A stretch of 58,345 bases of DNA from Clostridia bacterium (GTDB lineage Bacteria; Bacillota; Clostridia; UMGS1810), in the NCBI GenBank assembly GCA_017397885.1, contig JAFQHQ010000023.1:1-58345 (forward strand). Reading direction: 5' to 3'. The notes below the pieces were generated by a model that saw only the letters and a list, made by a program, of their open reading frames with translations, ran no database searches and had not been told where the DNA came from. The position numbers and the translations under genes were made by a program. Below, piece by piece: positions 1-58,345 of the stretch; the stretch's first letter is position 1; each line of letters starts with the position of its first letter.

Positions 1-177
1 AGAGCAAAGAATAACTTTTGCACCGTTTTCGATGAGATAGTTGATGGTGGGGAGTGCACCGTCGATTCTTGTTTCGTCGGTAATGTTTCTGTTCTCATCA
101 AGAGGAACGTTGAAGTCGCATCTTACAAGAACTTTTTTACCGGAAACCTGAATGTCTTCAATTGATTTTTTGTTCAT
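1..177 (-). CDS. pgk: Phosphoglycerate kinase, N-terminal part (runs off the left edge)
   Basis: This is the 5' end of a minus-strand gene whose remainder lies outside the window. The first 59 residues read [20 protein letters not shown] and continue with [18 protein letters not shown], the hallmark N-terminus of phosphoglycerate kinase, including the substrate-binding DFNVP and R residues. The enzyme transfers phosphate from 1,3-bisphosphoglycerate to ADP in glycolysis, in the cytoplasm. The ATG at 177 follows an AGGTGA ribosome binding site. The gene has its own promoter, and the upstream trmL operon ends in a terminator, so here it is not read from a preceding gap gene. Identification is by direct reading of the translated sequence. 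Confidence 0.93.
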
Positions 178-226
178 GTCATTCACCTCATATAAAATTT
201 AATTTATAACATAAAATAACACTCTA

Positions 227-255
227 ATTGTATAATATTTTTCGTCACTTTGCAA
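227..255 (-). promoter_or_regulatory. Sigma-A-type promoter for pgk
   Basis: On the minus strand TTGCAA (250-255) and TACAAT (227-232) are separated by 17 bp. The predicted start site lies about 40 bases upstream of the pgk ATG. Confidence 0.6.
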
Positions 256-346
256 GGTTTTTTTTACCATTTTTTAAAGATTGTTACATTGATATATTTT
301 TAACAAAACTGTTGCTTTAAATATGTGCAAAAATTTAAGCAAAAAT

Positions 347-383
347 AATAGAAGATGCCCTTTAAACAGATGCACCTTCTATT
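347..383 (-). terminator. Rho-independent terminator of the lrp-aminotransferase-trmL operon
   Basis: A 12-bp stem (AATAGAAGGTGC paired with GCATCTTCTATT, one G-U pair) is followed on the minus strand by a T-run. It lies 25 bases after the trmL stop codon. Confidence 0.85.
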
Positions 384-408
384 ATCTGTATATTTTAAAA
401 AAATATGT

Positions 409-903
409 TTACCAGTCAAATTTTGTGAGACTACCTTTTGTTTCAAGATTAAAATAATCGTTCTGCCTTAGAGCCTCATAAATGACAATCGCTACTGAAT
501 TCGAAAGATTCAAGCTTCTTGCTCCTTTAATCATCGGAATGCGGATACATCTATCTTTGTTCACCTTTAAAAGCGTCTCATCAAGACCTTTGGTTTCCTT
601 TCCGAAAAGAATGTAGTCGCCGTCATTAAACTTCACATCAGAATGTCTGTAAAGCGACTTCGTTGAAGCATAGTAAAAATTACCTTCTTTGTTCTTTTCA
701 AAAAAATCATTAATATCGTCATAAAAGGTAATATCCAAAAGATGCCAGTAGTCGAGACCTGCACGTTTGAGCTTTTTATCGTCAATTTCAAAACCGAGAG
801 GTCTTACAAGATGAAGTCTTGACCCGGTTGCCGCACAAGTTCTGGCGATGTTTCCCGTGTTTTGCGGTATTTCGGGTTCAACAAGAACTATATTAAAGCT
901 CAT
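409..903 (-). CDS. trmL: tRNA (cytidine(34)-2'-O)-methyltransferase, SPOUT family
   Basis: TrmL 2'-O-methylates the wobble nucleotide (C34/cmnm5U34) of tRNA-Leu isoacceptors using S-adenosylmethionine. The 164-residue protein is the usual single-domain SPOUT length. Visible family motifs are the N-terminal EPEIPQNTGNIARTCA, the central LFGKETKGL and the C-terminal IPMIKGARSLNLSNSVAIV, which form the knotted SAM site. I place the start at the ATG at 903, behind a GCGGAGG site, giving MSFNIVLVEP; an upstream in-frame codon would add eight unlikely residues. It is the last gene of a three-gene minus-strand operon after the aminotransferase. Confidence 0.9.
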   Translation of the reverse strand: MSFNIVLVEPEIPQNTGNIARTCAATGSRLHLVRPLGFEIDDKKLKRAGLDYWHLLDITFYDDINDFFEKNKEGNFYYASTKSLYRHSDVKFNDGDYILFGKETKGLDETLLKVNKDRCIRIPMIKGARSLNLSNSVAIVIYEALRQNDYFNLETKGSLTKFDW

Positions 904-923
904 TTTTAATCCTCCGCCCATCG

Positions 924-2087
924 TCAAAGACTTTCAACAAAAAGTTTAATTCTTTCAAGTGCTGTGTTTATCTGTTTTATGCTGTAGGCATACGATACTC
1001 TCACAAACCCTTCACCTGATGCTCCGAATGCGGTTCCCGGAACAACGGCAACCTTCTGACTTTCCAAAAGCTTGTTACAGAACTCTTCCGAAGTCATTCC
1101 GGTCGATTTAATGCAAGGGAAAACATAGAACGCACCTTTTGGCTGATAGCAAGTAAGTCCCATTCTGTTGAAGCCTTCGGTAATAACTTTTCTTCTGTTG
1201 TCGTACTCACTTACCATGGTGTTTATTGAAAGTTCACCGTTTTTGAGTGCTTCAATTGCGGCATACTGCGATGTTGTGGGCGAACTCATAATTGCATATT
1301 GATGAACCTTTGTCATTGCTTTAATAATTTTTTCATTACCAAGTGCAAAGCCAAGTCTCCAACCTGTCATTGCAAAAGCTTTGGAAAATCCGTTTACAAC
1401 AATTGTACGTTCTTTCATTTGAGGCAGTGATGCAATTGAGCAGTGCTTTCCAACATATGTAAGTTCTGCATAAATTTCATCGGAAAGAACAAGAATATCT
1501 TTTTCAATTGCAATTTTTGCAATCTTTTCAAGATCTTCCTTGCTCATTGTTGCACCGGTAGGGTTATTTGGATAGGAGAGAACAAGCATTTTTGTTTTAG
1601 GTGTGATTTTTTCCAAAAGCTCTTCCGGAGTAAGTCTGAATTCATTCTCGGCTTTTGTTTCAATTGTTACGGGTACACCACCTGCAAGAGTGACACAGGG
1701 CTTGTAACAAACAAAAGATGGTTCATGAATGATAACCTCGTCACCGGGATTTAAAACCGTTCTCATGGCAAGGTCAATGGCTTCGCTTCCGCCAACGGTA
1801 ACAAGCGCTTCCGAAGGCGAATAATCAAGGTCAAATTTTTTTATGTAGTTGCAAATTTCGCTTCTGAGTTCCAAAAGTCCTGCATTTGATGTATAATAGG
1901 TACGCCCCTTTTCAAGAGAGTAGATGCCTTCTTCTCTTATGTGCCACGGAGTGATAAAATCGGGTTCGCCAACCCCCAGCGAAATGGCATCACTCATTTG
2001 AGCAACAATGTCAAAAAATTTACGAATTCCCGAGGGTTGCATATCAGTTACTGTTTTGTTAATAAAATTATCCGGATTAAAATTCAT
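924..2087 (-). CDS. Class I/II PLP-dependent aminotransferase (aspartate/aromatic type)
   Basis: This 387-residue fold-type I aminotransferase moves an amino group between an amino acid and a 2-oxo acid in the cytoplasm. Seen motifs are SYPNNPTGA (PLP ring contact), LSDEIYAELTY (the Asp/Tyr cofactor pair) and NGFSKAFAMTGWRLGF, where the Lys forms the Schiff base and the Arg holds the phosphate. It resembles Firmicutes PatA-like enzymes, but I cannot decide among aspartate, aromatic or N-acetyl-diaminopimelate activity. Its ATG overlaps the stop of the Lrp gene by four bases (ATGA), indicating translational coupling. The Lrp partner probably controls this enzyme in response to an amino acid. 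Confidence 0.85.
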   Translation of the reverse strand: MNFNPDNFINKTVTDMQPSGIRKFFDIVAQMSDAISLGVGEPDFITPWHIREEGIYSLEKGRTYYTSNAGLLELRSEICNYIKKFDLDYSPSEALVTVGGSEAIDLAMRTVLNPGDEVIIHEPSFVCYKPCVTLAGGVPVTIETKAENEFRLTPEELLEKITPKTKMLVLSYPNNPTGATMSKEDLEKIAKIAIEKDILVLSDEIYAELTYVGKHCSIASLPQMKERTIVVNGFSKAFAMTGWRLGFALGNEKIIKAMTKVHQYAIMSSPTTSQYAAIEALKNGELSINTMVSEYDNRRKVITEGFNRMGLTCYQPKGAFYVFPCIKSTGMTSEEFCNKLLESQKVAVVPGTAFGASGEGFVRVSYAYSIKQINTALERIKLFVESL

Positions 2088-2566
2088 ATTGTAATCACCT
2101 GTCTCGTATCTTTTTCTTCTTCTTCAAAAGTAAAACCTTCGTATTTATATTTTTTCAAAATAAAATGGGTGCTTGTTGCAACAACAGAGTCCATGGTTGC
2201 AAGTCTGCTTGAAACAAAATGTGCAACCTTTTGCATGGTGTCGTGTTCAATTGTCACAAGAAGGTCATATGTTCCCGCTACCAGGTATAGTGACTGGACT
2301 TCCTGGAATTTGTATATTTTTTCGGCTATTTTGTCAAAGCCTTCACCGCGTTGAGGCGTAACTTTAAGCTCAATAAGAGCAGTTACAACATCCTTACTTG
2401 TTTTTTCCCAGTTGATGATGGTTTTCTTCCCGCGGATAATACCGTTATCTCTCATGTCGTCGAGTTTTTTTGCGATTTCGTCTACAGTTGAATCTGTCAT
2501 GATTGCAAGCTGTTCCAACGAAAGATCACCGTTGTTTTCCATTATGGTGAGAAGTTTTTCATCCAT
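2084..2566 (-). CDS. Lrp/AsnC-family transcriptional regulator
   Basis: This 160-residue protein has an N-terminal winged helix-turn-helix (about residues 1-60, with LSLEQLAIMTDSTVDEIAKKLDDM) and a C-terminal RAM/AsnC ligand-binding domain (about 70-145, with LYLVAGTYDLLVTIEHD). Such proteins form octamers or dimers and sense amino acids. An acidic tail (EEEEKD) ends the protein. The start ATG follows a strong GGGAGGT site. It is the first gene of an operon with an aminotransferase and trmL, so an amino-acid-responsive local regulator is the natural reading. The effector is unknown. Confidence 0.87.
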   Translation of the reverse strand: MDEKLLTIMENNGDLSLEQLAIMTDSTVDEIAKKLDDMRDNGIIRGKKTIINWEKTSKDVVTALIELKVTPQRGEGFDKIAEKIYKFQEVQSLYLVAGTYDLLVTIEHDTMQKVAHFVSSRLATMDSVVATSTHFILKKYKYEGFTFEEEEKDTRQVITI

Positions 2567-2629
2567 TTTACATACCTCCCGAATTTAATATTGATTATAA
2601 ACAATCGAAAATTTTTTAAAGATGATTAC

Positions 2630-2658
2630 ATTATACACTAAATTTTCCATAAAAACAA
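2630..2658 (-). promoter_or_regulatory. Promoter of the lrp-aminotransferase-trmL operon
   Basis: On the minus strand TTGTTT (2653-2658) and a perfect TATAAT (2630-2635) stand 17 bp apart, about 60 bases upstream of the Lrp start. Confidence 0.6.
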
Positions 2659-2703
2659 TGCTTTGAAATTATTTTATTGCTAAAATAATTTGATACAGAA
2701 AAA

Positions 2704-2727
2704 GAACCGCTGATTTCTCAACGGTTC
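2704..2727 (-). terminator. Terminator of spoVG
   Basis: On the minus strand GAACCG and CGGTTC flank a short loop and are followed by TTTTTC. It lies 18 bases after the spoVG stop. Confidence 0.8.
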
Positions 2728-2744
2728 AAATTTGTAAGAATTGA

Positions 2745-3008
2745 TTATTCTTCAACTTCTGCATCATTGTAGGCATCAATAACAGCCTTTTCAATAAGAG
2801 ATCTTGTTTCAAAATTGATGGGGTGTGCAACATCTTTAAATGTTCCGTCCTTTAATCTCTTGTTTGGCATAGCCACAAAAACTTTATCTTCATTTTGAAT
2901 AACTTTGATGTCATGAACTGCAAAACAGTCGTCAATTGTGATTGAAGCGATGGCCTTCATTTTGTTATCGGTTTCGATTTTTTTGATTTTGATACCGGTT
3001 ATCTCCAT
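2745..3008 (-). CDS. spoVG: Septation/sporulation regulator SpoVG
   Basis: SpoVG is a small nucleic-acid-binding regulator that affects asymmetric septation and many virulence and stress genes in Firmicutes. The 87-residue product starts MEITGIKIKKIETDNKMKAI and contains FVAMPNKRLKDGTFKDVAHP, the invariant family core, and it is close to the usual length (84-97). I place the start at the ATG at 3008, behind AGAGGT; a longer in-frame form would add nine residues not seen in the family. It is monocistronic, with its own strong promoter and a terminator. A Spo0A-like box lies upstream. Confidence 0.95.
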   Translation of the reverse strand: MEITGIKIKKIETDNKMKAIASITIDDCFAVHDIKVIQNEDKVFVAMPNKRLKDGTFKDVAHPINFETRSLIEKAVIDAYNDAEVEE

Positions 3009-3043
3009 TATGGATACCTCTTTTCTGTTAGTCATTTTAATTA

Positions 3044-3072
3044 ATTATATAAAAACTTGGATAAATTGTCAA
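3044..3072 (-). promoter_or_regulatory. Consensus sigma-A promoter of spoVG
   Basis: On the minus strand a perfect TTGACA (3067-3072) and a perfect TATAAT (3044-3049) are separated by 17 bp. This is one of the strongest promoter matches in the window. Confidence 0.75.
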
Positions 3073-3085
3073 TTGTTTTGGCGTA

Positions 3086-3146
3086 TCGAAATCAAAATTT
3101 GTTAGATTCAAACAATCGCCAATATTTTATTTTGTTGATTTCGACA
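3086..3146. promoter_or_regulatory. Inverted pair of Spo0A-box-like sequences upstream of spoVG
   Basis: TCGAAATCAA (3086-3095) and its exact inverse TTGATTTCGA (3135-3144) flank a 39-base interval. The right copy extends on the minus strand to TGTCGAA (3140-3146), the exact Spo0A box; the left copy reads TATCGAA, one mismatch. The pair lies just upstream of the spoVG -35 element. Spo0A control is an inference. The intergenic stretch 3009-3318 otherwise holds only the two divergent promoters. Confidence 0.45.
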
Positions 3147-3254
3147 GTTAATTTATGGTGTTAATAATTGTTTTTTATGTTTATGATTAAAATTGTCAGT
3201 TATATAATTTGTTTTTTATTTATATTTGAATGAGTTATTTTTTGCAAAAAATAC

Positions 3255-3283
3255 TTGATTGTTTTGTTTGATTTGTATATAAT
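3255..3283 (+). promoter_or_regulatory. Promoter of the M16 peptidase-lgt cluster
   Basis: TTGATT (3255-3260) and TATAAT (3278-3283) are separated by 17 bp, about 35 bases before the first gene. Confidence 0.65.
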
Positions 3284-3318
3284 AGTATTTAATATGAATT
3301 ATTGAAAGGAATGATAAC

Positions 3319-4593
3319 ATGAATAATGTAATAAAACACAAGATATCAGACAATATGAATCTTTATGTTATTAAAGATGTTAAATATAAAACTGTACATT
3401 GTTGCACTCATTTATACAGACCTCTCTCAAGGGAAGAGGCTACTTTTAATGCACTGTTATCCAAGGTTTTAAAATGCGGAACAAATAAGTACAGTTCAAT
3501 GAATGAATTAAATGTTTATGCCGAAGAACTATATGGTTGCATTTATGATGTTTCTGTTTCAAAAAAGGCAAATCTTCATTCGATTGTATCATCGGTAAAT
3601 GTTATTGCAGATAAATATACGGGTGAATGCTCTCAAGAGAAAGCCATTGAACTTATGCTGGATCTTATTTTCAAACCCTATTTGCCTGATGGTGTATTCT
3701 CGGGTGGTTATGTGGAAACTCAAAAAATAAATCTCGCTGACGATATTGACAGTCTTATTAACGACAAACGTTCCTATGCAAATGTAAGATGCATTGAAGA
3801 AATGTGTAAAAATGAACCCAATTCCATTGTTGAAATAGGTTATAAAGAAGATTTTGATACTATTAATGAAACAAATCTTTTTGAACATTACCAAAAGATT
3901 GTTTTTACAAGTCCTGTTGATATTTTTGTTGTGGGAGATGTGGATGATGAAAAAATACTTATGTTTCTTCGCTCTTATTTTTCATCTTTCAAATTCGATA
4001 TTTCTCCGATAATTATTGAACTTGGAAATAAACTCTCGGATGAAACAAAATATGTTGAAGATAACCTTAATGTAAATCAGGGTAAACTTGCACTTGGTCT
4101 CAGAACCGGAATTAATATCGAAAATCCTCTCTATTATGCACTTCTTGTAGGAAACAGTATCCTTGGCTCGGGTGCTCATTCAAAGCTTTTTAATAATGTA
4201 CGCGAAAAGCTGAGTCTTTGTTACTATGCCTATTCAAGACTTGATAAATATAACGGTCTTATGCTCATTGGCAGCGGAATAGAATTTGAAAATTTTGAAA
4301 AAACAAAAAATGCAATTTGTGAAGAAATTGAAAATGTTAAATGCGGCAAATTCACTGATGAAGAACTTGAAATAGCCAAGGAATACATTATAAGCAGTTA
4401 CCGTTCTTATGAGGATTCTCCGGGACTTCTGATAGATTATTACATTTCACTCACATACACGCCATATTTGAAATCCTTGGAAGAAGCATCTGAATGTATA
4501 AGCAGAATTACCAAAGACGATGTTCTTAAAGCTTTTGAAAAAGTCAGTCTTGACACTGTGTATTTTTTAAATGGTAAGGAGGGACAGAAATGA
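3319..4593 (+). CDS. M16-family peptidase-like protein lacking the zinc motif (YmfF-like)
   Basis: This 424-residue protein has the two-lobed M16 (pitrilysin/processing peptidase) fold. The first lobe, near residues 30-80, reads EATFNALLSKVLKCGTNKYS where catalytic members carry HxxEH, so the metal site is absent. The C-terminal lobe keeps the usual N-(V/I)-REKLSLCYY signature. It is followed by a catalytic M16 gene overlapping by four bases, exactly as in the Bacillus ymfF-ymfH pair, in which one subunit is inactive. I infer a heterodimeric processing peptidase; its substrate is unknown. The ATG follows an AAAGGA site. Confidence 0.85.
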   Translation: MNNVIKHKISDNMNLYVIKDVKYKTVHCCTHLYRPLSREEATFNALLSKVLKCGTNKYSSMNELNVYAEELYGCIYDVSVSKKANLHSIVSSVNVIADKYTGECSQEKAIELMLDLIFKPYLPDGVFSGGYVETQKINLADDIDSLINDKRSYANVRCIEEMCKNEPNSIVEIGYKEDFDTINETNLFEHYQKIVFTSPVDIFVVGDVDDEKILMFLRSYFSSFKFDISPIIIELGNKLSDETKYVEDNLNVNQGKLALGLRTGINIENPLYYALLVGNSILGSGAHSKLFNNVREKLSLCYYAYSRLDKYNGLMLIGSGIEFENFEKTKNAICEEIENVKCGKFTDEELEIAKEYIISSYRSYEDSPGLLIDYYISLTYTPYLKSLEEASECISRITKDDVLKAFEKVSLDTVYFLNGKEGQK

Positions 4594-5876
4594 ATTTCGT
4601 AAAAAAACACATAGAATCTCTCGGGGAAACAGTGTACAGCGCTGTTCATTCAACCGGACTCAGAATTTTTGTTATTCCCAAAAAAGGATTTTCAAAAACA
4701 TATGCCGTGTATGGAACAAAATTCGGTTCCATAAACAATCATTTTGTTCCGCTCGGAAGCGAAAAGGATATAACAGTTCCCGACGGTGTTGCTCATTTTC
4801 TTGAACACAAAATGTTCGAACAGCCCGACGGTAGCAATGCTTTTGATCTTTTTTCAAAATACGGTGCAAATGCAAATGCCTTTACATCATTCACAAACAC
4901 ATGTTATCTTTTTTCATGTACAAAATATTTTGATGAATGCTTTGAACATCTTTTGAGTTATGTGAACGAGCCTCATTTCACAGACGAGAACATCGAAAAA
5001 GAGCAGGGGATAATAGGTCAGGAAATCCGCATGTATGACGATGACGGCGAGTGGTGTGTTATGTTTAATATGCTTCGCGCGCTTTACGTCAACAATCCCG
5101 TTAAAATAGACATTGCCGGAACTGTGGAAAGCATTTCACAGATAAACAAAGATGTTTTGTATAATTGTTATAACACTTACTACAATCCCGCCAACATGGT
5201 TGTTGCCGTGGCAGGTGATGTTGAACCGGAGAGGGTTTTTGAAATTGTTGATAAAACAATTAAGAACACCGAATATGGAAAGGTTACAAGCATCTATCCC
5301 GAAGAACCGGATGCGGTTTGCCAAAAATATATCGAAACAAAATCTCTTGTCGCAAAACCGCTGTTTCAGATTGGTTTTAAAGATAATAATCTTAAAACAG
5401 GCTCCGAACTATTAAGACGTGAAATTGCTCTCAAAATTTTGCTTCGACTCATTGCCGGACGAAGCAGTGCATTTTTTAAAGAAAATTATGAATCGGGTCT
5501 TATTAATGACACATTTGATACCGATGTTATGACAGAACTTTCTTTCTCATGTGTTTCTTTTGGCGGAGAATGTGACAATCCGAAAGAACTTAAGGAAAAA
5601 CTTATGAAAGCTCTTGATAAATTCAGAGAAACCGGCTTTGATAAAGCTGAGTTTGAAAGAATCAAAAAAGCTTTTTACGGTTCGTTTATAAGAACATTTA
5701 ACAATGTTGAGAGTGTTGGTAATCTTATTTGCCGAAATATGCTCAGTGATGTGGACGTTATGGAGTTCCCCGAGATTTATTCAACAATAACTGTCGATAC
5801 CATGACCGAACTTTTGAATGAAGTTTTAACAGAAGAAAACAGTGCTCTCAGTGTTGTTTTGCCGGCAGAAGAATAA
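4590..5876 (+). CDS. M16-family zinc metallopeptidase (YmfH-like)
   Basis: This 428-residue protein is the catalytic partner of the preceding gene. The zinc-binding HxxEH motif reads HFLEH at residues 69-73, and the downstream glutamate lies in the EKEQGIIGQEIRMYDD segment around residues 137-150. The C-terminal lobe carries the GRSSAFFKENYESGLI stretch typical of the substrate-contacting domain. There is no signal peptide, so it is cytoplasmic. The ATGA overlap with the upstream gene suggests tight co-translation of the two subunits. lgt follows 38 bases later on the same strand. Confidence 0.88.
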   Translation: MNFVKKHIESLGETVYSAVHSTGLRIFVIPKKGFSKTYAVYGTKFGSINNHFVPLGSEKDITVPDGVAHFLEHKMFEQPDGSNAFDLFSKYGANANAFTSFTNTCYLFSCTKYFDECFEHLLSYVNEPHFTDENIEKEQGIIGQEIRMYDDDGEWCVMFNMLRALYVNNPVKIDIAGTVESISQINKDVLYNCYNTYYNPANMVVAVAGDVEPERVFEIVDKTIKNTEYGKVTSIYPEEPDAVCQKYIETKSLVAKPLFQIGFKDNNLKTGSELLRREIALKILLRLIAGRSSAFFKENYESGLINDTFDTDVMTELSFSCVSFGGECDNPKELKEKLMKALDKFRETGFDKAEFERIKKAFYGSFIRTFNNVESVGNLICRNMLSDVDVMEFPEIYSTITVDTMTELLNEVLTEENSALSVVLPAEE

Positions 5877-5914
5877 TGTTTTTAAAAAACTGACTTAAGG
5901 ATGGTGACATAATT

Positions 5915-6808
5915 ATGCAGGTATCATTTCCCGGCTTGGGTATAAACTTAAACATTGATCGTATAGCGTTTGAGGCGTTTGGTGTGTCATTGTATTGGTA
6001 CGGACTTATTATTGCTTTGGGATTTATTGTTGGTATTATTGTTGCAAGTGCTGCTGCAAAGAAACTCGGTGAAGACTCTGACCTTGTTCTGGATATAGCT
6101 CTTATTTGCGGACCGGTCGGCGTAATTTGTGCAAGGCTATATTACGTTGTTTTCAAATGGGAGAACTATTCAGGCGATTTGGGTGCAATATTTGATTTTC
6201 GCTCAGGCGGTCTTGCAATATACGGTGGCATAATCGGAGCGGTTATCGCGGCGGTTGTTATGAGTAGAATTAAAAAGAAAAGTATGCTCAAAGTCTTTGA
6301 TATTGGTGCTGTTGGGCTTATTGTCGGACAAGGCATTGGCAGATGGGGCAACTTCTTTAATCAAGAAGCATTCGGATCAAATACCAATCTGCCGTGGGGA
6401 ATGACAAGCCCGGCTGTAAAAAGCTATCTTCAGCAGATTAAAGCAGAAGGCGTCAACGTCAATCCCGATGTGACTGTTCATCCAACCTTTTTGTATGAGT
6501 CGCTTTGGTGCTTTGCAACTCTTGCAGTTTTGTTTGTAATTATCTATAAATTCCGTAAATATGACGGTCAGGTGTTTTTTGCCTATGGAGCACTCTATGG
6601 ACTTGGAAGATTCTGGATTGAAGGTTTACGTACAGACAGTCTCATGATGGGACCATTCAGAGTATCACAGCTTGTTGCATTTTTGTTTGTTGCGATTTGT
6701 GGATTTTTATATTTTTATTTTTTAAAAATGAAAAATGGTGAACAGGTTAATTGTGTGGAGATTGACATTCCTGAAACAAATGCACAAACAGATGACGAAA
6801 AAGAATAA
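5915..6808 (+). CDS. lgt: Prolipoprotein diacylglyceryl transferase
   Basis: Lgt attaches diacylglycerol from phosphatidylglycerol to the lipobox cysteine of prelipoproteins at the membrane, the first step of lipoprotein maturation. The 297-residue protein has about seven hydrophobic segments and the Lgt signature GRWGNFFNQEAFG, with the essential Arg, Asn and Glu. The HPTFLYESLW motif and the conserved GLGRFWIEGLRTDSL near the C-terminus are also present. It shares a strand and short spacing with the two peptidases. It would act on lipoproteins such as the solute-binding protein at the right edge of this window. Confidence 0.95.
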   Translation: MQVSFPGLGINLNIDRIAFEAFGVSLYWYGLIIALGFIVGIIVASAAAKKLGEDSDLVLDIALICGPVGVICARLYYVVFKWENYSGDLGAIFDFRSGGLAIYGGIIGAVIAAVVMSRIKKKSMLKVFDIGAVGLIVGQGIGRWGNFFNQEAFGSNTNLPWGMTSPAVKSYLQQIKAEGVNVNPDVTVHPTFLYESLWCFATLAVLFVIIYKFRKYDGQVFFAYGALYGLGRFWIEGLRTDSLMMGPFRVSQLVAFLFVAICGFLYFYFLKMKNGEQVNCVEIDIPETNAQTDDEKE

Positions 6809-6826
6809 TTTTGTTAAATTTGCTTA

Positions 6827-6856
6827 TTGGCAAAAATTGCATTTTTGATATATAAT
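6827..6856 (+). promoter_or_regulatory. Promoter of the mgtE leader
   Basis: TTGGCA (6827-6832) and TATAAT (6851-6856) are 18 bp apart. Transcription would begin near 6863 and give a leader of about 265 nt before mgtE. Confidence 0.6.
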
Positions 6857-6862
6857 ATATCA

Positions 6863-7129
6863 TAGTTGTTAATACAACAATATTCTAATAAAAATGAGGT
6901 GAGAAAATGGACGCAGGAGGTAGTCGATGCAGTGAATATGTCGGGCGAAGTATACTAAGATGCATAGGCTATGCGTCTGTTTTGCCTTGTATTTATGCAT
7001 CCTTGATTGAAGATATCAAAGCTTAAAAAGCATAACAAATGCTATGCTCTTATGTAAGTGTGACATCTTTGTGGCTATACTTCCTACCTAAACCCATTTG
7101 GGTAAATCAATAATTAGGAGGAAAATCGA
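6863..7129 (+). ncRNA. Long structured 5' leader of mgtE, candidate metal-sensing riboswitch of unassigned class
   Basis: The leader folds by eye into nested helices. AGGTAG (6918-6923) pairs with CTACCT (7084-7089), and GAAGTATA (6947-6954) with TATACTTC (7076-7083). A 9-bp hairpin forms from AGATGCATA (6958-6966) with TATGCGTCT (6970-6978). The 5' strand of that hairpin can instead pair with TATGCATC (6994-7001). AGCAT/ATGCT forms another hairpin near 7029-7047. The closing strand CTACCT overlaps CCTAA (7087-7091), which can pair with TTAGG (7114-7118) inside the mgtE ribosome binding site, so a translational switch is possible. Except for GGTGAG near the 5' end, the conserved M-box (ykoK) blocks are not recognisable. 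The class is therefore left open. Confidence 0.55.
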
Positions 7130-8506
7130 ATGGATGAAAAATTGAATGAAAAAGAGCTTGCTGTTGAGCTTTTGGAAACAAAACAGTTTTCGAAACTAAA
7201 GCTCTTGCTTGCTGAAATGAATTCGGCAGATATTGCCGAATTTTTGAGCGAACTCTCATATGAAACCCTTCTTCTGGCATTCAGAATTTTACCAAAAGAC
7301 CAGGCGGCTGATATTTTTGTTGAAATGGATTCAGACGGTCAGGAAATGCTCATACGCAGTTTCTCCGACAATGAACTTAAAGCCGTTATGGATGACCTTT
7401 TCGTTGATGATGCAGTAGATATACTCGAAGAGATGCCCGCAAATGTAGTAAAAAGAATTCTTCGTTTCACCGATCCCGAAATGAGACGGTGGATAAATGA
7501 AATTTTAAAGTATCCCGAAGACAGTGCCGGAAGCATTATGACGGTTGAATATGTCCGTTTAAAAAAGAACATGACTGTTGATGATGCCATAAAACATATC
7601 AGAAACACCGGCCCCGACAAAGAAACGATCTACACTTGCTATGTTACCGATTTGAATAACAAACTTATCGGTATGGTTTCCGCAAAGGATTTGCTTCTAT
7701 CAAATCCGGGAGATATTATTGAAGATATTATGGAAACAAATGTAATATATTTCCATACACTCGAAGACAAAGAAAACGTAGCAAATGCTTTTGATAAATA
7801 CGGTTTTATGGCAATTCCCGTTGTTGATGATGAAACAAGACTTCTCGGTATTGTCACCTTTGATGATGCTATCGAGGTATTGCAGGATGAAGCAACCGAA
7901 GACATCGAAAAAATGGCGGCTATCATTCCATCTGAAAAAACATACCTTAAAACAGGTGTTTTTGAAACCTGGAAACAGCGTATTCCGTGGCTACTTTTGC
8001 TAATGGTTTCAGCCGCATTCACCGGAAAAATCATAAGCACTTTTGAGGGGGCTTTGGCAAGCTGTGTAATTCTCACGGCATTTATTCCCATGCTTATGGA
8101 TACCGCAGGAAATTCCGGTGGTCAGACATCTGTTACAATAATCAGAAGTCTTTCCTTGGGTGACATTGAAATGAAGGATATTTTCCGCATTATGTGGAAA
8201 GAATTTCGTGTAGCTCTTGTTTGCGGAGTAACCTTGGGTATTGTAAATTTCGCTAAAATGATGATTTTTGATTCATCGGCTATTGCTTCCGACGGTCAAA
8301 GTGCTGTTCTTGTTTCGCTTGTCGTAAGCGTGACCCTTGTGGTGACAATTGTGTTTGCTAAAATTGTTGCTTCAATTTTGCCTATTGGTGCAAAGAAAAT
8401 CGGTTTTGACCCTGCCGTTATGGCTAGCCCATTTATCACAACAATTGTAGATGCTCTTGCACTTCTTGTTTATTTTAACATTGCAAAAGCTTTTCTGGGT
8501 ATATAA
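7130..8506 (+). CDS. mgtE: Magnesium transporter MgtE
   Basis: MgtE is a dimeric, Mg2+-gated Mg2+ channel of the inner membrane. The 458 residues show the usual order. An acidic superhelical N-domain covers about 1-125 with repeats such as LLLAFRILPKDQAADIFVEM. Two CBS domains follow at about 135-255 (PEDSAGSIMTVEYV, then IPVVDDETRLLGIVTFDDAIEVL). Five transmembrane helices span about 275-458, with the pore sequence FIPMLMDTAGNSGGQTS. The length is normal. The gene is preceded by a long structured leader and a strong AGGAGG site, and is followed at once by a terminator. It is therefore a single-gene unit with its own RNA-level control. Confidence 0.95.
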   Translation: MDEKLNEKELAVELLETKQFSKLKLLLAEMNSADIAEFLSELSYETLLLAFRILPKDQAADIFVEMDSDGQEMLIRSFSDNELKAVMDDLFVDDAVDILEEMPANVVKRILRFTDPEMRRWINEILKYPEDSAGSIMTVEYVRLKKNMTVDDAIKHIRNTGPDKETIYTCYVTDLNNKLIGMVSAKDLLLSNPGDIIEDIMETNVIYFHTLEDKENVANAFDKYGFMAIPVVDDETRLLGIVTFDDAIEVLQDEATEDIEKMAAIIPSEKTYLKTGVFETWKQRIPWLLLLMVSAAFTGKIISTFEGALASCVILTAFIPMLMDTAGNSGGQTSVTIIRSLSLGDIEMKDIFRIMWKEFRVALVCGVTLGIVNFAKMMIFDSSAIASDGQSAVLVSLVVSVTLVVTIVFAKIVASILPIGAKKIGFDPAVMASPFITTIVDALALLVYFNIAKAFLGI

Positions 8507-8510
8507 TTTA

Positions 8511-8542
8511 AAAGGCAATTTTCTTTTTGGAGGATTGCCTTT
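8511..8542 (+). terminator. Terminator of mgtE
   Basis: AAAGGCAAT (8511-8519) pairs with ATTGCCTTT (8534-8542) and a T-run follows, just after the mgtE stop. Confidence 0.85.
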
Positions 8543-8607
8543 TTGGCTTTTTTGGAATATATATAATAAATGAGGAATTGTTGTATAACTGTAAGGGAGA
8601 TATGCAA

Positions 8608-9429
8608 ATGAAAAAATTTGAAGGAATGCTTATGTGCACCGATCTTGACGGTACACTTTTAAAAAATGATAAGTCAATTTCTCGGGAAAATCTTGATGCT
8701 ATTGATTATTTCAAACAAAACGGAGGCTTGTTCACATTTGTAACAGGACGTATGCCGTTTTTTGTTTCGGATATATATAACATCGTAAAACCAAATGCAC
8801 CCATTGTTTGTGTAAACGGGGGAGGAATATATGACTATGACCTCAAAGAATATCTGTGGAAAGTGGTTATGCCTGCATCTGTTACGGAGCTTGTGGAATA
8901 TGCCGACAAAAACATAGACGGCATGGGGATTCAGGTTAACACCTTTGATAAAATATATTATTGCAAAAATAATGATGCTATGGAAGCTTTTCGCCTGGTA
9001 ACCAAAACGCCTAATCTTGTGTGCGATTATAACGATGTATCCGAACCCATTGCGAAAATTGTTTTTGGGGATACAGACATTCAAAAAATGGATCAATTGC
9101 GAACGCTTCTTGAAAACCATCCAAGATCTGATGAATTCGACTTTATTACTTCGGAAGAAACTCTCCACGAAATTTTGCCAAAAGGCATAAGCAAAGGCAA
9201 GGGACTTACAAAGCTTGCCAATCTTCTTGGGGTTGATATGTCAAAAACTATCGCTGTTGGTGATTATTATAATGATATTTCCATGATAGAATGTGTTAAA
9301 TTAGGCATAGCTGTTTCAAACGCACAACCTGAGGTTAAAATGAGTGCGGATGTAATAACGGTCAGCAATGAAGAAAGCGCAATAGCAAGTATTATCGATA
9401 ATTTAGACAAAAAAATATATACTTTGTAA
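8608..9429 (+). CDS. Cof-type HAD-superfamily hydrolase
   Basis: This 273-residue cytoplasmic phosphatase belongs to the Cof/YbiV branch (HAD type IIB), which dephosphorylates sugar phosphates, flavin or PLP. Motif I is CTDLDGTLL at the N-terminus with the nucleophile and acid aspartates, motif II is FVTGR, and the C-terminal motifs are KGKGLTKLA and VGDYYNDISMI. I chose the ATG at 8608 because it stands 8 bases after GGGAG; an ATG two codons earlier would be only two bases away. The specific substrate cannot be read from the sequence. ppa follows on the same strand. Confidence 0.87.
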   Translation: MKKFEGMLMCTDLDGTLLKNDKSISRENLDAIDYFKQNGGLFTFVTGRMPFFVSDIYNIVKPNAPIVCVNGGGIYDYDLKEYLWKVVMPASVTELVEYADKNIDGMGIQVNTFDKIYYCKNNDAMEAFRLVTKTPNLVCDYNDVSEPIAKIVFGDTDIQKMDQLRTLLENHPRSDEFDFITSEETLHEILPKGISKGKGLTKLANLLGVDMSKTIAVGDYYNDISMIECVKLGIAVSNAQPEVKMSADVITVSNEESAIASIIDNLDKKIYTL

Positions 9430-9430
9430 T

Positions 9431-9469
9431 TGAACGGAAATAATGAATAAGCTTATTTTAAAGCGTTCA
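9431..9469 (+). other. Inverted repeat between the HAD phosphatase and ppa
   Basis: TGAACG (9431-9436) and CGTTCA (9464-9469) flank the perfect palindrome AATAAGCTTATT (9446-9457). There is no T-run directly after it, so it is an RNA hairpin or protein site of unknown role, not a clear terminator. Confidence 0.35.
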
Positions 9470-9504
9470 TAACAATTAATTTTATACCGAAAGAAGATGA
9501 TGTA

Positions 9505-10038
9505 ATGTCAAACATTTGGCATGATATTTCCCCGAAAAGAATTAACGCAGATGATTTTATCTGTGTGATTGAAATTTCAAAAGGAACAAAGAAAAAGTAT
9601 GAGCTTGACAAAGAGACGGGATATCTTTTACTTGACCGTATTCTCTACACTTCAACTCACTATCCTGCAAATTACGGCTTCATTCCCCGAACCTACGGTG
9701 ATGACAATGACCCATTGGATGTGCTTCTCCTTTGTTCTGAGACCATTGAACCCATGACACTTGTGCGTGCATATCCCATTGGTGTTATAAAAATGATTGA
9801 TAACGGCAGAAATGACGAAAAGATTATTGCAATTCCCTTTAATGACCCATATTACAACATGTATAAAGATATTTCCGAGCTTCCGGGTCATGTTTTTGAG
9901 GAAATGAAACATTTCTTTTCGGTCTATAAGAGCCTTGAACGCAAGGATACCGCCGTTGATGAAGTTATGGGGCGTGAAGAATCAATAAAAATTATTGACG
10001 GTGCAATCGATAATTACATCGAAAAATTCTGCAAATAA
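9505..10038 (+). CDS. ppa: Soluble inorganic pyrophosphatase, family I
   Basis: The enzyme hydrolyses pyrophosphate to two phosphates in the cytoplasm and pulls biosynthetic reactions forward, with Mg2+ as cofactor. The 177-residue length is normal for family I. The metal-binding signature is DDNDPLDVLLL, preceded by YPANYGFIPRTYG, and the Lys and Tyr contacts in KYELDKETGYLLLDR are also visible. Family I in a clostridial genome is common, alongside family II enzymes. The gene lies between the HAD phosphatase and an SLH surface protein with its own promoter. Confidence 0.94.
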   Translation: MSNIWHDISPKRINADDFICVIEISKGTKKKYELDKETGYLLLDRILYTSTHYPANYGFIPRTYGDDNDPLDVLLLCSETIEPMTLVRAYPIGVIKMIDNGRNDEKIIAIPFNDPYYNMYKDISELPGHVFEEMKHFFSVYKSLERKDTAVDEVMGREESIKIIDGAIDNYIEKFCK

Positions 10039-10084
10039 ATGTTTGATATAAATCAAAAGTACTTACTTTGCGGACTATATTCCA

Positions 10085-10113
10085 TTGATTTAATTGACAT
10101 TTTGTAGTATAAT
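10085..10113 (+). promoter_or_regulatory. Promoter of the SLH protein gene
   Basis: TTGATT (10085-10090) and TATAAT (10108-10113) are exactly 17 bp apart. A TTGACA at 10094 is too close to this -10 to be used with it. Confidence 0.65.
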
Positions 10114-10143
10114 TAAATAAAAATGGGAAGGAGTTTCGAATTT

Positions 10144-12018
10144 ATGAAGAAAGTTATTGCTTTTTTAATTGTGCTGTGCCTTTCTTTTAATGTTTTAAAT
10201 GTCTTTGCTCTTGATTCAGCCGATTGTTCTCTTCCGTCTGAGTGGGCAAAATCTGAAATTGATATGGCTCTTTCAAAAGACTTTGTACCCGATAATCTTG
10301 TCGGAGATTATAATCAAAATATCACACGAATTGAATTTTGTAATCTGATTGTAAATGCTTTGCGTGTTGGTGGATACGGTGACCTTGTATCACTTTTTAA
10401 ACCTACATTTAATGATACGGATGATATAGACGCCGATATTATGCATTTTTTAGGATTTATAAAAGGTGTCTCTGAGAAAAGCTTTGCTCCTGATGAAAAT
10501 CTCACCCGCGAACAAATGGCTGTTATCTTTAATAGGATTGCCGATTATTACACCGAGTGCAAAGAAAAATCCGCCATTGATACATACAGCGATTACGCTA
10601 ACATATCACCGTGGGCGAGGGAATCTATGGAATATATGTTGGGCGAGGGTATTATTGCAGGTGTGGGAGAGAATTGTCTTGCTCCCGATGCTCTTGTTAC
10701 ACGTGAACAGGCAATAGTTATGACATTAAGATTTTGTGTTAAATTTGGAACAAGAGATAAACTCATTTATGCAGGTACTGACACCAAATTATTGCTTGAT
10801 TACGACATAATTGACGAGAAATATATAGATAGTGATGAACATATTAAAACCATAGACGCTTTAATTGCAATAGACAAAGCAAGGGGCAGTAATACAGATA
10901 ATAATTCATGGCTTAGTGATTGGTATCGCGGTAATGCACTTGCCGAAAAAGATTATTTAGATGAACATATTAAATCTCTTTTAATGAGACTCTGCTATGA
11001 TGGTATAAATCATATATTGTCATACAGTGAAATAACCAATCTTGAACCCGACAGCGAAATTTCCGTGCGTGAACTTCTTGTCTTCGTACTTCGTATGATT
11101 GGAGATTCGCATGGGGATATAGGTGGCTACTATCTTGCACCGGATACCGAATACCCGGAGCTATTGCAGCTTGCAAAGAAAAAAGGTATTATTTCATCTC
11201 AAGATAACTATGATCCCGACTCTCCGGTAACTTACCGTGATTTTTGTTCCATTATCCATAAAGCGCTTTTCAGGGTTTATTGCGTAGGTGGTTTTCCGCA
11301 GGATTTCTACGAAAGAGCAATTGACCGATTGGAGCTTAATATAACAAAGAAAGATGAAACCAAAGAATTTGAGATGATAAAACTGCCGATAGATGTGAGT
11401 CTTAACGATGACTTATCACTTTCCTGGGAGATTCCCGATGAGTACAGTGAATGTGGCTTGGGACATATAGAATATGTTACAACGGATGGTGAGGTTTTCG
11501 GATTTTTGGGAACCGGTGCAAGAAAGCTCGATTCAGCTACATTTATTGAAGGGCTTATGTGGCACCCTCAAAAGGATTGGGATGTCCTCAGATGCACATA
11601 CATCGATTATAAAAACTATACAAAACACTACTTTGAGGTTGACATATCCAACATAAAAATTATAACCGACGGTGAAGAATTATCCCCCGGGAAATTCGCC
11701 TGCCGAAAAAATTCATGGTACACGGATTACATCACTTTAGACGGTAATGTGTTTGAAAAGGGATATTACTATCTGCTGAGAGGTCATGAAGAAAAATTTC
11801 GCAATGATGCATATAACGGTACGTCGTATGAGTGCTTTCTTTGCGAAGAAACATCAGACACATTCATAAACCAATCAAAAGGAAGTTTCGGTCTGTCTGT
11901 CAGTGACAGAGTATATATAAGCAAAATATCGGTCAGTGGTGATTCTGAATCAGGATTTGTTATAACTCATACACCGTGGTCATCCAAAAGCTTTGAAATT
12001 GTAAAAAACAGTAATTAA
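10144..12018 (+). CDS. Secreted S-layer-homology (SLH) domain protein
   Basis: This 624-residue protein begins with a Sec signal peptide (MKKVIAFLIVLCLSFNVLNV, cut after VFA near residue 22). Three SLH modules follow in about residues 30-195; their conserved turns read NITRIEFCNLIV, NLTREQMAVIF and LVTREQAIVM. SLH modules bind pyruvylated secondary cell-wall polymer. A second, degenerate SLH-like block covers about 200-390 (SVRELLVFVLRM, PVTYRDFCSII). The last 200 residues match nothing I know. I place the start at 10144, 10 bases after AAGGAG. The next gene starts 29 bases downstream and is probably co-transcribed. Confidence 0.8.
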   Translation: MKKVIAFLIVLCLSFNVLNVFALDSADCSLPSEWAKSEIDMALSKDFVPDNLVGDYNQNITRIEFCNLIVNALRVGGYGDLVSLFKPTFNDTDDIDADIMHFLGFIKGVSEKSFAPDENLTREQMAVIFNRIADYYTECKEKSAIDTYSDYANISPWARESMEYMLGEGIIAGVGENCLAPDALVTREQAIVMTLRFCVKFGTRDKLIYAGTDTKLLLDYDIIDEKYIDSDEHIKTIDALIAIDKARGSNTDNNSWLSDWYRGNALAEKDYLDEHIKSLLMRLCYDGINHILSYSEITNLEPDSEISVRELLVFVLRMIGDSHGDIGGYYLAPDTEYPELLQLAKKKGIISSQDNYDPDSPVTYRDFCSIIHKALFRVYCVGGFPQDFYERAIDRLELNITKKDETKEFEMIKLPIDVSLNDDLSLSWEIPDEYSECGLGHIEYVTTDGEVFGFLGTGARKLDSATFIEGLMWHPQKDWDVLRCTYIDYKNYTKHYFEVDISNIKIITDGEELSPGKFACRKNSWYTDYITLDGNVFEKGYYYLLRGHEEKFRNDAYNGTSYECFLCEETSDTFINQSKGSFGLSVSDRVYISKISVSGDSESGFVITHTPWSSKSFEIVKNSN

Positions 12019-12047
12019 AATTTATCAGAATCAAAGAGGAGAAAAAT

Positions 12048-14519
12048 ATGAAAAAAATAACATCGCCATTGGCTCCTGTCAGTGAACTCACATTGGATTT
12101 CCCTCATTTTCCAACGAGAATGCAGGCATTTATTTTTCGAAACTGGGAGTCCGTTCCCAAAGAAAGAATTGCCAAAGCTCTCAAATGCAGTGTGGAAGAT
12201 GTTGAAAAACAGGCACATAAAATGGGGCTCTTACCCCAAAAAGATGTATCTGTGTGGCTTGATCGAGGTTACATATCAATAATAAAAGCAAACTGGGCAC
12301 TTGCTCCATACAGTCAGCTTCTTGAACTTCTCGGTTGGGATGAAGAACGCCTCGGTATGGTTTTGAAAGATGAGGATTTTCTCAAATTCAAACTCGGTGA
12401 CCACAAATTTTTGTGCGAAGAAATCACCTACAGAGAGCTTACCGATGAAGAAGAAAAACAAACAAAAGAAATTAAAGAACTTATAACAAAGCATTTTCCC
12501 GAAAATCCAAATGCCAAAGATGAATTTGATTTCTTCTCGTGTGATGAATGCACAAAAACAAACAAAGGTATACAATCCTCCGGTGACATAGTTCTTGACA
12601 ATTCCTGGGGAATTGTTGATGAAACGGGTGACTTTGTGTGCAGTAAAATTATTGCAAGATACAAAAAAGAATTTGAAAACACGTGGAATGTTTCTCTTTG
12701 CGGAAGCCAAAAACGCATAATCTTCAGATTGTTTGATGAAAAAAAAGACGAAGAATATCACGAGATAGAAATAACCGAAACATCAATTGTTGTAACCGGT
12801 GCCGATTCTGCGGCAATTCTTCGAGCACTTGTTTATCTTTCGGATGTTGCAAATGCAAAGGGGCGCTTTGGATTTGACTATGGCAAAATAAAACGCAGAG
12901 CAAAATTTAAAACCAGAATTATCTATTCCTTTTGCGGACTATATAATGATGCACTCGATTCCGACAGTTCTCTCTGGTGTCCCGATTCACTTCTTGACAG
13001 TTATTCCAAATCGGGCATAAATGCCATTTGGATTCAGGGCATTCTATATCGTCTTGCACATTTTCCTTTCGATCCGTCGCTTTCAAAAGGAATGGAACAG
13101 AGAATAGAAAAATTAAATATCCTCATTGAACGTGCTTCGCTTTACGGCATAAAAATATTTCTCTATCTAAATGAACCAAGAGCAATGGAAGAAGCATTTT
13201 TTAAAGATTATCCTCAAATTATGGGTGCCAAAAGACGAACACTGCGTTGCATGTGTTCATCTGCACCGGAGGTTGAAAAATACGTTTCCGATGCTGTGGA
13301 AAGTATTTGTAAAAGCGCAAAAAATCTTGGCGGAATTTTCATGATTTCATCATCAGAAAATCTCAACAACTGCCGTGCGTGGATGATGGACGAGCCTTGT
13401 CCGAAATGTGCAAATGTTCCCATGAGCGAAATTGCCGCAAAGGTTAACAACACAATCACAAAAGCTGCTCACCGTGTCAACCCAAATCTTAAGGTGATTG
13501 CCTGGGATTGGGGCTGGAGAAGAGAAGAACTTATGGATGGAGAAGAAGTCGAAAAATTTGTTAAATCTCTTGAACCCGGCACTATCGTCATGAGTGGCAG
13601 AGAAAGGGGAATTCCGATAGAAAAAGGCGGAATAAAAGGAGAAATTGAAGACTACACTCTTTGCGAAACAGGAATTGGCGAAATGGCACGTGATGCATGG
13701 CGCTGGGCGGCGGAGTCGGGAAATGAAACTGCCGCCAAGCTTCAGATTAATAACACCTGGGAGTGTTCAACCATTCCGTATTTGCCGCTTTTCAAAAACC
13801 TTGAGCAAATTCTGTCAAATGTTGAAGCAGAAGGAGTCAGCCATCTTATGCTCAGCTGGACTCTCGGAGGAGCTCCGTCTCCAAATATTAAAGTTGCTTC
13901 CGCAAGATTTTTTGAAACGACGGGTGAAACGACTAAATTTACAGATGTGTACACATCTCTCTTCGGGGACGATGCAAAACAAGTCAAAATTGCAACAGAC
14001 AAATTTTCCGATGCTTTCTGTGAATTTCCGTTTGCTCACCAAGGTATATACAAAGGTCCTGCAAACGGCGGTGCGGCAAATCTTTTGTATGACAACAACA
14101 CCGGTCTGACAGCAACAATGACTTGCTTTGCTTATGATGACCTCGAAACCTGGCGCTGTCAATATCCCGAAGAAATTTATGAAAGTCAGTTTGAAAAAAT
14201 GGCAAATATGTGGAGCGAAGGTCTTGAAATATTGAATGATGTTAAAGATAAAGAACTCAAAGCAATGGCAGAGGCTGCTTGCATTCAGCTTCAATCGGCT
14301 GCAAATCAGATTAAGTTTGTTCGTGCAAGAAACAGGGGAGACCATTCTGAGATGGCACATCTCGCCAAATGCGAAACAGAACTTGCCGTAAGGCTTCATA
14401 ATCTTATGGACAGTTATCCTCAAATAGGATTTGAAGCCGCAAATCACTATTACTATACAAAATCATCACTGAAAGAAAAAATTCTGAATTGTGCTTATAT
14501 AATAAAAAAATACTCTTGA
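12048..14519 (+). CDS. GH20-like glycoside hydrolase, intracellular, atypical active site
   Basis: This 823-residue protein has no signal peptide. Residues about 15-65 look like a helix-turn-helix segment (ERIAKALKCSVEDVEKQAHK). Residues about 190-285 resemble the small domain before the GH20 barrel, ending in VVTGADSAAILRALVYLSDV. A TIM-barrel region follows (about 300-600). Where GH20 enzymes carry an Asp-Glu dyad, I read ISSSENLNN with Glu437 and no preceding Asp. A cysteine pair (CPKC) and many aromatic residues (AWDWGWRREE) line the barrel. A sugar hydrolase role is likely, but family and substrate are uncertain. The gene follows the SLH protein by 29 bases and ends before a shared terminator. 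Confidence 0.6.
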   Translation: MKKITSPLAPVSELTLDFPHFPTRMQAFIFRNWESVPKERIAKALKCSVEDVEKQAHKMGLLPQKDVSVWLDRGYISIIKANWALAPYSQLLELLGWDEERLGMVLKDEDFLKFKLGDHKFLCEEITYRELTDEEEKQTKEIKELITKHFPENPNAKDEFDFFSCDECTKTNKGIQSSGDIVLDNSWGIVDETGDFVCSKIIARYKKEFENTWNVSLCGSQKRIIFRLFDEKKDEEYHEIEITETSIVVTGADSAAILRALVYLSDVANAKGRFGFDYGKIKRRAKFKTRIIYSFCGLYNDALDSDSSLWCPDSLLDSYSKSGINAIWIQGILYRLAHFPFDPSLSKGMEQRIEKLNILIERASLYGIKIFLYLNEPRAMEEAFFKDYPQIMGAKRRTLRCMCSSAPEVEKYVSDAVESICKSAKNLGGIFMISSSENLNNCRAWMMDEPCPKCANVPMSEIAAKVNNTITKAAHRVNPNLKVIAWDWGWRREELMDGEEVEKFVKSLEPGTIVMSGRERGIPIEKGGIKGEIEDYTLCETGIGEMARDAWRWAAESGNETAAKLQINNTWECSTIPYLPLFKNLEQILSNVEAEGVSHLMLSWTLGGAPSPNIKVASARFFETTGETTKFTDVYTSLFGDDAKQVKIATDKFSDAFCEFPFAHQGIYKGPANGGAANLLYDNNTGLTATMTCFAYDDLETWRCQYPEEIYESQFEKMANMWSEGLEILNDVKDKELKAMAEAACIQLQSAANQIKFVRARNRGDHSEMAHLAKCETELAVRLHNLMDSYPQIGFEAANHYYYTKSSLKEKILNCAYIIKKYS

Positions 14520-14537
14520 AACAATCGTTAAAAGAAA

Positions 14538-14586
14538 AACCGATGCCGGTGTTTACTCTAAGGAGATTATATCAGAGGCATCGGTT
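14538..14586. terminator. Bidirectional terminator between convergent genes
   Basis: AACCGATGCC (14538-14547) pairs with GGCATCGGTT (14577-14586). T-rich tracts follow on both strands, serving the GH20-like gene and the CDF transporter gene. Confidence 0.85.
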
Positions 14587-14594
14587 ATTTATTT

Positions 14595-15488
14595 TTAATG
14601 ATGGTGGTGACCGTGATGATGTTCCTGATTTTTAAATTCAATATGACAGTCTTTTTCACCACATTTTTCATCACTTTTTTCAAGCTCAAGTGTCACATGA
14701 CATATTCCGTGTTCCGATAGCTCTTCGCGTATTTTGTTTTTTATAATTTTGGGCTCTTCGTCTGTGACAATGTGCATTGTTGCATAATGGTTTATACCAT
14801 CAATACTTCTGATGTGTATGTGATGAACATCACATACTCCGTCAATTTCCATTATGTGATTTTTGATTTCGTTTATATCGGTATCTTTGGGAATTTTTTC
14901 AAGAAAGATATCAATAATTTCTTTGAAATTCTTTAAGGCGTTTATAAAAATGAATACTGCCACTGCAATAGAAAGAATAGGATCTATTAGCTTTATGTCC
15001 GTAAAACGCATTATAATTGCACCTATAAGCACAACTATCCATCCAAGGACATCTTCAAGCATATGAAGATTAACGGCTTTTTGATTTATTGATTCTTTGC
15101 TTCGTGTAAAAAAAGCCGCCAGTGAATTGACACACATACCGACCACGGCAAAAACAATCATACCGTCATAATTTATCTCACGGGGATTTATTATTCTTGT
15201 TATTGCACTTGCCGTAACAAGAACAGAGCCTCCAAGAAGAATAAAAGTTGTTATTGCACCTGCGAGAACCGAATATCTGGCATATCCGTAGGTGTATTTT
15301 TCATCGGGCTGTTTTAAACTTTTTTTCTCAAGAATGTAGGCTGTAAAAATACTAAGTGCATCACCCAAATCGTGCATGGCATCAGAAACGATTGCCACAC
15401 TGCCGGTTATTATTCCGCCAAAAAATTCAAAAACCGAAAAAATCAAATTTAAAATAAAAGCAGTCAAAATATTACTTTTTGTTTTCAT
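14595..15488 (-). CDS. Cation diffusion facilitator (CDF) metal exporter, ZitB/CzcD type
   Basis: CDF proteins exchange cytoplasmic Zn2+ (or Co2+, Cd2+) for protons across the inner membrane. The 297-residue protein has six predicted transmembrane helices. The metal site in helix 2 reads SDAMHDLGD and a second histidine/aspartate pair lies in helix 5. A cytoplasmic ferredoxin-like domain (about 205-275, with GVCDVHHIHIRSIDG) precedes a histidine-rich tail (HHHGHHHH). The ATG at 15488 stands 8 bases after AGGAGA; a TTG two codons earlier is less likely. The gene diverges from a TetR regulator. Zinc is the most likely substrate. Confidence 0.88.
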   Translation of the reverse strand: MKTKSNILTAFILNLIFSVFEFFGGIITGSVAIVSDAMHDLGDALSIFTAYILEKKSLKQPDEKYTYGYARYSVLAGAITTFILLGGSVLVTASAITRIINPREINYDGMIVFAVVGMCVNSLAAFFTRSKESINQKAVNLHMLEDVLGWIVVLIGAIIMRFTDIKLIDPILSIAVAVFIFINALKNFKEIIDIFLEKIPKDTDINEIKNHIMEIDGVCDVHHIHIRSIDGINHYATMHIVTDEEPKIIKNKIREELSEHGICHVTLELEKSDEKCGEKDCHIEFKNQEHHHGHHHH

Positions 15489-15626
15489 ATGCAAAATCTC
15501 CTATTGATAAAAGTGTTTATTTATTGTAAAATTATCATATAGTAAATTTTTGTGAAAAACAACACATAAATAATACAGATTATAAGTTATTGAACAAAAA
15601 ACCAAATTTGTACAGGAGTTGTGGTT

Positions 15627-16178
15627 GTGGACAGACGGCAAAGAAAAACAAGAGAATCCATTTTCAAAGCATTTATCGATTTGCTTTCAAAAAAGGATTA
15701 TAACAAAATAACAGTGAGTGAAATCATTGATAGTGCAGACATAGGCAGGTCTACGTTTTATTCCAATTTCGAGACAAAAGACTATCTTTTAAAAGAGCTT
15801 TGCGAAGATTTGTTTTGTCACATTTTTGATTCGGAAAACAAAAATCACGCCAATCATAATCATATTTTCAGCTGTGATGCTCCGGATTCTGTTTTTCTTC
15901 ATCTATTAATGCATTTGCAAAAAAATGACAATAATTTGCTTGTGCTTTTTAAGTGTTATAACAATGAAGTTTTTTTGAAATATTTTAAGGCTAATCTAAA
16001 AAAACTGGTTGAAAAACATCCGGATATGTTTAAAACAAATAAAATCAAAAATTTACCCGAATCTTTTCGGGTTAATCACATTGTTTCAACCTTTGCCGAA
16101 ACTGTTAAGTGGTGGATTGACAACGGTACAAAGGAGTCTCCTGAAAAAATTTCGGAATATTTTTTCAGTATTGTTTGA
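15627..16178 (+). CDS. TetR/AcrR-family transcriptional regulator
   Basis: This 183-residue protein has an N-terminal TetR helix-turn-helix (about 5-55: KTRESIFKAFIDLLSKKDYN, then TVSEIIDSADIGRSTFYSNF, then KDYLLKEL). The C-terminal region resembles the TetR_C_8-type ligand domain seen with dihydroxyacetone-kinase-regulator-like proteins. The start is GTG at 15627, 8 bases after CAGGAG; an earlier in-frame GTG is only two bases from that site. The iron alcohol dehydrogenase starts 29 bases downstream, so control of that gene, or of the divergent CDF exporter, is likely. The ligand is unknown. Confidence 0.82.
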   Translation: MDRRQRKTRESIFKAFIDLLSKKDYNKITVSEIIDSADIGRSTFYSNFETKDYLLKELCEDLFCHIFDSENKNHANHNHIFSCDAPDSVFLHLLMHLQKNDNNLLVLFKCYNNEVFLKYFKANLKKLVEKHPDMFKTNKIKNLPESFRVNHIVSTFAETVKWWIDNGTKESPEKISEYFFSIV

Positions 16179-16207
16179 GTATATTAATTAAACGGAGGAG
16201 TGTAATT

Positions 16208-17377
16208 ATGCTTGATTTTACCTACTATGCACCCACGAAGGTGCACTTTGGAAAAGATAAACACAAAGAAGTCGGAAACATTGTTTCGTCCTACGGTTTT
16301 AAAACTGTTATGATTCAATACGGCAAGTCCAGCATCAAAAACAGCGGACTCTATGATGAAATTGTTGCATCTCTTAAGGAACACAATATTAAAATTATCG
16401 ATATGGGTGGGGTAGAACCAAACCCCAAAATCTCATTTGTCAGAAAAGCAATTGAGGTTGCAAGAAGTGAAAATGTAGATTTAATTCTTGCAGTTGGCGG
16501 TGGCAGTGTGCTTGATTCATCAAAATACACAGCTTCCGGTGCATTGTATGATGGTGATGTTTGGGATTTTCCGCAAAGAAAAGCCGCGCCCCAAAAAGCA
16601 ATTCCCGTTGGCGCAGTTCTCACAATATCTGCTGCCGGCAGTGAAATGAGTTCTTCTGCGGTTATTTCCAATGAAGAGCTCAACATGAAAAGGGGATATA
16701 ACAGCGACTTCAACCGATGCCTTTTTGCAATTTGCAATCCTGAGCTCACATTTTCTGTTGACAAATATCAAACGGCTTGCGGCATTGTTGACATCATGGC
16801 TCACACCATGGAGCGTTATTTCACGGTTTGTCCCGACACTCTTCTTACCGACAGAATCTGTGAAGGTCTTTTAAAATCTGTTGTTGAGGCGGGCAGTGTT
16901 GCAATGGATAATCCCAATGACTATGACGCACGTGCAACACTTATGTGGGCGTCAAGTCTTTCTCATAATGACCTCACCGGTTGCGGAAGAGAAAACGCCC
17001 TTTGTGTTCATCAACTTGAGCATGCCCTTAGCGGTGAATTTGATTTCATTGCTCACGGTGCAGGACTTGCAGTTTTGTTCCCTGCGTGGGCAAGATATGT
17101 ATATAAGGCAAATCCCGGGCGTTTTGCTCAGTTTGCACGAAATGTGTGGGATGTTACAGAGGATGATGACGAAGTTGCCGCATTACATGGAATCGAAAAA
17201 ATGGAAGAGTATTTCTCGTCCATAGATATGCCTTTGAGACTTCGCGACTTTAACATTGATTCATCTTCAACCGCTCGCCTTGCAGAGCTATGTACATTCG
17301 GAAAACAGAGAACCGTAAAAAGCTATATTGAGCTTGATTATGATAAAATAAAAGATGTTTTTGATCTATGTTATTAA
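16208..17377 (+). CDS. Iron-containing alcohol dehydrogenase (butanol dehydrogenase/YqhD type)
   Basis: This 389-residue cytoplasmic enzyme reduces aldehydes to alcohols with NAD(P)H. The nucleotide-binding GGGSVLDSSK motif is present. The metal ligands lie in GIVDIMAHTMERYF (Asp and His) and in HQLEHALSGEFDFIAHG (two further His residues), the BdhA/YqhD arrangement. The start at 16208 follows CGGAGG and gives the family N-terminus MLDFTYYAPTKVHFG. It is co-directional with the TetR regulator and ends at a strong terminator. A role in fermentation or aldehyde detoxification fits; the physiological aldehyde is not determinable. Confidence 0.9.
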   Translation: MLDFTYYAPTKVHFGKDKHKEVGNIVSSYGFKTVMIQYGKSSIKNSGLYDEIVASLKEHNIKIIDMGGVEPNPKISFVRKAIEVARSENVDLILAVGGGSVLDSSKYTASGALYDGDVWDFPQRKAAPQKAIPVGAVLTISAAGSEMSSSAVISNEELNMKRGYNSDFNRCLFAICNPELTFSVDKYQTACGIVDIMAHTMERYFTVCPDTLLTDRICEGLLKSVVEAGSVAMDNPNDYDARATLMWASSLSHNDLTGCGRENALCVHQLEHALSGEFDFIAHGAGLAVLFPAWARYVYKANPGRFAQFARNVWDVTEDDDEVAALHGIEKMEEYFSSIDMPLRLRDFNIDSSSTARLAELCTFGKQRTVKSYIELDYDKIKDVFDLCY

Positions 17378-17434
17378 AAATGAAAAAAGTCGTTACTAAT
17401 TCATTGGATTTTGGATTTTTGAGTTATATAATCA

Positions 17435-17461
17435 GGGCTGTCTCACTATGTGAGACAGCCC
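17435..17461 (+). terminator. Terminator of the alcohol dehydrogenase gene
   Basis: A perfect 12-bp stem (GGGCTGTCTCAC paired with GTGAGACAGCCC) with a three-base loop is followed by ATTTTTAAT. Confidence 0.88.
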
Positions 17462-17479
17462 ATTTTTAATAATTATAAT

Positions 17480-18133
17480 TTATAACGGAATAACATAAAA
17501 CAAAATGAAGAAATATTGAAGTATACTTCCGAGGAGGACAAAGACGTGCCAAATATAGTGCATGTATTTTATTTTGTCGCGGGCAAAGAAAATGATTCCC
17601 AGTGAGTAAAATACACCACCGCCCACAAGAAGCACCAGTCCTTCAAAAGGAACTCTGTCATATACATGCCTGAACATAAATACTATTGACCAACCCATAA
17701 AGACATATAAAACCATGGAAAGTTTGTGCCATCTTTTAAGATCAATTGAATTAAACACTATTCCGAGTACCGATAGCGCGGCAGTTACTCCGAACAGTGA
17801 CCAACCCCACGCTCCTCTTATCAGGCAAAGGCAAATAGGGATGTATGAACCCAGAATCATCAAGAATATGGAACAGTGATCAAATATCTGAAATACTCGC
17901 TTTGCTTTTGTATTTGTAAGTGAATGGTATATTGTCGAAAAAAGATACAGCATTATTGTAAATGAACCATACAATGCAGCACTTACAACGCCCATTGCAT
18001 CGCTTGTTACGCAAGCTGTCACAAGCATTACAACCGTTCCTGCAATGGCAAGCAGTGCACCGATTCCGTGAGATATTGCATTGGCTATTTCTTCGCCAAG
18101 TGTCTGACCGTTGAAGTTTATTCTAAAAGCCAA
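17480..18133 (-). CDS. Hemolysin III family (YqfA/TrhA, PAQR-type) membrane protein
   Basis: This 217-residue protein has seven hydrophobic segments and the PAQR/hemolysin III residues: ISHGIGAL in helix 1, STIYHSLT in helix 3, FQIFDHCSIFLMILGSYIP in helix 4, and YIWHVFVLLGSILQYFF at the end. The conserved Ser, His and Asp residues bind a metal in eukaryotic relatives. In bacteria these proteins affect membrane energy and fluidity homeostasis; hemolysis is not their usual function. The start is TTG at 18133, 8 bases after AAGGAG, giving MAFRINFNG. No ATG is available nearby. It is a single-gene minus-strand unit. Confidence 0.86.
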   Translation of the reverse strand: MAFRINFNGQTLGEEIANAISHGIGALLAIAGTVVMLVTACVTSDAMGVVSAALYGSFTIMLYLFSTIYHSLTNTKAKRVFQIFDHCSIFLMILGSYIPICLCLIRGAWGWSLFGVTAALSVLGIVFNSIDLKRWHKLSMVLYVFMGWSIVFMFRHVYDRVPFEGLVLLVGGGVFYSLGIIFFARDKIKYMHYIWHVFVLLGSILQYFFILFYVIPL

Positions 18134-18261
18134 AATTTACACTCCTTATTATAATTCTTATATAATTTTATTACTTTATGAATTAAAAGTCAATAGTTTA
18201 AAACAAAATATATATATTAAAATATATTATTAACAATAATTTAATTTGTTAAAAACAACAG

Positions 18262-18290
18262 TTGATAATTGTACTGTTTTTTGATATACT
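18262..18290 (+). promoter_or_regulatory. Promoter of the AEC transporter-metA operon
   Basis: TTGATA (18262-18267) and TATACT (18285-18290) are 17 bp apart. The predicted start site near 18297 leaves only about a dozen bases before the first codon. Confidence 0.6.
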
Positions 18291-18309
18291 ACCTTAAGAG
18301 GTGGACAAA

Positions 18310-19245
18310 TTGAGCACAAATATTACATCAGCAGTTTCATCACAAGTTATAATCATGGCAATATTTATCGCCGTTGGTTATTTGTTTACAAAAATAAAAA
18401 TGTTTTCACAAGACGGAACAAAAGAAATGACAAATTTATTGTTGTATATTGTTACCCCTTGTGTTATAATTAAATCATTCCAACGCGGCTATAGTTCCGA
18501 TTCGCTTGAAAAGCTTGCAGTGGCTTTTATTGTTGCAATTGCCGTTCATGTGGTGATGTTTGTCTCTTCAAAGCTTTTCTATTTAAAGAGCAAAGATAAA
18601 AACAGAAGCATAGTGGATCGATTTTGTATTTCTTATTCAAACTGCGGTTTTATGGGTATTCCGCTCCTTGAAGCTGCCCTCGGTGCAGAGGGCGTGTTTG
18701 TTGGTTCGGCATACCTTGCTGTGTTCAATGTTTTTGTGTGGACTCAAGGCTACAAAATGTTTACTGCAGGAACCTCAAAAACTTCGGTTTTGAAAGTTAT
18801 TCTTAATCCCGGTGTAATTGGAGTTGCGTTGTCTGCCATTCTTGTTTTTTCAGGGATAACTCTTCCAAAGGTTGCTACAACTGCCATCGAAGGCATGAGT
18901 GCGTTGAACACTCCTGTTGCAATGGTTCTTTTGGGGATTTATCTTGCAGAAACAAAAATTCTTGATGCACTTAAAAATTTCAATTTATATATTGTATGCA
19001 TTTTGAGATTGCTGGTTATGCCCATTGCAGTTGTTTTTGCATTAAAAGCTTTAAATATAGATATTTCTGTTTCATACGCTACAATTCTTTCAGCTGCGTG
19101 TCCGTGTGCAACAATTTCGGCAATTTTTGCGGCTCGGTTTGACAAAAACAGTGGATACGCATCGTCTGTTGTTGCAGTTTCGACTCTTTTTTCGCTTGTC
19201 AGTCTTCCTTTTATAGCGTATGTAACTTCAGCGATATTTGCCTGA
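18310..19245 (+). CDS. AEC-family (auxin efflux carrier-like) transporter
   Basis: This integral membrane protein of about 311 residues has ten predicted helices and the AEC internal duplication. Family signatures are ISYSNCGFMGIPLLEAALG in the first half and AACPCATISAIFAARF in the second half. Bacterial AEC proteins export or exchange malate, amino acids or other organic acids. GAGGTG at 18299-18304 points to the TTG at 18310 as the start; a GTG at 18301 lies inside that site. metA follows 24 bases later, so the substrate may relate to methionine or homoserine metabolism, which is an inference from position only. Confidence 0.83.
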   Translation: MSTNITSAVSSQVIIMAIFIAVGYLFTKIKMFSQDGTKEMTNLLLYIVTPCVIIKSFQRGYSSDSLEKLAVAFIVAIAVHVVMFVSSKLFYLKSKDKNRSIVDRFCISYSNCGFMGIPLLEAALGAEGVFVGSAYLAVFNVFVWTQGYKMFTAGTSKTSVLKVILNPGVIGVALSAILVFSGITLPKVATTAIEGMSALNTPVAMVLLGIYLAETKILDALKNFNLYIVCILRLLVMPIAVVFALKALNIDISVSYATILSAACPCATISAIFAARFDKNSGYASSVVAVSTLFSLVSLPFIAYVTSAIFA

Positions 19246-19269
19246 TTAATTATTATTGGAGGTGTGGTC

Positions 19270-20190
19270 ATGCCAATTAAAATACCCGAGCATTTGCCCG
19301 CAAACAGCATACTCAGAGGAGAAAATATCTTTTGTATGACAGAGCGCAGGGCTTTGACACAAGATATCAGACCCTTAAAAATTGCAATACTCAATATTAT
19401 GCCGACAAAAGTTGTAACAGAAACTCAACTTGCAAGAGTTTTGGGAAACACTCCTTTGCAGGTTGAAATTGATTTTCTTCATACAGCCTCGTATCGTTCA
19501 AAAAACATTTCAGAAGATCACATAAATGAGTTTTATAAAGATTTTTCGCAGGTTAAGCATAAAAAATATGACGGTCTCATAATAACAGGAGCTCCCGTTG
19601 AACTCCTTGAATTTGATGATGTTGATTACTGGGATGAACTAACTGAAATCATGGAATGGTCCAAAACAAATGTAACCAGCACATTTCACATTTGTTGGGC
19701 GGCAATGGCGGGGCTTTATTATCATTACGGCATAAAAAAATATTCTCTTGATAAAAAGCTTTTCGGAGTATTCAAACACAGGATTGATCGCAAGCAAACA
19801 ATGCTTACACGTGGGTTTGATGATGAGTTTTATGTTCCGCATTCCAGACATTCTTATGTAAAGCTTGAAGATGTTGAAGCTGTTGATGATTTAAGAATAA
19901 TTTCTACATCAAAACAAGCAGGTCTTTACATAGCTGCCAGCAAAGACAAAAAACAGATTTTTGTAACAGGGCACAGTGAATATGATGCCGATACTCTTTC
20001 GAAAGAGTATTTCAGAGATCTTGACCAGGGTAAAGAAATTGACGTTCCAAAGAATTATTTTATTGATGACAACCCCGAAAACCCCCCTGTTGTACGCTGG
20101 AGAGCTCATGCAAATTTGCTTTTTTCAAATTGGCTCAATTACTATGTATATCAGACAACACCGTACGATATTAAAAATATAGGTAAGTAA
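19270..20190 (+). CDS. metA: Homoserine O-acyltransferase MetA, predicted acetyl-CoA type
   Basis: MetA activates homoserine for methionine synthesis. The 306-residue protein matches the family, with the catalytic triad at standard positions: Cys142 (HICWAA), His235 and Glu237 (TGHSEYD). Residue 111 is Glu ([10 protein letters not shown]). Studies of the Bacillus cereus and E. coli enzymes link Glu111 to acetyl-CoA use and Gly111 to succinyl-CoA, so this is predicted to be a homoserine O-acetyltransferase despite its metA name. The start at 19270 lies 7 bases after GGAGG. It is co-transcribed with the AEC transporter and closes with a terminator. No SAM riboswitch is visible upstream. Confidence 0.93.
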
Positions 20191-20198
20191 TTAAAAAG

Positions 20199-20225
20199 AC
20201 TGCAAGAGGTTTGACTCATTGCAGT
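20199..20225 (+). terminator. Terminator of the AEC-metA operon
   Basis: ACTGCAA (20199-20205) pairs with TTGCAGT (20219-20225), followed by a T-run. Confidence 0.8.
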
Positions 20226-20246
20226 TTTTAAATTATAAAATTAAAA

Positions 20247-20273
20247 AGACGGTTCACAAAATGTGAACCGTCT
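20247..20273 (-). terminator. Terminator of hpf
   Basis: A perfect 12-bp stem (AGACGGTTCACA with TGTGAACCGTCT) is followed by a T-run on the minus strand, directly after the hpf stop. Confidence 0.88.
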
Positions 20274-20283
20274 GCAAATGGTT

Positions 20284-20805
20284 TTATGAAAGTTCAATGA
20301 GACCGTAATTTCCGTCTTTTCTTTTGTAGACAACTTCTTTGTCGAGAGTGTCGGCATTGTTAAAAATATAAAATTCATGACCCAAGAGATTCATTTGTAA
20401 AATTGCTTCTTCAACGCTCATCGGTTTTGCTTCATATTTTTTTGTTTTAACAATTTTAAATTCCTGTTCTTCAACAACATCTGCAAAATTTTCGGCATTG
20501 TCAAATGCACCCGATCTGAGCTTTTTCTCAAGTCTTGTTTTTTGTTTTCGTATTTGTCTTTCAATTACGTCGCCGACTCTGTCAATTGCGGCATACATAT
20601 CTGCATCTCTGACTTCTGCTCTGAAAATCATTCCTTCATGATATACGGTTACTTCTATGATGTGATCATCTTTTTGAACCGACAAAGTTACCTGAGCTGT
20701 TGTGTTATCGTTGAAAAACTTGTCGAGCTTGGACAGTTTTTTCTCGGTGTACGAACGAAGCCCTTCGGTTACATTGATCTTTCTTCCTGTTGTTGTGATT
20801 TTCAT
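20284..20805 (-). CDS. hpf: Ribosome hibernation promoting factor, long form
   Basis: Long HPF dimerises 70S ribosomes into inactive 100S particles in stationary phase. The 173-residue protein has the N-terminal ribosome-binding domain (about 1-100, starting MKITTTGRKINVTEGLRSYT) and the C-terminal dimerisation domain (about 115-173, with PMSVEEAILQMNLLGHEFYI and YKRKDGNYGLIEL). The start at 20805 follows GAAGGAG; a longer in-frame form would add 13 residues not seen in the family. It is monocistronic, with a consensus promoter, a leader of about 80 nt and a strong terminator. Confidence 0.94.
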   Translation of the reverse strand: MKITTTGRKINVTEGLRSYTEKKLSKLDKFFNDNTTAQVTLSVQKDDHIIEVTVYHEGMIFRAEVRDADMYAAIDRVGDVIERQIRKQKTRLEKKLRSGAFDNAENFADVVEEQEFKIVKTKKYEAKPMSVEEAILQMNLLGHEFYIFNNADTLDKEVVYKRKDGNYGLIELS

Positions 20806-20890
20806 AAAATCAGCTCCTTCTAATGTATTTTCTATAATTCGCAAATGCGATTATATTAGATATTTAAAAATCATCTCAATTTCTATAATT

Positions 20891-20919
20891 ATTATAGCAT
20901 AAACACACAAAAAATACAA
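20891..20919 (-). promoter_or_regulatory. Promoter of hpf
   Basis: On the minus strand TTGTAT (20914-20919) and TATAAT (20891-20896) are 17 bp apart, with an extended TGC before the -10. Confidence 0.65.
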
Positions 20920-20959
20920 GCTTTTTTTGAAAAAATTGCAAAATATTCATAAAAATAAT

Positions 20960-20985
20960 GCTGTGTACACGAAATGATACACAGC
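20960..20985 (-). terminator. Terminator of the TtcA-like/tadA operon
   Basis: GCTGTGTA and TACACAGC form an 8-bp stem, followed on the minus strand by ATTATTTTTATG. Confidence 0.78.
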
Positions 20986-21027
20986 AAATCGTTGTTTGAA
21001 ATAAATAATGAGGAATTGACGTTAAGA

Positions 21028-21459
21028 TCATCTTTTATTTTTGAAAAAGTTTTTCATTAGATTTTTTGATTCATCTTCGCTAAAACCAAAATATACCTCG
21101 CATTTGTGTACAGAAAATTCGGAAATATTAATTACAGAGCCAAATGCACCGGATTTTGGCTCCGGACATCCGATATATAATCGTTTTATTCGTGAATTCA
21201 GTATTGCACCGGCACACATAGGGCATGGTTCAACAGTGACATACATTTCACATTCGTCAAGCATTTTTGTATTGTGTTTTTCATATGCGTTCATCAGACA
21301 CACAATTTCTGCGTGCATGAGTGGGTTGTTATATTTTTCGCACATGTTGTGAGCTTTTGCAATTATTTTTCCGTTATGGACAATCACTGCCCCAATTGGG
21401 ATTTCATTTTGGTCAAATGCTTTTTGGGCTTCAAAAAGGGCTTCGTTCATAAAATTCAA
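21028..21459 (-). CDS. tadA: tRNA-specific adenosine deaminase TadA
   Basis: TadA deaminates A34 of tRNA-Arg(ACG) to inosine. The 143-residue protein carries the zinc deaminase motifs HAEIVCL (His ligand and proton-shuttling Glu) and EPCPMCAGAI (two Cys ligands), plus the tail GFSEDESKNLMKNFF. A GAGGG site inside the end of the upstream gene points to the TTG at 21459 as the start; an in-frame ATG three codons later (21450) is the alternative. The gene starts one base after the stop of the TtcA-like gene, so both are one tRNA-modification operon. Confidence 0.92.
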   Translation of the reverse strand: MNFMNEALFEAQKAFDQNEIPIGAVIVHNGKIIAKAHNMCEKYNNPLMHAEIVCLMNAYEKHNTKMLDECEMYVTVEPCPMCAGAILNSRIKRLYIGCPEPKSGAFGSVINISEFSVHKCEVYFGFSEDESKNLMKNFFKNKR

Positions 21460-21460
21460 A

Positions 21461-22180
21461 TTAATCCCTCGTTTCCTTCGAAGAAAATATTTCGAGTTTT
21501 TCAATTGCAGAATAAATGTTTTTGTTGATTTCACGGTTTCCTTTAGATAACTCTCGGAGTAGCATCTTGATTTTTTGTCTATCGGTAAAACCGTCTATGG
21601 GACAAATTTTGCGACACACCGGCAATGATTGCTTTTTAGCATATGAATTAATCTGATATTCCGGTATTGCAATGAGCGGTCTTATTATTTTTATGTCTTT
21701 ATCTTCGTAATAAGTTTTGGGTTCAAAACATTCGATTTTACCATTGTGTATGAGATTTAACACCAGAGTTTCGTTTGCATCATCTCGATTGTGCCCGAGT
21801 GCTATTTTGTTATATCCGTTTAAAATTGCAGTTTCGCACAGAGCCGCTCTTCGCATTCGTGAGCAGAGGGAACAGGGGTTTTTTAAATTCATTTCATCAA
21901 ATGCAACCTGCTTTATCTGTGTTTTTTCGCAAATGAAATTAATGTTTTTTTCAATGCAATAATTTTCAATTGCTTTTGAATTGTTTGTTTCAAAACCTAT
22001 GTCGATATAAATTGCACCGATTTCAAAAGAAATCGGATAAAATTTTTTGAGAATGAAAAGTGCGTCAAGCAAAACAAAGCTGTCTTTTCCGCCGGAGACT
22101 GCTACTGCAATCTTATCATTATGCTCAATCATATTATATTTTTGAATAGTCTGTCTTAAGCAACTTAACATTCTTTTCAT
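21461..22180 (-). CDS. TtcA-like PP-loop ATPase, tRNA 2-thiolation type
   Basis: This 239-residue protein belongs to the TtcA/TilS PP-loop family, which adenylates a tRNA base before sulfur transfer. The ATP-binding loop reads AVSGGKDSFVLLD. The CSLCSRMRR motif and the later VCRKICPIDG supply cysteines that bind an Fe-S cluster in TtcA, and GHNRDDANETL is a further family motif. The start at 22180 lies 6 bases after AAGGAG; the adjacent ATG at 22183 is possible. The reading frame continues upstream through the tRNA-Gly gene, which is clearly not coding. It could instead be a TtuA-type enzyme, but the context with tadA favours tRNA modification. Confidence 0.83.
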   Translation of the reverse strand: MKRMLSCLRQTIQKYNMIEHNDKIAVAVSGGKDSFVLLDALFILKKFYPISFEIGAIYIDIGFETNNSKAIENYCIEKNINFICEKTQIKQVAFDEMNLKNPCSLCSRMRRAALCETAILNGYNKIALGHNRDDANETLVLNLIHNGKIECFEPKTYYEDKDIKIIRPLIAIPEYQINSYAKKQSLPVCRKICPIDGFTDRQKIKMLLRELSKGNREINKNIYSAIEKLEIFSSKETRD

Positions 22181-22214
22181 CATTTGCTCCTTATGGCAGT
22201 CAAAAAATAAAAAA

Positions 22215-22232
22215 CGCACACCGAAGTGTGCG
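22215..22232 (-). terminator. Terminator/hairpin after tRNA-Gly
   Basis: CGCACAC and GTGTGCG form a 7-bp stem with a four-base loop, extended by A-T pairs, and a long T-run follows on the minus strand. It separates the tRNA from the TtcA-like gene. Confidence 0.85.
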
Positions 22233-22239
22233 TTTTGAA

Positions 22240-22311
22240 AGCGGAAGACGAGATTCGAACTCGCGACGTTCACCTTGGCAAGGTGACGCTCTACCACTGA
22301 GCCACTCCCGC
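22240..22311 (-). tRNA. tRNA-Gly (anticodon GCC)
   Basis: The minus strand folds into a full cloverleaf. The acceptor stem pairs GCGGGAG with CTTCCGC (one G-U pair). The D arm holds GCTCAGTGGTAGAGC. The anticodon stem TCACC/GGTGA encloses the loop TTGCCAA with anticodon GCC. The T arm contains TTCGAAT. The discriminator base is T and no CCA is encoded, so CCA must be added enzymatically. Confidence 0.95.
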
Positions 22312-22331
22312 ATAGCTTTGCTACAAGAAGA

Positions 22332-22360
22332 AGTATATCAATAAACTGTTGTTTTGTCAA
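22332..22360 (-). promoter_or_regulatory. Promoter of tRNA-Gly
   Basis: On the minus strand a perfect TTGACA (22355-22360) and TATACT (22332-22337) are 17 bp apart, about 20 bases before the tRNA. Confidence 0.75.
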
Positions 22361-22453
22361 GAGTTTTTTTCATTTTGTATAAAATAATCATTATACGAAA
22401 AGAATAGACTTAAAGGTTTGTTACATTTTTTTGGTTGCATTTCAAAATTTATC

Positions 22454-22482
22454 TTGATTTTCTGTGTGGTTTATGCTAAAAT
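22454..22482 (+). promoter_or_regulatory. Promoter of rpsB-tsf
   Basis: TTGATT (22454-22459) and TAAAAT (22477-22482) are 17 bp apart, with an extended TGC before the -10. Confidence 0.6.
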
Positions 22483-22489
22483 ATTATGC

Positions 22490-22600
22490 GGTAAATACAC
22501 ACGTATGCTGATGTTGACGGAATTGCAGCAAAAATCCGACATAGTTTTTGTTGTCCCGTTACCAGTTGACGCATATGGCGGGTAAAAAAATTTGGAGGTG
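22490..22600 (+). promoter_or_regulatory. Structured leader of rpsB, candidate S2 autoregulatory site
   Basis: CGTATGC (22502-22508) pairs with GCATATG (22571-22577) across a 62-base interior. Inside, ATGT (22511-22514) and CGGA (22518-22521) pair with TCCG (22535-22538) and ACAT (22539-22542). CCCG (22555-22558) can pair with CGGG (22579-22582), which is incompatible with part of the first helix. Ribosomal protein leaders often bind their own product; assignment to S2 feedback is an inference. Confidence 0.4.
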
Positions 22601-22607
22601 AATTAAT

Positions 22608-23348
22608 ATGTCAGTTATATCAATGAAACAGCTTTTAGAAGCAGGTGTTCATTTCGGACACCAGACCAGAAGATGGAACCCCAAAATGGCGGAATACATC
22701 TACACAGAAAGAAACGGAATCTACATTATTAATCTTCAGAAAACAGTTAAGAAGATTGTAGAAGCTTACGATTTCATCAAAGAAATCGCAGAAGCAGGTC
22801 AGGATGTTCTCTTTGTTGGTACAAAGAAACAGGCTCAGGATTCCATTAAAGAAGAAGCAGAAAGAGTTGGAATGTATTTTGTAAATGCAAGATGGCTCGG
22901 TGGTATGCTTACAAACTTCAAAACAATTCAGAAGAGAATTGCAAGACTCAACCAGCTTAAAAAGATGGAAGAAGACGGCACATTTGAGCTTCTCCCCAAA
23001 AAAGAAGTTGTAAAACTCAGACTTGAATGTGAAAAACTTGAAAAATATCTCGGCGGTATCAAAGATATGAAAAAGCTCCCCGGAGCAATGTTCGTTGTTG
23101 ATCCCAGAAAAGAAAAAATTGCAGTTTCAGAAGCTAAAAAGCTTGGTATCCCCGTTGTTGCTATCGTAGATACAAACTGTGACCCCGATGATGTTGATTA
23201 TGTAATTCCCGGTAATGACGATGCTATCAGAGCAGTAAAACTCATTGCTTCCACAATGGCAAATGCTATTATTGAAGGCAGACAGGGCGAAGATGCTCTT
23301 GAAGTTGCAGAAGCAGAAGCAACAGAGGAAGCTCAGAGCGAAGAATAA
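22608..23348 (+). CDS. rpsB: 30S ribosomal protein S2
   Basis: S2 is a large protein at the head-body junction of the small subunit. The 246-residue sequence opens [20 protein letters not shown] and contains [30 protein letters not shown] and [12 protein letters not shown], all invariant S2 blocks. An acidic tail ([15 protein letters not shown]) ends the protein. The ATG lies 8 bases after GGAGGTG. tsf follows 35 bases later in the universal rpsB-tsf order, and the transcript begins with a structured leader. Confidence 0.98.
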
Positions 23349-23383
23349 TCATTGTATAATAATATTTCGGGAGGTAATTATAA

Positions 23384-24262
23384 ATGTTTACAGCTAAAGA
23401 TGTAAAAGAACTCAGAGAAAGAACCGGCTGTGGAATGATGGATTGCAAAAAAGCACTCACAGAATCAGGCGGAGATATGGAAAAAGCAATTGAGTTTTTA
23501 AGAGAAAAGGGTCTCGCTGCTGCTACAAAGAAGGCAGGCAGAATTGCTGCAGAAGGTATTGTTTTGACATATGTTAATGATGATGCAACCGTAGGTTCCA
23601 TTATTGAAGTTAACTCCGAAACAGACTTCGTTGCAAAAAATGCAGATTTCCAGGCGTTTGTTGGACAGCTTGCTAAAATTGTTGCAGAATCAAACCCTGC
23701 AGATGTTGAAAGCTTCATGACAATGAAGTATGACGATGCTATGACTGTTGAAGCTGCTCTTCAGGACAAAATCCTTACAATCGGCGAAAACATGAAAATC
23801 AGAAGATTTGCAAGATATGAAGGCAAGGTTGCTTCTTATGTACATGGCGGCGGTAAAATTGGTGTTCTTACACTTATCGAAGGTGAAGATACAAATGCTG
23901 CTAAGGAAGTTGCTATGCACATTGCTGCTATCAACCCTCTCTATGTTTCAAAAGATTGTGTTCCTGAAGCAGACGTTGAAAAAGAAAAAGCAATCATTAT
24001 TGCTCAGATCAAAGAAGATCCCAAGAATGCTTCAAAACCCGATGCTATTATCGAAAAGATGGTTGGCGGTAAAATCGGTAAGTTCTTTGAACAGAACTGC
24101 TTACTTCAGCAGGAATTCTGCGTAAACCCCGACTTCAAAGTGGAAAAATATCTTGAATCAAAGGGTGTTAAACTCGTAGATTATGTAAGATTCGAAAAAG
24201 GCGAAGGCCTTGAAAAGAAAGAAGACAACTTTGCAGATGAAGTTGCAAGCATGATCAAATAA
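23384..24262 (+). CDS. tsf: Translation elongation factor Ts
   Basis: EF-Ts exchanges GDP for GTP on EF-Tu. The 292-residue protein has the N-terminal UBA-like domain (VKELRERTGCGMMDCKKALT) and the EF-Tu-contacting core with SETDFVAKN. A dimerisation subdomain follows, with VAMHIAAINPLYVSKDCVP and later FFEQNCLLQQEFCVNPD. The length is normal. The ribosome binding site is GGGAGG. A strong terminator closes the operon 45 bases after the stop. Confidence 0.98.
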   Translation: MFTAKDVKELRERTGCGMMDCKKALTESGGDMEKAIEFLREKGLAAATKKAGRIAAEGIVLTYVNDDATVGSIIEVNSETDFVAKNADFQAFVGQLAKIVAESNPADVESFMTMKYDDAMTVEAALQDKILTIGENMKIRRFARYEGKVASYVHGGGKIGVLTLIEGEDTNAAKEVAMHIAAINPLYVSKDCVPEADVEKEKAIIIAQIKEDPKNASKPDAIIEKMVGGKIGKFFEQNCLLQQEFCVNPDFKVEKYLESKGVKLVDYVRFEKGEGLEKKEDNFADEVASMIK

Positions 24263-24307
24263 TTAAACCAATAAAATTAAATTCGTATTAAACCAAACCA
24301 ATAAAGA

Positions 24308-24334
24308 GGGTGGAAAACAAATTGTTTTCCACCC
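24308..24334. terminator. Terminator of rpsB-tsf, possibly used from both sides
   Basis: A 13-bp stem (GGGTGGAAAACAA with TTGTTTTCCACCC) is followed by TTCTTTTATG on the plus strand. T-rich sequence also follows on the minus strand, where the acidic protein gene ends 11 bases away. Confidence 0.87.
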
Positions 24335-24344
24335 TTCTTTTATG

Positions 24345-24959
24345 TTAATTGGAACTGCCTGAAGCCGGTTCTTCGGAAGGTTGTATTTCTTGCTTGTTAC
24401 CATCTTCTTCAGGCTGATTCTGAATAATATCGGATGTTGAATCGTCGGGCTCTGTATAGTTTTCCTTATCACTATCATCCGAGTATTCGGGCTCGTTATC
24501 TTTGTCGAGTTCATTGTCAGTTGTGAGTGATGAAGAATCCGATTTTTCTGCTTCTTTATCTTGAGTTTTGTCAGACAATTTATCATCTTTGTTTTCATTG
24601 TATGCATCTTCGTTTTCTGCAATGTCAGTTTCGTCGTCTTTAAAATTTTCGTCATCAAAATCTTTGTCGTTTTCATCGTCTTTAATCAAACTTGATTTTG
24701 AACTGTTTTCTGTATTGTCAGATTTGTCATCAGAAGAGTTGTTTCTTGCAAGCATAACAAAACATACAATTAACAAACAAATAATAACTGTTATTATAAC
24801 AGCGAGAACAATTTTGAGTTTGGGATTTGAATAATCGTCGGGTTCTTTGTCATTGTTTATTGTTCTGAGTGCTGTTTCTTTTGATGCTGCGCCTTTCAGC
24901 GGCTCAATTGGTAAGGTTTTGTCTTTCCAGTCTTTTGGTGTGTTCTTTTTGCTGTTCAT
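24345..24959 (-). CDS. Single-pass membrane protein with a highly acidic extracellular tail, function unknown
   Basis: I do not recognise this 204-residue protein. Residues 1-48 are charged and hydrophilic. A single strong transmembrane helix covers about 49-71 (IVLAVIITVIICLLIVCFVM). The remaining 130 residues are almost only Asp, Glu, Asn, Ser and Lys (DENDKDFDDENFKDDETD and similar). This composition suggests a disordered, exported tail that could hold cations or space the wall. The ATG at 24959 follows AGGATGA, 11 bases after the stop of the RpiR regulator, so the two are probably co-transcribed. An overlapping Lys/Thr-rich frame at 24263-24676 is a shadow of it. Confidence 0.7.
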   Translation of the reverse strand: MNSKKNTPKDWKDKTLPIEPLKGAASKETALRTINNDKEPDDYSNPKLKIVLAVIITVIICLLIVCFVMLARNNSSDDKSDNTENSSKSSLIKDDENDKDFDDENFKDDETDIAENEDAYNENKDDKLSDKTQDKEAEKSDSSSLTTDNELDKDNEPEYSDDSDKENYTEPDDSTSDIIQNQPEEDGNKQEIQPSEEPASGSSN

Positions 24960-24970
24960 AAAATCATCCT

Positions 24971-25807
24971 TTAATATTTTTTTGACATAAGTGCTTTTTC
25001 GGTTTCTTTTATAGAATCCATGGCACTTGATGAGCGGTTATATACAACATAAAAATATAATGCATCAATTATGGCAAGTTGTACTATTCTTGAGTTTAGT
25101 GCCAGAATGTTATATTCGGTTTCATCAGCCGATGTAGACAGCACTATGTCGCTGTAACGCAAAATAGGAGATTTGCCGTGGTTTGATATTGATATTGTTG
25201 AGGCACCATGTTCCTTTGCTATTTTTAGAGCGTCAACAATGTCTTTGGATGAACCGGAATGAGATATTGCGATTGCAACATCATTATTGTCAAGATGTGA
25301 TGCGGCAATAACCTGCATGTGGTTATCTGAATATGCATTTGCGTTGAGCCCTGCACGGATAAACTTGTGAGCGGCATCCAGTGCAATAGATGCTGAATTT
25401 CCAAGACCGAAAACAACTATTTTATTGGCGTTGCAAATTTTTTCTGATGCAAGTGACAGCTCGGCACTTTTTAAAGATTTTTTGGTTTTTTCCAGGGAGC
25501 AGTATATGTCATTGCATACCTTTTCATACATTTCAAAGGCAGTGTCATCTGCTTTGATACTGGTATTAACGGTTGGGTTTCCGCTTTCTGATGCAAGAGA
25601 AATTTTAAGTTCCTGGTATCCGCTGAGTCCAAGTCTTTTGGAAAATCTTACAATGGTTGCTTCGCTGCATTTGCACTGCTCGGCAAGCTCAACTATGGAA
25701 AGTGAAATAATTTTGCCCGGGTTTTGTTCAATCCAATCGGCAATTTGTTTTTCTGCTTTACCCATTTCGTTATATAAAATTTTAATGTTCAGTGAAGTTT
25801 TATTCAT
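24971..25807 (-). CDS. RpiR/MurR-family transcriptional regulator with SIS domain
   Basis: This 278-residue protein has an N-terminal RpiR helix-turn-helix (about 1-75, with VELAEQCKCSEATIVRFSKR). A SIS sugar-phosphate-binding domain covers about 105-255, with VVFGLGNSASIALDAAHKF and AISHSGSSKDIVDALKIAKE. RpiR proteins sense phosphosugars and control catabolic operons. The start at 25807 follows AGAGGT; the longer frame adds 20 unlikely residues. It diverges from the isomerase-nagA-nagB-like operon, so a phosphorylated amino sugar such as GlcNAc-6-phosphate is the likely effector. An inverted repeat in the divergent promoter region is a candidate operator. Confidence 0.87.
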   Translation of the reverse strand: MNKTSLNIKILYNEMGKAEKQIADWIEQNPGKIISLSIVELAEQCKCSEATIVRFSKRLGLSGYQELKISLASESGNPTVNTSIKADDTAFEMYEKVCNDIYCSLEKTKKSLKSAELSLASEKICNANKIVVFGLGNSASIALDAAHKFIRAGLNANAYSDNHMQVIAASHLDNNDVAIAISHSGSSKDIVDALKIAKEHGASTISISNHGKSPILRYSDIVLSTSADETEYNILALNSRIVQLAIIDALYFYVVYNRSSSAMDSIKETEKALMSKKY

Positions 25808-25838
25808 TATGTTAACCTCTGTTTTTATTTTCAATTTT

Positions 25839-25867
25839 ATTATATAGCATTCACTCTGATTTGTCAA
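25839..25867 (-). promoter_or_regulatory. Promoter of the rpiR-type regulator
   Basis: On the minus strand perfect TTGACA (25862-25867) and perfect TATAAT (25839-25844) are 17 bp apart. Confidence 0.75.
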
Positions 25868-25941
25868 ATTTAAGTTGTAATTCTTTTAATAATTGTATTT
25901 GAAAAATTTTATAAATTCATAAGAAATTATATAAAACCCTA

Positions 25942-25970
25942 TTGAAAAAATTTTCATTTTATGGTATAAT
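25942..25970 (+). promoter_or_regulatory. Promoter of the isomerase-nagA-nagB operon with an overlapping inverted repeat
   Basis: TTGAAA (25942-25947) and TATAAT (25965-25970) are 17 bp apart with an extended TG. The inverted repeat TGAAAA-AA-TTTTCA (25943-25956) overlaps the -35 and spacer, where a repressor would block polymerase. Binding by the divergent RpiR protein is an inference. Confidence 0.6.
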
Positions 25971-26020
25971 CCTAAAAGAAATTAAACTATAAAAATGAAA
26001 ATAATTTTTGAGGTGACTAT

Positions 26021-27424
26021 ATGTTAGATTTTAATTTGAGAATCGGCCTTGTTCCCGATGTTCGTGATCTTGGTGATTTTGACACAAGAAAAGGTATATT
26101 CGATCCCAGAATTGCAAGTAAAATCAAAGACGGTATAATTAAATATATCAAAGATAATTTCACAGACGAACAGACAAGCTTTTGTGACATGGAGTGGCTC
26201 AATCCCCTGGGTGTATACTATAAGAATTCTGATTGTCCGAAGGTTTGTGAATATCTCAAATCAGAAAAGGTTGATGCAATTTTCATCATCAACTGCAATT
26301 TCGGTAATGAAGAAGCATGCGGCAGGCTTGCTAAAAACATGGGTGTTCCCGTTCTTTTGTGGGGACCTCAGGATATGATTTTTGACGAAGACGGTATGCG
26401 TTATACCGACGGTCAGTGCGGGCTTTTTGCCATAAGCAAACAGCTTCGTCGCTATAAGGTGTCGTTTTCATACATAGAAAACTGCCCGGTTGAAAGTCCT
26501 GTTTTTGCTGATGGCTTCAAAAAATTCCTTTCTGTTGCAACAATGGTTAAAAATTTTAAAAAGCTTGCAATAACTCAGGTGGGAACTCGTCTCACACCAT
26601 TTAAAAGTGTAATGTACAATGAGCTTGAAATGACAGAAAAATTCGGGTTTAATTTAAATAATGTTAATTTGCTGAGTTTTGAAAGAAAATTTGATGCTGC
26701 TATGGAAGCTCATAAGGCTGATCTTGAAAAAGACCTTGCCTTGCTCAAAGAAAAATATAACGTGGGAACTTTTGATGACGAATCGCTCACAAAGCTCCTT
26801 TGCTTCGTATATGTATATAAAGAAATCTTTGAAGAAACAGGTGCAGACATTCTTTCAACAGAATGCTGGTCGGCTCTTCCTGCAACCTTTGGTGTTAATC
26901 CTTGTCTTGCAATGAGTATTCTTGCCGATCAGGGCTACCCCGTTGTATGTGAAAGCGACGTTCACGGTGCAGTTACAAATGCACTTCTTCTTTCTGCCGC
27001 GCGCGGAAAGAGGGTTCCTCTTTTCGGTGAGTTCACGGTAAGACATCCCGAAAACAAAAATGCCGAACTCCTTTGGCACTGCGGACCCTTTGCACTTTCG
27101 TGCAAGGCTTGTGACAGTGAAGCTAAGATTTTCAACGGAAAACCTTCCTTCAGAGCTGAAGACGGAACATACACAATTTCAAGATTTCAGGGGGATGAGG
27201 GTAAATACACTCTCCTTGGCGGTAAGTTTAAAACCACCGACGGACCCTATACCTTCGGTACATATATGTGGGCAGAATTCAATGATCTTTCAAAGGTAGA
27301 GAAAAAACTTATCAATGGACCCTACATTCACCATATGTCCGAAATTATCGATGACTATACATGGGAGCTTGAAGAGTTCTGTAAATATATTCCGGAACTT
27401 GAATATGACCCCATCGAAGAATAA
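26021..27424 (+). CDS. L-fucose/L-arabinose isomerase-fold protein
   Basis: This 467-residue cytoplasmic protein has the FucI/AraA architecture: two Rossmann-like N-terminal domains (about 1-165 and 166-310) and a C-terminal isomerase domain. Likely metal ligands are the Glu in LSTECWSALPATFG, the Asp in VVCESDVHGAVTNAL and the His in LLWHCGPFALSC, matching the Glu-Asp-His set of fucose isomerase. Such enzymes convert aldoses to ketoses. It is shorter than FucI (about 590 residues) and is of the uncharacterised isomerase-like branch. As the first gene of a nagA operon controlled by RpiR, it may isomerise a hexose or uronate released with the amino sugar. Confidence 0.75.
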   Translation: MLDFNLRIGLVPDVRDLGDFDTRKGIFDPRIASKIKDGIIKYIKDNFTDEQTSFCDMEWLNPLGVYYKNSDCPKVCEYLKSEKVDAIFIINCNFGNEEACGRLAKNMGVPVLLWGPQDMIFDEDGMRYTDGQCGLFAISKQLRRYKVSFSYIENCPVESPVFADGFKKFLSVATMVKNFKKLAITQVGTRLTPFKSVMYNELEMTEKFGFNLNNVNLLSFERKFDAAMEAHKADLEKDLALLKEKYNVGTFDDESLTKLLCFVYVYKEIFEETGADILSTECWSALPATFGVNPCLAMSILADQGYPVVCESDVHGAVTNALLLSAARGKRVPLFGEFTVRHPENKNAELLWHCGPFALSCKACDSEAKIFNGKPSFRAEDGTYTISRFQGDEGKYTLLGGKFKTTDGPYTFGTYMWAEFNDLSKVEKKLINGPYIHHMSEIIDDYTWELEEFCKYIPELEYDPIEE

Positions 27425-27455
27425 TTATACAACGTGATAAAGAAGGTGATTTACA

Positions 27456-28625
27456 ATGATTATAAAAGGCGGTACTGTAATAACCCCCTTTGAAAAAAAG
27501 TGTGACACAAATGTTATATGCGACGGCGACCGTATAACATCTGTCGGCGGCAACTCATCTGATAAAGATGTGTTTGACGCAACCGGGCTTTTTGTTCTGC
27601 CCGGTCTTGTGGATATTCATACCCACGGCGGATTTGGCGGTGACTATATGGATGCAACCGAAGAATCCTTTGACAAAGCTCTTGCTTTCCAGTCACAAAA
27701 CGGTATTACTTCGGTGCTTGCAACGTCGATGACAGCTCCTGTTGAAGAAATTGAAGCTATGCTTGACATGACACGTAAATATATGAAAAGAGCAGATACC
27801 CCCACAAGAGTTGTCGGAGCCCATCTTGAGGGACCCTATATTTCCTACAAGAAAAAAGGTGCTCAGCCCGAAGCATTTTTGCGTGTTCCCGAAAGAGACG
27901 GTTACGATTTTATACTTAAAAACAAAGACATTATAAAAGATGTTACAATAGCAACGGAGCTTGACGGTGCAATTGACATGGTTAAAGAACTTACCGATTG
28001 CGGCATAATGGTTTCCTGCGCTCACGATGACGGCAGAGAAGATACCATTAAGCCTGCTATTGATGCGGGCCTCAGACACTGTACCCACTGGTACTGTGCA
28101 ATGTCCACAGCAAACATTGTAGACGGTGTCAGAAGTGTTGGTATGATGGAGACCGCTCTCATTGACCCAAGGGTTACAATTGAGCTTATTGCCGATAATC
28201 ATCACATTATTCCCGCATTGCAAAGACTTGCTTATCAAAGCAAAGGGCCGCTCGGAATGTGCGTTGTTTCCGATTGCCTCAGAGCGGCAGGTTTGGAAGC
28301 AGGCGATAACATTTATACTCTCGGAAGCGATGACGGTGTACCGCATTATTTTAAAATTACAAACGGACTTGCAAGACTTTTGGACGGAACATTTGCCGGT
28401 AGTGTACAACCTGTCAGTCAGATGATTAAAAATCTTGTTAATGACGGTCGTATTCCTCTTGAAGACGCTGTTTGCGCCGCTTCATACAGTCCTGCAAAGA
28501 TTATTGGAATGGATAATGAAATTGGTTCCATAAGACAGGGAAACAAGGCAGACTTTTGCATAATGGACAAAGAACTTAATGTTGTTGCAACAATTAAAGA
28601 CGGTAAAGTGGTTTATAAAAAATAA
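27456..28625 (+). CDS. nagA: N-acetylglucosamine-6-phosphate deacetylase
   Basis: NagA removes acetate from GlcNAc-6-phosphate, giving glucosamine-6-phosphate. The 389-residue amidohydrolase has the metal site in GLVDIHTHGGFGGD, the metal-binding glutamate in GAHLEGPYIS, histidines in LRHCTHWYCAMS and IADNHHI, and the catalytic aspartate in VVSDCLRAAG. The THWYCAM and ADNHH variants (usual THLFNAM and ADGxH) mark a divergent branch. The C-terminal IGSIRQGNKADFCIMD strand is typical of amidohydrolases. The gene lies between the isomerase-like gene and a NagB-like gene with short gaps, forming one operon. Confidence 0.88.
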   Translation: MIIKGGTVITPFEKKCDTNVICDGDRITSVGGNSSDKDVFDATGLFVLPGLVDIHTHGGFGGDYMDATEESFDKALAFQSQNGITSVLATSMTAPVEEIEAMLDMTRKYMKRADTPTRVVGAHLEGPYISYKKKGAQPEAFLRVPERDGYDFILKNKDIIKDVTIATELDGAIDMVKELTDCGIMVSCAHDDGREDTIKPAIDAGLRHCTHWYCAMSTANIVDGVRSVGMMETALIDPRVTIELIADNHHIIPALQRLAYQSKGPLGMCVVSDCLRAAGLEAGDNIYTLGSDDGVPHYFKITNGLARLLDGTFAGSVQPVSQMIKNLVNDGRIPLEDAVCAASYSPAKIIGMDNEIGSIRQGNKADFCIMDKELNVVATIKDGKVVYKK

Positions 28626-28649
28626 TATTAACATAAAAGGAGAATCACA

Positions 28650-29471
28650 ATGAACAACACATACACATGCTCACCCGAAGAATTTAAAGCAAATTGTAAA
28701 ATCCCTCTTCGTGTTATGGAATTTGAAGACGACATGTATGAGGAAATTGCGCAGATTATGGTAGATACCATCAAAGCAAAAAACGGTGAAAAAACGCTTA
28801 TTATTTGTCCTGTTGGACCCATTAAGCAGTATCCCATATTTGCTAAAAAGGTTAACGAAGAAAGAATCAGCCTTAAAAATGTATGGTTCATCAACATGGA
28901 TGAATATCTTGACGAAAATGATCAGCTCATCAGCAAAGAATCAATTTTAAGTTTCCGCACAACAATGGATAATCTATGCTATTCTCAGATTGACCCCGAG
29001 CTTGTTATGCCCGAAAGTCAGAGACTTTTCCCGATTCCCGGCAAAGAATCGGAAGCGGATAAGTTAATTGAAGAGATGGGTGCAGACCTTTGTCTTACAG
29101 GTGTTGGTATAAACGGTCACATCGCTTTCAACGAACCTCCCGAAGCCGATGATCCTATTTCCGACTCGGATTTTGAAAACATTTCAACACGTTGCATGAA
29201 CATTGCCCGTGAAACAATTACCAACAACGGCGCAAACAAAATATGCGGTGCACTTGATGTTTTCCCGAAAAGATGCATTACACTTGGTATGAAACAGCTT
29301 CTTTCTGCAAAGAAATTCAAAGTATATCTCTATTGCAACTGGCAGTGGGGCATAATGAGAAAAATCGGTCTTGAAGATGCTAATAAAACAGCTCCCGCAT
29401 CCTTCCTCCAACATCATCCCGATGCTGAAATGGTTGTAACGAAAGACCTTTATGAAAAGATGGTTTTTTAA
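28650..29471 (+). CDS. nagB: Glucosamine-6-phosphate deaminase/isomerase-like protein (NagB-like)
   Basis: NagB converts glucosamine-6-phosphate to fructose-6-phosphate and ammonia. The 273-residue protein has the NagB/6-phosphogluconolactonase fold: the catalytic aspartate lies in FINMDEYLDEN and the active-site loop reads GVGINGHIAFNEPP with the His and Glu kept. The Asp of the standard GxGxDGHIAFNEP loop (Asp141 in E. coli) is Asn here, a change I associate with a separate NagB-like branch. The C-terminal SxxKFKVYLYCNWQWG region also differs from E. coli NagB. Its place after nagA supports the deaminase role; the exact substrate needs a test. Confidence 0.78.
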   Translation: MNNTYTCSPEEFKANCKIPLRVMEFEDDMYEEIAQIMVDTIKAKNGEKTLIICPVGPIKQYPIFAKKVNEERISLKNVWFINMDEYLDENDQLISKESILSFRTTMDNLCYSQIDPELVMPESQRLFPIPGKESEADKLIEEMGADLCLTGVGINGHIAFNEPPEADDPISDSDFENISTRCMNIARETITNNGANKICGALDVFPKRCITLGMKQLLSAKKFKVYLYCNWQWGIMRKIGLEDANKTAPASFLQHHPDAEMVVTKDLYEKMVF

Positions 29472-29484
29472 TACTTTAAAAAAT

Positions 29485-29514
29485 AAATAACGGACTTTTT
29501 ACAGTCCGTTATTT
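29485..29514. terminator. Shared terminator between the nag operon and the convergent AraC gene
   Basis: AAATAACGGACT (29485-29496) pairs with AGTCCGTTATTT (29503-29514). T-runs follow on both strands, and the stem includes the stop codon of the minus-strand gene. Confidence 0.85.
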
Positions 29515-30321
29515 ATTTTTTCGTTTTAGCGTGTGACCGGTAGTGCTTTTGTATATGCGACACAAATGGGCTCCATCATAAAAACCCAGCAGTTCTGCAA
29601 TTTCATCTATGGTTTTTGTTGTATATATCAAATCTTCAGCACGCATAAGCCTTATGTTGTTGCGATATTGAAGCGGTGTTATTCCGTCGGAATACTGTTT
29701 GAATTTTCTGAGAAATGACGATTCGCTCATGAAACATGCTTCTGCAAGTTGTTTGTTTGTGTAACTCTTTTGCGGGTAGTTTTCTATAATGCTTATGGCA
29801 TTTGAAATGTCATCTCTGATTTTTTTGCTGTTATCTTTTTTGCCTTTGTCAGAAAATAAATCGTCCAAAAGGGTATATAACTGTCCCTTTAGTTTGAGAG
29901 CGTTTGTTGAGGGATGAAGAACCGAATATAGTATTTTTTTGAATTTTTGATATAACTGACTGTCTTCATCTTTGGTTATAATGCTAATAGAATCAAAGAA
30001 GTCAATTCGTTCTCTGTCGATTGTTTCCAGGTTAAAAGTTATACCTATTCCGGAAGCGGGATTATCTTCTTTTGCTGAAACAATAGAAGAATACTTGAAT
30101 CCGTGTGGGATAAAAATTATGTCATGTTTATTTAATTGATAGCGGATTTTCCCTTTTACATAATAGGTTATTTCATTGTCAAGATGATAGTACAAAAGAT
30201 TATTCACTCTTCCGTTTGTTTCGTAGTTATATTCTGTTGGACCGTCCCACATATGATGATATGAAGAGATGTCGTACAATAAACAATCTGTGGAGCATAA
30301 ATCATTGTATGAAATATTCAA
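29509..30321 (-). CDS. AraC-family transcriptional regulator
   Basis: This protein of about 270 residues has an N-terminal cupin-like sensing domain (about 20-140, with LNKHDIIFIPHGFKYSS) and a C-terminal double helix-turn-helix (about 175-270, with YTNKQLAEACFMSESSFLRK, then TIDEIAELLGFYDGAHLCRI). The best ribosome binding site, AGAGGTGA, points to a TTG start at 30321; no ATG fits. It diverges from the Gfo/Idh oxidoreductase operon, and the 263-base gap between them holds paired GGAAT direct repeats that look like AraC-type sites. A sugar ligand is likely. Confidence 0.85.
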   Translation of the reverse strand: MNISYNDLCSTDCLLYDISSYHHMWDGPTEYNYETNGRVNNLLYYHLDNEITYYVKGKIRYQLNKHDIIFIPHGFKYSSIVSAKEDNPASGIGITFNLETIDRERIDFFDSISIITKDEDSQLYQKFKKILYSVLHPSTNALKLKGQLYTLLDDLFSDKGKKDNSKKIRDDISNAISIIENYPQKSYTNKQLAEACFMSESSFLRKFKQYSDGITPLQYRNNIRLMRAEDLIYTTKTIDEIAELLGFYDGAHLCRIYKSTTGHTLKRKNK

Positions 30322-30452
30322 ACAAATCACCTCTGAATGTTTTTTACAATAAAACTTGACTATTGTTTTGAGTATAACACACAAATTTAAAATATACAAT
30401 ACAAAAATTATTTTTTTATGGTCAAAAGAACCACATATTATATTTGATTGCA

Positions 30453-30486
30453 GGAATTTTTATAAAAAAAGCGGAATTAATATAAA
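30453..30486 (+). promoter_or_regulatory. Direct repeat pair, candidate AraC-type operator
   Basis: GCAGGAATTTTTATAA and GCGGAATTAATATAA share GGAAT at 30453-30457 and 30473-30477, 20 bp apart. They lie upstream of the oxidoreductase promoter. A matching pair precedes the SLH operon at 34360-34393. Confidence 0.45.
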
Positions 30487-30514
30487 TGATTGTTTTGTAC
30501 AATAAAATACTGTT

Positions 30515-30543
30515 TTGTCAATTGTATAAAAAATGATTATAGT
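30515..30543 (+). promoter_or_regulatory. Candidate promoter of the oxidoreductase-isomerase operon
   Basis: TTGTCA (30515-30520) and TATAGT (30538-30543) are 17 bp apart. The rest of the 30322-30584 gap is AT-rich with no other gene. Confidence 0.5.
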
Positions 30544-30584
30544 ATAAAATTGAATCATAATATTACGATTGGATGGATACATAT

Positions 30585-31637
30585 ATGAAAACACATAACA
30601 TTGGTATTATTGGCTACGGCGGTATGGGATCATATCATCATACACGAATAGAAAAACCATGCGGAATAAATTTTTTGTCTGCATATGACATCTCCGCTGC
30701 TCGTCTTGAAAAAGCAAAGAACAATGGTCTTGAAACTTTTGACAATCTTGATGATTTTTTGGCGGATTCTCGCATTGATGCGGTGCTTGTTGCAGTCCCC
30801 AATGACAAACATCTCGAGCTTTGCTGTGCTGCAATGAATGCCGGAAAGTCTGTTATATGCGAAAAACCGGTTGCCATAAACAGTGAAGAACTTGAAGAGA
30901 TGATTGAATGCTCCAAGAAAAACAATGTAATTTTTACGGTTCATCAAAACAGACGAATGGACGAAGATTATCGCATTATGAAAAAAATCTTTGACGAAAA
31001 GATGATAGGTGATGTTTTCAGAATCGAATCAAGAGTTCAGGGATCAAGAGGAATCGCCGACACATGGAGAAGACGTAAAGTCCACGGCGGCGGAATGCTC
31101 TATGACTGGGGTGTTCATCTGATTGATCAGATGCTTTGCATGGTCCCCGGAAAAGTTACGTCAATCTTTGCAGAATTTCAGTACATAAGCACAAACGAAG
31201 TGGATGATAACATTCGTCTTACCATGTGGTTTGATTCCGGTGTTTCTGCACTTGTTGAAATCGGTACATGTAACTTTATAATGCTTCCCATTTGGTATAT
31301 GTGCGGCAGAGAAGGAAGTGCTCAGATCGATTATTGGAATTTAGAGGGCAGAATCAATCATTTGATTGATAATGACATCAAGTTTGAAGATGAAATCCCC
31401 TCAACACTTGTCGGTCCATCGATTACTCTTGCACCAAGAGCTGAAGACACTATGGAAGAACTTCCTTTGCCTAAGGCGGAAGTAGATAAAGGATTTTTCT
31501 ACAAAAACTTTTATGATGTTCTTGAAGGCAGGGCTGAGCCCACAGTTTCCATTCCTCAAATTAAAAGAGCTATGAAGGTTATTGATACAGCTTTTGAATC
31601 GGGCAGAATACATAAAATTATAGAATGTGATATATAA
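30585..31637 (+). CDS. Gfo/Idh/MocA-family NAD(P)-dependent oxidoreductase
   Basis: This 350-residue cytoplasmic enzyme has an N-terminal Rossmann fold with the dinucleotide loop GIIGYGGMGSYHH and the family motif ICEKPVAINSEELEE, in which the EKP lysine is catalytic. The C-terminal half is the Gfo/Idh substrate domain with GGGMLYDWGVHLIDQM; its aspartate and histidine complete the active site. Members oxidise sugars, cyclitols or glycosides. The ATG at 30585 stands 8 bases after GGATGG, while an upstream ATG overlaps that site. A sugar isomerase/epimerase follows 11 bases later, a pairing typical of keto-sugar pathways. Confidence 0.87.
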   Translation: MKTHNIGIIGYGGMGSYHHTRIEKPCGINFLSAYDISAARLEKAKNNGLETFDNLDDFLADSRIDAVLVAVPNDKHLELCCAAMNAGKSVICEKPVAINSEELEEMIECSKKNNVIFTVHQNRRMDEDYRIMKKIFDEKMIGDVFRIESRVQGSRGIADTWRRRKVHGGGMLYDWGVHLIDQMLCMVPGKVTSIFAEFQYISTNEVDDNIRLTMWFDSGVSALVEIGTCNFIMLPIWYMCGREGSAQIDYWNLEGRINHLIDNDIKFEDEIPSTLVGPSITLAPRAEDTMEELPLPKAEVDKGFFYKNFYDVLEGRAEPTVSIPQIKRAMKVIDTAFESGRIHKIIECDI

Positions 31638-31648
31638 AGGAGAAAAAA

Positions 31649-32479
31649 ATGAAACTCGGAACACTTCTCAGAATAACGGATATAACCTTGGCAAATGAAA
31701 AGTTTGCCGAATTAAAAAAATACGGGTTCGAATCATGTCAGCTTGTTTTCAAACCTGAAGTTTATAAAGATGAGGAAGCTGAAATAATTAAAAAAGCAGC
31801 ATATGATAACGACATTGATATTTCAGCACAATTCTGCGGCTTTTATGACAATCACACTGTCTGGGATAATTATTTTGGATTTACAACATCCGGTTTAAAC
31901 ATTGAGGCTTTTCGTTATCAAAGAATAGAATATGTTAAAAATGCGGCTAGCTTTGCTGCTAAAGCAGGAATAACTGATATTGTCATTCATGCAGGTTTTG
32001 TTCCAAACAATCCATTTGCACCTGAATATGCATCATTGGTTTCCGCAATTCATCACATTTGCTCTCATTGTGAAAAGATTGGGGTTAATGTTCTCCTTGA
32101 AACCGGAGGAGAAGCTGCGGTAGCACTGCTTCGACTTATAACCGATGTTGCCAAGGATAACCTTTTTATCAACCTTGATCCGGCAAATATGCTTATGTAT
32201 GGTTACGCCAATCCCGTGGATGCGCTCTATACTGTCGGAAAATATGTTCGTAATGTTCACGGGAAAGACGGATGCCCTCCAACCGATCCAAGAGTTTTGG
32301 GCGAAGAGAAAGCTGTTGGCGAAGGCATGGTTGATTTTTATGCCGTGTTTAAAAAGCTCAAAGAGCTTGGATATGACCGCTATATAACAATAGAACGTGA
32401 AATTACCGGAGAAAAGCAAGCGGAGGATATCCTGAAAGCAAAAGATTATTTTGAAACAATGCTTAAAGAGATATATTGA
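31649..32479 (+). CDS. Sugar phosphate isomerase/epimerase (AP-endonuclease-2-type TIM barrel)
   Basis: This 276-residue TIM-barrel protein belongs to the xylose-isomerase-like superfamily that includes IolE, hydroxypyruvate isomerase and tagatose epimerases. Metal and substrate residues appear in NVLLETGGEA (Glu), LFINLDPANMLMYG (Asp), VRNVHGKDG (His and Asp) and YITIEREITG (Glu). It is cytoplasmic and of usual size. It directly follows a Gfo/Idh oxidoreductase, so the two probably act on the same oxidised sugar. The precise reaction cannot be named from sequence. Confidence 0.82.
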   Translation: MKLGTLLRITDITLANEKFAELKKYGFESCQLVFKPEVYKDEEAEIIKKAAYDNDIDISAQFCGFYDNHTVWDNYFGFTTSGLNIEAFRYQRIEYVKNAASFAAKAGITDIVIHAGFVPNNPFAPEYASLVSAIHHICSHCEKIGVNVLLETGGEAAVALLRLITDVAKDNLFINLDPANMLMYGYANPVDALYTVGKYVRNVHGKDGCPPTDPRVLGEEKAVGEGMVDFYAVFKKLKELGYDRYITIEREITGEKQAEDILKAKDYFETMLKEIY

Positions 32480-32577
32480 AAATAACAGAAAATGTTACAT
32501 AATATGACATAAATTGTTATGGACGACACTGAATCTATTTTGTATAATTTAATTATATCGGATAGGAGGTTGATTTC

Positions 32578-33477
32578 ATGGATAATAGGAAGAATAATAA
32601 AAACTTTGAATTCATGAAATATTTCTTTAATCAACCGTTTAAAATCGGTGGGTATGTTGTTTATCAGGTTGGTGAAACAAAGCTTGAAAAACAAGGCTTA
32701 ATCCACAGTCATGTTCAGATTTGTAATGAAATAACATGTGTTTTGTCAGGCAGAGGAACATTTTCTGTAAATGGTAATAAACATAAAATCAGCCAGGGAG
32801 ACATTCATCTTGTTTCAAAAGGGGATATTCACGAAATTAAAACCGACTCTTCCGACGGCATTCGTTTTGCATATCTCGGTTTCGATTTTGAAGACTATGA
32901 TGATGTAATACATAATCTCAAAAGTTTTTATGACAGATGCCCCAAAAATGTCGTTGCTGATAAAGGAGAGATTTCAACTTTTTTCCGCATGTTAATCAAA
33001 GAGTGGTATGAAGAACCTGAAAATCATTTGATGGTTATTTCATCAATTTTAAATTGTTTGCTGACATATGTTAAACGTTTGTTTGAAGACGGTAATGAAT
33101 ATGTTTTTTTATCAAAAAAAGCTGATCCTGTTGTTGGCGGTAATGCATATACTATTTTGCATTATATTGATACTAATGTTATTAATATCTCAAATTTAAA
33201 AACTATTGCAGAAAAATTCGGTTATACCGAAAATTATGTTTCTCATTTGTTTAAATCTAAAACAGGAATGAGCATAAAAAAATATATTATGTCAGAAAAA
33301 ATGAAGCTTGCGGCAGATATTTTGGTTAATACCGGTTGCACAATAACCGAAGTTGCCGAAAGGCTGGGCTACTCATCTTCACAATCTTTTTCTCGTATGT
33401 TTCGTGCTAACATGGGCTGTTCTCCGTCAGAGTTCAGGCAAAAATCTTTAAAGACAACCGCACTACAGTATAATTAA
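32578..33477 (+). CDS. AraC-family transcriptional regulator with cupin sensor
   Basis: This 299-residue regulator has an N-terminal cupin (about 30-125, with IHSHVQICNEITCVLSGRGT and SQGDIHLVSKGDIHEI) and a C-terminal AraC DNA-binding domain. The two recognition helices lie in TIAEKFGYTENYVSHLFKSK and TITEVAERLGYSSSQSFSRM. The start follows a strong ATAGGAGG site. The promoter at about 32520-32548 has a perfect TATAAT but no good -35, which suggests activator dependence. It is followed 19 bases later by a second oxidoreductase and may control the SLH-lyase operon further downstream. Confidence 0.88.
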   Translation: MDNRKNNKNFEFMKYFFNQPFKIGGYVVYQVGETKLEKQGLIHSHVQICNEITCVLSGRGTFSVNGNKHKISQGDIHLVSKGDIHEIKTDSSDGIRFAYLGFDFEDYDDVIHNLKSFYDRCPKNVVADKGEISTFFRMLIKEWYEEPENHLMVISSILNCLLTYVKRLFEDGNEYVFLSKKADPVVGGNAYTILHYIDTNVINISNLKTIAEKFGYTENYVSHLFKSKTGMSIKKYIMSEKMKLAADILVNTGCTITEVAERLGYSSSQSFSRMFRANMGCSPSEFRQKSLKTTALQYN

Positions 33478-33496
33478 TACGAAAGGATAAATAATT

Positions 33497-34339
33497 ATGA
33501 AAATAGGTTTTATAGATAAATATCTTGATGAATGGCATGCAAATAATCTTCCCACATGGCTCAGGGAAGAAACAGACGAAATTGAAGCGATTTATTGCTG
33601 GGAATCAATGCCTTCTCCAAACGAAGGCGGCATTGACGGCAGAAAATGGGCTGAGAATCAAAACGCAATCTACTGCGAAACCGAAGAAGAGGTTATCGAA
33701 AAGAGCGATGTGCTTATTGTTCTTGCTCCCAACTATCCCGAAGAACACGAAGTCCTTTGTGATAAGGCTCTCAGAAGCGGTAAGTTTACTTATGTTGACA
33801 AGACCTTTGCTCCGACTGTTGAAGCCGCAAAGCGAATGATTGAAAAAGCTAAAATTCATAATACTCCAATGTTTACAACAAGCGCACTTCGTTATGCAAA
33901 GGAACACGAAGGTGTGAATAGTGAAAACATTGCTACATATTCTTCAAGAGGTCCCGGTCCCCTCGAAATGTATTCAATCCACCAGATTGAACCCATGGTC
34001 AAATACATGGGAACCAACCCCGAAGCAGTTATGTTTATCGGAACAGAAGACAGCCCTGCATATGTTGTTAAGTTTGCAGACGGAAGATTTGCAACAGCGG
34101 CACATTTTGACTGGAGTTGTCCTTTTAATATTTCAATCAAATATTCTGATGACAAACCTGCCTCCTACATCACCGATTGCACCGACTTTTTCCCTATGTT
34201 TGTAAAAGATCTTGTGAGATTTTTCAAAACGGGCGAATCAAAAGTAAGCTTTGACGATACCCTCGCAGTTATTGCAATTCGTGAAGCAATTTTAAAAGCA
34301 AAAAATGTTCCGGGAGAATGGCTTAAAACTAATTTATAA
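33497..34339 (+). CDS. Gfo/Idh/MocA-like oxidoreductase, short form
   Basis: This 280-residue protein looks like a Gfo/Idh-type dehydrogenase. The N-terminal Rossmann domain has KSDVLIVLAPNYPEEHEVLC and the EKP-equivalent loop reads KFTYVDKTFAPTVEAAKRMI, with DKT in place of EKP. The C-terminal domain contains SIHQIEPMVKYMG and AHFDWSCPFNISI. The usual GxGxxG loop is replaced by MKIGFIDKYLDEWHA, so cofactor binding may differ or be lost. It shares a strand and a 19-base gap with the preceding AraC regulator. Confidence in the family is moderate and the substrate is unknown. Confidence 0.68.
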   Translation: MKIGFIDKYLDEWHANNLPTWLREETDEIEAIYCWESMPSPNEGGIDGRKWAENQNAIYCETEEEVIEKSDVLIVLAPNYPEEHEVLCDKALRSGKFTYVDKTFAPTVEAAKRMIEKAKIHNTPMFTTSALRYAKEHEGVNSENIATYSSRGPGPLEMYSIHQIEPMVKYMGTNPEAVMFIGTEDSPAYVVKFADGRFATAAHFDWSCPFNISIKYSDDKPASYITDCTDFFPMFVKDLVRFFKTGESKVSFDDTLAVIAIREAILKAKNVPGEWLKTNL

Positions 34340-34359
34340 AATGATTTCCATCAAGTTTG

Positions 34360-34393
34360 CGGAATAGTACAAAAATCAAACGGAATAATACAA
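34360..34393 (+). promoter_or_regulatory. 21-bp-spaced direct repeats, candidate AraC-type operator of the SLH-lyase operon
   Basis: CGGAATAGTACAA (34360-34372) and CGGAATAATACAA (34381-34393) match at 12 of 13 bases and start 21 bp apart, two helical turns. They abut the promoter, as expected for an activator that contacts polymerase. Confidence 0.6.
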
Positions 34394-34420
34394 GACAAAT
34401 AAGTTTTATTGTTGTATAAT
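34392..34420 (+). promoter_or_regulatory. Promoter of the SLH-lyase operon with weak -35
   Basis: TATAAT (34415-34420) has a perfect -10, but the -35 position 17 bp upstream reads AAGACA. A second TATAAT lies at 34425-34430. A weak -35 beside direct repeats suggests activation by an AraC protein. Confidence 0.5.
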
Positions 34421-34453
34421 CATTTATAATGATAGAATTAAAGGAGTGGTAAA

Positions 34454-35905
34454 ATGAAAAAGTTAATTTCAGTCTTATGTGCTTTTGCAATGGTTTTTTC
34501 ATGTGTCATCGCAGCTGCACAGCAAGATGAACAGATTTTGGCAGGCGAGGAAAAAACGCTTAAAATCAGCGAGCAGTATTCTGAAAAGACTCTTCTTACT
34601 GTTACAATTGCCTCAGCAGATGTTGAAAACGTAAATTCTGCTAATCGTCCTGTGTTTATGTATCTTTATTCAACAGATTCCAAGGGTCTCTTTGAAGAAG
34701 ATATCACGCTTTCATCAGCTTGGAACAGCGGAAGATACACAGTGTACATCGACGCACCTTCCGATGCAAGACAGTTTGATTTTTTCTATGTTAATCCCGA
34801 AAGTGCAACCTCTCTTGCGGTTGTAGATTCCATAAACGGCTGTACAACAGGTGACGAACTTTTTGAGCTTTTAACAACCGACGATAACGCGGCTCTTTTA
34901 GGTCTCGATAAATCAGATGAACTCTTTGTATCCTATGCCAAAGATGCTCTTGACTATGCTATCGAATCCAAAGACGGCGACTTCACTTTTGAATCCTTTG
35001 AAAAAGCTTTTAATGACGGATTAGCCGCCGCCAAGCTTCTTGAAAACATCAAAAATGCTGAGGTATACGGAGAGCTTGAGGACCTTGTCAAAGAGAATGC
35101 CGATATTTTAGGTGTGGATTTTGACGGCGACTATGAAGATGTTAAACAAAAATCAAAAGTTTTTGTTGAAATGTTTAAAAACATCGACGAAATTGAAGAT
35201 TTGACATCAGTTTCCGAGGTCTTTGACGATGCAGTCAAGAAAGTTTTGAAGGACCAGAAAAAAACAAGCTCCTCGGGCGGTTCTTCGTCAGGTTCTTTCG
35301 GTGGTTCATCAACAATTGTTCTTCCGTCAACCGACCCCGTTGAACCAATTGTTCCGGTTGTTCCTATTCCGGATACTTCTTTTAAATCATACAGCGACAT
35401 TAACGGTCACTTTGCAAAAGACGCCGTTTCCGGTCTTTCGGCTAAGAACATCATCTCCGGCTATCCCGATGGCACTTTCAAACCCGATAACGGAGTTACA
35501 CGTGCCGAATTCGCAAAGATAGCAGCTCTTGCTTTTGGTTACGAATCAAAGGTGACCGGAGTTTTTGCCGATGTTACGGCGGATGACTGGTTTGCAGGTT
35601 ATGCAGATGCCCTTGCAACTGCAGGAATAATAAATGGATATGACGGTATGTTTAATCCCAATGTCACAATAACCCGTCAGGATGCTGCGTGCATTATCTA
35701 CCGACTTATCAATCAGAAGCTCTCGGCAGAAGAAGCTGAACTCTTTGACGATAATGCAGACATCAGTGATTATGCAAAGGAAGCAGTTGCCAAACTTCGC
35801 GCATCAGCTGTTGTCAACGGAAGTAACAATATGTTTTTCCCTCTTGCAAACATAACACGAGGTGAAGCGGCTGTTATGATTACCAATGCACTTAATGTGA
35901 AATAA
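34454..35905 (+). CDS. Secreted SLH-domain surface protein
   Basis: This 483-residue protein starts with a signal peptide (MKKLISVLCAFAMVFSCVIA, cut near residue 22). The N-terminal part (about 30-125) looks like a beta-sandwich. A helical, acidic region follows (about 130-265), then a Ser/Gly linker (SSSGGSSSGSFGGSS) and a Pro/Val stretch. Three C-terminal SLH modules (about 315-483) carry the turns GVTRAEFAKIA, TITRQDAACII and NITRGEAAVMI, so it should attach to the cell wall. It is the first gene of an operon with a second SLH protein and two lyases. It may anchor or organise those enzymes. Confidence 0.85.
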   Translation: MKKLISVLCAFAMVFSCVIAAAQQDEQILAGEEKTLKISEQYSEKTLLTVTIASADVENVNSANRPVFMYLYSTDSKGLFEEDITLSSAWNSGRYTVYIDAPSDARQFDFFYVNPESATSLAVVDSINGCTTGDELFELLTTDDNAALLGLDKSDELFVSYAKDALDYAIESKDGDFTFESFEKAFNDGLAAAKLLENIKNAEVYGELEDLVKENADILGVDFDGDYEDVKQKSKVFVEMFKNIDEIEDLTSVSEVFDDAVKKVLKDQKKTSSSGGSSSGSFGGSSTIVLPSTDPVEPIVPVVPIPDTSFKSYSDINGHFAKDAVSGLSAKNIISGYPDGTFKPDNGVTRAEFAKIAALAFGYESKVTGVFADVTADDWFAGYADALATAGIINGYDGMFNPNVTITRQDAACIIYRLINQKLSAEEAELFDDNADISDYAKEAVAKLRASAVVNGSNNMFFPLANITRGEAAVMITNALNVK

Positions 35906-35916
35906 GGAGGCTGACT

Positions 35917-38535
35917 ATGAGAAAAATATCATTATTGTTGTGTTTTAGCATAGTATTATCTCTTGTTTTGTCATGTCCTGTTACATTTGCCGACGACAGC
36001 TACACTCAGGCAGATGTAAGTATAGGCGCAGAATTTCTTGAAGCAATGAACATAAACGACCCTGCTAAAGACAAGGCAGACGACGGGGTGATTACCAGAG
36101 CCGAAGCTGTTGAAGTTATTGCAAAGCTTTTTGGCTACAATGCCTCTTCTGAAGCAGTTGTACCTTTCACAGATGTTAAAGGCACACTCACCGGAGCGTT
36201 AAAATATGCTCTTGACCTTAAAATGATTTCCGAATCAGAATCCTTCCGTCCCGATGATGCAATAACCTATAATGAAGTATTCAAAATGTGCGTTGTTGCT
36301 CTTGGTTACGATTATCTTGCAAAAACCTATGGCGGTTGGCCCTCAGGCTATGTAAGAATGGCAGGGGAAGCTAAACTTTCCGACGGACTTCCTACTCACG
36401 AGGTAACCATTTCCAAAGATGCATTCTATCTTTTTGTGGAAAATCTTCTCACGGCAGAAATGCTTGAGATGGACGGAGTTGTTGATTCTGAAATTTCATA
36501 TCGTAAATATACAACCGTTCTCGAAACCTATTTTAACCTTTATGAAATAGAAGGTGTTGTTACTGCAACCTGCCACACGAGTCTCTATGCAGCCGAAGAT
36601 GCACTTGACGAAGCTACAATTGCAATTGATGATGCCATATATCGATTTGAGGGCAAATCAAACTATATCGGCAAACACGTAAAAGCTTATGCATACAAAG
36701 ACAAAGACGAACTGGCTGTTGTGGTTCCTTATGACAATAAAATAAAGACTGTAGCATTTTCCGATTTGACCGAAGTTGAAGGAAATACAGTTTATTATGA
36801 TGACGACAATAAAGAAAACAGACTTCGTGTGGAGGATGTTCCTGCAGTTATCTACAACGGTAAGTCGGACGGCAAAGCAAAAATTTCCGATTTTTCGGGT
36901 AAAAACGGACATTTTGTGTTCACAGACAATGACGGTGATAACACCTACGAAGTTTGCGAAGCAAATGAATACAGAACAGTTGTTGTTTCGGGTGTAAATG
37001 CTGTTGAAGGCTACATAAATGACAAGAATACCGAAAAGAGAGTTGACCTTTCCAACGACGATTGCGTATATTTTGTATATGACAACGGAGTTGAAAAAAC
37101 TCTTGGAGACATTACGGAAAATTCACTTCTCAGTGTTTATGAATCCTCCGACAAGCTTTTGGTTACAGTTGTTATTGAAAACGCAACCGTAAGCGGAACT
37201 GTTACCGGTTTTAAAGTAGGCACAGATGCCATTGTAATCAATGATGTAAGCTATTCATACAGCGAGTATTTTAAAAAGAACTATCTTCCTAAAATTAAAT
37301 CAGGTTCTGAGATAACGGTTAATCTTTCGTCAGACGGCATTGTTCACTCATCAAGCGAACCCGAAAGAGACAAGATTCTTTTTGGCTACTATCTTAATGC
37401 AAAACAGGGTTCAGGTCTCGACTCCACCATTAAGGTTAAGTTTGTTGACAATAAAGGTGCAATTGTGATAACCGATGTTAACGATAAACTCACATGCAAT
37501 GGTACTGTTTACACTAAACCCGATGACATCCTTTCGGTATTTTTTGATTCTCAGGGTAACAAAAAGCTCGACGAACAGCTTTTCAGATATAAGCTCACAT
37601 CCGACGGACTTCTGACCCTTATAGATACTGTTTGTGATGAAGAAGGATACATAGATTCATCATCCGACAATTTTGAAGATAATCTTAAAAAATATAAATA
37701 CCCCGAAGGTTCAACCGACCTGGTTCATGACGGTATCTGGATTGAAAGTACAACGGGTATTGTGCATCCCTGGTATGCAATTAAAAATGATACCTATATT
37801 ATTCAGGTAAATCCAAACACCGATATTGCCGAGGATAAGAGATTTGCTGTACGTGACTTAAACTGGCTTAAAGCAACCAAACAGTTTATCCGCAATAAAG
37901 CCACCGTTTATAATGTAGATGAATATCTTGGTACCGGTGCTCTTGTTTTAAGCACTGCGGCAGATGATGCGGTTAACGACGAATCTCCTCTCGGAATTGT
38001 TCATTCGGTAACTAAGGCTCTTGACACCGAAATGAACGAATGTTACAAAATTGTTGTGTTCAGCAAGAATTTATACAACGATATATATGTTTATGATGAA
38101 GATCTCATAAACAAGTATGTGATGGATGAACAGGGCAATATGCTTATTTCAGCGGGCGACTGCATCAGATATGAAAAAGACAATCTCGGATATCTTACAG
38201 CTCTCGCAGTTGACTATGATTTCAGTGAAGGCAAGCTTCTTCACAAAAATACCAACCAGATGTATCTGTGTTATTACTATGGCGGTGTATATTCAATCGG
38301 TAACGGTATAATGACCATGGTTCGTGCCAAAGATGACGGAACTCTTGATATTGATCACCAGAAATATGCATTCCAGATTCCTTCAACTGTTATGATTTAT
38401 GATTCCGAAAACGGAGAAATAACAAACGGCTCGGTTCACGATTTGGAAAGCTATCTCCAGACAGGGGATGAATGCACAAGAGTTATGGTTATTACCGAAG
38501 AATTTGACATGCAGATGTGCGTTGTCTATCGATAA
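35917..38535 (+). CDS. Large secreted protein with N-terminal SLH modules
   Basis: This 872-residue protein has a signal peptide (MRKISLLLCFSIVLSLVLSC, cut after TFA near residue 26). Two or three SLH-type modules lie in about residues 30-185 (GVITRAEAVEVIAKLFGY, then AITYNEVFKMCVVALGYDY). The remaining 680 residues are beta-rich, with recurring short segments such as VSGTVTGFKVGTDAIVINDV that suggest repeated small sandwich domains, but I cannot name a family. It starts 11 bases after the previous gene and ends 15 bases before the first lyase. It is probably a wall-bound structural or substrate-binding partner. Confidence 0.78.
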   Translation: MRKISLLLCFSIVLSLVLSCPVTFADDSYTQADVSIGAEFLEAMNINDPAKDKADDGVITRAEAVEVIAKLFGYNASSEAVVPFTDVKGTLTGALKYALDLKMISESESFRPDDAITYNEVFKMCVVALGYDYLAKTYGGWPSGYVRMAGEAKLSDGLPTHEVTISKDAFYLFVENLLTAEMLEMDGVVDSEISYRKYTTVLETYFNLYEIEGVVTATCHTSLYAAEDALDEATIAIDDAIYRFEGKSNYIGKHVKAYAYKDKDELAVVVPYDNKIKTVAFSDLTEVEGNTVYYDDDNKENRLRVEDVPAVIYNGKSDGKAKISDFSGKNGHFVFTDNDGDNTYEVCEANEYRTVVVSGVNAVEGYINDKNTEKRVDLSNDDCVYFVYDNGVEKTLGDITENSLLSVYESSDKLLVTVVIENATVSGTVTGFKVGTDAIVINDVSYSYSEYFKKNYLPKIKSGSEITVNLSSDGIVHSSSEPERDKILFGYYLNAKQGSGLDSTIKVKFVDNKGAIVITDVNDKLTCNGTVYTKPDDILSVFFDSQGNKKLDEQLFRYKLTSDGLLTLIDTVCDEEGYIDSSSDNFEDNLKKYKYPEGSTDLVHDGIWIESTTGIVHPWYAIKNDTYIIQVNPNTDIAEDKRFAVRDLNWLKATKQFIRNKATVYNVDEYLGTGALVLSTAADDAVNDESPLGIVHSVTKALDTEMNECYKIVVFSKNLYNDIYVYDEDLINKYVMDEQGNMLISAGDCIRYEKDNLGYLTALAVDYDFSEGKLLHKNTNQMYLCYYYGGVYSIGNGIMTMVRAKDDGTLDIDHQKYAFQIPSTVMIYDSENGEITNGSVHDLESYLQTGDECTRVMVITEEFDMQMCVVYR

Positions 38536-38550
38536 AAGGAGGGGAAGTTA

Positions 38551-41500
38551 ATGAAAAAAATAATAGTTAAAGTTTTTTGTACATTGCTTTGTGTCTCCCT
38601 TATGCCCCTCACATCTTTTGCGGCACTGTCATACCTTGATGTTAACATGCTCATAAATTCGAGCTTTAACAGTCAGGTTACATACACAACTCCTGAAGAT
38701 GTTGCAGTAAATGCAAAGCTAAGCTGGATTGATGAGTACAGACCCGGTGACAAGGGTGTTGTACTCAGCGGAGAAAAAAGCACAAGTACACTTACTTATG
38801 ATATAAAAACATCAAATGAATTTGTTTTTTCTTTTGATGTTCACTCCAAGATTGATGGTGTGTCAGGTTCGCTCTACATTAAAGATTCCGGCTCAAACAA
38901 ACAGAATCTTCTGAACTTTGAAGCTACCAAACGTCTTAAAACCCATAACGGACGCCACATAGGAGGATTTAATGAAGGCAGTGTTTCAAATGTAGCAATT
39001 GTGTTCAATCCTTCAACAGGTGCAATAAAGTACTATTTTAATGGCAAATGTGTTATTCCGGCTGATAAAATAACATCAAACAAAGTAACTTCCGTTGCTC
39101 AGGTTGTGTTTGAATTTCAGCATACCGAAAAATCCGCAATTCTTCTTGACAACATCAATATGTTCGAAGGCTCCGAGCCTTTAAAGAGCTATCCTGTGGA
39201 TGAATATATTGAAGATGCCTCGGATCCGATCAGCGAAGAAACAATCAGTTTTGAACCTGTTGTCGGAAGTGCGGTTATGCATAAATCCGACTTCGAAATT
39301 CCCCACACACTTTCCATTTCCCGCGGAGGAAACCACTACATTGAGGTTGAGGAAGAAGACGGCAACCATGCACTTCACGTTCGTCAGGTCTATGACACCG
39401 GCGACCCCCACATCAATGCATTTAACCTTGGCTCCGAATCAGACTACATAGTGTATGAATTCAGAGTAAAACCCTTAAGTGATACAGCATTTTTCAATCT
39501 TGGTCTCGAAGACGAAAATGATGAGGGCTGTATGCTGGCATACCTTGCACCCGGCAGACTCATGTACATGGGCGAAGCTGTGAGAACTCTTCAGCTCGGT
39601 CAGTGGTATAAAGTGTCAATTGTTATTGACTACTATGACCGTAAGATACATCACTATTTTGAAGGTGAACATGTGTCCTCGGGTGACCTCAAAGCATATG
39701 TCAAAGGCACAAAGGCTATTCATATGCGTTTCCATATGTCAAAATATAACGCAGGCGGAACTGTTGACCTTTCAACAACAAGCTACGACTTTATGCTTGA
39801 CGACATCCACGTTTATGACGGAAAAGAACCCGTCGAAAACCTTGGAAATGTAGAAAAGGTAATAAAGCTGACAAACAGAACAGTTTTTGATAATAACAAT
39901 GCTCTCAGAAGAAAGCTTAAAGATTACTACACTCTCCACACACGCAGCGGTGTTGTTTGTGTAGGAGGGGAGAAGGACATCCTCATGGATACTCCCCACG
40001 ATGAAAACGGTGTTAAAATGGTAAATGCTGCTGAGCTTTCCCAAAAGCTCGGAGTTGAAAATCCCTACACCGAAAAATATGTTCCTGCTGAAAAATATTT
40101 CACCGATGGTCTTGGTCTTCAGATTTACACCGACAAAACCTGTCTCAACGAAGGTATGATTATTGCAGGAAAATCCAAATATACTGCTCCCACCAATGAA
40201 GAGGAGCTTCAGCAGCTCAATGACTTCCTCTGGCTTCTCCATCCGACCGATGAAGTTATAACAAATATCTACAATGCTTCTCCCATGAAGGGACAGCATC
40301 CCAGAATCCATGCCAATGCCGAAGATTTTGCGAGACTTCGCGAAGAAATCAAAACAGACCCCTACAAGCAGCTTTGGTCGTCAGCGGTTATTGGCGAAGC
40401 AAACAACATTATTAATCAGGCGGTTGTATTCTATGAACTTCGTGACGGCTCAAGACTTCTTTCTGTAAGCCGTGAAGTTGAAAAGAAACTCTATGCCCTC
40501 AGCATGGCATATCAGCTTACCGGTGAACAGAAATATGTTGACCGTGCATGGAAAGAACTCGAAGCAGTTTGTGCATTCCCCGACTGGCACCCTGCCCACG
40601 CTCTCGACGTTGGTGAAATGGCGCCCGGTGTGGCAGTAGCCTACGACTGGATGTATCATGCATTCACTCCCGAACAGCGACAATTCATCGAAAAGGGTAT
40701 CTACAACAACTGCCTCTATGATGCAAACATTCTCTATGAAACAGCCAAAGGTCAGATGTCAACCCTTTGTATCGGTGATTCCAACTGGGTTAACGTAACA
40801 GCCGGCGGTATGTCAATAGCTTGTCTTGCGGTTATGGATGTATATCCCGAAATTGCAACTCGCGTACTGGGCGGCACAGTAAAAGCAATGTCCAACCTTA
40901 TGTGGCGTTTTGCTCCCTACGGTTCATGGTACGAAGGCCCCGGTTATTGGGATCTTACCTATCAGTACACCGTTAAAATGCTCGACGGTCTCGACACCGT
41001 ATTTGGCACAACCCTCGGTCTCGATTCAGCCGAAGGTCTCCAGTATGCCGCAGAAGCCGAGCTTCAGCAGCAGTCACCCTTTGGTATCTATAACTACGGT
41101 GATGGCGGTGAAGGTACAAAGGTATATAATTCCGAGATGATATGGCTTGCTCATCGCTACAATGCCGATGCAGCCGCATCTATAACAATTAAAAATGCAA
41201 TGCTGTCTAATGGTGAAGACTATGCTCTTGCACTTCTCTGGAAAGAATCTGATTTCAATATTGAAGAATCAACTCTTGACCTGGATAAATACTATGAAGA
41301 TGCATATGTGAGGGTTATGCGTGACACATGGGAAGGCGATGAACAGACCTTTGTGGGTGTTCATGCAGGTCCCACCCACACCGACCACCTCCACCTTGAC
41401 GGTGCAAGCTTTGTCTTTGACTCTATGGGTGTTCGTTGGGCAAGAGATATCGGTATGGGTAACTATAATGCGGCTAACTACTGGGATGAAAAACCCGGAA

Positions 41501-42768
41501 GTGACAAGTGGAAGATGTACCGCATGAGAGCAGAATCTCACAACACAATCGTAATCAATCAGAAGGGCTCTGTTGAAGACCACGTTGTAGATTCCGATGC
41601 TCCCTTCACCAAGCTTGAATCCAAGCCTAAAGGCACAATCACAGTTGTTGACACAACCGATCTCTTCATTAAAGGTGTAAAATCGGGTAAACGTGGATTT
41701 GCATTCTGTGACAACCGTACATCTCTTGTAATAAGGGATGAAGTAAACGTCGATGCAGGCAGTGACATCTACTGGTTCATGCTTACCGGTGCAAATGTTG
41801 CAATTGACGGAAACAAAGCTATTCTCACTCAGGACGGAAGAAGGCTTCAGCTTGAATTCACTTCAAATGTTGATGCGAAAATTTCTGTTGAACGTGCAAC
41901 CTATCTGCCCGACAGTCCCCGTCACGTTGAAGATAAAGACAACGAAACTGTTAACCGTATTATGATTCATGCCAATGCCGGTGGTGAAGTTAATATCACA
42001 GTTAAACTCACCCCCTATGGCGGCGGTCTCACTTCGGTTTCCGACTGGGATAAACCAATCGACACATGGACAATTGAAGACGGCGAAATTCCTGCTAAAC
42101 CAAAGCTCGAATCAATTAACGTAGGTAGCGATAATGTTGCTGTTGCTTCAAACACCGTTGACTACTACTATCTTGAAGGCACCCTTACTTCGGTTCCCGA
42201 AATAACTGCATCAAGTGATGTTTACGATGTGAAAGTAACAAAAGGCGGTAGCCTTAATGACATCACATTCATTGATGTTACCGATAAAAACGATTCACGA
42301 AATACCAATCGCTACAGCCTGGTGTTCCATTCAATTCCTGCTCCCAAGCAGTTTGACGGAATGACTTCAATTCCCATCACTTCTGTTGTTGCAAGTGCCG
42401 AGCCTCAGGAAGCAAACAGGGCGATCAACGTTCTTGATAATGACCTTAACACACGTTGGTCAGCCGACGGTGCCGGATGCACTCTCACTCTTGACCTTGC
42501 ATCGGTTCAGACTGTAGATAACCTTGCAATTGCATTTGCAAGCGGTGATGTACGAAGCACCCGTATGGAAATCGCACTTTCTGCCGACGGTTCCGTATAT
42601 GATACAGTATTCACAGGACTCTCCTCGGGAAAAACCCTTGAACATGAGTTCTTCTCACTGGGCGGTAAAAAGGCTCGCTATATTAAGCTTACATTTAACG
42701 GCAACACCTCATCTTCTTCATCACAGTGGAACTCGGTAACCGAGGTTGTTGTAACAAGAAATAATTGA
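38551..42768 (+). CDS. Secreted heparinase II/III-family polysaccharide lyase, multidomain (1405 aa)
   Basis: A signal peptide ends near residue 24 (LTSFAAL). Two LamG-like sandwich domains follow (about 35-215 and 240-430), then a copper-amine-oxidase-like stalk domain (about 455-545). The alpha/alpha toroid (about 575-925) contains WYEGPGYWDLTYQY with the candidate catalytic Tyr and GDSNWVNVTAGG. The heparinase II/III beta-sandwich (about 930-1150) has HLHLDGASFVFDSMGVRWAR and ESHNTIVINQ. A C-terminal F5/8-type (CBM32-like) module begins near 1275 (AINVLDNDLNTRWSADG). Such lyases cleave uronic-acid polymers by beta-elimination. The position usually holding Asn-His reads SNW, so the mechanism may differ. 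Confidence 0.82.
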   Translation: MKKIIVKVFCTLLCVSLMPLTSFAALSYLDVNMLINSSFNSQVTYTTPEDVAVNAKLSWIDEYRPGDKGVVLSGEKSTSTLTYDIKTSNEFVFSFDVHSKIDGVSGSLYIKDSGSNKQNLLNFEATKRLKTHNGRHIGGFNEGSVSNVAIVFNPSTGAIKYYFNGKCVIPADKITSNKVTSVAQVVFEFQHTEKSAILLDNINMFEGSEPLKSYPVDEYIEDASDPISEETISFEPVVGSAVMHKSDFEIPHTLSISRGGNHYIEVEEEDGNHALHVRQVYDTGDPHINAFNLGSESDYIVYEFRVKPLSDTAFFNLGLEDENDEGCMLAYLAPGRLMYMGEAVRTLQLGQWYKVSIVIDYYDRKIHHYFEGEHVSSGDLKAYVKGTKAIHMRFHMSKYNAGGTVDLSTTSYDFMLDDIHVYDGKEPVENLGNVEKVIKLTNRTVFDNNNALRRKLKDYYTLHTRSGVVCVGGEKDILMDTPHDENGVKMVNAAELSQKLGVENPYTEKYVPAEKYFTDGLGLQIYTDKTCLNEGMIIAGKSKYTAPTNEEELQQLNDFLWLLHPTDEVITNIYNASPMKGQHPRIHANAEDFARLREEIKTDPYKQLWSSAVIGEANNIINQAVVFYELRDGSRLLSVSREVEKKLYALSMAYQLTGEQKYVDRAWKELEAVCAFPDWHPAHALDVGEMAPGVAVAYDWMYHAFTPEQRQFIEKGIYNNCLYDANILYETAKGQMSTLCIGDSNWVNVTAGGMSIACLAVMDVYPEIATRVLGGTVKAMSNLMWRFAPYGSWYEGPGYWDLTYQYTVKMLDGLDTVFGTTLGLDSAEGLQYAAEAELQQQSPFGIYNYGDGGEGTKVYNSEMIWLAHRYNADAAASITIKNAMLSNGEDYALALLWKESDFNIEESTLDLDKYYEDAYVRVMRDTWEGDEQTFVGVHAGPTHTDHLHLDGASFVFDSMGVRWARDIGMGNYNAANYWDEKPGSDKWKMYRMRAESHNTIVINQKGSVEDHVVDSDAPFTKLESKPKGTITVVDTTDLFIKGVKSGKRGFAFCDNRTSLVIRDEVNVDAGSDIYWFMLTGANVAIDGNKAILTQDGRRLQLEFTSNVDAKISVERATYLPDSPRHVEDKDNETVNRIMIHANAGGEVNITVKLTPYGGGLTSVSDWDKPIDTWTIEDGEIPAKPKLESINVGSDNVAVASNTVDYYYLEGTLTSVPEITASSDVYDVKVTKGGSLNDITFIDVTDKNDSRNTNRYSLVFHSIPAPKQFDGMTSIPITSVVASAEPQEANRAINVLDNDLNTRWSADGAGCTLTLDLASVQTVDNLAIAFASGDVRSTRMEIALSADGSVYDTVFTGLSSGKTLEHEFFSLGGKKARYIKLTFNGNTSSSSSQWNSVTEVVVTRNN

Positions 42769-42781
42769 TTGGAATATTACC

Positions 42782-45700
42782 ATGAGAAATAAATTATTAA
42801 GCATAATTTTGGTTATGCTGATCGGCATATCTATGTTGCCTGCTCCCGTTTTGGGAGCGGCAACAGATTATGGACTTTCTGTTAATGCTACGGATAACCG
42901 GGCGGGAAGAATTGCTCTTGGTGATGATTGCATATATGTTTATTCGCATATCTCAGCCTTTCAGCAAGCCTATTATGTCTCGTCGGATAATCTTGTGGAA
43001 TCGCTTTCGTCAAGTGTATATTCAAATATTGAATATGTTGACTCTTCCAAACAGAAAGCAAAGGTTTCAAGAGTATCAGATGGCTACATAAAGCTTTATA
43101 ACTCAAGCTCCGATGCTGTTTACCTGCCAATTAAGACAAATTCTGAAAATACTGTAAGTGAAGATTTTTCGTGCTTTGATGCCGCAAAATATTATCAGAG
43201 ATATGATGACGGTACTGCCGCAAAGGAAAGACTTATCACCGATTTCAACGGTAAAGGTGAAAAAGATATATCATATGTTATCGATGGTATGGGTGATTCA
43301 AACATCTATCCAAACGGTGAAGGCTATAATGTCTATCTTCAAAGAAGCAATGTTTTCACCTCCAATACCGTCAGTACAATTGATGTTTCCTTTTGTAACT
43401 CGTCTAACGCCTGTGCCAATATTTTTCTGAAAATGGAAGCACCTTCAAGCAGTATCAACGTTATAAAGGTAGATTCTGAAGGGAATGCATATATTGACGG
43501 TAAATATGTGAGTTATCTTGCACCTGATGTCTGGCACGATGTGAGCATAACCTTTGACTACACAAGAAACCAGCTTCTTGTTTTTGCAGACGGTGTATAT
43601 CTTGGTGAAGCCTACAGGCAAGTTTCCGGCAAAAAGCTTGACTATATGAAGTTTGAAATGCAAGGTGACAAAGACTCGGACGGCAATCCCATTCCTGCCT
43701 ACGGTGAAATTGCATATGACGATTTTTGTGTGTATGGCGGGTATCCGAGAAACATAGATAATCTGTATCCCAAACTGTCTTCAGATGACTACTGCATTGA
43801 CAATGAAAACAGAATCATATATGGTGCAATAGGGGACAGCAAAGACAAAGTACTGAGTGTTATAAAGTGCGGTTCCAACGGCTCTGTATCACTTGATGAT
43901 TCCTGTGTAGACACATCATCTGTTGCCAAGGTATCCGTAACCGATTCTTACGGCAGAACTTTGTCGGCAAACTATACCTTTTCTGACGATACATATATTT
44001 CTCCGGTGCAGGTTGTAAATCGCGGAGAAACAACCGTTGACGATATAGTGGCAAGAATTACTGCTGTATCAGGGAGCAATGATACTGACTCAGAGGCCAT
44101 AATGGCATTGGCGGTATATAAAAATAACGAGATTAAATCAATTAATCTGCAAAAAGCAGATATAAACAGTAAGACAGATTTTGAAGCGAATGTTATTCTC
44201 GACCGCGAGGAAAATGAAAGTGCCAGGGTTTTCCTTTGGAATTCCAATCTTAAGCCGATTTATGAAAGGGATATAAGCGAAAGCTCGCTTCCCATAACGG
44301 TTTTTGAATCGGATTATGAATATGAAGAGCTTATGTCCGATTATATTGCGATTCATTCGAGAAGCGGACTTCTCACGGCATATGGCGAAAAAACGCTTCT
44401 TGCCAACAAACCGTACACCGAGGACGATGTTTTATATATTCCACCCAAAGAGATGTCCGATATTCTCGGCATTTCTTGCTCGGTAAGTTCATCCGTTGTA
44501 ACGGTAAACGGCAAATCTCTCAGGCTTGACCCTGCAAAGTCAAAAAACGGCATTGCATATATGAGTGCAAAAACCTATTTTGAAAATTTTCTGTCACTTG
44601 TTACCACTGATTTTACATCAGCCACCAACAGCGGCATAATTATTGCAGGCTCAGATAAATTCGTTCTTCCGGCGTTCATAAATGCTCAAAAACTTAATAA
44701 TTATCTGTTCAATTTACGACCTTCAAAGAACGATATAAAAGAAATGTACAAATCTTCCCCCCTCAAAGGTCAGCATCCCAGAATCTACATCGACTCTGCC
44801 GACCTTTTGAGGATTAAGAACGAAATCGAAACAAACCCATACAAAAAAAGCTGGGGTTCAACAATCATTGCAGCCGCAAACTGGGATATTACACGGCCGA
44901 TAGTTTCCTATGTCATTGATGACGGCGGCAGACTTCTCGGTGTTTCCCGAAAGGTACTTCAATATATGCATACTCTGGGAATGGCATATCTTTTGACCGG
45001 AGAGCAAAAATATGTTGACCGTGCTTTTCTTCATCTTGAAGCTGCGGCAAACTTCCCCGATTGGAATCCCGGCCACGCTTTGGACACAGGCGAAATGTGT
45101 GCGGCATTTGCAGTAGGATATGACTGGATGTATGATGCATTCACTCCCGCTCAGCGAAAAGTTATTGAGGAAGGGTTTTATAAAAACGGTATTTGTGCCG
45201 CCAATAATCTCTATGAAGGGGTCTCCGGCAGAGCCGGTGCCGTTTATGCCGAGTCCAACTGGGGCGCCGTTGTAAATGGAGGCATTGCCACCGGTGCTAT
45301 GGCATTCTTGGATGTATATCCCGAAAACTGTTCGGCAATTCTTTCAAATGCTGTTCGCGGGTTCGATTATCTTCTGTGGCGTTTTGCTCCTGCAGGCGGA
45401 TGGTATGAAGGACCGGGCTATTGGGAGTATACAATTAAATATACATCAAAAATGCTTTCAAACACAAATCGTATTCTCGGAACAGATTTTGCATTCCCTC
45501 TTTGCGAGGGTTTTGACAAAACCGTGGAATATGCACTTTCCATGCAGTCATCCAACGGCACCTTTGCCTATGGCGACTGTATGAACGGTAAATATCTTGT
45601 TCCCGAAATTTTCTGGATGTCCGGTTGTCTGTCAAAGCCTGAATATACCTCGTCACTTCTTACTCTTTCGGAGGGAAGCGTGAATGATTATGAGGACTTG

Positions 45701-46564
45701 GCTCTTGCACTTTGCTGGTATGATGTTTCACTGCAAAATGACACAGTGTTTATGTCAAATGACTATTGGGTGAAAGGTGAAGACGTAGTTTCAATGCGAA
45801 GCGGATGGAATTCAAACGCCACCTTCTTTGCCGCAACAGCCGGTACAAACGGAGGTGGTCACGATCATCTCGACTCCGGTGGATTTGTGTTTGACACAAG
45901 CGGCGTTCGCTGGGTAACAGACCTCGGTCAGGGCAATTACAATAACTCCCGTTACAGCTACTGGGATGCGGGCGAGGACGGCGATAGATGGAAAATATTC
46001 CACCTCCGAGCCGAAGCTCACAGCACCGTGGTAATAAATCCCACAACAGCCCCCGACCAGAAGCTTGGTTCATACACCGAAATTACAAGGTTCGAATCCG
46101 GTGACAATACAAGCATATTAACTCTTGATATGAGTGAGGCACTCATCGACAATGCATCCTCTGCAACAAGAGCATTTGCGCTCACCGATTCCAAAAATTC
46201 ACTTGTCATCCGTGATGAAATCACGCTGTCAGATAAAACTTCTTCAAACGAAGTGTATTGGCTCATGATGACAGGGGCAGATGTTGAACTCAAAGGAAAC
46301 GGTGCTGTTTTAACAAAAGACGGAAAAACCCTCTATCTTAACTTCTCGTCTGATGTTGAAGCAGAAATTTCTGTGGCTCCTGCACTGTCCTTTGACACCA
46401 CAGGCGTGATAGACTATGGTGGTTCAGAACCTGTCACAAAACGAATAACAATTAAAATGACATCAAATGATAAGGCGAACATAACAGTAACCCTTTCCGA
46501 AACTCCCGGAACAGAACTGCTTGATTCTTATAATAAATCAATCGGTTTGTGGGTAGCAGTGTAA
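42782..46564 (+). CDS. Secreted heparinase II/III-family polysaccharide lyase, second paralogue (1260 aa)
   Basis: This is a diverged copy of the preceding enzyme, 13 bases downstream. After a signal peptide (cut after LGA, residue 27) it has one clear LamG-like domain (about 145-330). A small sandwich domain follows, with the segment ARVFLWNSNLKPI. The stalk domain covers about 515-600 (HSRSGLLTAYGEKTLL). The toroid (about 660-1000) has WYEGPGYWEYTIKY, and the beta-sandwich has HDHLDSGGFVFDTSGVRW and EAHSTVVIN. It lacks the C-terminal F5/8 module of its neighbour. Candidate catalytic Tyr and His are kept. Two paralogues side by side suggest two linkage or sulfation preferences. Confidence 0.82.
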   Translation: MRNKLLSIILVMLIGISMLPAPVLGAATDYGLSVNATDNRAGRIALGDDCIYVYSHISAFQQAYYVSSDNLVESLSSSVYSNIEYVDSSKQKAKVSRVSDGYIKLYNSSSDAVYLPIKTNSENTVSEDFSCFDAAKYYQRYDDGTAAKERLITDFNGKGEKDISYVIDGMGDSNIYPNGEGYNVYLQRSNVFTSNTVSTIDVSFCNSSNACANIFLKMEAPSSSINVIKVDSEGNAYIDGKYVSYLAPDVWHDVSITFDYTRNQLLVFADGVYLGEAYRQVSGKKLDYMKFEMQGDKDSDGNPIPAYGEIAYDDFCVYGGYPRNIDNLYPKLSSDDYCIDNENRIIYGAIGDSKDKVLSVIKCGSNGSVSLDDSCVDTSSVAKVSVTDSYGRTLSANYTFSDDTYISPVQVVNRGETTVDDIVARITAVSGSNDTDSEAIMALAVYKNNEIKSINLQKADINSKTDFEANVILDREENESARVFLWNSNLKPIYERDISESSLPITVFESDYEYEELMSDYIAIHSRSGLLTAYGEKTLLANKPYTEDDVLYIPPKEMSDILGISCSVSSSVVTVNGKSLRLDPAKSKNGIAYMSAKTYFENFLSLVTTDFTSATNSGIIIAGSDKFVLPAFINAQKLNNYLFNLRPSKNDIKEMYKSSPLKGQHPRIYIDSADLLRIKNEIETNPYKKSWGSTIIAAANWDITRPIVSYVIDDGGRLLGVSRKVLQYMHTLGMAYLLTGEQKYVDRAFLHLEAAANFPDWNPGHALDTGEMCAAFAVGYDWMYDAFTPAQRKVIEEGFYKNGICAANNLYEGVSGRAGAVYAESNWGAVVNGGIATGAMAFLDVYPENCSAILSNAVRGFDYLLWRFAPAGGWYEGPGYWEYTIKYTSKMLSNTNRILGTDFAFPLCEGFDKTVEYALSMQSSNGTFAYGDCMNGKYLVPEIFWMSGCLSKPEYTSSLLTLSEGSVNDYEDLALALCWYDVSLQNDTVFMSNDYWVKGEDVVSMRSGWNSNATFFAATAGTNGGGHDHLDSGGFVFDTSGVRWVTDLGQGNYNNSRYSYWDAGEDGDRWKIFHLRAEAHSTVVINPTTAPDQKLGSYTEITRFESGDNTSILTLDMSEALIDNASSATRAFALTDSKNSLVIRDEITLSDKTSSNEVYWLMMTGADVELKGNGAVLTKDGKTLYLNFSSDVEAEISVAPALSFDTTGVIDYGGSEPVTKRITIKMTSNDKANITVTLSETPGTELLDSYNKSIGLWVAV

Positions 46565-46566
46565 AT

Positions 46567-46807
46567 TAAATTGGAGTTTGTCGGGGTGATTGAAGATGGA
46601 ATTGACACCGGAGCGAGAGCCTCCCTTGTGTAAAGGGAGGGGCACCGCTTAAGCGGTGGAGGGATTGTAACAAACTGCCTCAATTGCAGTATTTGTAATT
46701 GTTTGAGAGTTTATTATTTAACAATCCCTCAGTCACTTCGTGACAGCTCCCTTTACACAAGGGAGCCTTTCGTCCTTGTGTTAAACACTCCGACAAACCC
46801 CAATTTA
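46567..46807. repeat. 241-bp palindromic repeat, copy 1 (MITE-like)
   Basis: The ends form a 22-bp terminal inverted repeat (TAAATTGGAGTTTGTCGG at the left, CCGACAAACCCCAATTTA at the right). Inside are paired blocks such as CTCCCTTGTGTAAAGGGAG and its near inverse CTCCCTTTACACAAGGGAG, plus hairpins ACCGCTTAAGCGGT and GTCACTTCGTGAC. It encodes nothing. A same-length copy lies at 53357-53597. The outer TA on both ends fits a TA-targeting transposase acting in trans. It lies in the 408-base gap after the second lyase. Confidence 0.85.
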
Positions 46808-46820
46808 TCGCACAGATTAT

Positions 46821-46909
46821 AAATTGTCATGTTGAGCGAAAGGATTGAGTCGAAACATATGCTTTTAGATTCTTCGACTTCGCTGACGCTTCGCTCAGAA
46901 TGACAATTT
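46821..46909. repeat. 89-bp imperfect palindrome
   Basis: AAATTGTCAT at the left and ATGACAATTT at the right are exact inverses, and TGAGCGAA and TTCGCTCA extend the stem after a two-base mismatch. The interior contains AGATTCTTCGACTTCGCTGA. This GTCATTCTGAGCGAA-type element recurs in many bacterial and metagenomic sequences in my memory. It is non-coding and lies 13 bp after the 241-bp repeat. Confidence 0.7.
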
Positions 46910-46972
46910 GAATGTTTCAAACTCAATGATAAACCGCAATTAATAAATGATACACAGAAAGGAAGGAATATA

Positions 46973-48202
46973 ATGAAAAAGGTTTTAACATTATTTCTGA
47001 CACTTGCCATGATTGTGTCAATGTCATCTGTGGTTTCTTTTGCCGAAGATACCGACACAACCTTTACCATCGGTACAGGCACCTACGGCAGCCTCAATGA
47101 CCCCAATAAGGTTCCGATGACAGAGGTCGCAGGTCTTGGCGGTAAGGCTGACGATGACACAGCAATGGCATTTGTCCTCGATGGGGCAGGATGTGCCACA
47201 TCAATCAGATGGCAATATCCTCTCACTCACATCAATGCATCCGATGTCGCAACCTCCGGAGGAAGCAAAGGCATATATTTTGCATTCAATATGTATGCTG
47301 ATGGTGATGTGACTGCCCGTATTTGTTATGCCGGAAGCTACGACATAATTAAGTGGAACCCCGATGGAACTGCAAAAGTAACAGGTCTTGCAGAGCCCAT
47401 AACATTGGAACGGGGCAAATGGCACAAGGTTGTTCTTTCAATGAACGATCAGAACGGTGGTCGATTCGGTGGTTTTATTGACGGCGTGAAGATACCCGCC
47501 AATGTGGATTCCACATGGAACTCCATTACAGGCAAAGGTCCTCTTACCTTTGGCTTTGAAGCAGGCTCCAAAAATGGCATTGTAGCTTTTGATGATGCAT
47601 ATTCAGCCTATTGGTCAGGCAGCGAAAGCTACACACACATTTGCTCTCAGGATTTACCCGTATACTCCGGAGCAGAAAATCTTACCTTTGATTCCGAAAA
47701 GAATACAATAACATATAATGATGAAGCTTTTTCCGATGTTGCCTCTCTCGAAGAAGCAATTCAGTCAGCTTTTTCAAATGCAGTTTATGCAGGTCTTTTC
47801 AATGCCGATTTGTCAGAACACGTAGAAATCGTTTCTGATGCAAAAGTCCTTGCAGTCAAACTCAACAGCGGAGCATATCATTATTTTAATGTTAAAAAAG
47901 AAGAATTCACACCTATATCGGTAGAATTTGTAGGTGATACAACAAATGTCGGTGCAGTTTCCCTTTTTTCTAACACCACATCATCCGACAAAACTCTGGT
48001 TATGATTCTTGTTTTCAAAGATGAAAACGGAGTAATCCAAAAACTCCTCACATCCGAAGAAATAAGCATTGCCTCCGGAGAAGAAAACGTTGAGGTTCTC
48101 ATTGAACCCGTTGAGGCAGAAGGTCTCAACGCTGAAGTCTTTTTTATCGAAAGCTGGGCAACAAGACTCAGACTTCTCGATGAGATATATAAAAATTATT
48201 AA
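46973..48202 (+). CDS. Secreted LamG-like domain protein, tandem paralogue 1
   Basis: This 409-residue protein has a signal peptide (MKKVLTLFLTLAMIVSMSSV, cut after SFA near residue 24). One LamG-like sandwich (about 27-215) follows, with FNMYADGDVTARICYAG, IIKWNPDG and ERGKWHKVVLSMND. A linker and a C-terminal sandwich (about 290-409, with LVMILVFKDENGVIQ and AEVFFIES) complete it. No SLH module or sortase motif is visible, so it is probably released or held by partners. Its domains resemble those in the two lyases upstream and in the next two genes. A carbohydrate-binding role is an inference. Confidence 0.75.
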   Translation: MKKVLTLFLTLAMIVSMSSVVSFAEDTDTTFTIGTGTYGSLNDPNKVPMTEVAGLGGKADDDTAMAFVLDGAGCATSIRWQYPLTHINASDVATSGGSKGIYFAFNMYADGDVTARICYAGSYDIIKWNPDGTAKVTGLAEPITLERGKWHKVVLSMNDQNGGRFGGFIDGVKIPANVDSTWNSITGKGPLTFGFEAGSKNGIVAFDDAYSAYWSGSESYTHICSQDLPVYSGAENLTFDSEKNTITYNDEAFSDVASLEEAIQSAFSNAVYAGLFNADLSEHVEIVSDAKVLAVKLNSGAYHYFNVKKEEFTPISVEFVGDTTNVGAVSLFSNTTSSDKTLVMILVFKDENGVIQKLLTSEEISIASGEENVEVLIEPVEAEGLNAEVFFIESWATRLRLLDEIYKNY

Positions 48203-48222
48203 GAAGAAAAAGGGTGGTAAAA

Positions 48223-50571
48223 TTGAAAAAAAGCATGAAGAAAATTCTTGCATCGTTGCTCACTGTGGCAATGATTGCAACACTTGTTCCTTTTGCAGCT
48301 TTTGCAGAAGAAACGGTTGACACAAGCTTTGTGTTTGGTACGGGTTCCTACGGTTCGTTTAGAAGTCAAGGAATTCCGGGTGTTCAGATTGGTGGTATTG
48401 GTGGTAAAGCACAAGACGATTTGTCGATGGCTTTTGTTGTTGATTCTGATTTTAATGGTCAGGAGTCGAGATGGGAATATCCAACAACTCATATTTCTGC
48501 GGATGATATTGGTAGCGGTGGTACTAAAGGAATGTATTGCAGTTTCAATATGTATGCCGATGGTGATACTGTTGTTGGTGTTGGTTATGCTTCAAATTTA
48601 TCAGCAATTCTTAAATGGGAAGCTGATGGTACATTAACTTATAATATTGAAAAGGTTAATCATACCATAATGCTTGAACGTGGTAAATGGCACAAGGTTG
48701 TAATATCAGTGTGTGAGGGTGTGGGTCAAAGAGTCGGACTTTTTATTGATGGTGTACTTTTGAGTACAACTTCAGATCCCGGTTGGTCAGGTTGGGCAAG
48801 TAAAACTCCTTTTCTCTTTGGAGTTCCACAAACTTGCGGAACAGGTACAGTGGCTTTCGATGATCCATATTTGACTTTGTGGACAGACTATAACACATAT
48901 GGCAAAACAATGAAGGCTAATGATGTTGCAATAGCTGCAAACACGGATTCCTTAACATTTGACACAGAGGCTAAAACGATTTCGCTAAACCACTATCCTG
49001 AAAGTTATGATGCTTTTGTTGCAAGCGTTGCAGAGGGTTTTACCAACGAAACTGAAATCAGAATTCTTACTGAGGATATGTCCGCTGTGGCAACAACTGT
49101 TGAAGATGCAAAAATAGCTCTTGTTAAAACAATAAATAATGCATATGATTATTATACTTTCAATGAGTATGTTAAAACCGACATGGAAAAAGTTGGTCTT
49201 GAAGCATCCGGTAATGTGAACATTATAGTAAATGATGATAATGTTGTTGTTATGTCTAATCCATATGTGGGAGCAGGTATGATAACATCTGCGAATGTGA
49301 TTAATGCTCTTTCATCATCAGAAAATTTCACTTTGGCTTATGTTAATGCCGATAAAGAAGAAGTGGCAGTTAATCATGTTACAAGCGGATACATTAAAGC
49401 AACCAAAGATGGTGAAGATACTATCTATATTCCCATTATCAGTGAAATGCCCGGCAGCAGAGTCAGTGATTTGATATACAATCAAGGTCATGGAAGTTCA
49501 GACATTGCAACAATTGTAAATGAGGAACAAACTGTTGCAGGTGTAACAACAAATGTTCAGGGCTTTATAACAAAAGAAACAGTCGGATCCAGACGTATTC
49601 AGTTTAATCCTACATCATATGATGCTACATCAAAGACGACAAATATTACTTTCACATATGTATTTAATATGTATGCAGATGGCAATGCGGATGCATGGGT
49701 TGGTTATGGTTCGGGTTATCCGCTCTTCAAATGGGATGCAAATGGTGATGTCTACACAGTTTCTGAAAGTTCAGCATTAGCTTATGATACAACTGCGGTT
49801 ATGAATATTCAAAGAAACAGATGGCATCAGATTTCTGTTACCGTCGATAAAAAAAGAAATCGTCCTATCATACATATTGACGGAAAGCTTTTGAAACCTT
49901 CCTACAGTGATGACTTCCCGTATAGTGGTATCCATTATCTGGCTCTTTGTGTAACCGGTAAAGAAGTTGCAAACGATAAAGTTTTATATAGTGATGTTAC
50001 CTATTATGAAGGTTTTTATACCAAAGGAAATGAATTTGTAGAATCTGTTTCTCCAGCTACTGACTTCGCCATTGATATGGATAACAACATTATCTATTAT
50101 CAGAATATTGGTGTTCAGGAACTTAAAGATTTAATTCTTGCAAATACAAACGCTTCAACAGCAATGGTATATGCAGACAATACATTTGCTTCAGAAGCAA
50201 CAACTCTTGATAACAATTCAAATGTTGTAGTTCTCACATCACCCAACGGTTTCAGATATGAATACTATACATTGAAAGATTATTCCGAAATTCCTGCTCC
50301 CGAGTTTGCATTTGACCTTGGCGAAACAACATTTACTGTTTCTGCAAAAATCAAAGCAGATTATACAGGTTCAACAATTTATGTTGCAACATACACAAGC
50401 GACAATACTTTAGTTGCAGTTACCCCCATAGCTTTGGATGCATCTGATTATAACACAGAGTTTTCCCAGAAATTTGCATACGGTGGCGGCGGACGCAAGA
50501 TAAAAGTATTCCTTTGGGATGGTGAGCAGAATCCTGTTTCCTTTGCAGAGGCAGACAGACCCGCTGAATAA
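48223..50571 (+). CDS. Secreted protein with two LamG-like domains, tandem paralogue 2
   Basis: The product of about 782 residues has a signal peptide (cut after AFA near residue 27). It carries two LamG-like domains (about 30-225 and 405-605), each with FNMYADG and a RGKWHKV or RNRWHQI strand. A third sandwich ends the protein with KIKVFLWDGEQNPVSF. The start is TTG at 48223, by exact analogy with the next gene, which has ATG at the same distance from the same AAAGGGTGG site. Its codons are visibly more T- and A-ending than those of its neighbours over most of its length, a sign of separate ancestry. The function is unknown, probably glycan binding. Confidence 0.75.
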   Translation: MKKSMKKILASLLTVAMIATLVPFAAFAEETVDTSFVFGTGSYGSFRSQGIPGVQIGGIGGKAQDDLSMAFVVDSDFNGQESRWEYPTTHISADDIGSGGTKGMYCSFNMYADGDTVVGVGYASNLSAILKWEADGTLTYNIEKVNHTIMLERGKWHKVVISVCEGVGQRVGLFIDGVLLSTTSDPGWSGWASKTPFLFGVPQTCGTGTVAFDDPYLTLWTDYNTYGKTMKANDVAIAANTDSLTFDTEAKTISLNHYPESYDAFVASVAEGFTNETEIRILTEDMSAVATTVEDAKIALVKTINNAYDYYTFNEYVKTDMEKVGLEASGNVNIIVNDDNVVVMSNPYVGAGMITSANVINALSSSENFTLAYVNADKEEVAVNHVTSGYIKATKDGEDTIYIPIISEMPGSRVSDLIYNQGHGSSDIATIVNEEQTVAGVTTNVQGFITKETVGSRRIQFNPTSYDATSKTTNITFTYVFNMYADGNADAWVGYGSGYPLFKWDANGDVYTVSESSALAYDTTAVMNIQRNRWHQISVTVDKKRNRPIIHIDGKLLKPSYSDDFPYSGIHYLALCVTGKEVANDKVLYSDVTYYEGFYTKGNEFVESVSPATDFAIDMDNNIIYYQNIGVQELKDLILANTNASTAMVYADNTFASEATTLDNNSNVVVLTSPNGFRYEYYTLKDYSEIPAPEFAFDLGETTFTVSAKIKADYTGSTIYVATYTSDNTLVAVTPIALDASDYNTEFSQKFAYGGGGRKIKVFLWDGEQNPVSFAEADRPAE

Positions 50572-50612
50572 CAGTCTTTAAACGAAAAACAAGTTTTAAT
50601 GATTTAATCTAT

Positions 50613-50634
50613 CCGGGCGGCATACGCCGTCCGG
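50613..50634 (+). other. GC-rich intercistronic hairpin
   Basis: CCGGGCGGC (50613-50621) pairs with GCCGTCCGG (50626-50634), one G-U pair and a four-base loop. No T-run follows, so it may stabilise or partly stop the transcript between the two LamG-like genes. Confidence 0.6.
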
Positions 50635-50674
50635 GATGTGTGCAACAATAGATTTTAATGAAAAGGGTGGTAAA

Positions 50675-53101
50675 ATGAAAAAAACAATGAAAAAACTTCT
50701 TGCTTCAATTCTCGCTCTTGCAATGGTTCTTACACTTGCTCCGCTTGCTTCTTTTGCAGAAGAAGCAGTTGAAGAGACAGTTGACACAAGCTTTGTGTTC
50801 GGCAGTTCCTACGGTAGCTACAACAACACAAAGGTTCCCGTGTATGAACTTGGTGGTCTTGGCGGAAAAGCTGCCGATGACACAGCAATGGCTTTCGTTT
50901 ATGAAGGTGAAGAAGCAACAGCCGATGTTACAAGATGGTACTATCCCGTAACTCACCTTGACGAAACCGTATATGCAAGCTCCGGCTCAGGCCCCAGCGT
51001 TCACTTTGCATTCAACATCTATGCTGATGGCGGTGCAATAGCAAGAATGGGTTATAACAATTCCTACAATTTGCTTTTGTGGCAGCCCGACGGCACAGTT
51101 AATTACACCGATGACGGTGTTGCTAAAACCATAACCATGGAACGTGGCAAATGGCACAGAGTTGCTGTTGCTTTAAACAACAATGGCGGTGGTCGTTTTG
51201 CGCTCTACATTGACGGTGTTAAGCTTGCTGAAAAAGCCGATGCAAGTTGGAATGCAAATATCGATGCCAAGCTTAATCTTTCATTCGGTATCGAAATAGG
51301 CTCAACAAAAGGTACTGTTGCCTATGACGACCCCATGGTAGGCTTTGCACAGACCAATGATGAAAAATATAACAATACGGTAGCACCCGATGATGTGGCA
51401 AAAGCAGAATCCACATCTCTCATAAGCATTGACACAACAGCAAAAACTCTTGTTGCAAAAACTCTCTTTACCGATTATACCGAGTTTATGACTGCAGTTT
51501 GCGAAAGCTTCACAAATGAATCTGAAGTGCTTTTCTACAATGCAGATATGAGTGCAAGCGCAACATCTGTTGAAGAGGCAAAAACTGTTGTTGTAAAAAC
51601 AATCAACGGTGCTTATGAATATTACACGGTTGATGAATATGAATTGACACCCATTGATATCATCGGTCTCAAAAAGACGGCTGATGACTCTACAATCGCT
51701 GACGATAACTGGAAAGGTAACATTCAGATTGTAGGAAACGAAAAGGTTGCAGTATATTCCAGCACACTTCGCAATCTTTCCTGCGTATCTTCCGAACGTT
51801 TGATTGAAGGTCTTGAATCTGCAAACGGATTCACACTTTCTTATGTTGATGAAAACAAAGAAGATGCAGTTTCCGACAGTGTAAACAAGGGCTACATTAA
51901 AGCAACAAAAGAAGGCGTAGATGATATCTATGTTGAAATCGTTGACAAATACAACTATGTTTCCTATGGCGATTTAAGTGCATTTACACTTGATAAACGT
52001 GGTGCAACACCAACAAATGCAACAGGCGTTGCAGGAAAAGCTGCTGATGATGTTTCCTACGGTTTTGCCGCAAGCGTACACACCTGGAAAGATGCAAAAT
52101 ATTATCACAGTGTTGAAGATGTTATCTCGGTAAATCCCGACGGCACACGTACATATGTTTTCAACATGTACACCGAAGGTGATGCAGTGGCTCGTATTGC
52201 CATGATGTATGGCACAAGTGCATACTATGTTGCAAAATGGGACGGTGCAACAGGTGATTTCTATGGACCAAAAGGCCCATCAAACAATACATCTCAAGGT
52301 ACATCAATGTCCGCAACTCCCGACTTAAACCTTGCAACAGGTCGTTGGCATCAGGTTGCAATCACAATGGACAGAGGTACCGGCGGAAGAATTGAAATGT
52401 ATGTTGACGGTGTTCTTTTACAAAGAGTAATCGATGAAAACCTTGGTTGGAACAACTATACAGGCATTGGCTTTGGTGTTGGTTATGAAGAGTCAACAGG
52501 TAAGGTTCTTTTTGATGACATCGAAATCTACAACGGTTTCTATGACAAAGATGCATCCGCAGTTGCTCACAAAACCTCATCAAAAGATTTTGCCATTGAC
52601 TGTGCAAACAAAGTTATATACTATCAGAACATGACTTCTGCATCAGAACTTAGTGCGGCAGTTCTTGCAAATACAACTGCATCCTCTGCAAAGGTATACA
52701 CCGACGAAACTTTCGCTGCAGAAGCTGCAGAACTTACAGCCGACACCGTTGTATGGGTTAAGTCTCCAGATGGATTAAGAGACGAATACTACACTCTCAA
52801 AGCTTATTCCGAGCTTCCCGAACCCGTAGTTTCAATCACTCCTTCTGTATCGACATTTACAGTTGAAATGAGCCTTGCTTCAAGTGCCGAAGATTATGTT
52901 TGCTATGTTGCAACCTATAATGAAGCAGGAAAGCTTGTTACAATAACAACACTGCCTATGACTGAGGATATGGTTTTCAATACCTATTCAAAGAAGCTTG
53001 CTTACGGTGCAGGCGGAGTAAGTGCGAAAGTATTCCTCTGGAAAAACAGCATTGCTCCCGTAGCATATGCAGAAGCTGAGGCACCCGTACCGGCTGAATA
53101 A
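50675..53101 (+). CDS. Secreted protein with two LamG-like domains, tandem paralogue 3
   Basis: This 808-residue protein is the closest relative of the preceding one. A signal peptide (MKKTMKKLLASILALAMVLT, cut after SFA near residue 29) is followed by two LamG-like domains (about 35-225 and 410-625). These contain HFAFNIYADGGAIARMGY, MERGKWHRVAVAL and TGRWHQVAITMDRG. A final sandwich has VCYVATYNEAGKLV and SAKVFLWKNSIAPV. I start it at 50675, after AAAGGGTGG. The upstream frame has no initiation signal. No cell-wall anchor is seen. It closes the LamG-like array before a GC-rich hairpin. Confidence 0.76.
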   Translation: MKKTMKKLLASILALAMVLTLAPLASFAEEAVEETVDTSFVFGSSYGSYNNTKVPVYELGGLGGKAADDTAMAFVYEGEEATADVTRWYYPVTHLDETVYASSGSGPSVHFAFNIYADGGAIARMGYNNSYNLLLWQPDGTVNYTDDGVAKTITMERGKWHRVAVALNNNGGGRFALYIDGVKLAEKADASWNANIDAKLNLSFGIEIGSTKGTVAYDDPMVGFAQTNDEKYNNTVAPDDVAKAESTSLISIDTTAKTLVAKTLFTDYTEFMTAVCESFTNESEVLFYNADMSASATSVEEAKTVVVKTINGAYEYYTVDEYELTPIDIIGLKKTADDSTIADDNWKGNIQIVGNEKVAVYSSTLRNLSCVSSERLIEGLESANGFTLSYVDENKEDAVSDSVNKGYIKATKEGVDDIYVEIVDKYNYVSYGDLSAFTLDKRGATPTNATGVAGKAADDVSYGFAASVHTWKDAKYYHSVEDVISVNPDGTRTYVFNMYTEGDAVARIAMMYGTSAYYVAKWDGATGDFYGPKGPSNNTSQGTSMSATPDLNLATGRWHQVAITMDRGTGGRIEMYVDGVLLQRVIDENLGWNNYTGIGFGVGYEESTGKVLFDDIEIYNGFYDKDASAVAHKTSSKDFAIDCANKVIYYQNMTSASELSAAVLANTTASSAKVYTDETFAAEAAELTADTVVWVKSPDGLRDEYYTLKAYSELPEPVVSITPSVSTFTVEMSLASSAEDYVCYVATYNEAGKLVTITTLPMTEDMVFNTYSKKLAYGAGGVSAKVFLWKNSIAPVAYAEAEAPVPAE

Positions 53102-53191
53102 TATGATTTAATTTAAAACGAAAAACAAATTGTCATAAATTATATCGTTAACGACCGACAATTCGGTGTTGGTTGTTGAGGCTAACATCGG

Positions 53192-53212
53192 GGGCGGCGG
53201 ATTCCGCCGCCC
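53192..53212 (+). terminator. GC-rich hairpin after the LamG-like array
   Basis: GGGCGGCGG (53192-53200) pairs with CCGCCGCCC (53204-53212) around a three-base loop, followed by TCTTGTGTT. The T-run is weak, so termination is likely but partial. Confidence 0.6.
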
Positions 53213-53257
53213 TCTTGTGTTACAAAGAATTTGTAAACAAAAGCATGGTTTTTTTGA

Positions 53258-53286
53258 TGTAAAATGAGGTTAATACTTCATATAAT
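53258..53286 (+). promoter_or_regulatory. Candidate promoter of the GH20-GH88 operon
   Basis: TATAAT (53281-53286) has a weak -35 (TGTAAA at 53258-53263, 17-bp spacer). The imperfect inverted repeat ATGAGGT-taat-ACTTCAT (53264-53281) fills the spacer and could bind a regulator. Transcripts would run through the 241-bp repeat before reaching the gene. Confidence 0.35.
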
Positions 53287-53356
53287 GAAATTTTTCTTAA
53301 CAGAAACAAAGTTTAAACGTACTGTTAAAGTTTGTGATTATTCTAATCAGAAAATA

Positions 53357-53597
53357 TAAATTGGAGTTTATCGGGCTGTTTGAAGATGAAATGAACACCA
53401 GAGCGTTGCCTCCTTTGTGTAAAGGGAGGGGGACCGCGTAAGCGGTGGAGGGATTGTAACAAACTGCCTCAATTGCAGTATTTGTGCTTGCTTAGGATAT
53501 TTATCATTTAACAATCCCTCAGTCACTTCGTGACAGCTCCCTTTACACAAGGGAGCCTTTCGCACTTGTGTTAAACAGAGCGACAAACCACAATTTA
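53357..53597. repeat. 241-bp palindromic repeat, copy 2 (MITE-like)
   Basis: Same length and layout as the copy at 46567-46807, roughly 85-90% identical by eye. Its ends are TAAATTGGAGTTTATCGG and CGACAAACCACAATTTA. The central block GGTGGAGGGATTGTAACAAA is unchanged between copies, while the tips and the middle spacer vary. It lies upstream of the GH20 gene. Confidence 0.85.
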
Positions 53598-53679
53598 AAA
53601 ACTTTGCTTTCGCTTACAAATTCTTTGTGAATCAGAGAACAACAATAATATAAATTTTTATAACTTTGGAGGGATAACA

Positions 53680-55455
53680 ATGATTTTTCCAACCCCGAAA
53701 CACGAACAGTATTTTGAAAAGTCATATGCAATGAAAGCCTATGACGAAAATCTCGACCTTTTGTATCTTTATGAAAAATACAAAAACGGTAACGAAGATT
53801 TGACAATCAAAAATGATGTTACACTCAAAGAAGATGCCTACATTCTTGAGATTGACGAAAACGGTATCACAGTTACGGCAGGGTATGAAAACGGTGTTTT
53901 CAGAGCTGTTACAAGCTTAAAACAGCTTCTTAAACAAAACGGAGCAAGTCTTCCTTACTGTGAAGTTAAGGATGATCCCGATTTTGTTAAACGTAGCTAT
54001 ATGCTCGACATCAGCCGTTGCCGTATGCTAAAGCCGGAATACATTTGTCGTCTCATTGACCTTCTTGCTGACCTCAAATACAATGAGTTCCAGCTCTATA
54101 TGGAAAGCTTCTGCTTCAAATACGATACTCTCAGCGAATACACAAAAGACTTTGACTGTCTCGATGCCGACGACATCAAATTCCTTGACCAATACTGTGC
54201 TGACCGTTTCATAGATCTCGTTCCGAATCAGAACTGCTTCGGACATCTTGCACTGTGGCTTGACCAGGACGAATTCAAACATCTCAGAATAGGTAACGAC
54301 GAAGTTAACACAGGCACAATCAATCCTCTCCTTGATGAATCCTTTGAATTTGTTGATAAGCTTTTCTCTGCTCTTTTGCCAAACTTCCGTTCGGAATATG
54401 TTAATATCGGTCTTGACGAAGCATACGGTCTCGGTAAATATCAGATTGAAGAGCTTTGTAACGAGATTGGTCCCGAAAATGTATTTATGGACTGGCTTAA
54501 CAAAGTTGCCGATCACATTAAGAAAAAATACAACAAAAAAGTTCAGTTCTGGTCAGATATGGTTTGCGGCTATCCCGAAAGCTTTAAAAGAGTTCCCGAA
54601 GGTGCAATTGCTCTTAACTGGGGCTATGACATAGCCAAAACAGCTCTCCTCGAACGCCGTTGTATGGATCTTAAAGCCAAAAATACCCCTTACTACATCT
54701 GCCCGGGTAATGCCACCTGGATTGCGCTCACGGGTCGCTTTGATGTTTGCAGTGTGAATCTTCGTGCCTGCGGTGAATTTGGAAGAGAACACGGTGCAAT
54801 CGGCTACATGGTAACCGACTGGGGATGCGGCGAGGGTCACACCCATTTCCCCGTGTGGAGTCTTGTTCCTGCAGCTCTCGGCGGTCAGTATGCATGGAAT
54901 GTGGGTGAGCCTCAAAACGGCGGTACACTAAAAGCTCACAACATACACAACTCCGAAAAATATATTGACGAAAATATATTTGGCGGTGCAAAGGTTTCAC
55001 GCTGGCTCTATAAGCTTGCTCAGTACTATCTCCTTGAACCCGAAAGAATTCACTGCTCAACAATGTGCGGTTTCATCATCAGAAAGCCTTTGAATGAAAC
55101 TGCTGTTGAACCATTCTTCGACCTGAAAGATTGCGGCGATGATTTCTACTTTGAAAATGTAACAGCATATGTTCAGAAATGTATTGATGCAGTTGAAAAA
55201 ATTGACTTTGACGAAAATTGGAAACGTCAGGTTATTGTTAATGCAAAAATGGTAATTTTGTCTTCCGACCTTTGCATAATCCGTATGCATCAGACCGCAG
55301 AAAACGATGAAATCGACCGTTTGGTTGCTCTTATCGACGAGATTCACGAAGAATATACATACCTTTGGGACAAAGAAAATTATCCCGAAGGAAAAGACCA
55401 CTTCCTCTCACAGATTCGTGACAGAAAAAAAGAACTTTTGGCAATGAGAAAATAA
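53680..55455 (+). CDS. Glycoside hydrolase family 20 (beta-N-acetylhexosaminidase-type), intracellular
   Basis: This 591-residue protein removes terminal beta-linked N-acetylhexosamine if it acts as the family does. The small N-domain (about 1-100) ends with GVFRAVTSLKQLLKQNG. The TIM barrel starts at KRSYMLDISRCRMLKPEYIC. The catalytic Asp-Glu pair is at residues 246-247 (NIGLDEAYG), and an aromatic subsite reads ALNWGYD and later YMVTDWGCGEG. No signal peptide is present, so it acts on imported oligosaccharides. GGAGGG precedes the ATG. A ceramidase-like gene and a GH88 gene follow closely, forming a catabolic operon. Confidence 0.83.
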   Translation: MIFPTPKHEQYFEKSYAMKAYDENLDLLYLYEKYKNGNEDLTIKNDVTLKEDAYILEIDENGITVTAGYENGVFRAVTSLKQLLKQNGASLPYCEVKDDPDFVKRSYMLDISRCRMLKPEYICRLIDLLADLKYNEFQLYMESFCFKYDTLSEYTKDFDCLDADDIKFLDQYCADRFIDLVPNQNCFGHLALWLDQDEFKHLRIGNDEVNTGTINPLLDESFEFVDKLFSALLPNFRSEYVNIGLDEAYGLGKYQIEELCNEIGPENVFMDWLNKVADHIKKKYNKKVQFWSDMVCGYPESFKRVPEGAIALNWGYDIAKTALLERRCMDLKAKNTPYYICPGNATWIALTGRFDVCSVNLRACGEFGREHGAIGYMVTDWGCGEGHTHFPVWSLVPAALGGQYAWNVGEPQNGGTLKAHNIHNSEKYIDENIFGGAKVSRWLYKLAQYYLLEPERIHCSTMCGFIIRKPLNETAVEPFFDLKDCGDDFYFENVTAYVQKCIDAVEKIDFDENWKRQVIVNAKMVILSSDLCIIRMHQTAENDEIDRLVALIDEIHEEYTYLWDKENYPEGKDHFLSQIRDRKKELLAMRK

Positions 55456-55475
55456 ATTTAAATGGAGGTATATCT

Positions 55476-56759
55476 ATGAAAGCAGCAGTTTACGAAAGTG
55501 ATATTACCCCTCCGTTGGGATGTTACATGACCGGCTACGGCAGAGACCGCCGTGCCAAAGAAGTCTACAGTAAATTACATGCAAAATCTCTTGTAATCGA
55601 ACAAAACGGTAAATACGCCGTGGTTATTTCGGTTGATATTTGTGAATATCCTTCCGAAATGCCGGAAATTGTTACCAAAAGAATTGAAGAATACACCGGC
55701 ATCAAACCCGAATGCGTGTGCATCCATTCTACCCATGCCCACTGCGGTGCACCCGTAACGGATAATCCCAACATCAATTGCTTTGCTGACCCCGAATATA
55801 AGCATGTATTTTTCCGTCTTGTTGCCGATTCAGCAATTCTTGCCTTCAATCGCCTTGATGATGCAAAGCTCTATTTTGCAAAAACAGAGGTTCCCGGCAT
55901 TGCAAGAAACCGTTGCTCTGTTCTGAAAGACGGTACCCTCAAAACCTTTGAGGTTGACCCCGAAAAGATTGAGCGACCAATCACAGAGCCCGACAACAGT
56001 CTTCCTGTTTTGATGATAGAACAAAAGGGCGAAAAAATCGGTGCTCTCTACACCTTCGGATGTCATCAGGACACAATGGGCAGAAAGCCTGTTGACGGCT
56101 ACAGCGGCGATTATTCGGCTTTTGTGTCGGAACATCTGAAGGATGTTTACGGCAGACATTTTGTAAGCATCTACCTTGCTGCTCCCTCCGGAGACATCAA
56201 CACCTTCAATCCCTTTGGCAAAACCGAAGAAGAAAAATCGTGTCGGTATGATAAAATAGCCCTTAAGCTTTCCGATGCAATCAAAAGTCTTGATTCCTTT
56301 GAAGAAATTGACGGCGAGTTAACCGTAGTTAAAGAAAAAGTCGTTCTCAGAAAAAGAATGTATGACGATGATGAATTTTACAAGCTTCTCGCTCAATATG
56401 CTGATGCAAAATCACTTTTCCAGATTTCAAATCTGGTATACTACAAGAAAACAGAAGCCGATGTTCCCGTTGATATGTATGTTCAGGTGATTTCAATAGG
56501 GGACTTTGCACTCTATGTTTATCCCGGTGAAATGTTTTGCGAATATTCTCACCGCACAAAGGCGAGATCTCCATTTAAGTATAACATGGTTTGTGAAAAT
56601 TCAAATGCATATGGCGGCTATGTTCCTGTTCCCGAGGCCTTTGTTCCCGGGAACAAGCTCTACGAAACATCACCTGCCTACGACAGCTACCTTGAAGTTA
56701 ACGCAGGAGAAATTCTTTATGAAAATATTATGAGAATAGCAAAAGAAATTAAAAATTGA
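55476..56759 (+). CDS. Neutral/alkaline ceramidase-like N-terminal domain hydrolase
   Basis: This 427-residue protein resembles the N-terminal catalytic domain of neutral ceramidase. The opening ESDITPPLGCYMTGYG, SVDICEYPSEMPEIV and HSTHAHCGAPV segments match, with the metal-binding histidines in the last. A third histidine lies in TFGCHQDTMG, and the later APSGDINTF motif is also typical. No signal peptide or C-terminal ceramidase domain is present. Stand-alone forms are common in bacterial carbohydrate clusters, and their substrates are unknown; amide bond cleavage such as N-deacetylation of an amino sugar is a plausible guess. It lies between GH20 and GH88 with gaps of 20 and 10 bases. Confidence 0.77.
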   Translation: MKAAVYESDITPPLGCYMTGYGRDRRAKEVYSKLHAKSLVIEQNGKYAVVISVDICEYPSEMPEIVTKRIEEYTGIKPECVCIHSTHAHCGAPVTDNPNINCFADPEYKHVFFRLVADSAILAFNRLDDAKLYFAKTEVPGIARNRCSVLKDGTLKTFEVDPEKIERPITEPDNSLPVLMIEQKGEKIGALYTFGCHQDTMGRKPVDGYSGDYSAFVSEHLKDVYGRHFVSIYLAAPSGDINTFNPFGKTEEEKSCRYDKIALKLSDAIKSLDSFEEIDGELTVVKEKVVLRKRMYDDDEFYKLLAQYADAKSLFQISNLVYYKKTEADVPVDMYVQVISIGDFALYVYPGEMFCEYSHRTKARSPFKYNMVCENSNAYGGYVPVPEAFVPGNKLYETSPAYDSYLEVNAGEILYENIMRIAKEIKN

Positions 56760-56769
56760 GGTGAACAAA

Positions 56770-57990
56770 ATGATTGGCAGAAATGACATTAAAATCAATA
56801 ACCCCGAAAGATTTAAAGGCAATCATTCAATAGCTCCCGAAAAACTAAAAAAAGCTATTGAAAAAGCAACAGGCAAGCTTGCTGCAAAACTTGAACTTTA
56901 TACAGATTACTTTCCTCAGAACATGAGAAAAAACTGTTATCATCTTTATGAAATGGGCGAGAACAACAACTGGCAAAGCGGTATGCTCACCGGATGTCTC
57001 ACTCTTGCCTATGACCTTACCGGGGACAAAAAGTTTTTAGATACTGCCCTCGGTCACATTCCGTCATATCAGACAAGATATGCCAACAGAGCGGAACGCA
57101 GGTATGATATGAACTCTCACGATGTGGGATTTGCTTTTTCTCCCTCCTGCGTTGCTCTTTACAAAATTACCGGCAATGAAGAGGCAAAAGAGCTTGCTCT
57201 TAATTCTGCAAGACATTTTTACAATGTTGCATACACTGAAAGAGGGGAATTTGTTCTTCGTTCGCCCCTCCGTGCAACAGAAGAATGGGCTTGTCGTACT
57301 ATGATGGACACCCTTATGAATGTTCCTTTGCTTTTCTGGGCGGGTGAAGAGCTTAACAATACTCGTTTCACGGAAGCTGCATACAATCAGAACAAAAAAA
57401 CCCGTGACCTTCTCATTCGTGCCGACGGTTCATCCTATCATCACTATCAGTTTGACATCGATACCCACGCTCCCGTAAAAGGCGTAACCTTCCAGGGACA
57501 CCGCGACGAATCAACCTGGTCAAGAGGTCATGCATGGGGCATTTACGGTTTCCCCGTGGCATATGACTACACCGGTGACGACTCCTTCCTTAAGGTTCAG
57601 AAAGATCAGATCGCATTTATGCTCAATCACCTTCCCGAAGACAATGTTCCTTACTGGGATTATGATTTCACAGACGGAGACGAACCTCGTGACACCTCTG
57701 CCGGTGCAATTTCAGCCTGTGGTATGCTTGAAGCTCTCAACTATATGGAAGAAGACGATCCCGACAGAGAAATTTATTATAATGCCGCTTGTATGCTTGT
57801 TGAGGCAATAATCGATGGCTACACCGGAGAAACCAACAAAAACGGTCAGTATTATGACGGACTTTTCTGGGGATGTACCGGTGCAAGACCCTTTGATCTT
57901 GGCATCGAGGGCTGTGCGCTATATGGTGACTATTTCTATCTTGAAGCACTCCTCAGGCTCACCAATCCCGACTGGAAGAGATATTGGTAA
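56770..57990 (+). CDS. GH88 unsaturated glucuronyl hydrolase
   Basis: GH88 enzymes remove the 4,5-unsaturated uronic acid that lyases leave at the non-reducing end of oligosaccharides. The 406-residue alpha/alpha barrel shows the family residues: MNSHDVGFAFSPS with the key Asp, GVTFQGHRDESTWSRGHAWG with the second Asp/Arg region, and DTSAGAISACGMLEAL. No signal peptide is present, so it works in the cytoplasm. GAGGTG stands 6 bases before the ATG at 56770; a GTG at 56761 overlaps that site. Together with the heparinase-type lyases upstream it strongly implies a uronic-acid polymer as substrate. Confidence 0.9.
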   Translation: MIGRNDIKINNPERFKGNHSIAPEKLKKAIEKATGKLAAKLELYTDYFPQNMRKNCYHLYEMGENNNWQSGMLTGCLTLAYDLTGDKKFLDTALGHIPSYQTRYANRAERRYDMNSHDVGFAFSPSCVALYKITGNEEAKELALNSARHFYNVAYTERGEFVLRSPLRATEEWACRTMMDTLMNVPLLFWAGEELNNTRFTEAAYNQNKKTRDLLIRADGSSYHHYQFDIDTHAPVKGVTFQGHRDESTWSRGHAWGIYGFPVAYDYTGDDSFLKVQKDQIAFMLNHLPEDNVPYWDYDFTDGDEPRDTSAGAISACGMLEALNYMEEDDPDREIYYNAACMLVEAIIDGYTGETNKNGQYYDGLFWGCTGARPFDLGIEGCALYGDYFYLEALLRLTNPDWKRYW

Positions 57991-58018
57991 TTAAAATATA
58001 ATAATTTGGAGGCGCAAT

Positions 58019-58345
58019 ATGAAAAAACTAACAAAAATCATAGCTGGCATCTCGGCATTTGTTCTTTTAGCTTCTGCTTTTGCAGGCTGTGAAGGTAACA
58101 ATGTCCAAACCCGAAGAAAATCCGACGGAAAAAGCTTTACCTATTGGGTTAACCTGGATGGCAGTACTCAAAACGCAGGGCTTACAAACAACAACGAAAT
58201 GTTTCTTTATCAGGAAATGGAAAAGAGAACCGGCGTTCACATTGATTTCATTCATCCTGCTACCGGCACTACCGGTGAAGCTGCAACAACAATGTTCCTT
58301 GATGAAGTTCTTCCCGACATCATCAAATACAGCTGGGATCAATAT
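58019..58345 (+). CDS. ABC-transporter solute-binding lipoprotein, N-terminal part (runs off the right edge)
   Basis: The first 109 residues are visible. A lipoprotein signal peptide (MKKLTKIIAGISAFVLLASA) ends in the lipobox AFAGC with Cys24 as the acylation site. The mature part reads FTYWVNLDGSTQNAG, then EMEKRTGVHIDFIHP and DEVLPDIIKYSWDQY, as in family 1 extracellular sugar-binding proteins of the LplA type. TTGGAGG precedes the ATG. No stop codon is reached before the window ends. As the fourth gene of the GH20-GH88 operon it probably feeds unsaturated oligosaccharides to an ABC permease encoded beyond the edge. Confidence 0.85.
   Translation, partial: MKKLTKIIAGISAFVLLASAFAGCEGNNVQTRRKSDGKSFTYWVNLDGSTQNAGLTNNNEMFLYQEMEKRTGVHIDFIHPATGTTGEAATTMFLDEVLPDIIKYSWDQY

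Follow-up and report, generated by a model that had tools for sequence, protein, structure and literature searches.

The window analysed here (the whole 58,345-nucleotide stretch of DNA) carries a real polysaccharide-use system and represents a new Gram-positive variant of such systems. Its core (34454-55455) is probably a single copy of an ordered polysaccharide-utilisation cassette that the genome repeats. In it, a pair of SLH proteins, SLH-A and SLH-B, would act as scaffold and PL35 lyases would attack a glucuronate-hexosamine polymer. An earlier note on this DNA, which had read it as a single island for a glycosaminoglycan (GAG)-like polymer, was right in part. It missed that the genome has approximately 25 comparable loci, of which the island is one.

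The window is the entire contig C195 of a metagenome-assembled genome (G000; 3.06 Mb, 77% complete) from an uncultured gut Clostridium. The nearest named relative of the window, Clostridia bacterium RGIG1656 (goat cecum), has a copy of the second lyase that is 98% identical. DNA identity with a sister genome (G001) is approximately 91 to 97% across most of 25.0-53.4 kb. Given that identity, and given that a second species with proteins 22 to 58% identical preserves the order of the genes, the genes of the window are not chance reading frames. ORFs were called mechanically, and every gene named in the earlier note is present as an ORF, the last being incomplete at the contig end. The cassette is preceded by an AraC-type regulator identified with Pfam (32578-33477, +), a homologue of which precedes SLH-A in another species (G002, locus L170), and by a Gfo/Idh/MocA-like protein (33497-34339, +) directly upstream of SLH-A, with a homologue adjoining a GH20 and SLH-A/B locus in the sister (G001:C125). 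A third SLH protein lies at 10123-12018, beyond the stretch that the earlier note covered. It is 631 aa long with SLH at the N terminus and is followed by an 823-aa protein (12048-14519) without any family; similar N-SLH proteins of 620 to 636 aa are found divergent to lone SLH-B genes in distant Clostridia and in Monoglobus.

SLH-A (34454-35905, +) includes a signal peptide, a variable N-terminal region, an SG-rich linker and three C-terminal SLH repeats (Pfam SLH, E 4e-35; paralogue alignment). SLH-B (35917-38535, +) includes a signal peptide and an N-terminal SLH trimer, followed by about 690 aa of beta-rich domains. Pfam recognises SLH in four of nine SLH-B paralogues and the window copy falls below the cut-off, but its SLH domain is supported both by a family profile (E 6e-11 to the SLH domain of Sap) and by a structural model, which places the trimer at residues ~31-206 (Z 14.8 to SpaA-SLH) and contains only beta domains in the remainder. 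SpaA-SLH binds a pyruvylated wall polymer. The beta region is not covered by any family in Pfam or NCBIfam, both of which were scanned. Past the trimer, confidence in the SLH-B model is too low for a fold assignment (six sequences, mean pLDDT 69), and its OB-like matches (Z 6 to 9) are at the level of common folds. The proposal of a Gram-positive system based on SLH proteins is supported by the 150 SLH repeats scored across the genome, and no SusC/D was found among the window proteins scanned.

SLH-B genes were counted from a genome-wide profile search and from 972 kb of contigs that were then read because they carry SLH-B or lyases. These contain 41 SLH-B genes. SLH-A directly precedes 26 of the 41 on the same strand (gaps of -17 to +23 bp); in four others an ORF in which PL35 and SLH modules are fused stands directly upstream instead, and three more are placed at contig ends. 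For 25 of the 41, a PL35-type lyase is located within 8 kb, and in 15 cases it is the gene that comes next. Random neighbours among the ORFs read would give approximately two A-B pairs compared with the 26 observed, with a base rate of SLH-A that is already high (32/532 ORFs) since the contigs are a chosen set. The neighbourhood counts are lower bounds since many contigs are broken by a dispersed repeat, of which the window has copies at 46.6 and 53.4 kb. Gene order is also kept at low identity in other clostridial genomes, as the earlier note had suggested should be examined. G002 (another species) retains all eight genes in order (SLH-A, SLH-B, two lyases, three LamG proteins and GH20), with 22 to 31% identity to the window for SLH-A, SLH-B and the LamG proteins and 39 to 42% for the lyases. 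The order A-B-lyase-lyase occurs in G007 (another genus) and G043 (another family), and A-B-lyase in G091 (another family).

The dispersed repeat is about 245 bp long and MITE-like, with terminal inverted repeats (AAATTGGAGTTTGTCGG ... CCGACAAACCCCAATTT). One copy (46563-46807) is outside the coding content of the cassette and a second lies at 53356-53600. A DNA search covering the repeat returned 37 matches for G000 and 36 for the sister, mostly to the repeat itself and often at contig ends; it has no match in Rfam. We considered an assembly misjoin at the 53.4-kb copy. This is thought unlikely because the LamG-GH20 order recurs in G002 and in one locus of the sister.

The two giant lyases of the cassette are both secreted and both include Hepar_II_III_C and DUF4962 domains. 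Lyase 1 (38551-42768, +; 1405 aa) has its catalytic module at about aa 574-1110 and a C-terminal CBM32-like F5/8C domain (PDB 8khv, E 8e-67; 9o3q, E 8e-61). In lyase 2 (42782-46564, +; 1260 aa) the catalytic module covers about aa 656-1195 (8khw, E 5e-71; 9o3q, E 4e-67). They match three solved PL35 GAG lyases (GAGase II, 8KHV; GAGase VII, 8KHW; and the Bacteroides caccae PL35 enzyme, 9O3Q) along the whole length of the catalytic module (E ~1e-60 to 1e-71) and share with them the PL35 architecture of a DUF4962-type toroid and a Hepar_II_III beta domain. Residue mapping shows that both retain the catalytic Asn192, Tyr246 and His401 together with the Mn ligands His403, Asp405, Asp421 and His457, the residues proven in GAGase II (PMC12088678). 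At the Asn191 position, beside the catalytic Asn, the window lyases have Ser while the chondroitin-preferring B. caccae enzyme has Thr. They differ from the three solved enzymes in their length (1260 to 1405 aa), their long N-terminal and CBM modules, their origin in Clostridia and the presence of about 50 paralogues.

These paralogues were counted with a profile derived only from the three solved enzymes (E < 1e-15), which identified 51 ORFs with PL35-type modules in G000, some of them fragments. Among modules covering the relevant site the catalytic Asn is retained in 51/51, Tyr in 50/50 and His in 38/48. Just 17 keep the catalytic residues and also all four Mn ligands; the set therefore includes at least three active-site classes and not every paralogue need be a classic lyase. 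A second class (for example, in contigs C66, C110, C159 and C216) carries Asn at the Asp405, Asp421 and His457 positions and Gln at His136; such modules possibly work without Mn. In a survey of 391 Clostridia genomes, G000 and its sister headed the PF07940 first-look candidates (45 and 56; the next had 38 and 30), and G000 would thus be an unusually lyase-rich specialist.

Three secreted LamG-like jelly-roll proteins follow the lyases. The position of the first (46973-48202, +) is conserved in loci L045, L046, L047 and L049; the second (48214-50571, +) has no Pfam match of its own but is 40% identical to the third (50636-53101, +), which has two jelly-roll domains (Pfam Laminin_G_3 and Polysacc_lyase; low-confidence model). 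No function was assigned from the model (pLDDT 65), whose matches, including the glucuronan lyase 2zzj, are to generic jelly rolls. The GH20 beta-N-acetylhexosaminidase (53680-55455, +; Pfam E 1e-14, with PDB GH20 matches) occupies the same position in L047 and L049. It is followed by a cytoplasmic protein resembling the N-terminal domain of neutral ceramidase (55476-56759, +; Pfam E 5e-13), by a GH88 unsaturated glucuronyl hydrolase (56761-57990, +) and by a probable solute-binding lipoprotein (58019-58345, +). This last gene carries a lipobox; only its first 109 codons precede the contig end, and the fragment has no Pfam match. Inspection by eye located signal peptides on the lyases, SLH proteins and LamG proteins and none on GH20, GH88 or the ceramidase-like protein. 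Genes for the latter adjoin GH88-like genes in C112, C141 and G003 and share a locus with one in C194. Two His motifs and a PGE motif, which we take to correspond to the ceramidase zinc ligands, are conserved in five copies; a PDB sequence search returned no match, and a role as N-deacetylase is a guess. When 55463-58345 is compared with contig C136 of the sister, GH20 is shared, but the ceramidase-like-GH88-lipoprotein stretch that follows it is not at that place in the sister. The downstream end is variable between the two genomes.

GH88 aligns end to end with the unsaturated chondroitin/hyaluronan disaccharide hydrolase of Streptococcus agalactiae (SagUGL; PDB 3anj/2zzr, E 6e-76), with conserved HDxGF and xxDxLxN motifs and with the two active-site Asp residues aligned. 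The streptococcal lyases belong to PL8, unlike the PL35 enzymes found here. A GAG-like polymer, as proposed earlier, is supported by a PL35 module whose catalytic site is intact and a GH88 closest to SagUGL. The statement that sulfatases are lacking held among the sulfatase-family (PF00884) matches of G000: none shows the S1 motif C/S-x-P-x-R, and the best is a 596-aa membrane protein. This is not proof since the genome is 77% complete, but it agrees with the preference of PL35 enzymes for unsulfated or lightly sulfated GlcUA polymers (PMC11262172, PMC12269599). An unsulfated polymer of uronate and hexosamine is a good candidate substrate, though still unproven.

PL35 substrates do vary, however (GAGs and, in one case, alginate), and the specificity of PL35 and GH88 may have drifted towards a plant, fungal or bacterial acidic polysaccharide such as glucuronan or a bacterial capsule. 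The dozens of diverged lyases in several active-site classes would fit such a substrate, as would the origin of the sister genome (a herbivore hindgut), the lack of sulfatases and the presence of rhamnosidase and GH39 among SLH-B neighbours at other loci. Monoglobus, a cultured carrier of the A-B pair, is a pectin specialist. On the other hand, the window lyases keep every GAGase catalytic and Mn position tested, GH88 is nearest to SagUGL, and GH20 is more frequent than any other Pfam family in the SLH-B neighbours scanned (7/74). We regard a substrate that is not GAG-like as a real possibility, somewhat on the doubtful side.

The role of the SLH pair can also be questioned. SLH-A and SLH-B might be ordinary structural S-layer proteins duplicated together with neighbouring enzyme genes and taking no part in glycan capture or enzyme display. 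SLH-B is largely generic beta structure, and in distant Clostridia a lone SLH-B, with an N-terminal SLH protein as its neighbour, stands apart from sugar genes. Cultured Monoglobus pectinilyticus has a similar lone copy near ribosomal genes, in addition to two SLH-B genes that each overlap by 8 bp an upstream 2068-2092-aa protein with C-terminal SLH. (The Monoglobus records concerned, L191, L192 and L193, are labelled 'plasmid' in PLSDB but carry chromosomal genes, with ribosomal proteins on L191, and look like chromosome fragments.) For a structural coat, however, 41 diverged copies per genome, mostly beside sugar enzymes, would be odd, and the direct A-B order, the co-divergence with lyases and the lyase-SLH fusions tie the pair to enzymes. 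Mantel tests (5000 permutations) gave r = 0.71 between SLH-A linkers and SLH-B beta regions and r = 0.78 between SLH-B and the nearest lyase (p < 0.0003 in both). Of 20 proteins scanned, four long ones of the SLH-A type also contain a heparinase II/III domain; since the 20 include the PL35-SLH fusions described above, these two counts of four may overlap. Duplication of the block as a unit, with no physical contact, could suffice to explain the co-divergence of A, B and lyase. We nevertheless consider a purely structural role unlikely. The earlier suggestion that SLH proteins work with lyases lacking an SLH module of their own is supported by this adjacency, co-divergence and fusion.

The pair is not specific to lyases, an interpretation that we rejected. 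The SLH-B family is present in 70 of 98 relatives searched, and A-B pairs are found even where a genome has no PL35 lyase or PF07940 match, which argues against a pair bound to these enzymes. In one such genome (G012), for example, A-B pairs lie beside CBM9, GH and solute-binding proteins. Since it occurs without PL35 lyases and with other sugar genes, the A-B pair looks like a general surface module that, in G000, is mostly used with lyases.

An RpiR regulator (-) and an isomerase-nagA-nagB operon (+) occupy 24971-29471 as a neighbouring but separate module. The earlier note had included the operon in the island, completing the path from lyase to NagA and NagB; it adjoins the cassette in both G000 and G001 and its products would suit the released hexosamine, but such a full-pathway island is improbable, since the operon is absent from the other cassette copies read and, in relatives, the isomerase heads an iol-like operon even in a genome that lacks lyases. 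This operon includes a FAD oxidase, an Fe-S protein, a class II aldolase, a PfkB kinase and IolB (at least in G007, G009, G013 and G025). In G009, a genome with no PF07940 match, it contains nagB and nagA as well. We therefore rejected the operon as a member of the island. The gene called an isomerase (26021-27424) exists as an ORF, but its match to a sulfoquinovose isomerase model is weak and a PDB sequence search gave no match. In G000 the remaining genes of the iol-like operon are on contig C213. KduI was considered as the next step and rejected, as the best PF04962 match, on C213, proved to be IolB; a second match is in a lyase locus on C138.

For the repeated cassette with its SLH pair as scaffold, the sequence itself shows which modules are present, the catalytic residues, the order of the genes and its recurrence, the co-divergence and the lyase-SLH fusions; from these we infer the following substrate, scaffold role, import route and order of steps. 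Once secreted, SLH-A and SLH-B would attach to the cell wall through their SLH trimers as a surface scaffold particular to each locus. This scaffold would capture the polymer, retain the secreted lyases at the cell, or do both. The PL35-type lyases would cleave the glucuronate-hexosamine polymer by beta-elimination, using Asn, Tyr, His and Mn, with LamG-like and CBM32 modules aiding polymer binding. Unsaturated oligosaccharides would then be imported by an ABC system. A Gram-positive PUL, on a loose definition, groups enzymes, a regulator and ABC transport in a single locus; of the transport part, the window includes only the start of the binding lipoprotein before the contig ends, and solute-binding proteins adjoin A-B pairs in G012/G008. 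In the cytoplasm, GH88 would remove the unsaturated uronate and GH20 would release N-acetylhexosamine.

Several known systems resemble parts of this scheme. Bacteroides caccae PUL25, directed to chondroitin, also combines PL35 with GH88 for an unsulfated chondroitin-type polymer and has a hexosaminidase in the locus, but it is Gram-negative and includes GH109 and a GH154-type dehydratase (PMC12269599); the window has the SLH-A/SLH-B pair and GH20. SLH surface proteins of other Clostridia, including Monoglobus pectinilyticus, are likewise anchored to the wall by SLH. Monoglobus shares the A-B tandem, but no PL35 gene was seen in those of its loci that were read, unlike the window. In the SusC/SusD loci of Bacteroidetes, as with SLH-A/B, a diverged protein pair marks many loci per genome beside matching glycan enzymes. 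The two pairs are not homologous. SLH-A/B proteins are anchored to the wall by SLH, there is no outer membrane and transport would be through ABC systems.

We tentatively propose, as an idea which may yet prove wrong, that SLH-A/SLH-B plays in Gram-positives the functional part of SusC/SusD. Each wall-anchored pair would belong to its own locus, co-evolve, capture a single polymer and hold the enzymes for it, and in Monoglobales and other Clostridia a genome would use dozens of such loci in parallel. Our literature searches, in which subscription journals are poorly covered, returned no description of the pair. For the polysaccharide-use loci of Gram-positive gut bacteria, no genomic marker is agreed on. 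Should the pair serve as one, it could help to locate many such loci in uncultured Clostridia and to match them with substrates, as SusC/D has allowed for Bacteroides. The genome studied here is a source of dozens of diverged PL35-type enzymes, and Monoglobus, being in culture, provides a direct test system for the pair.
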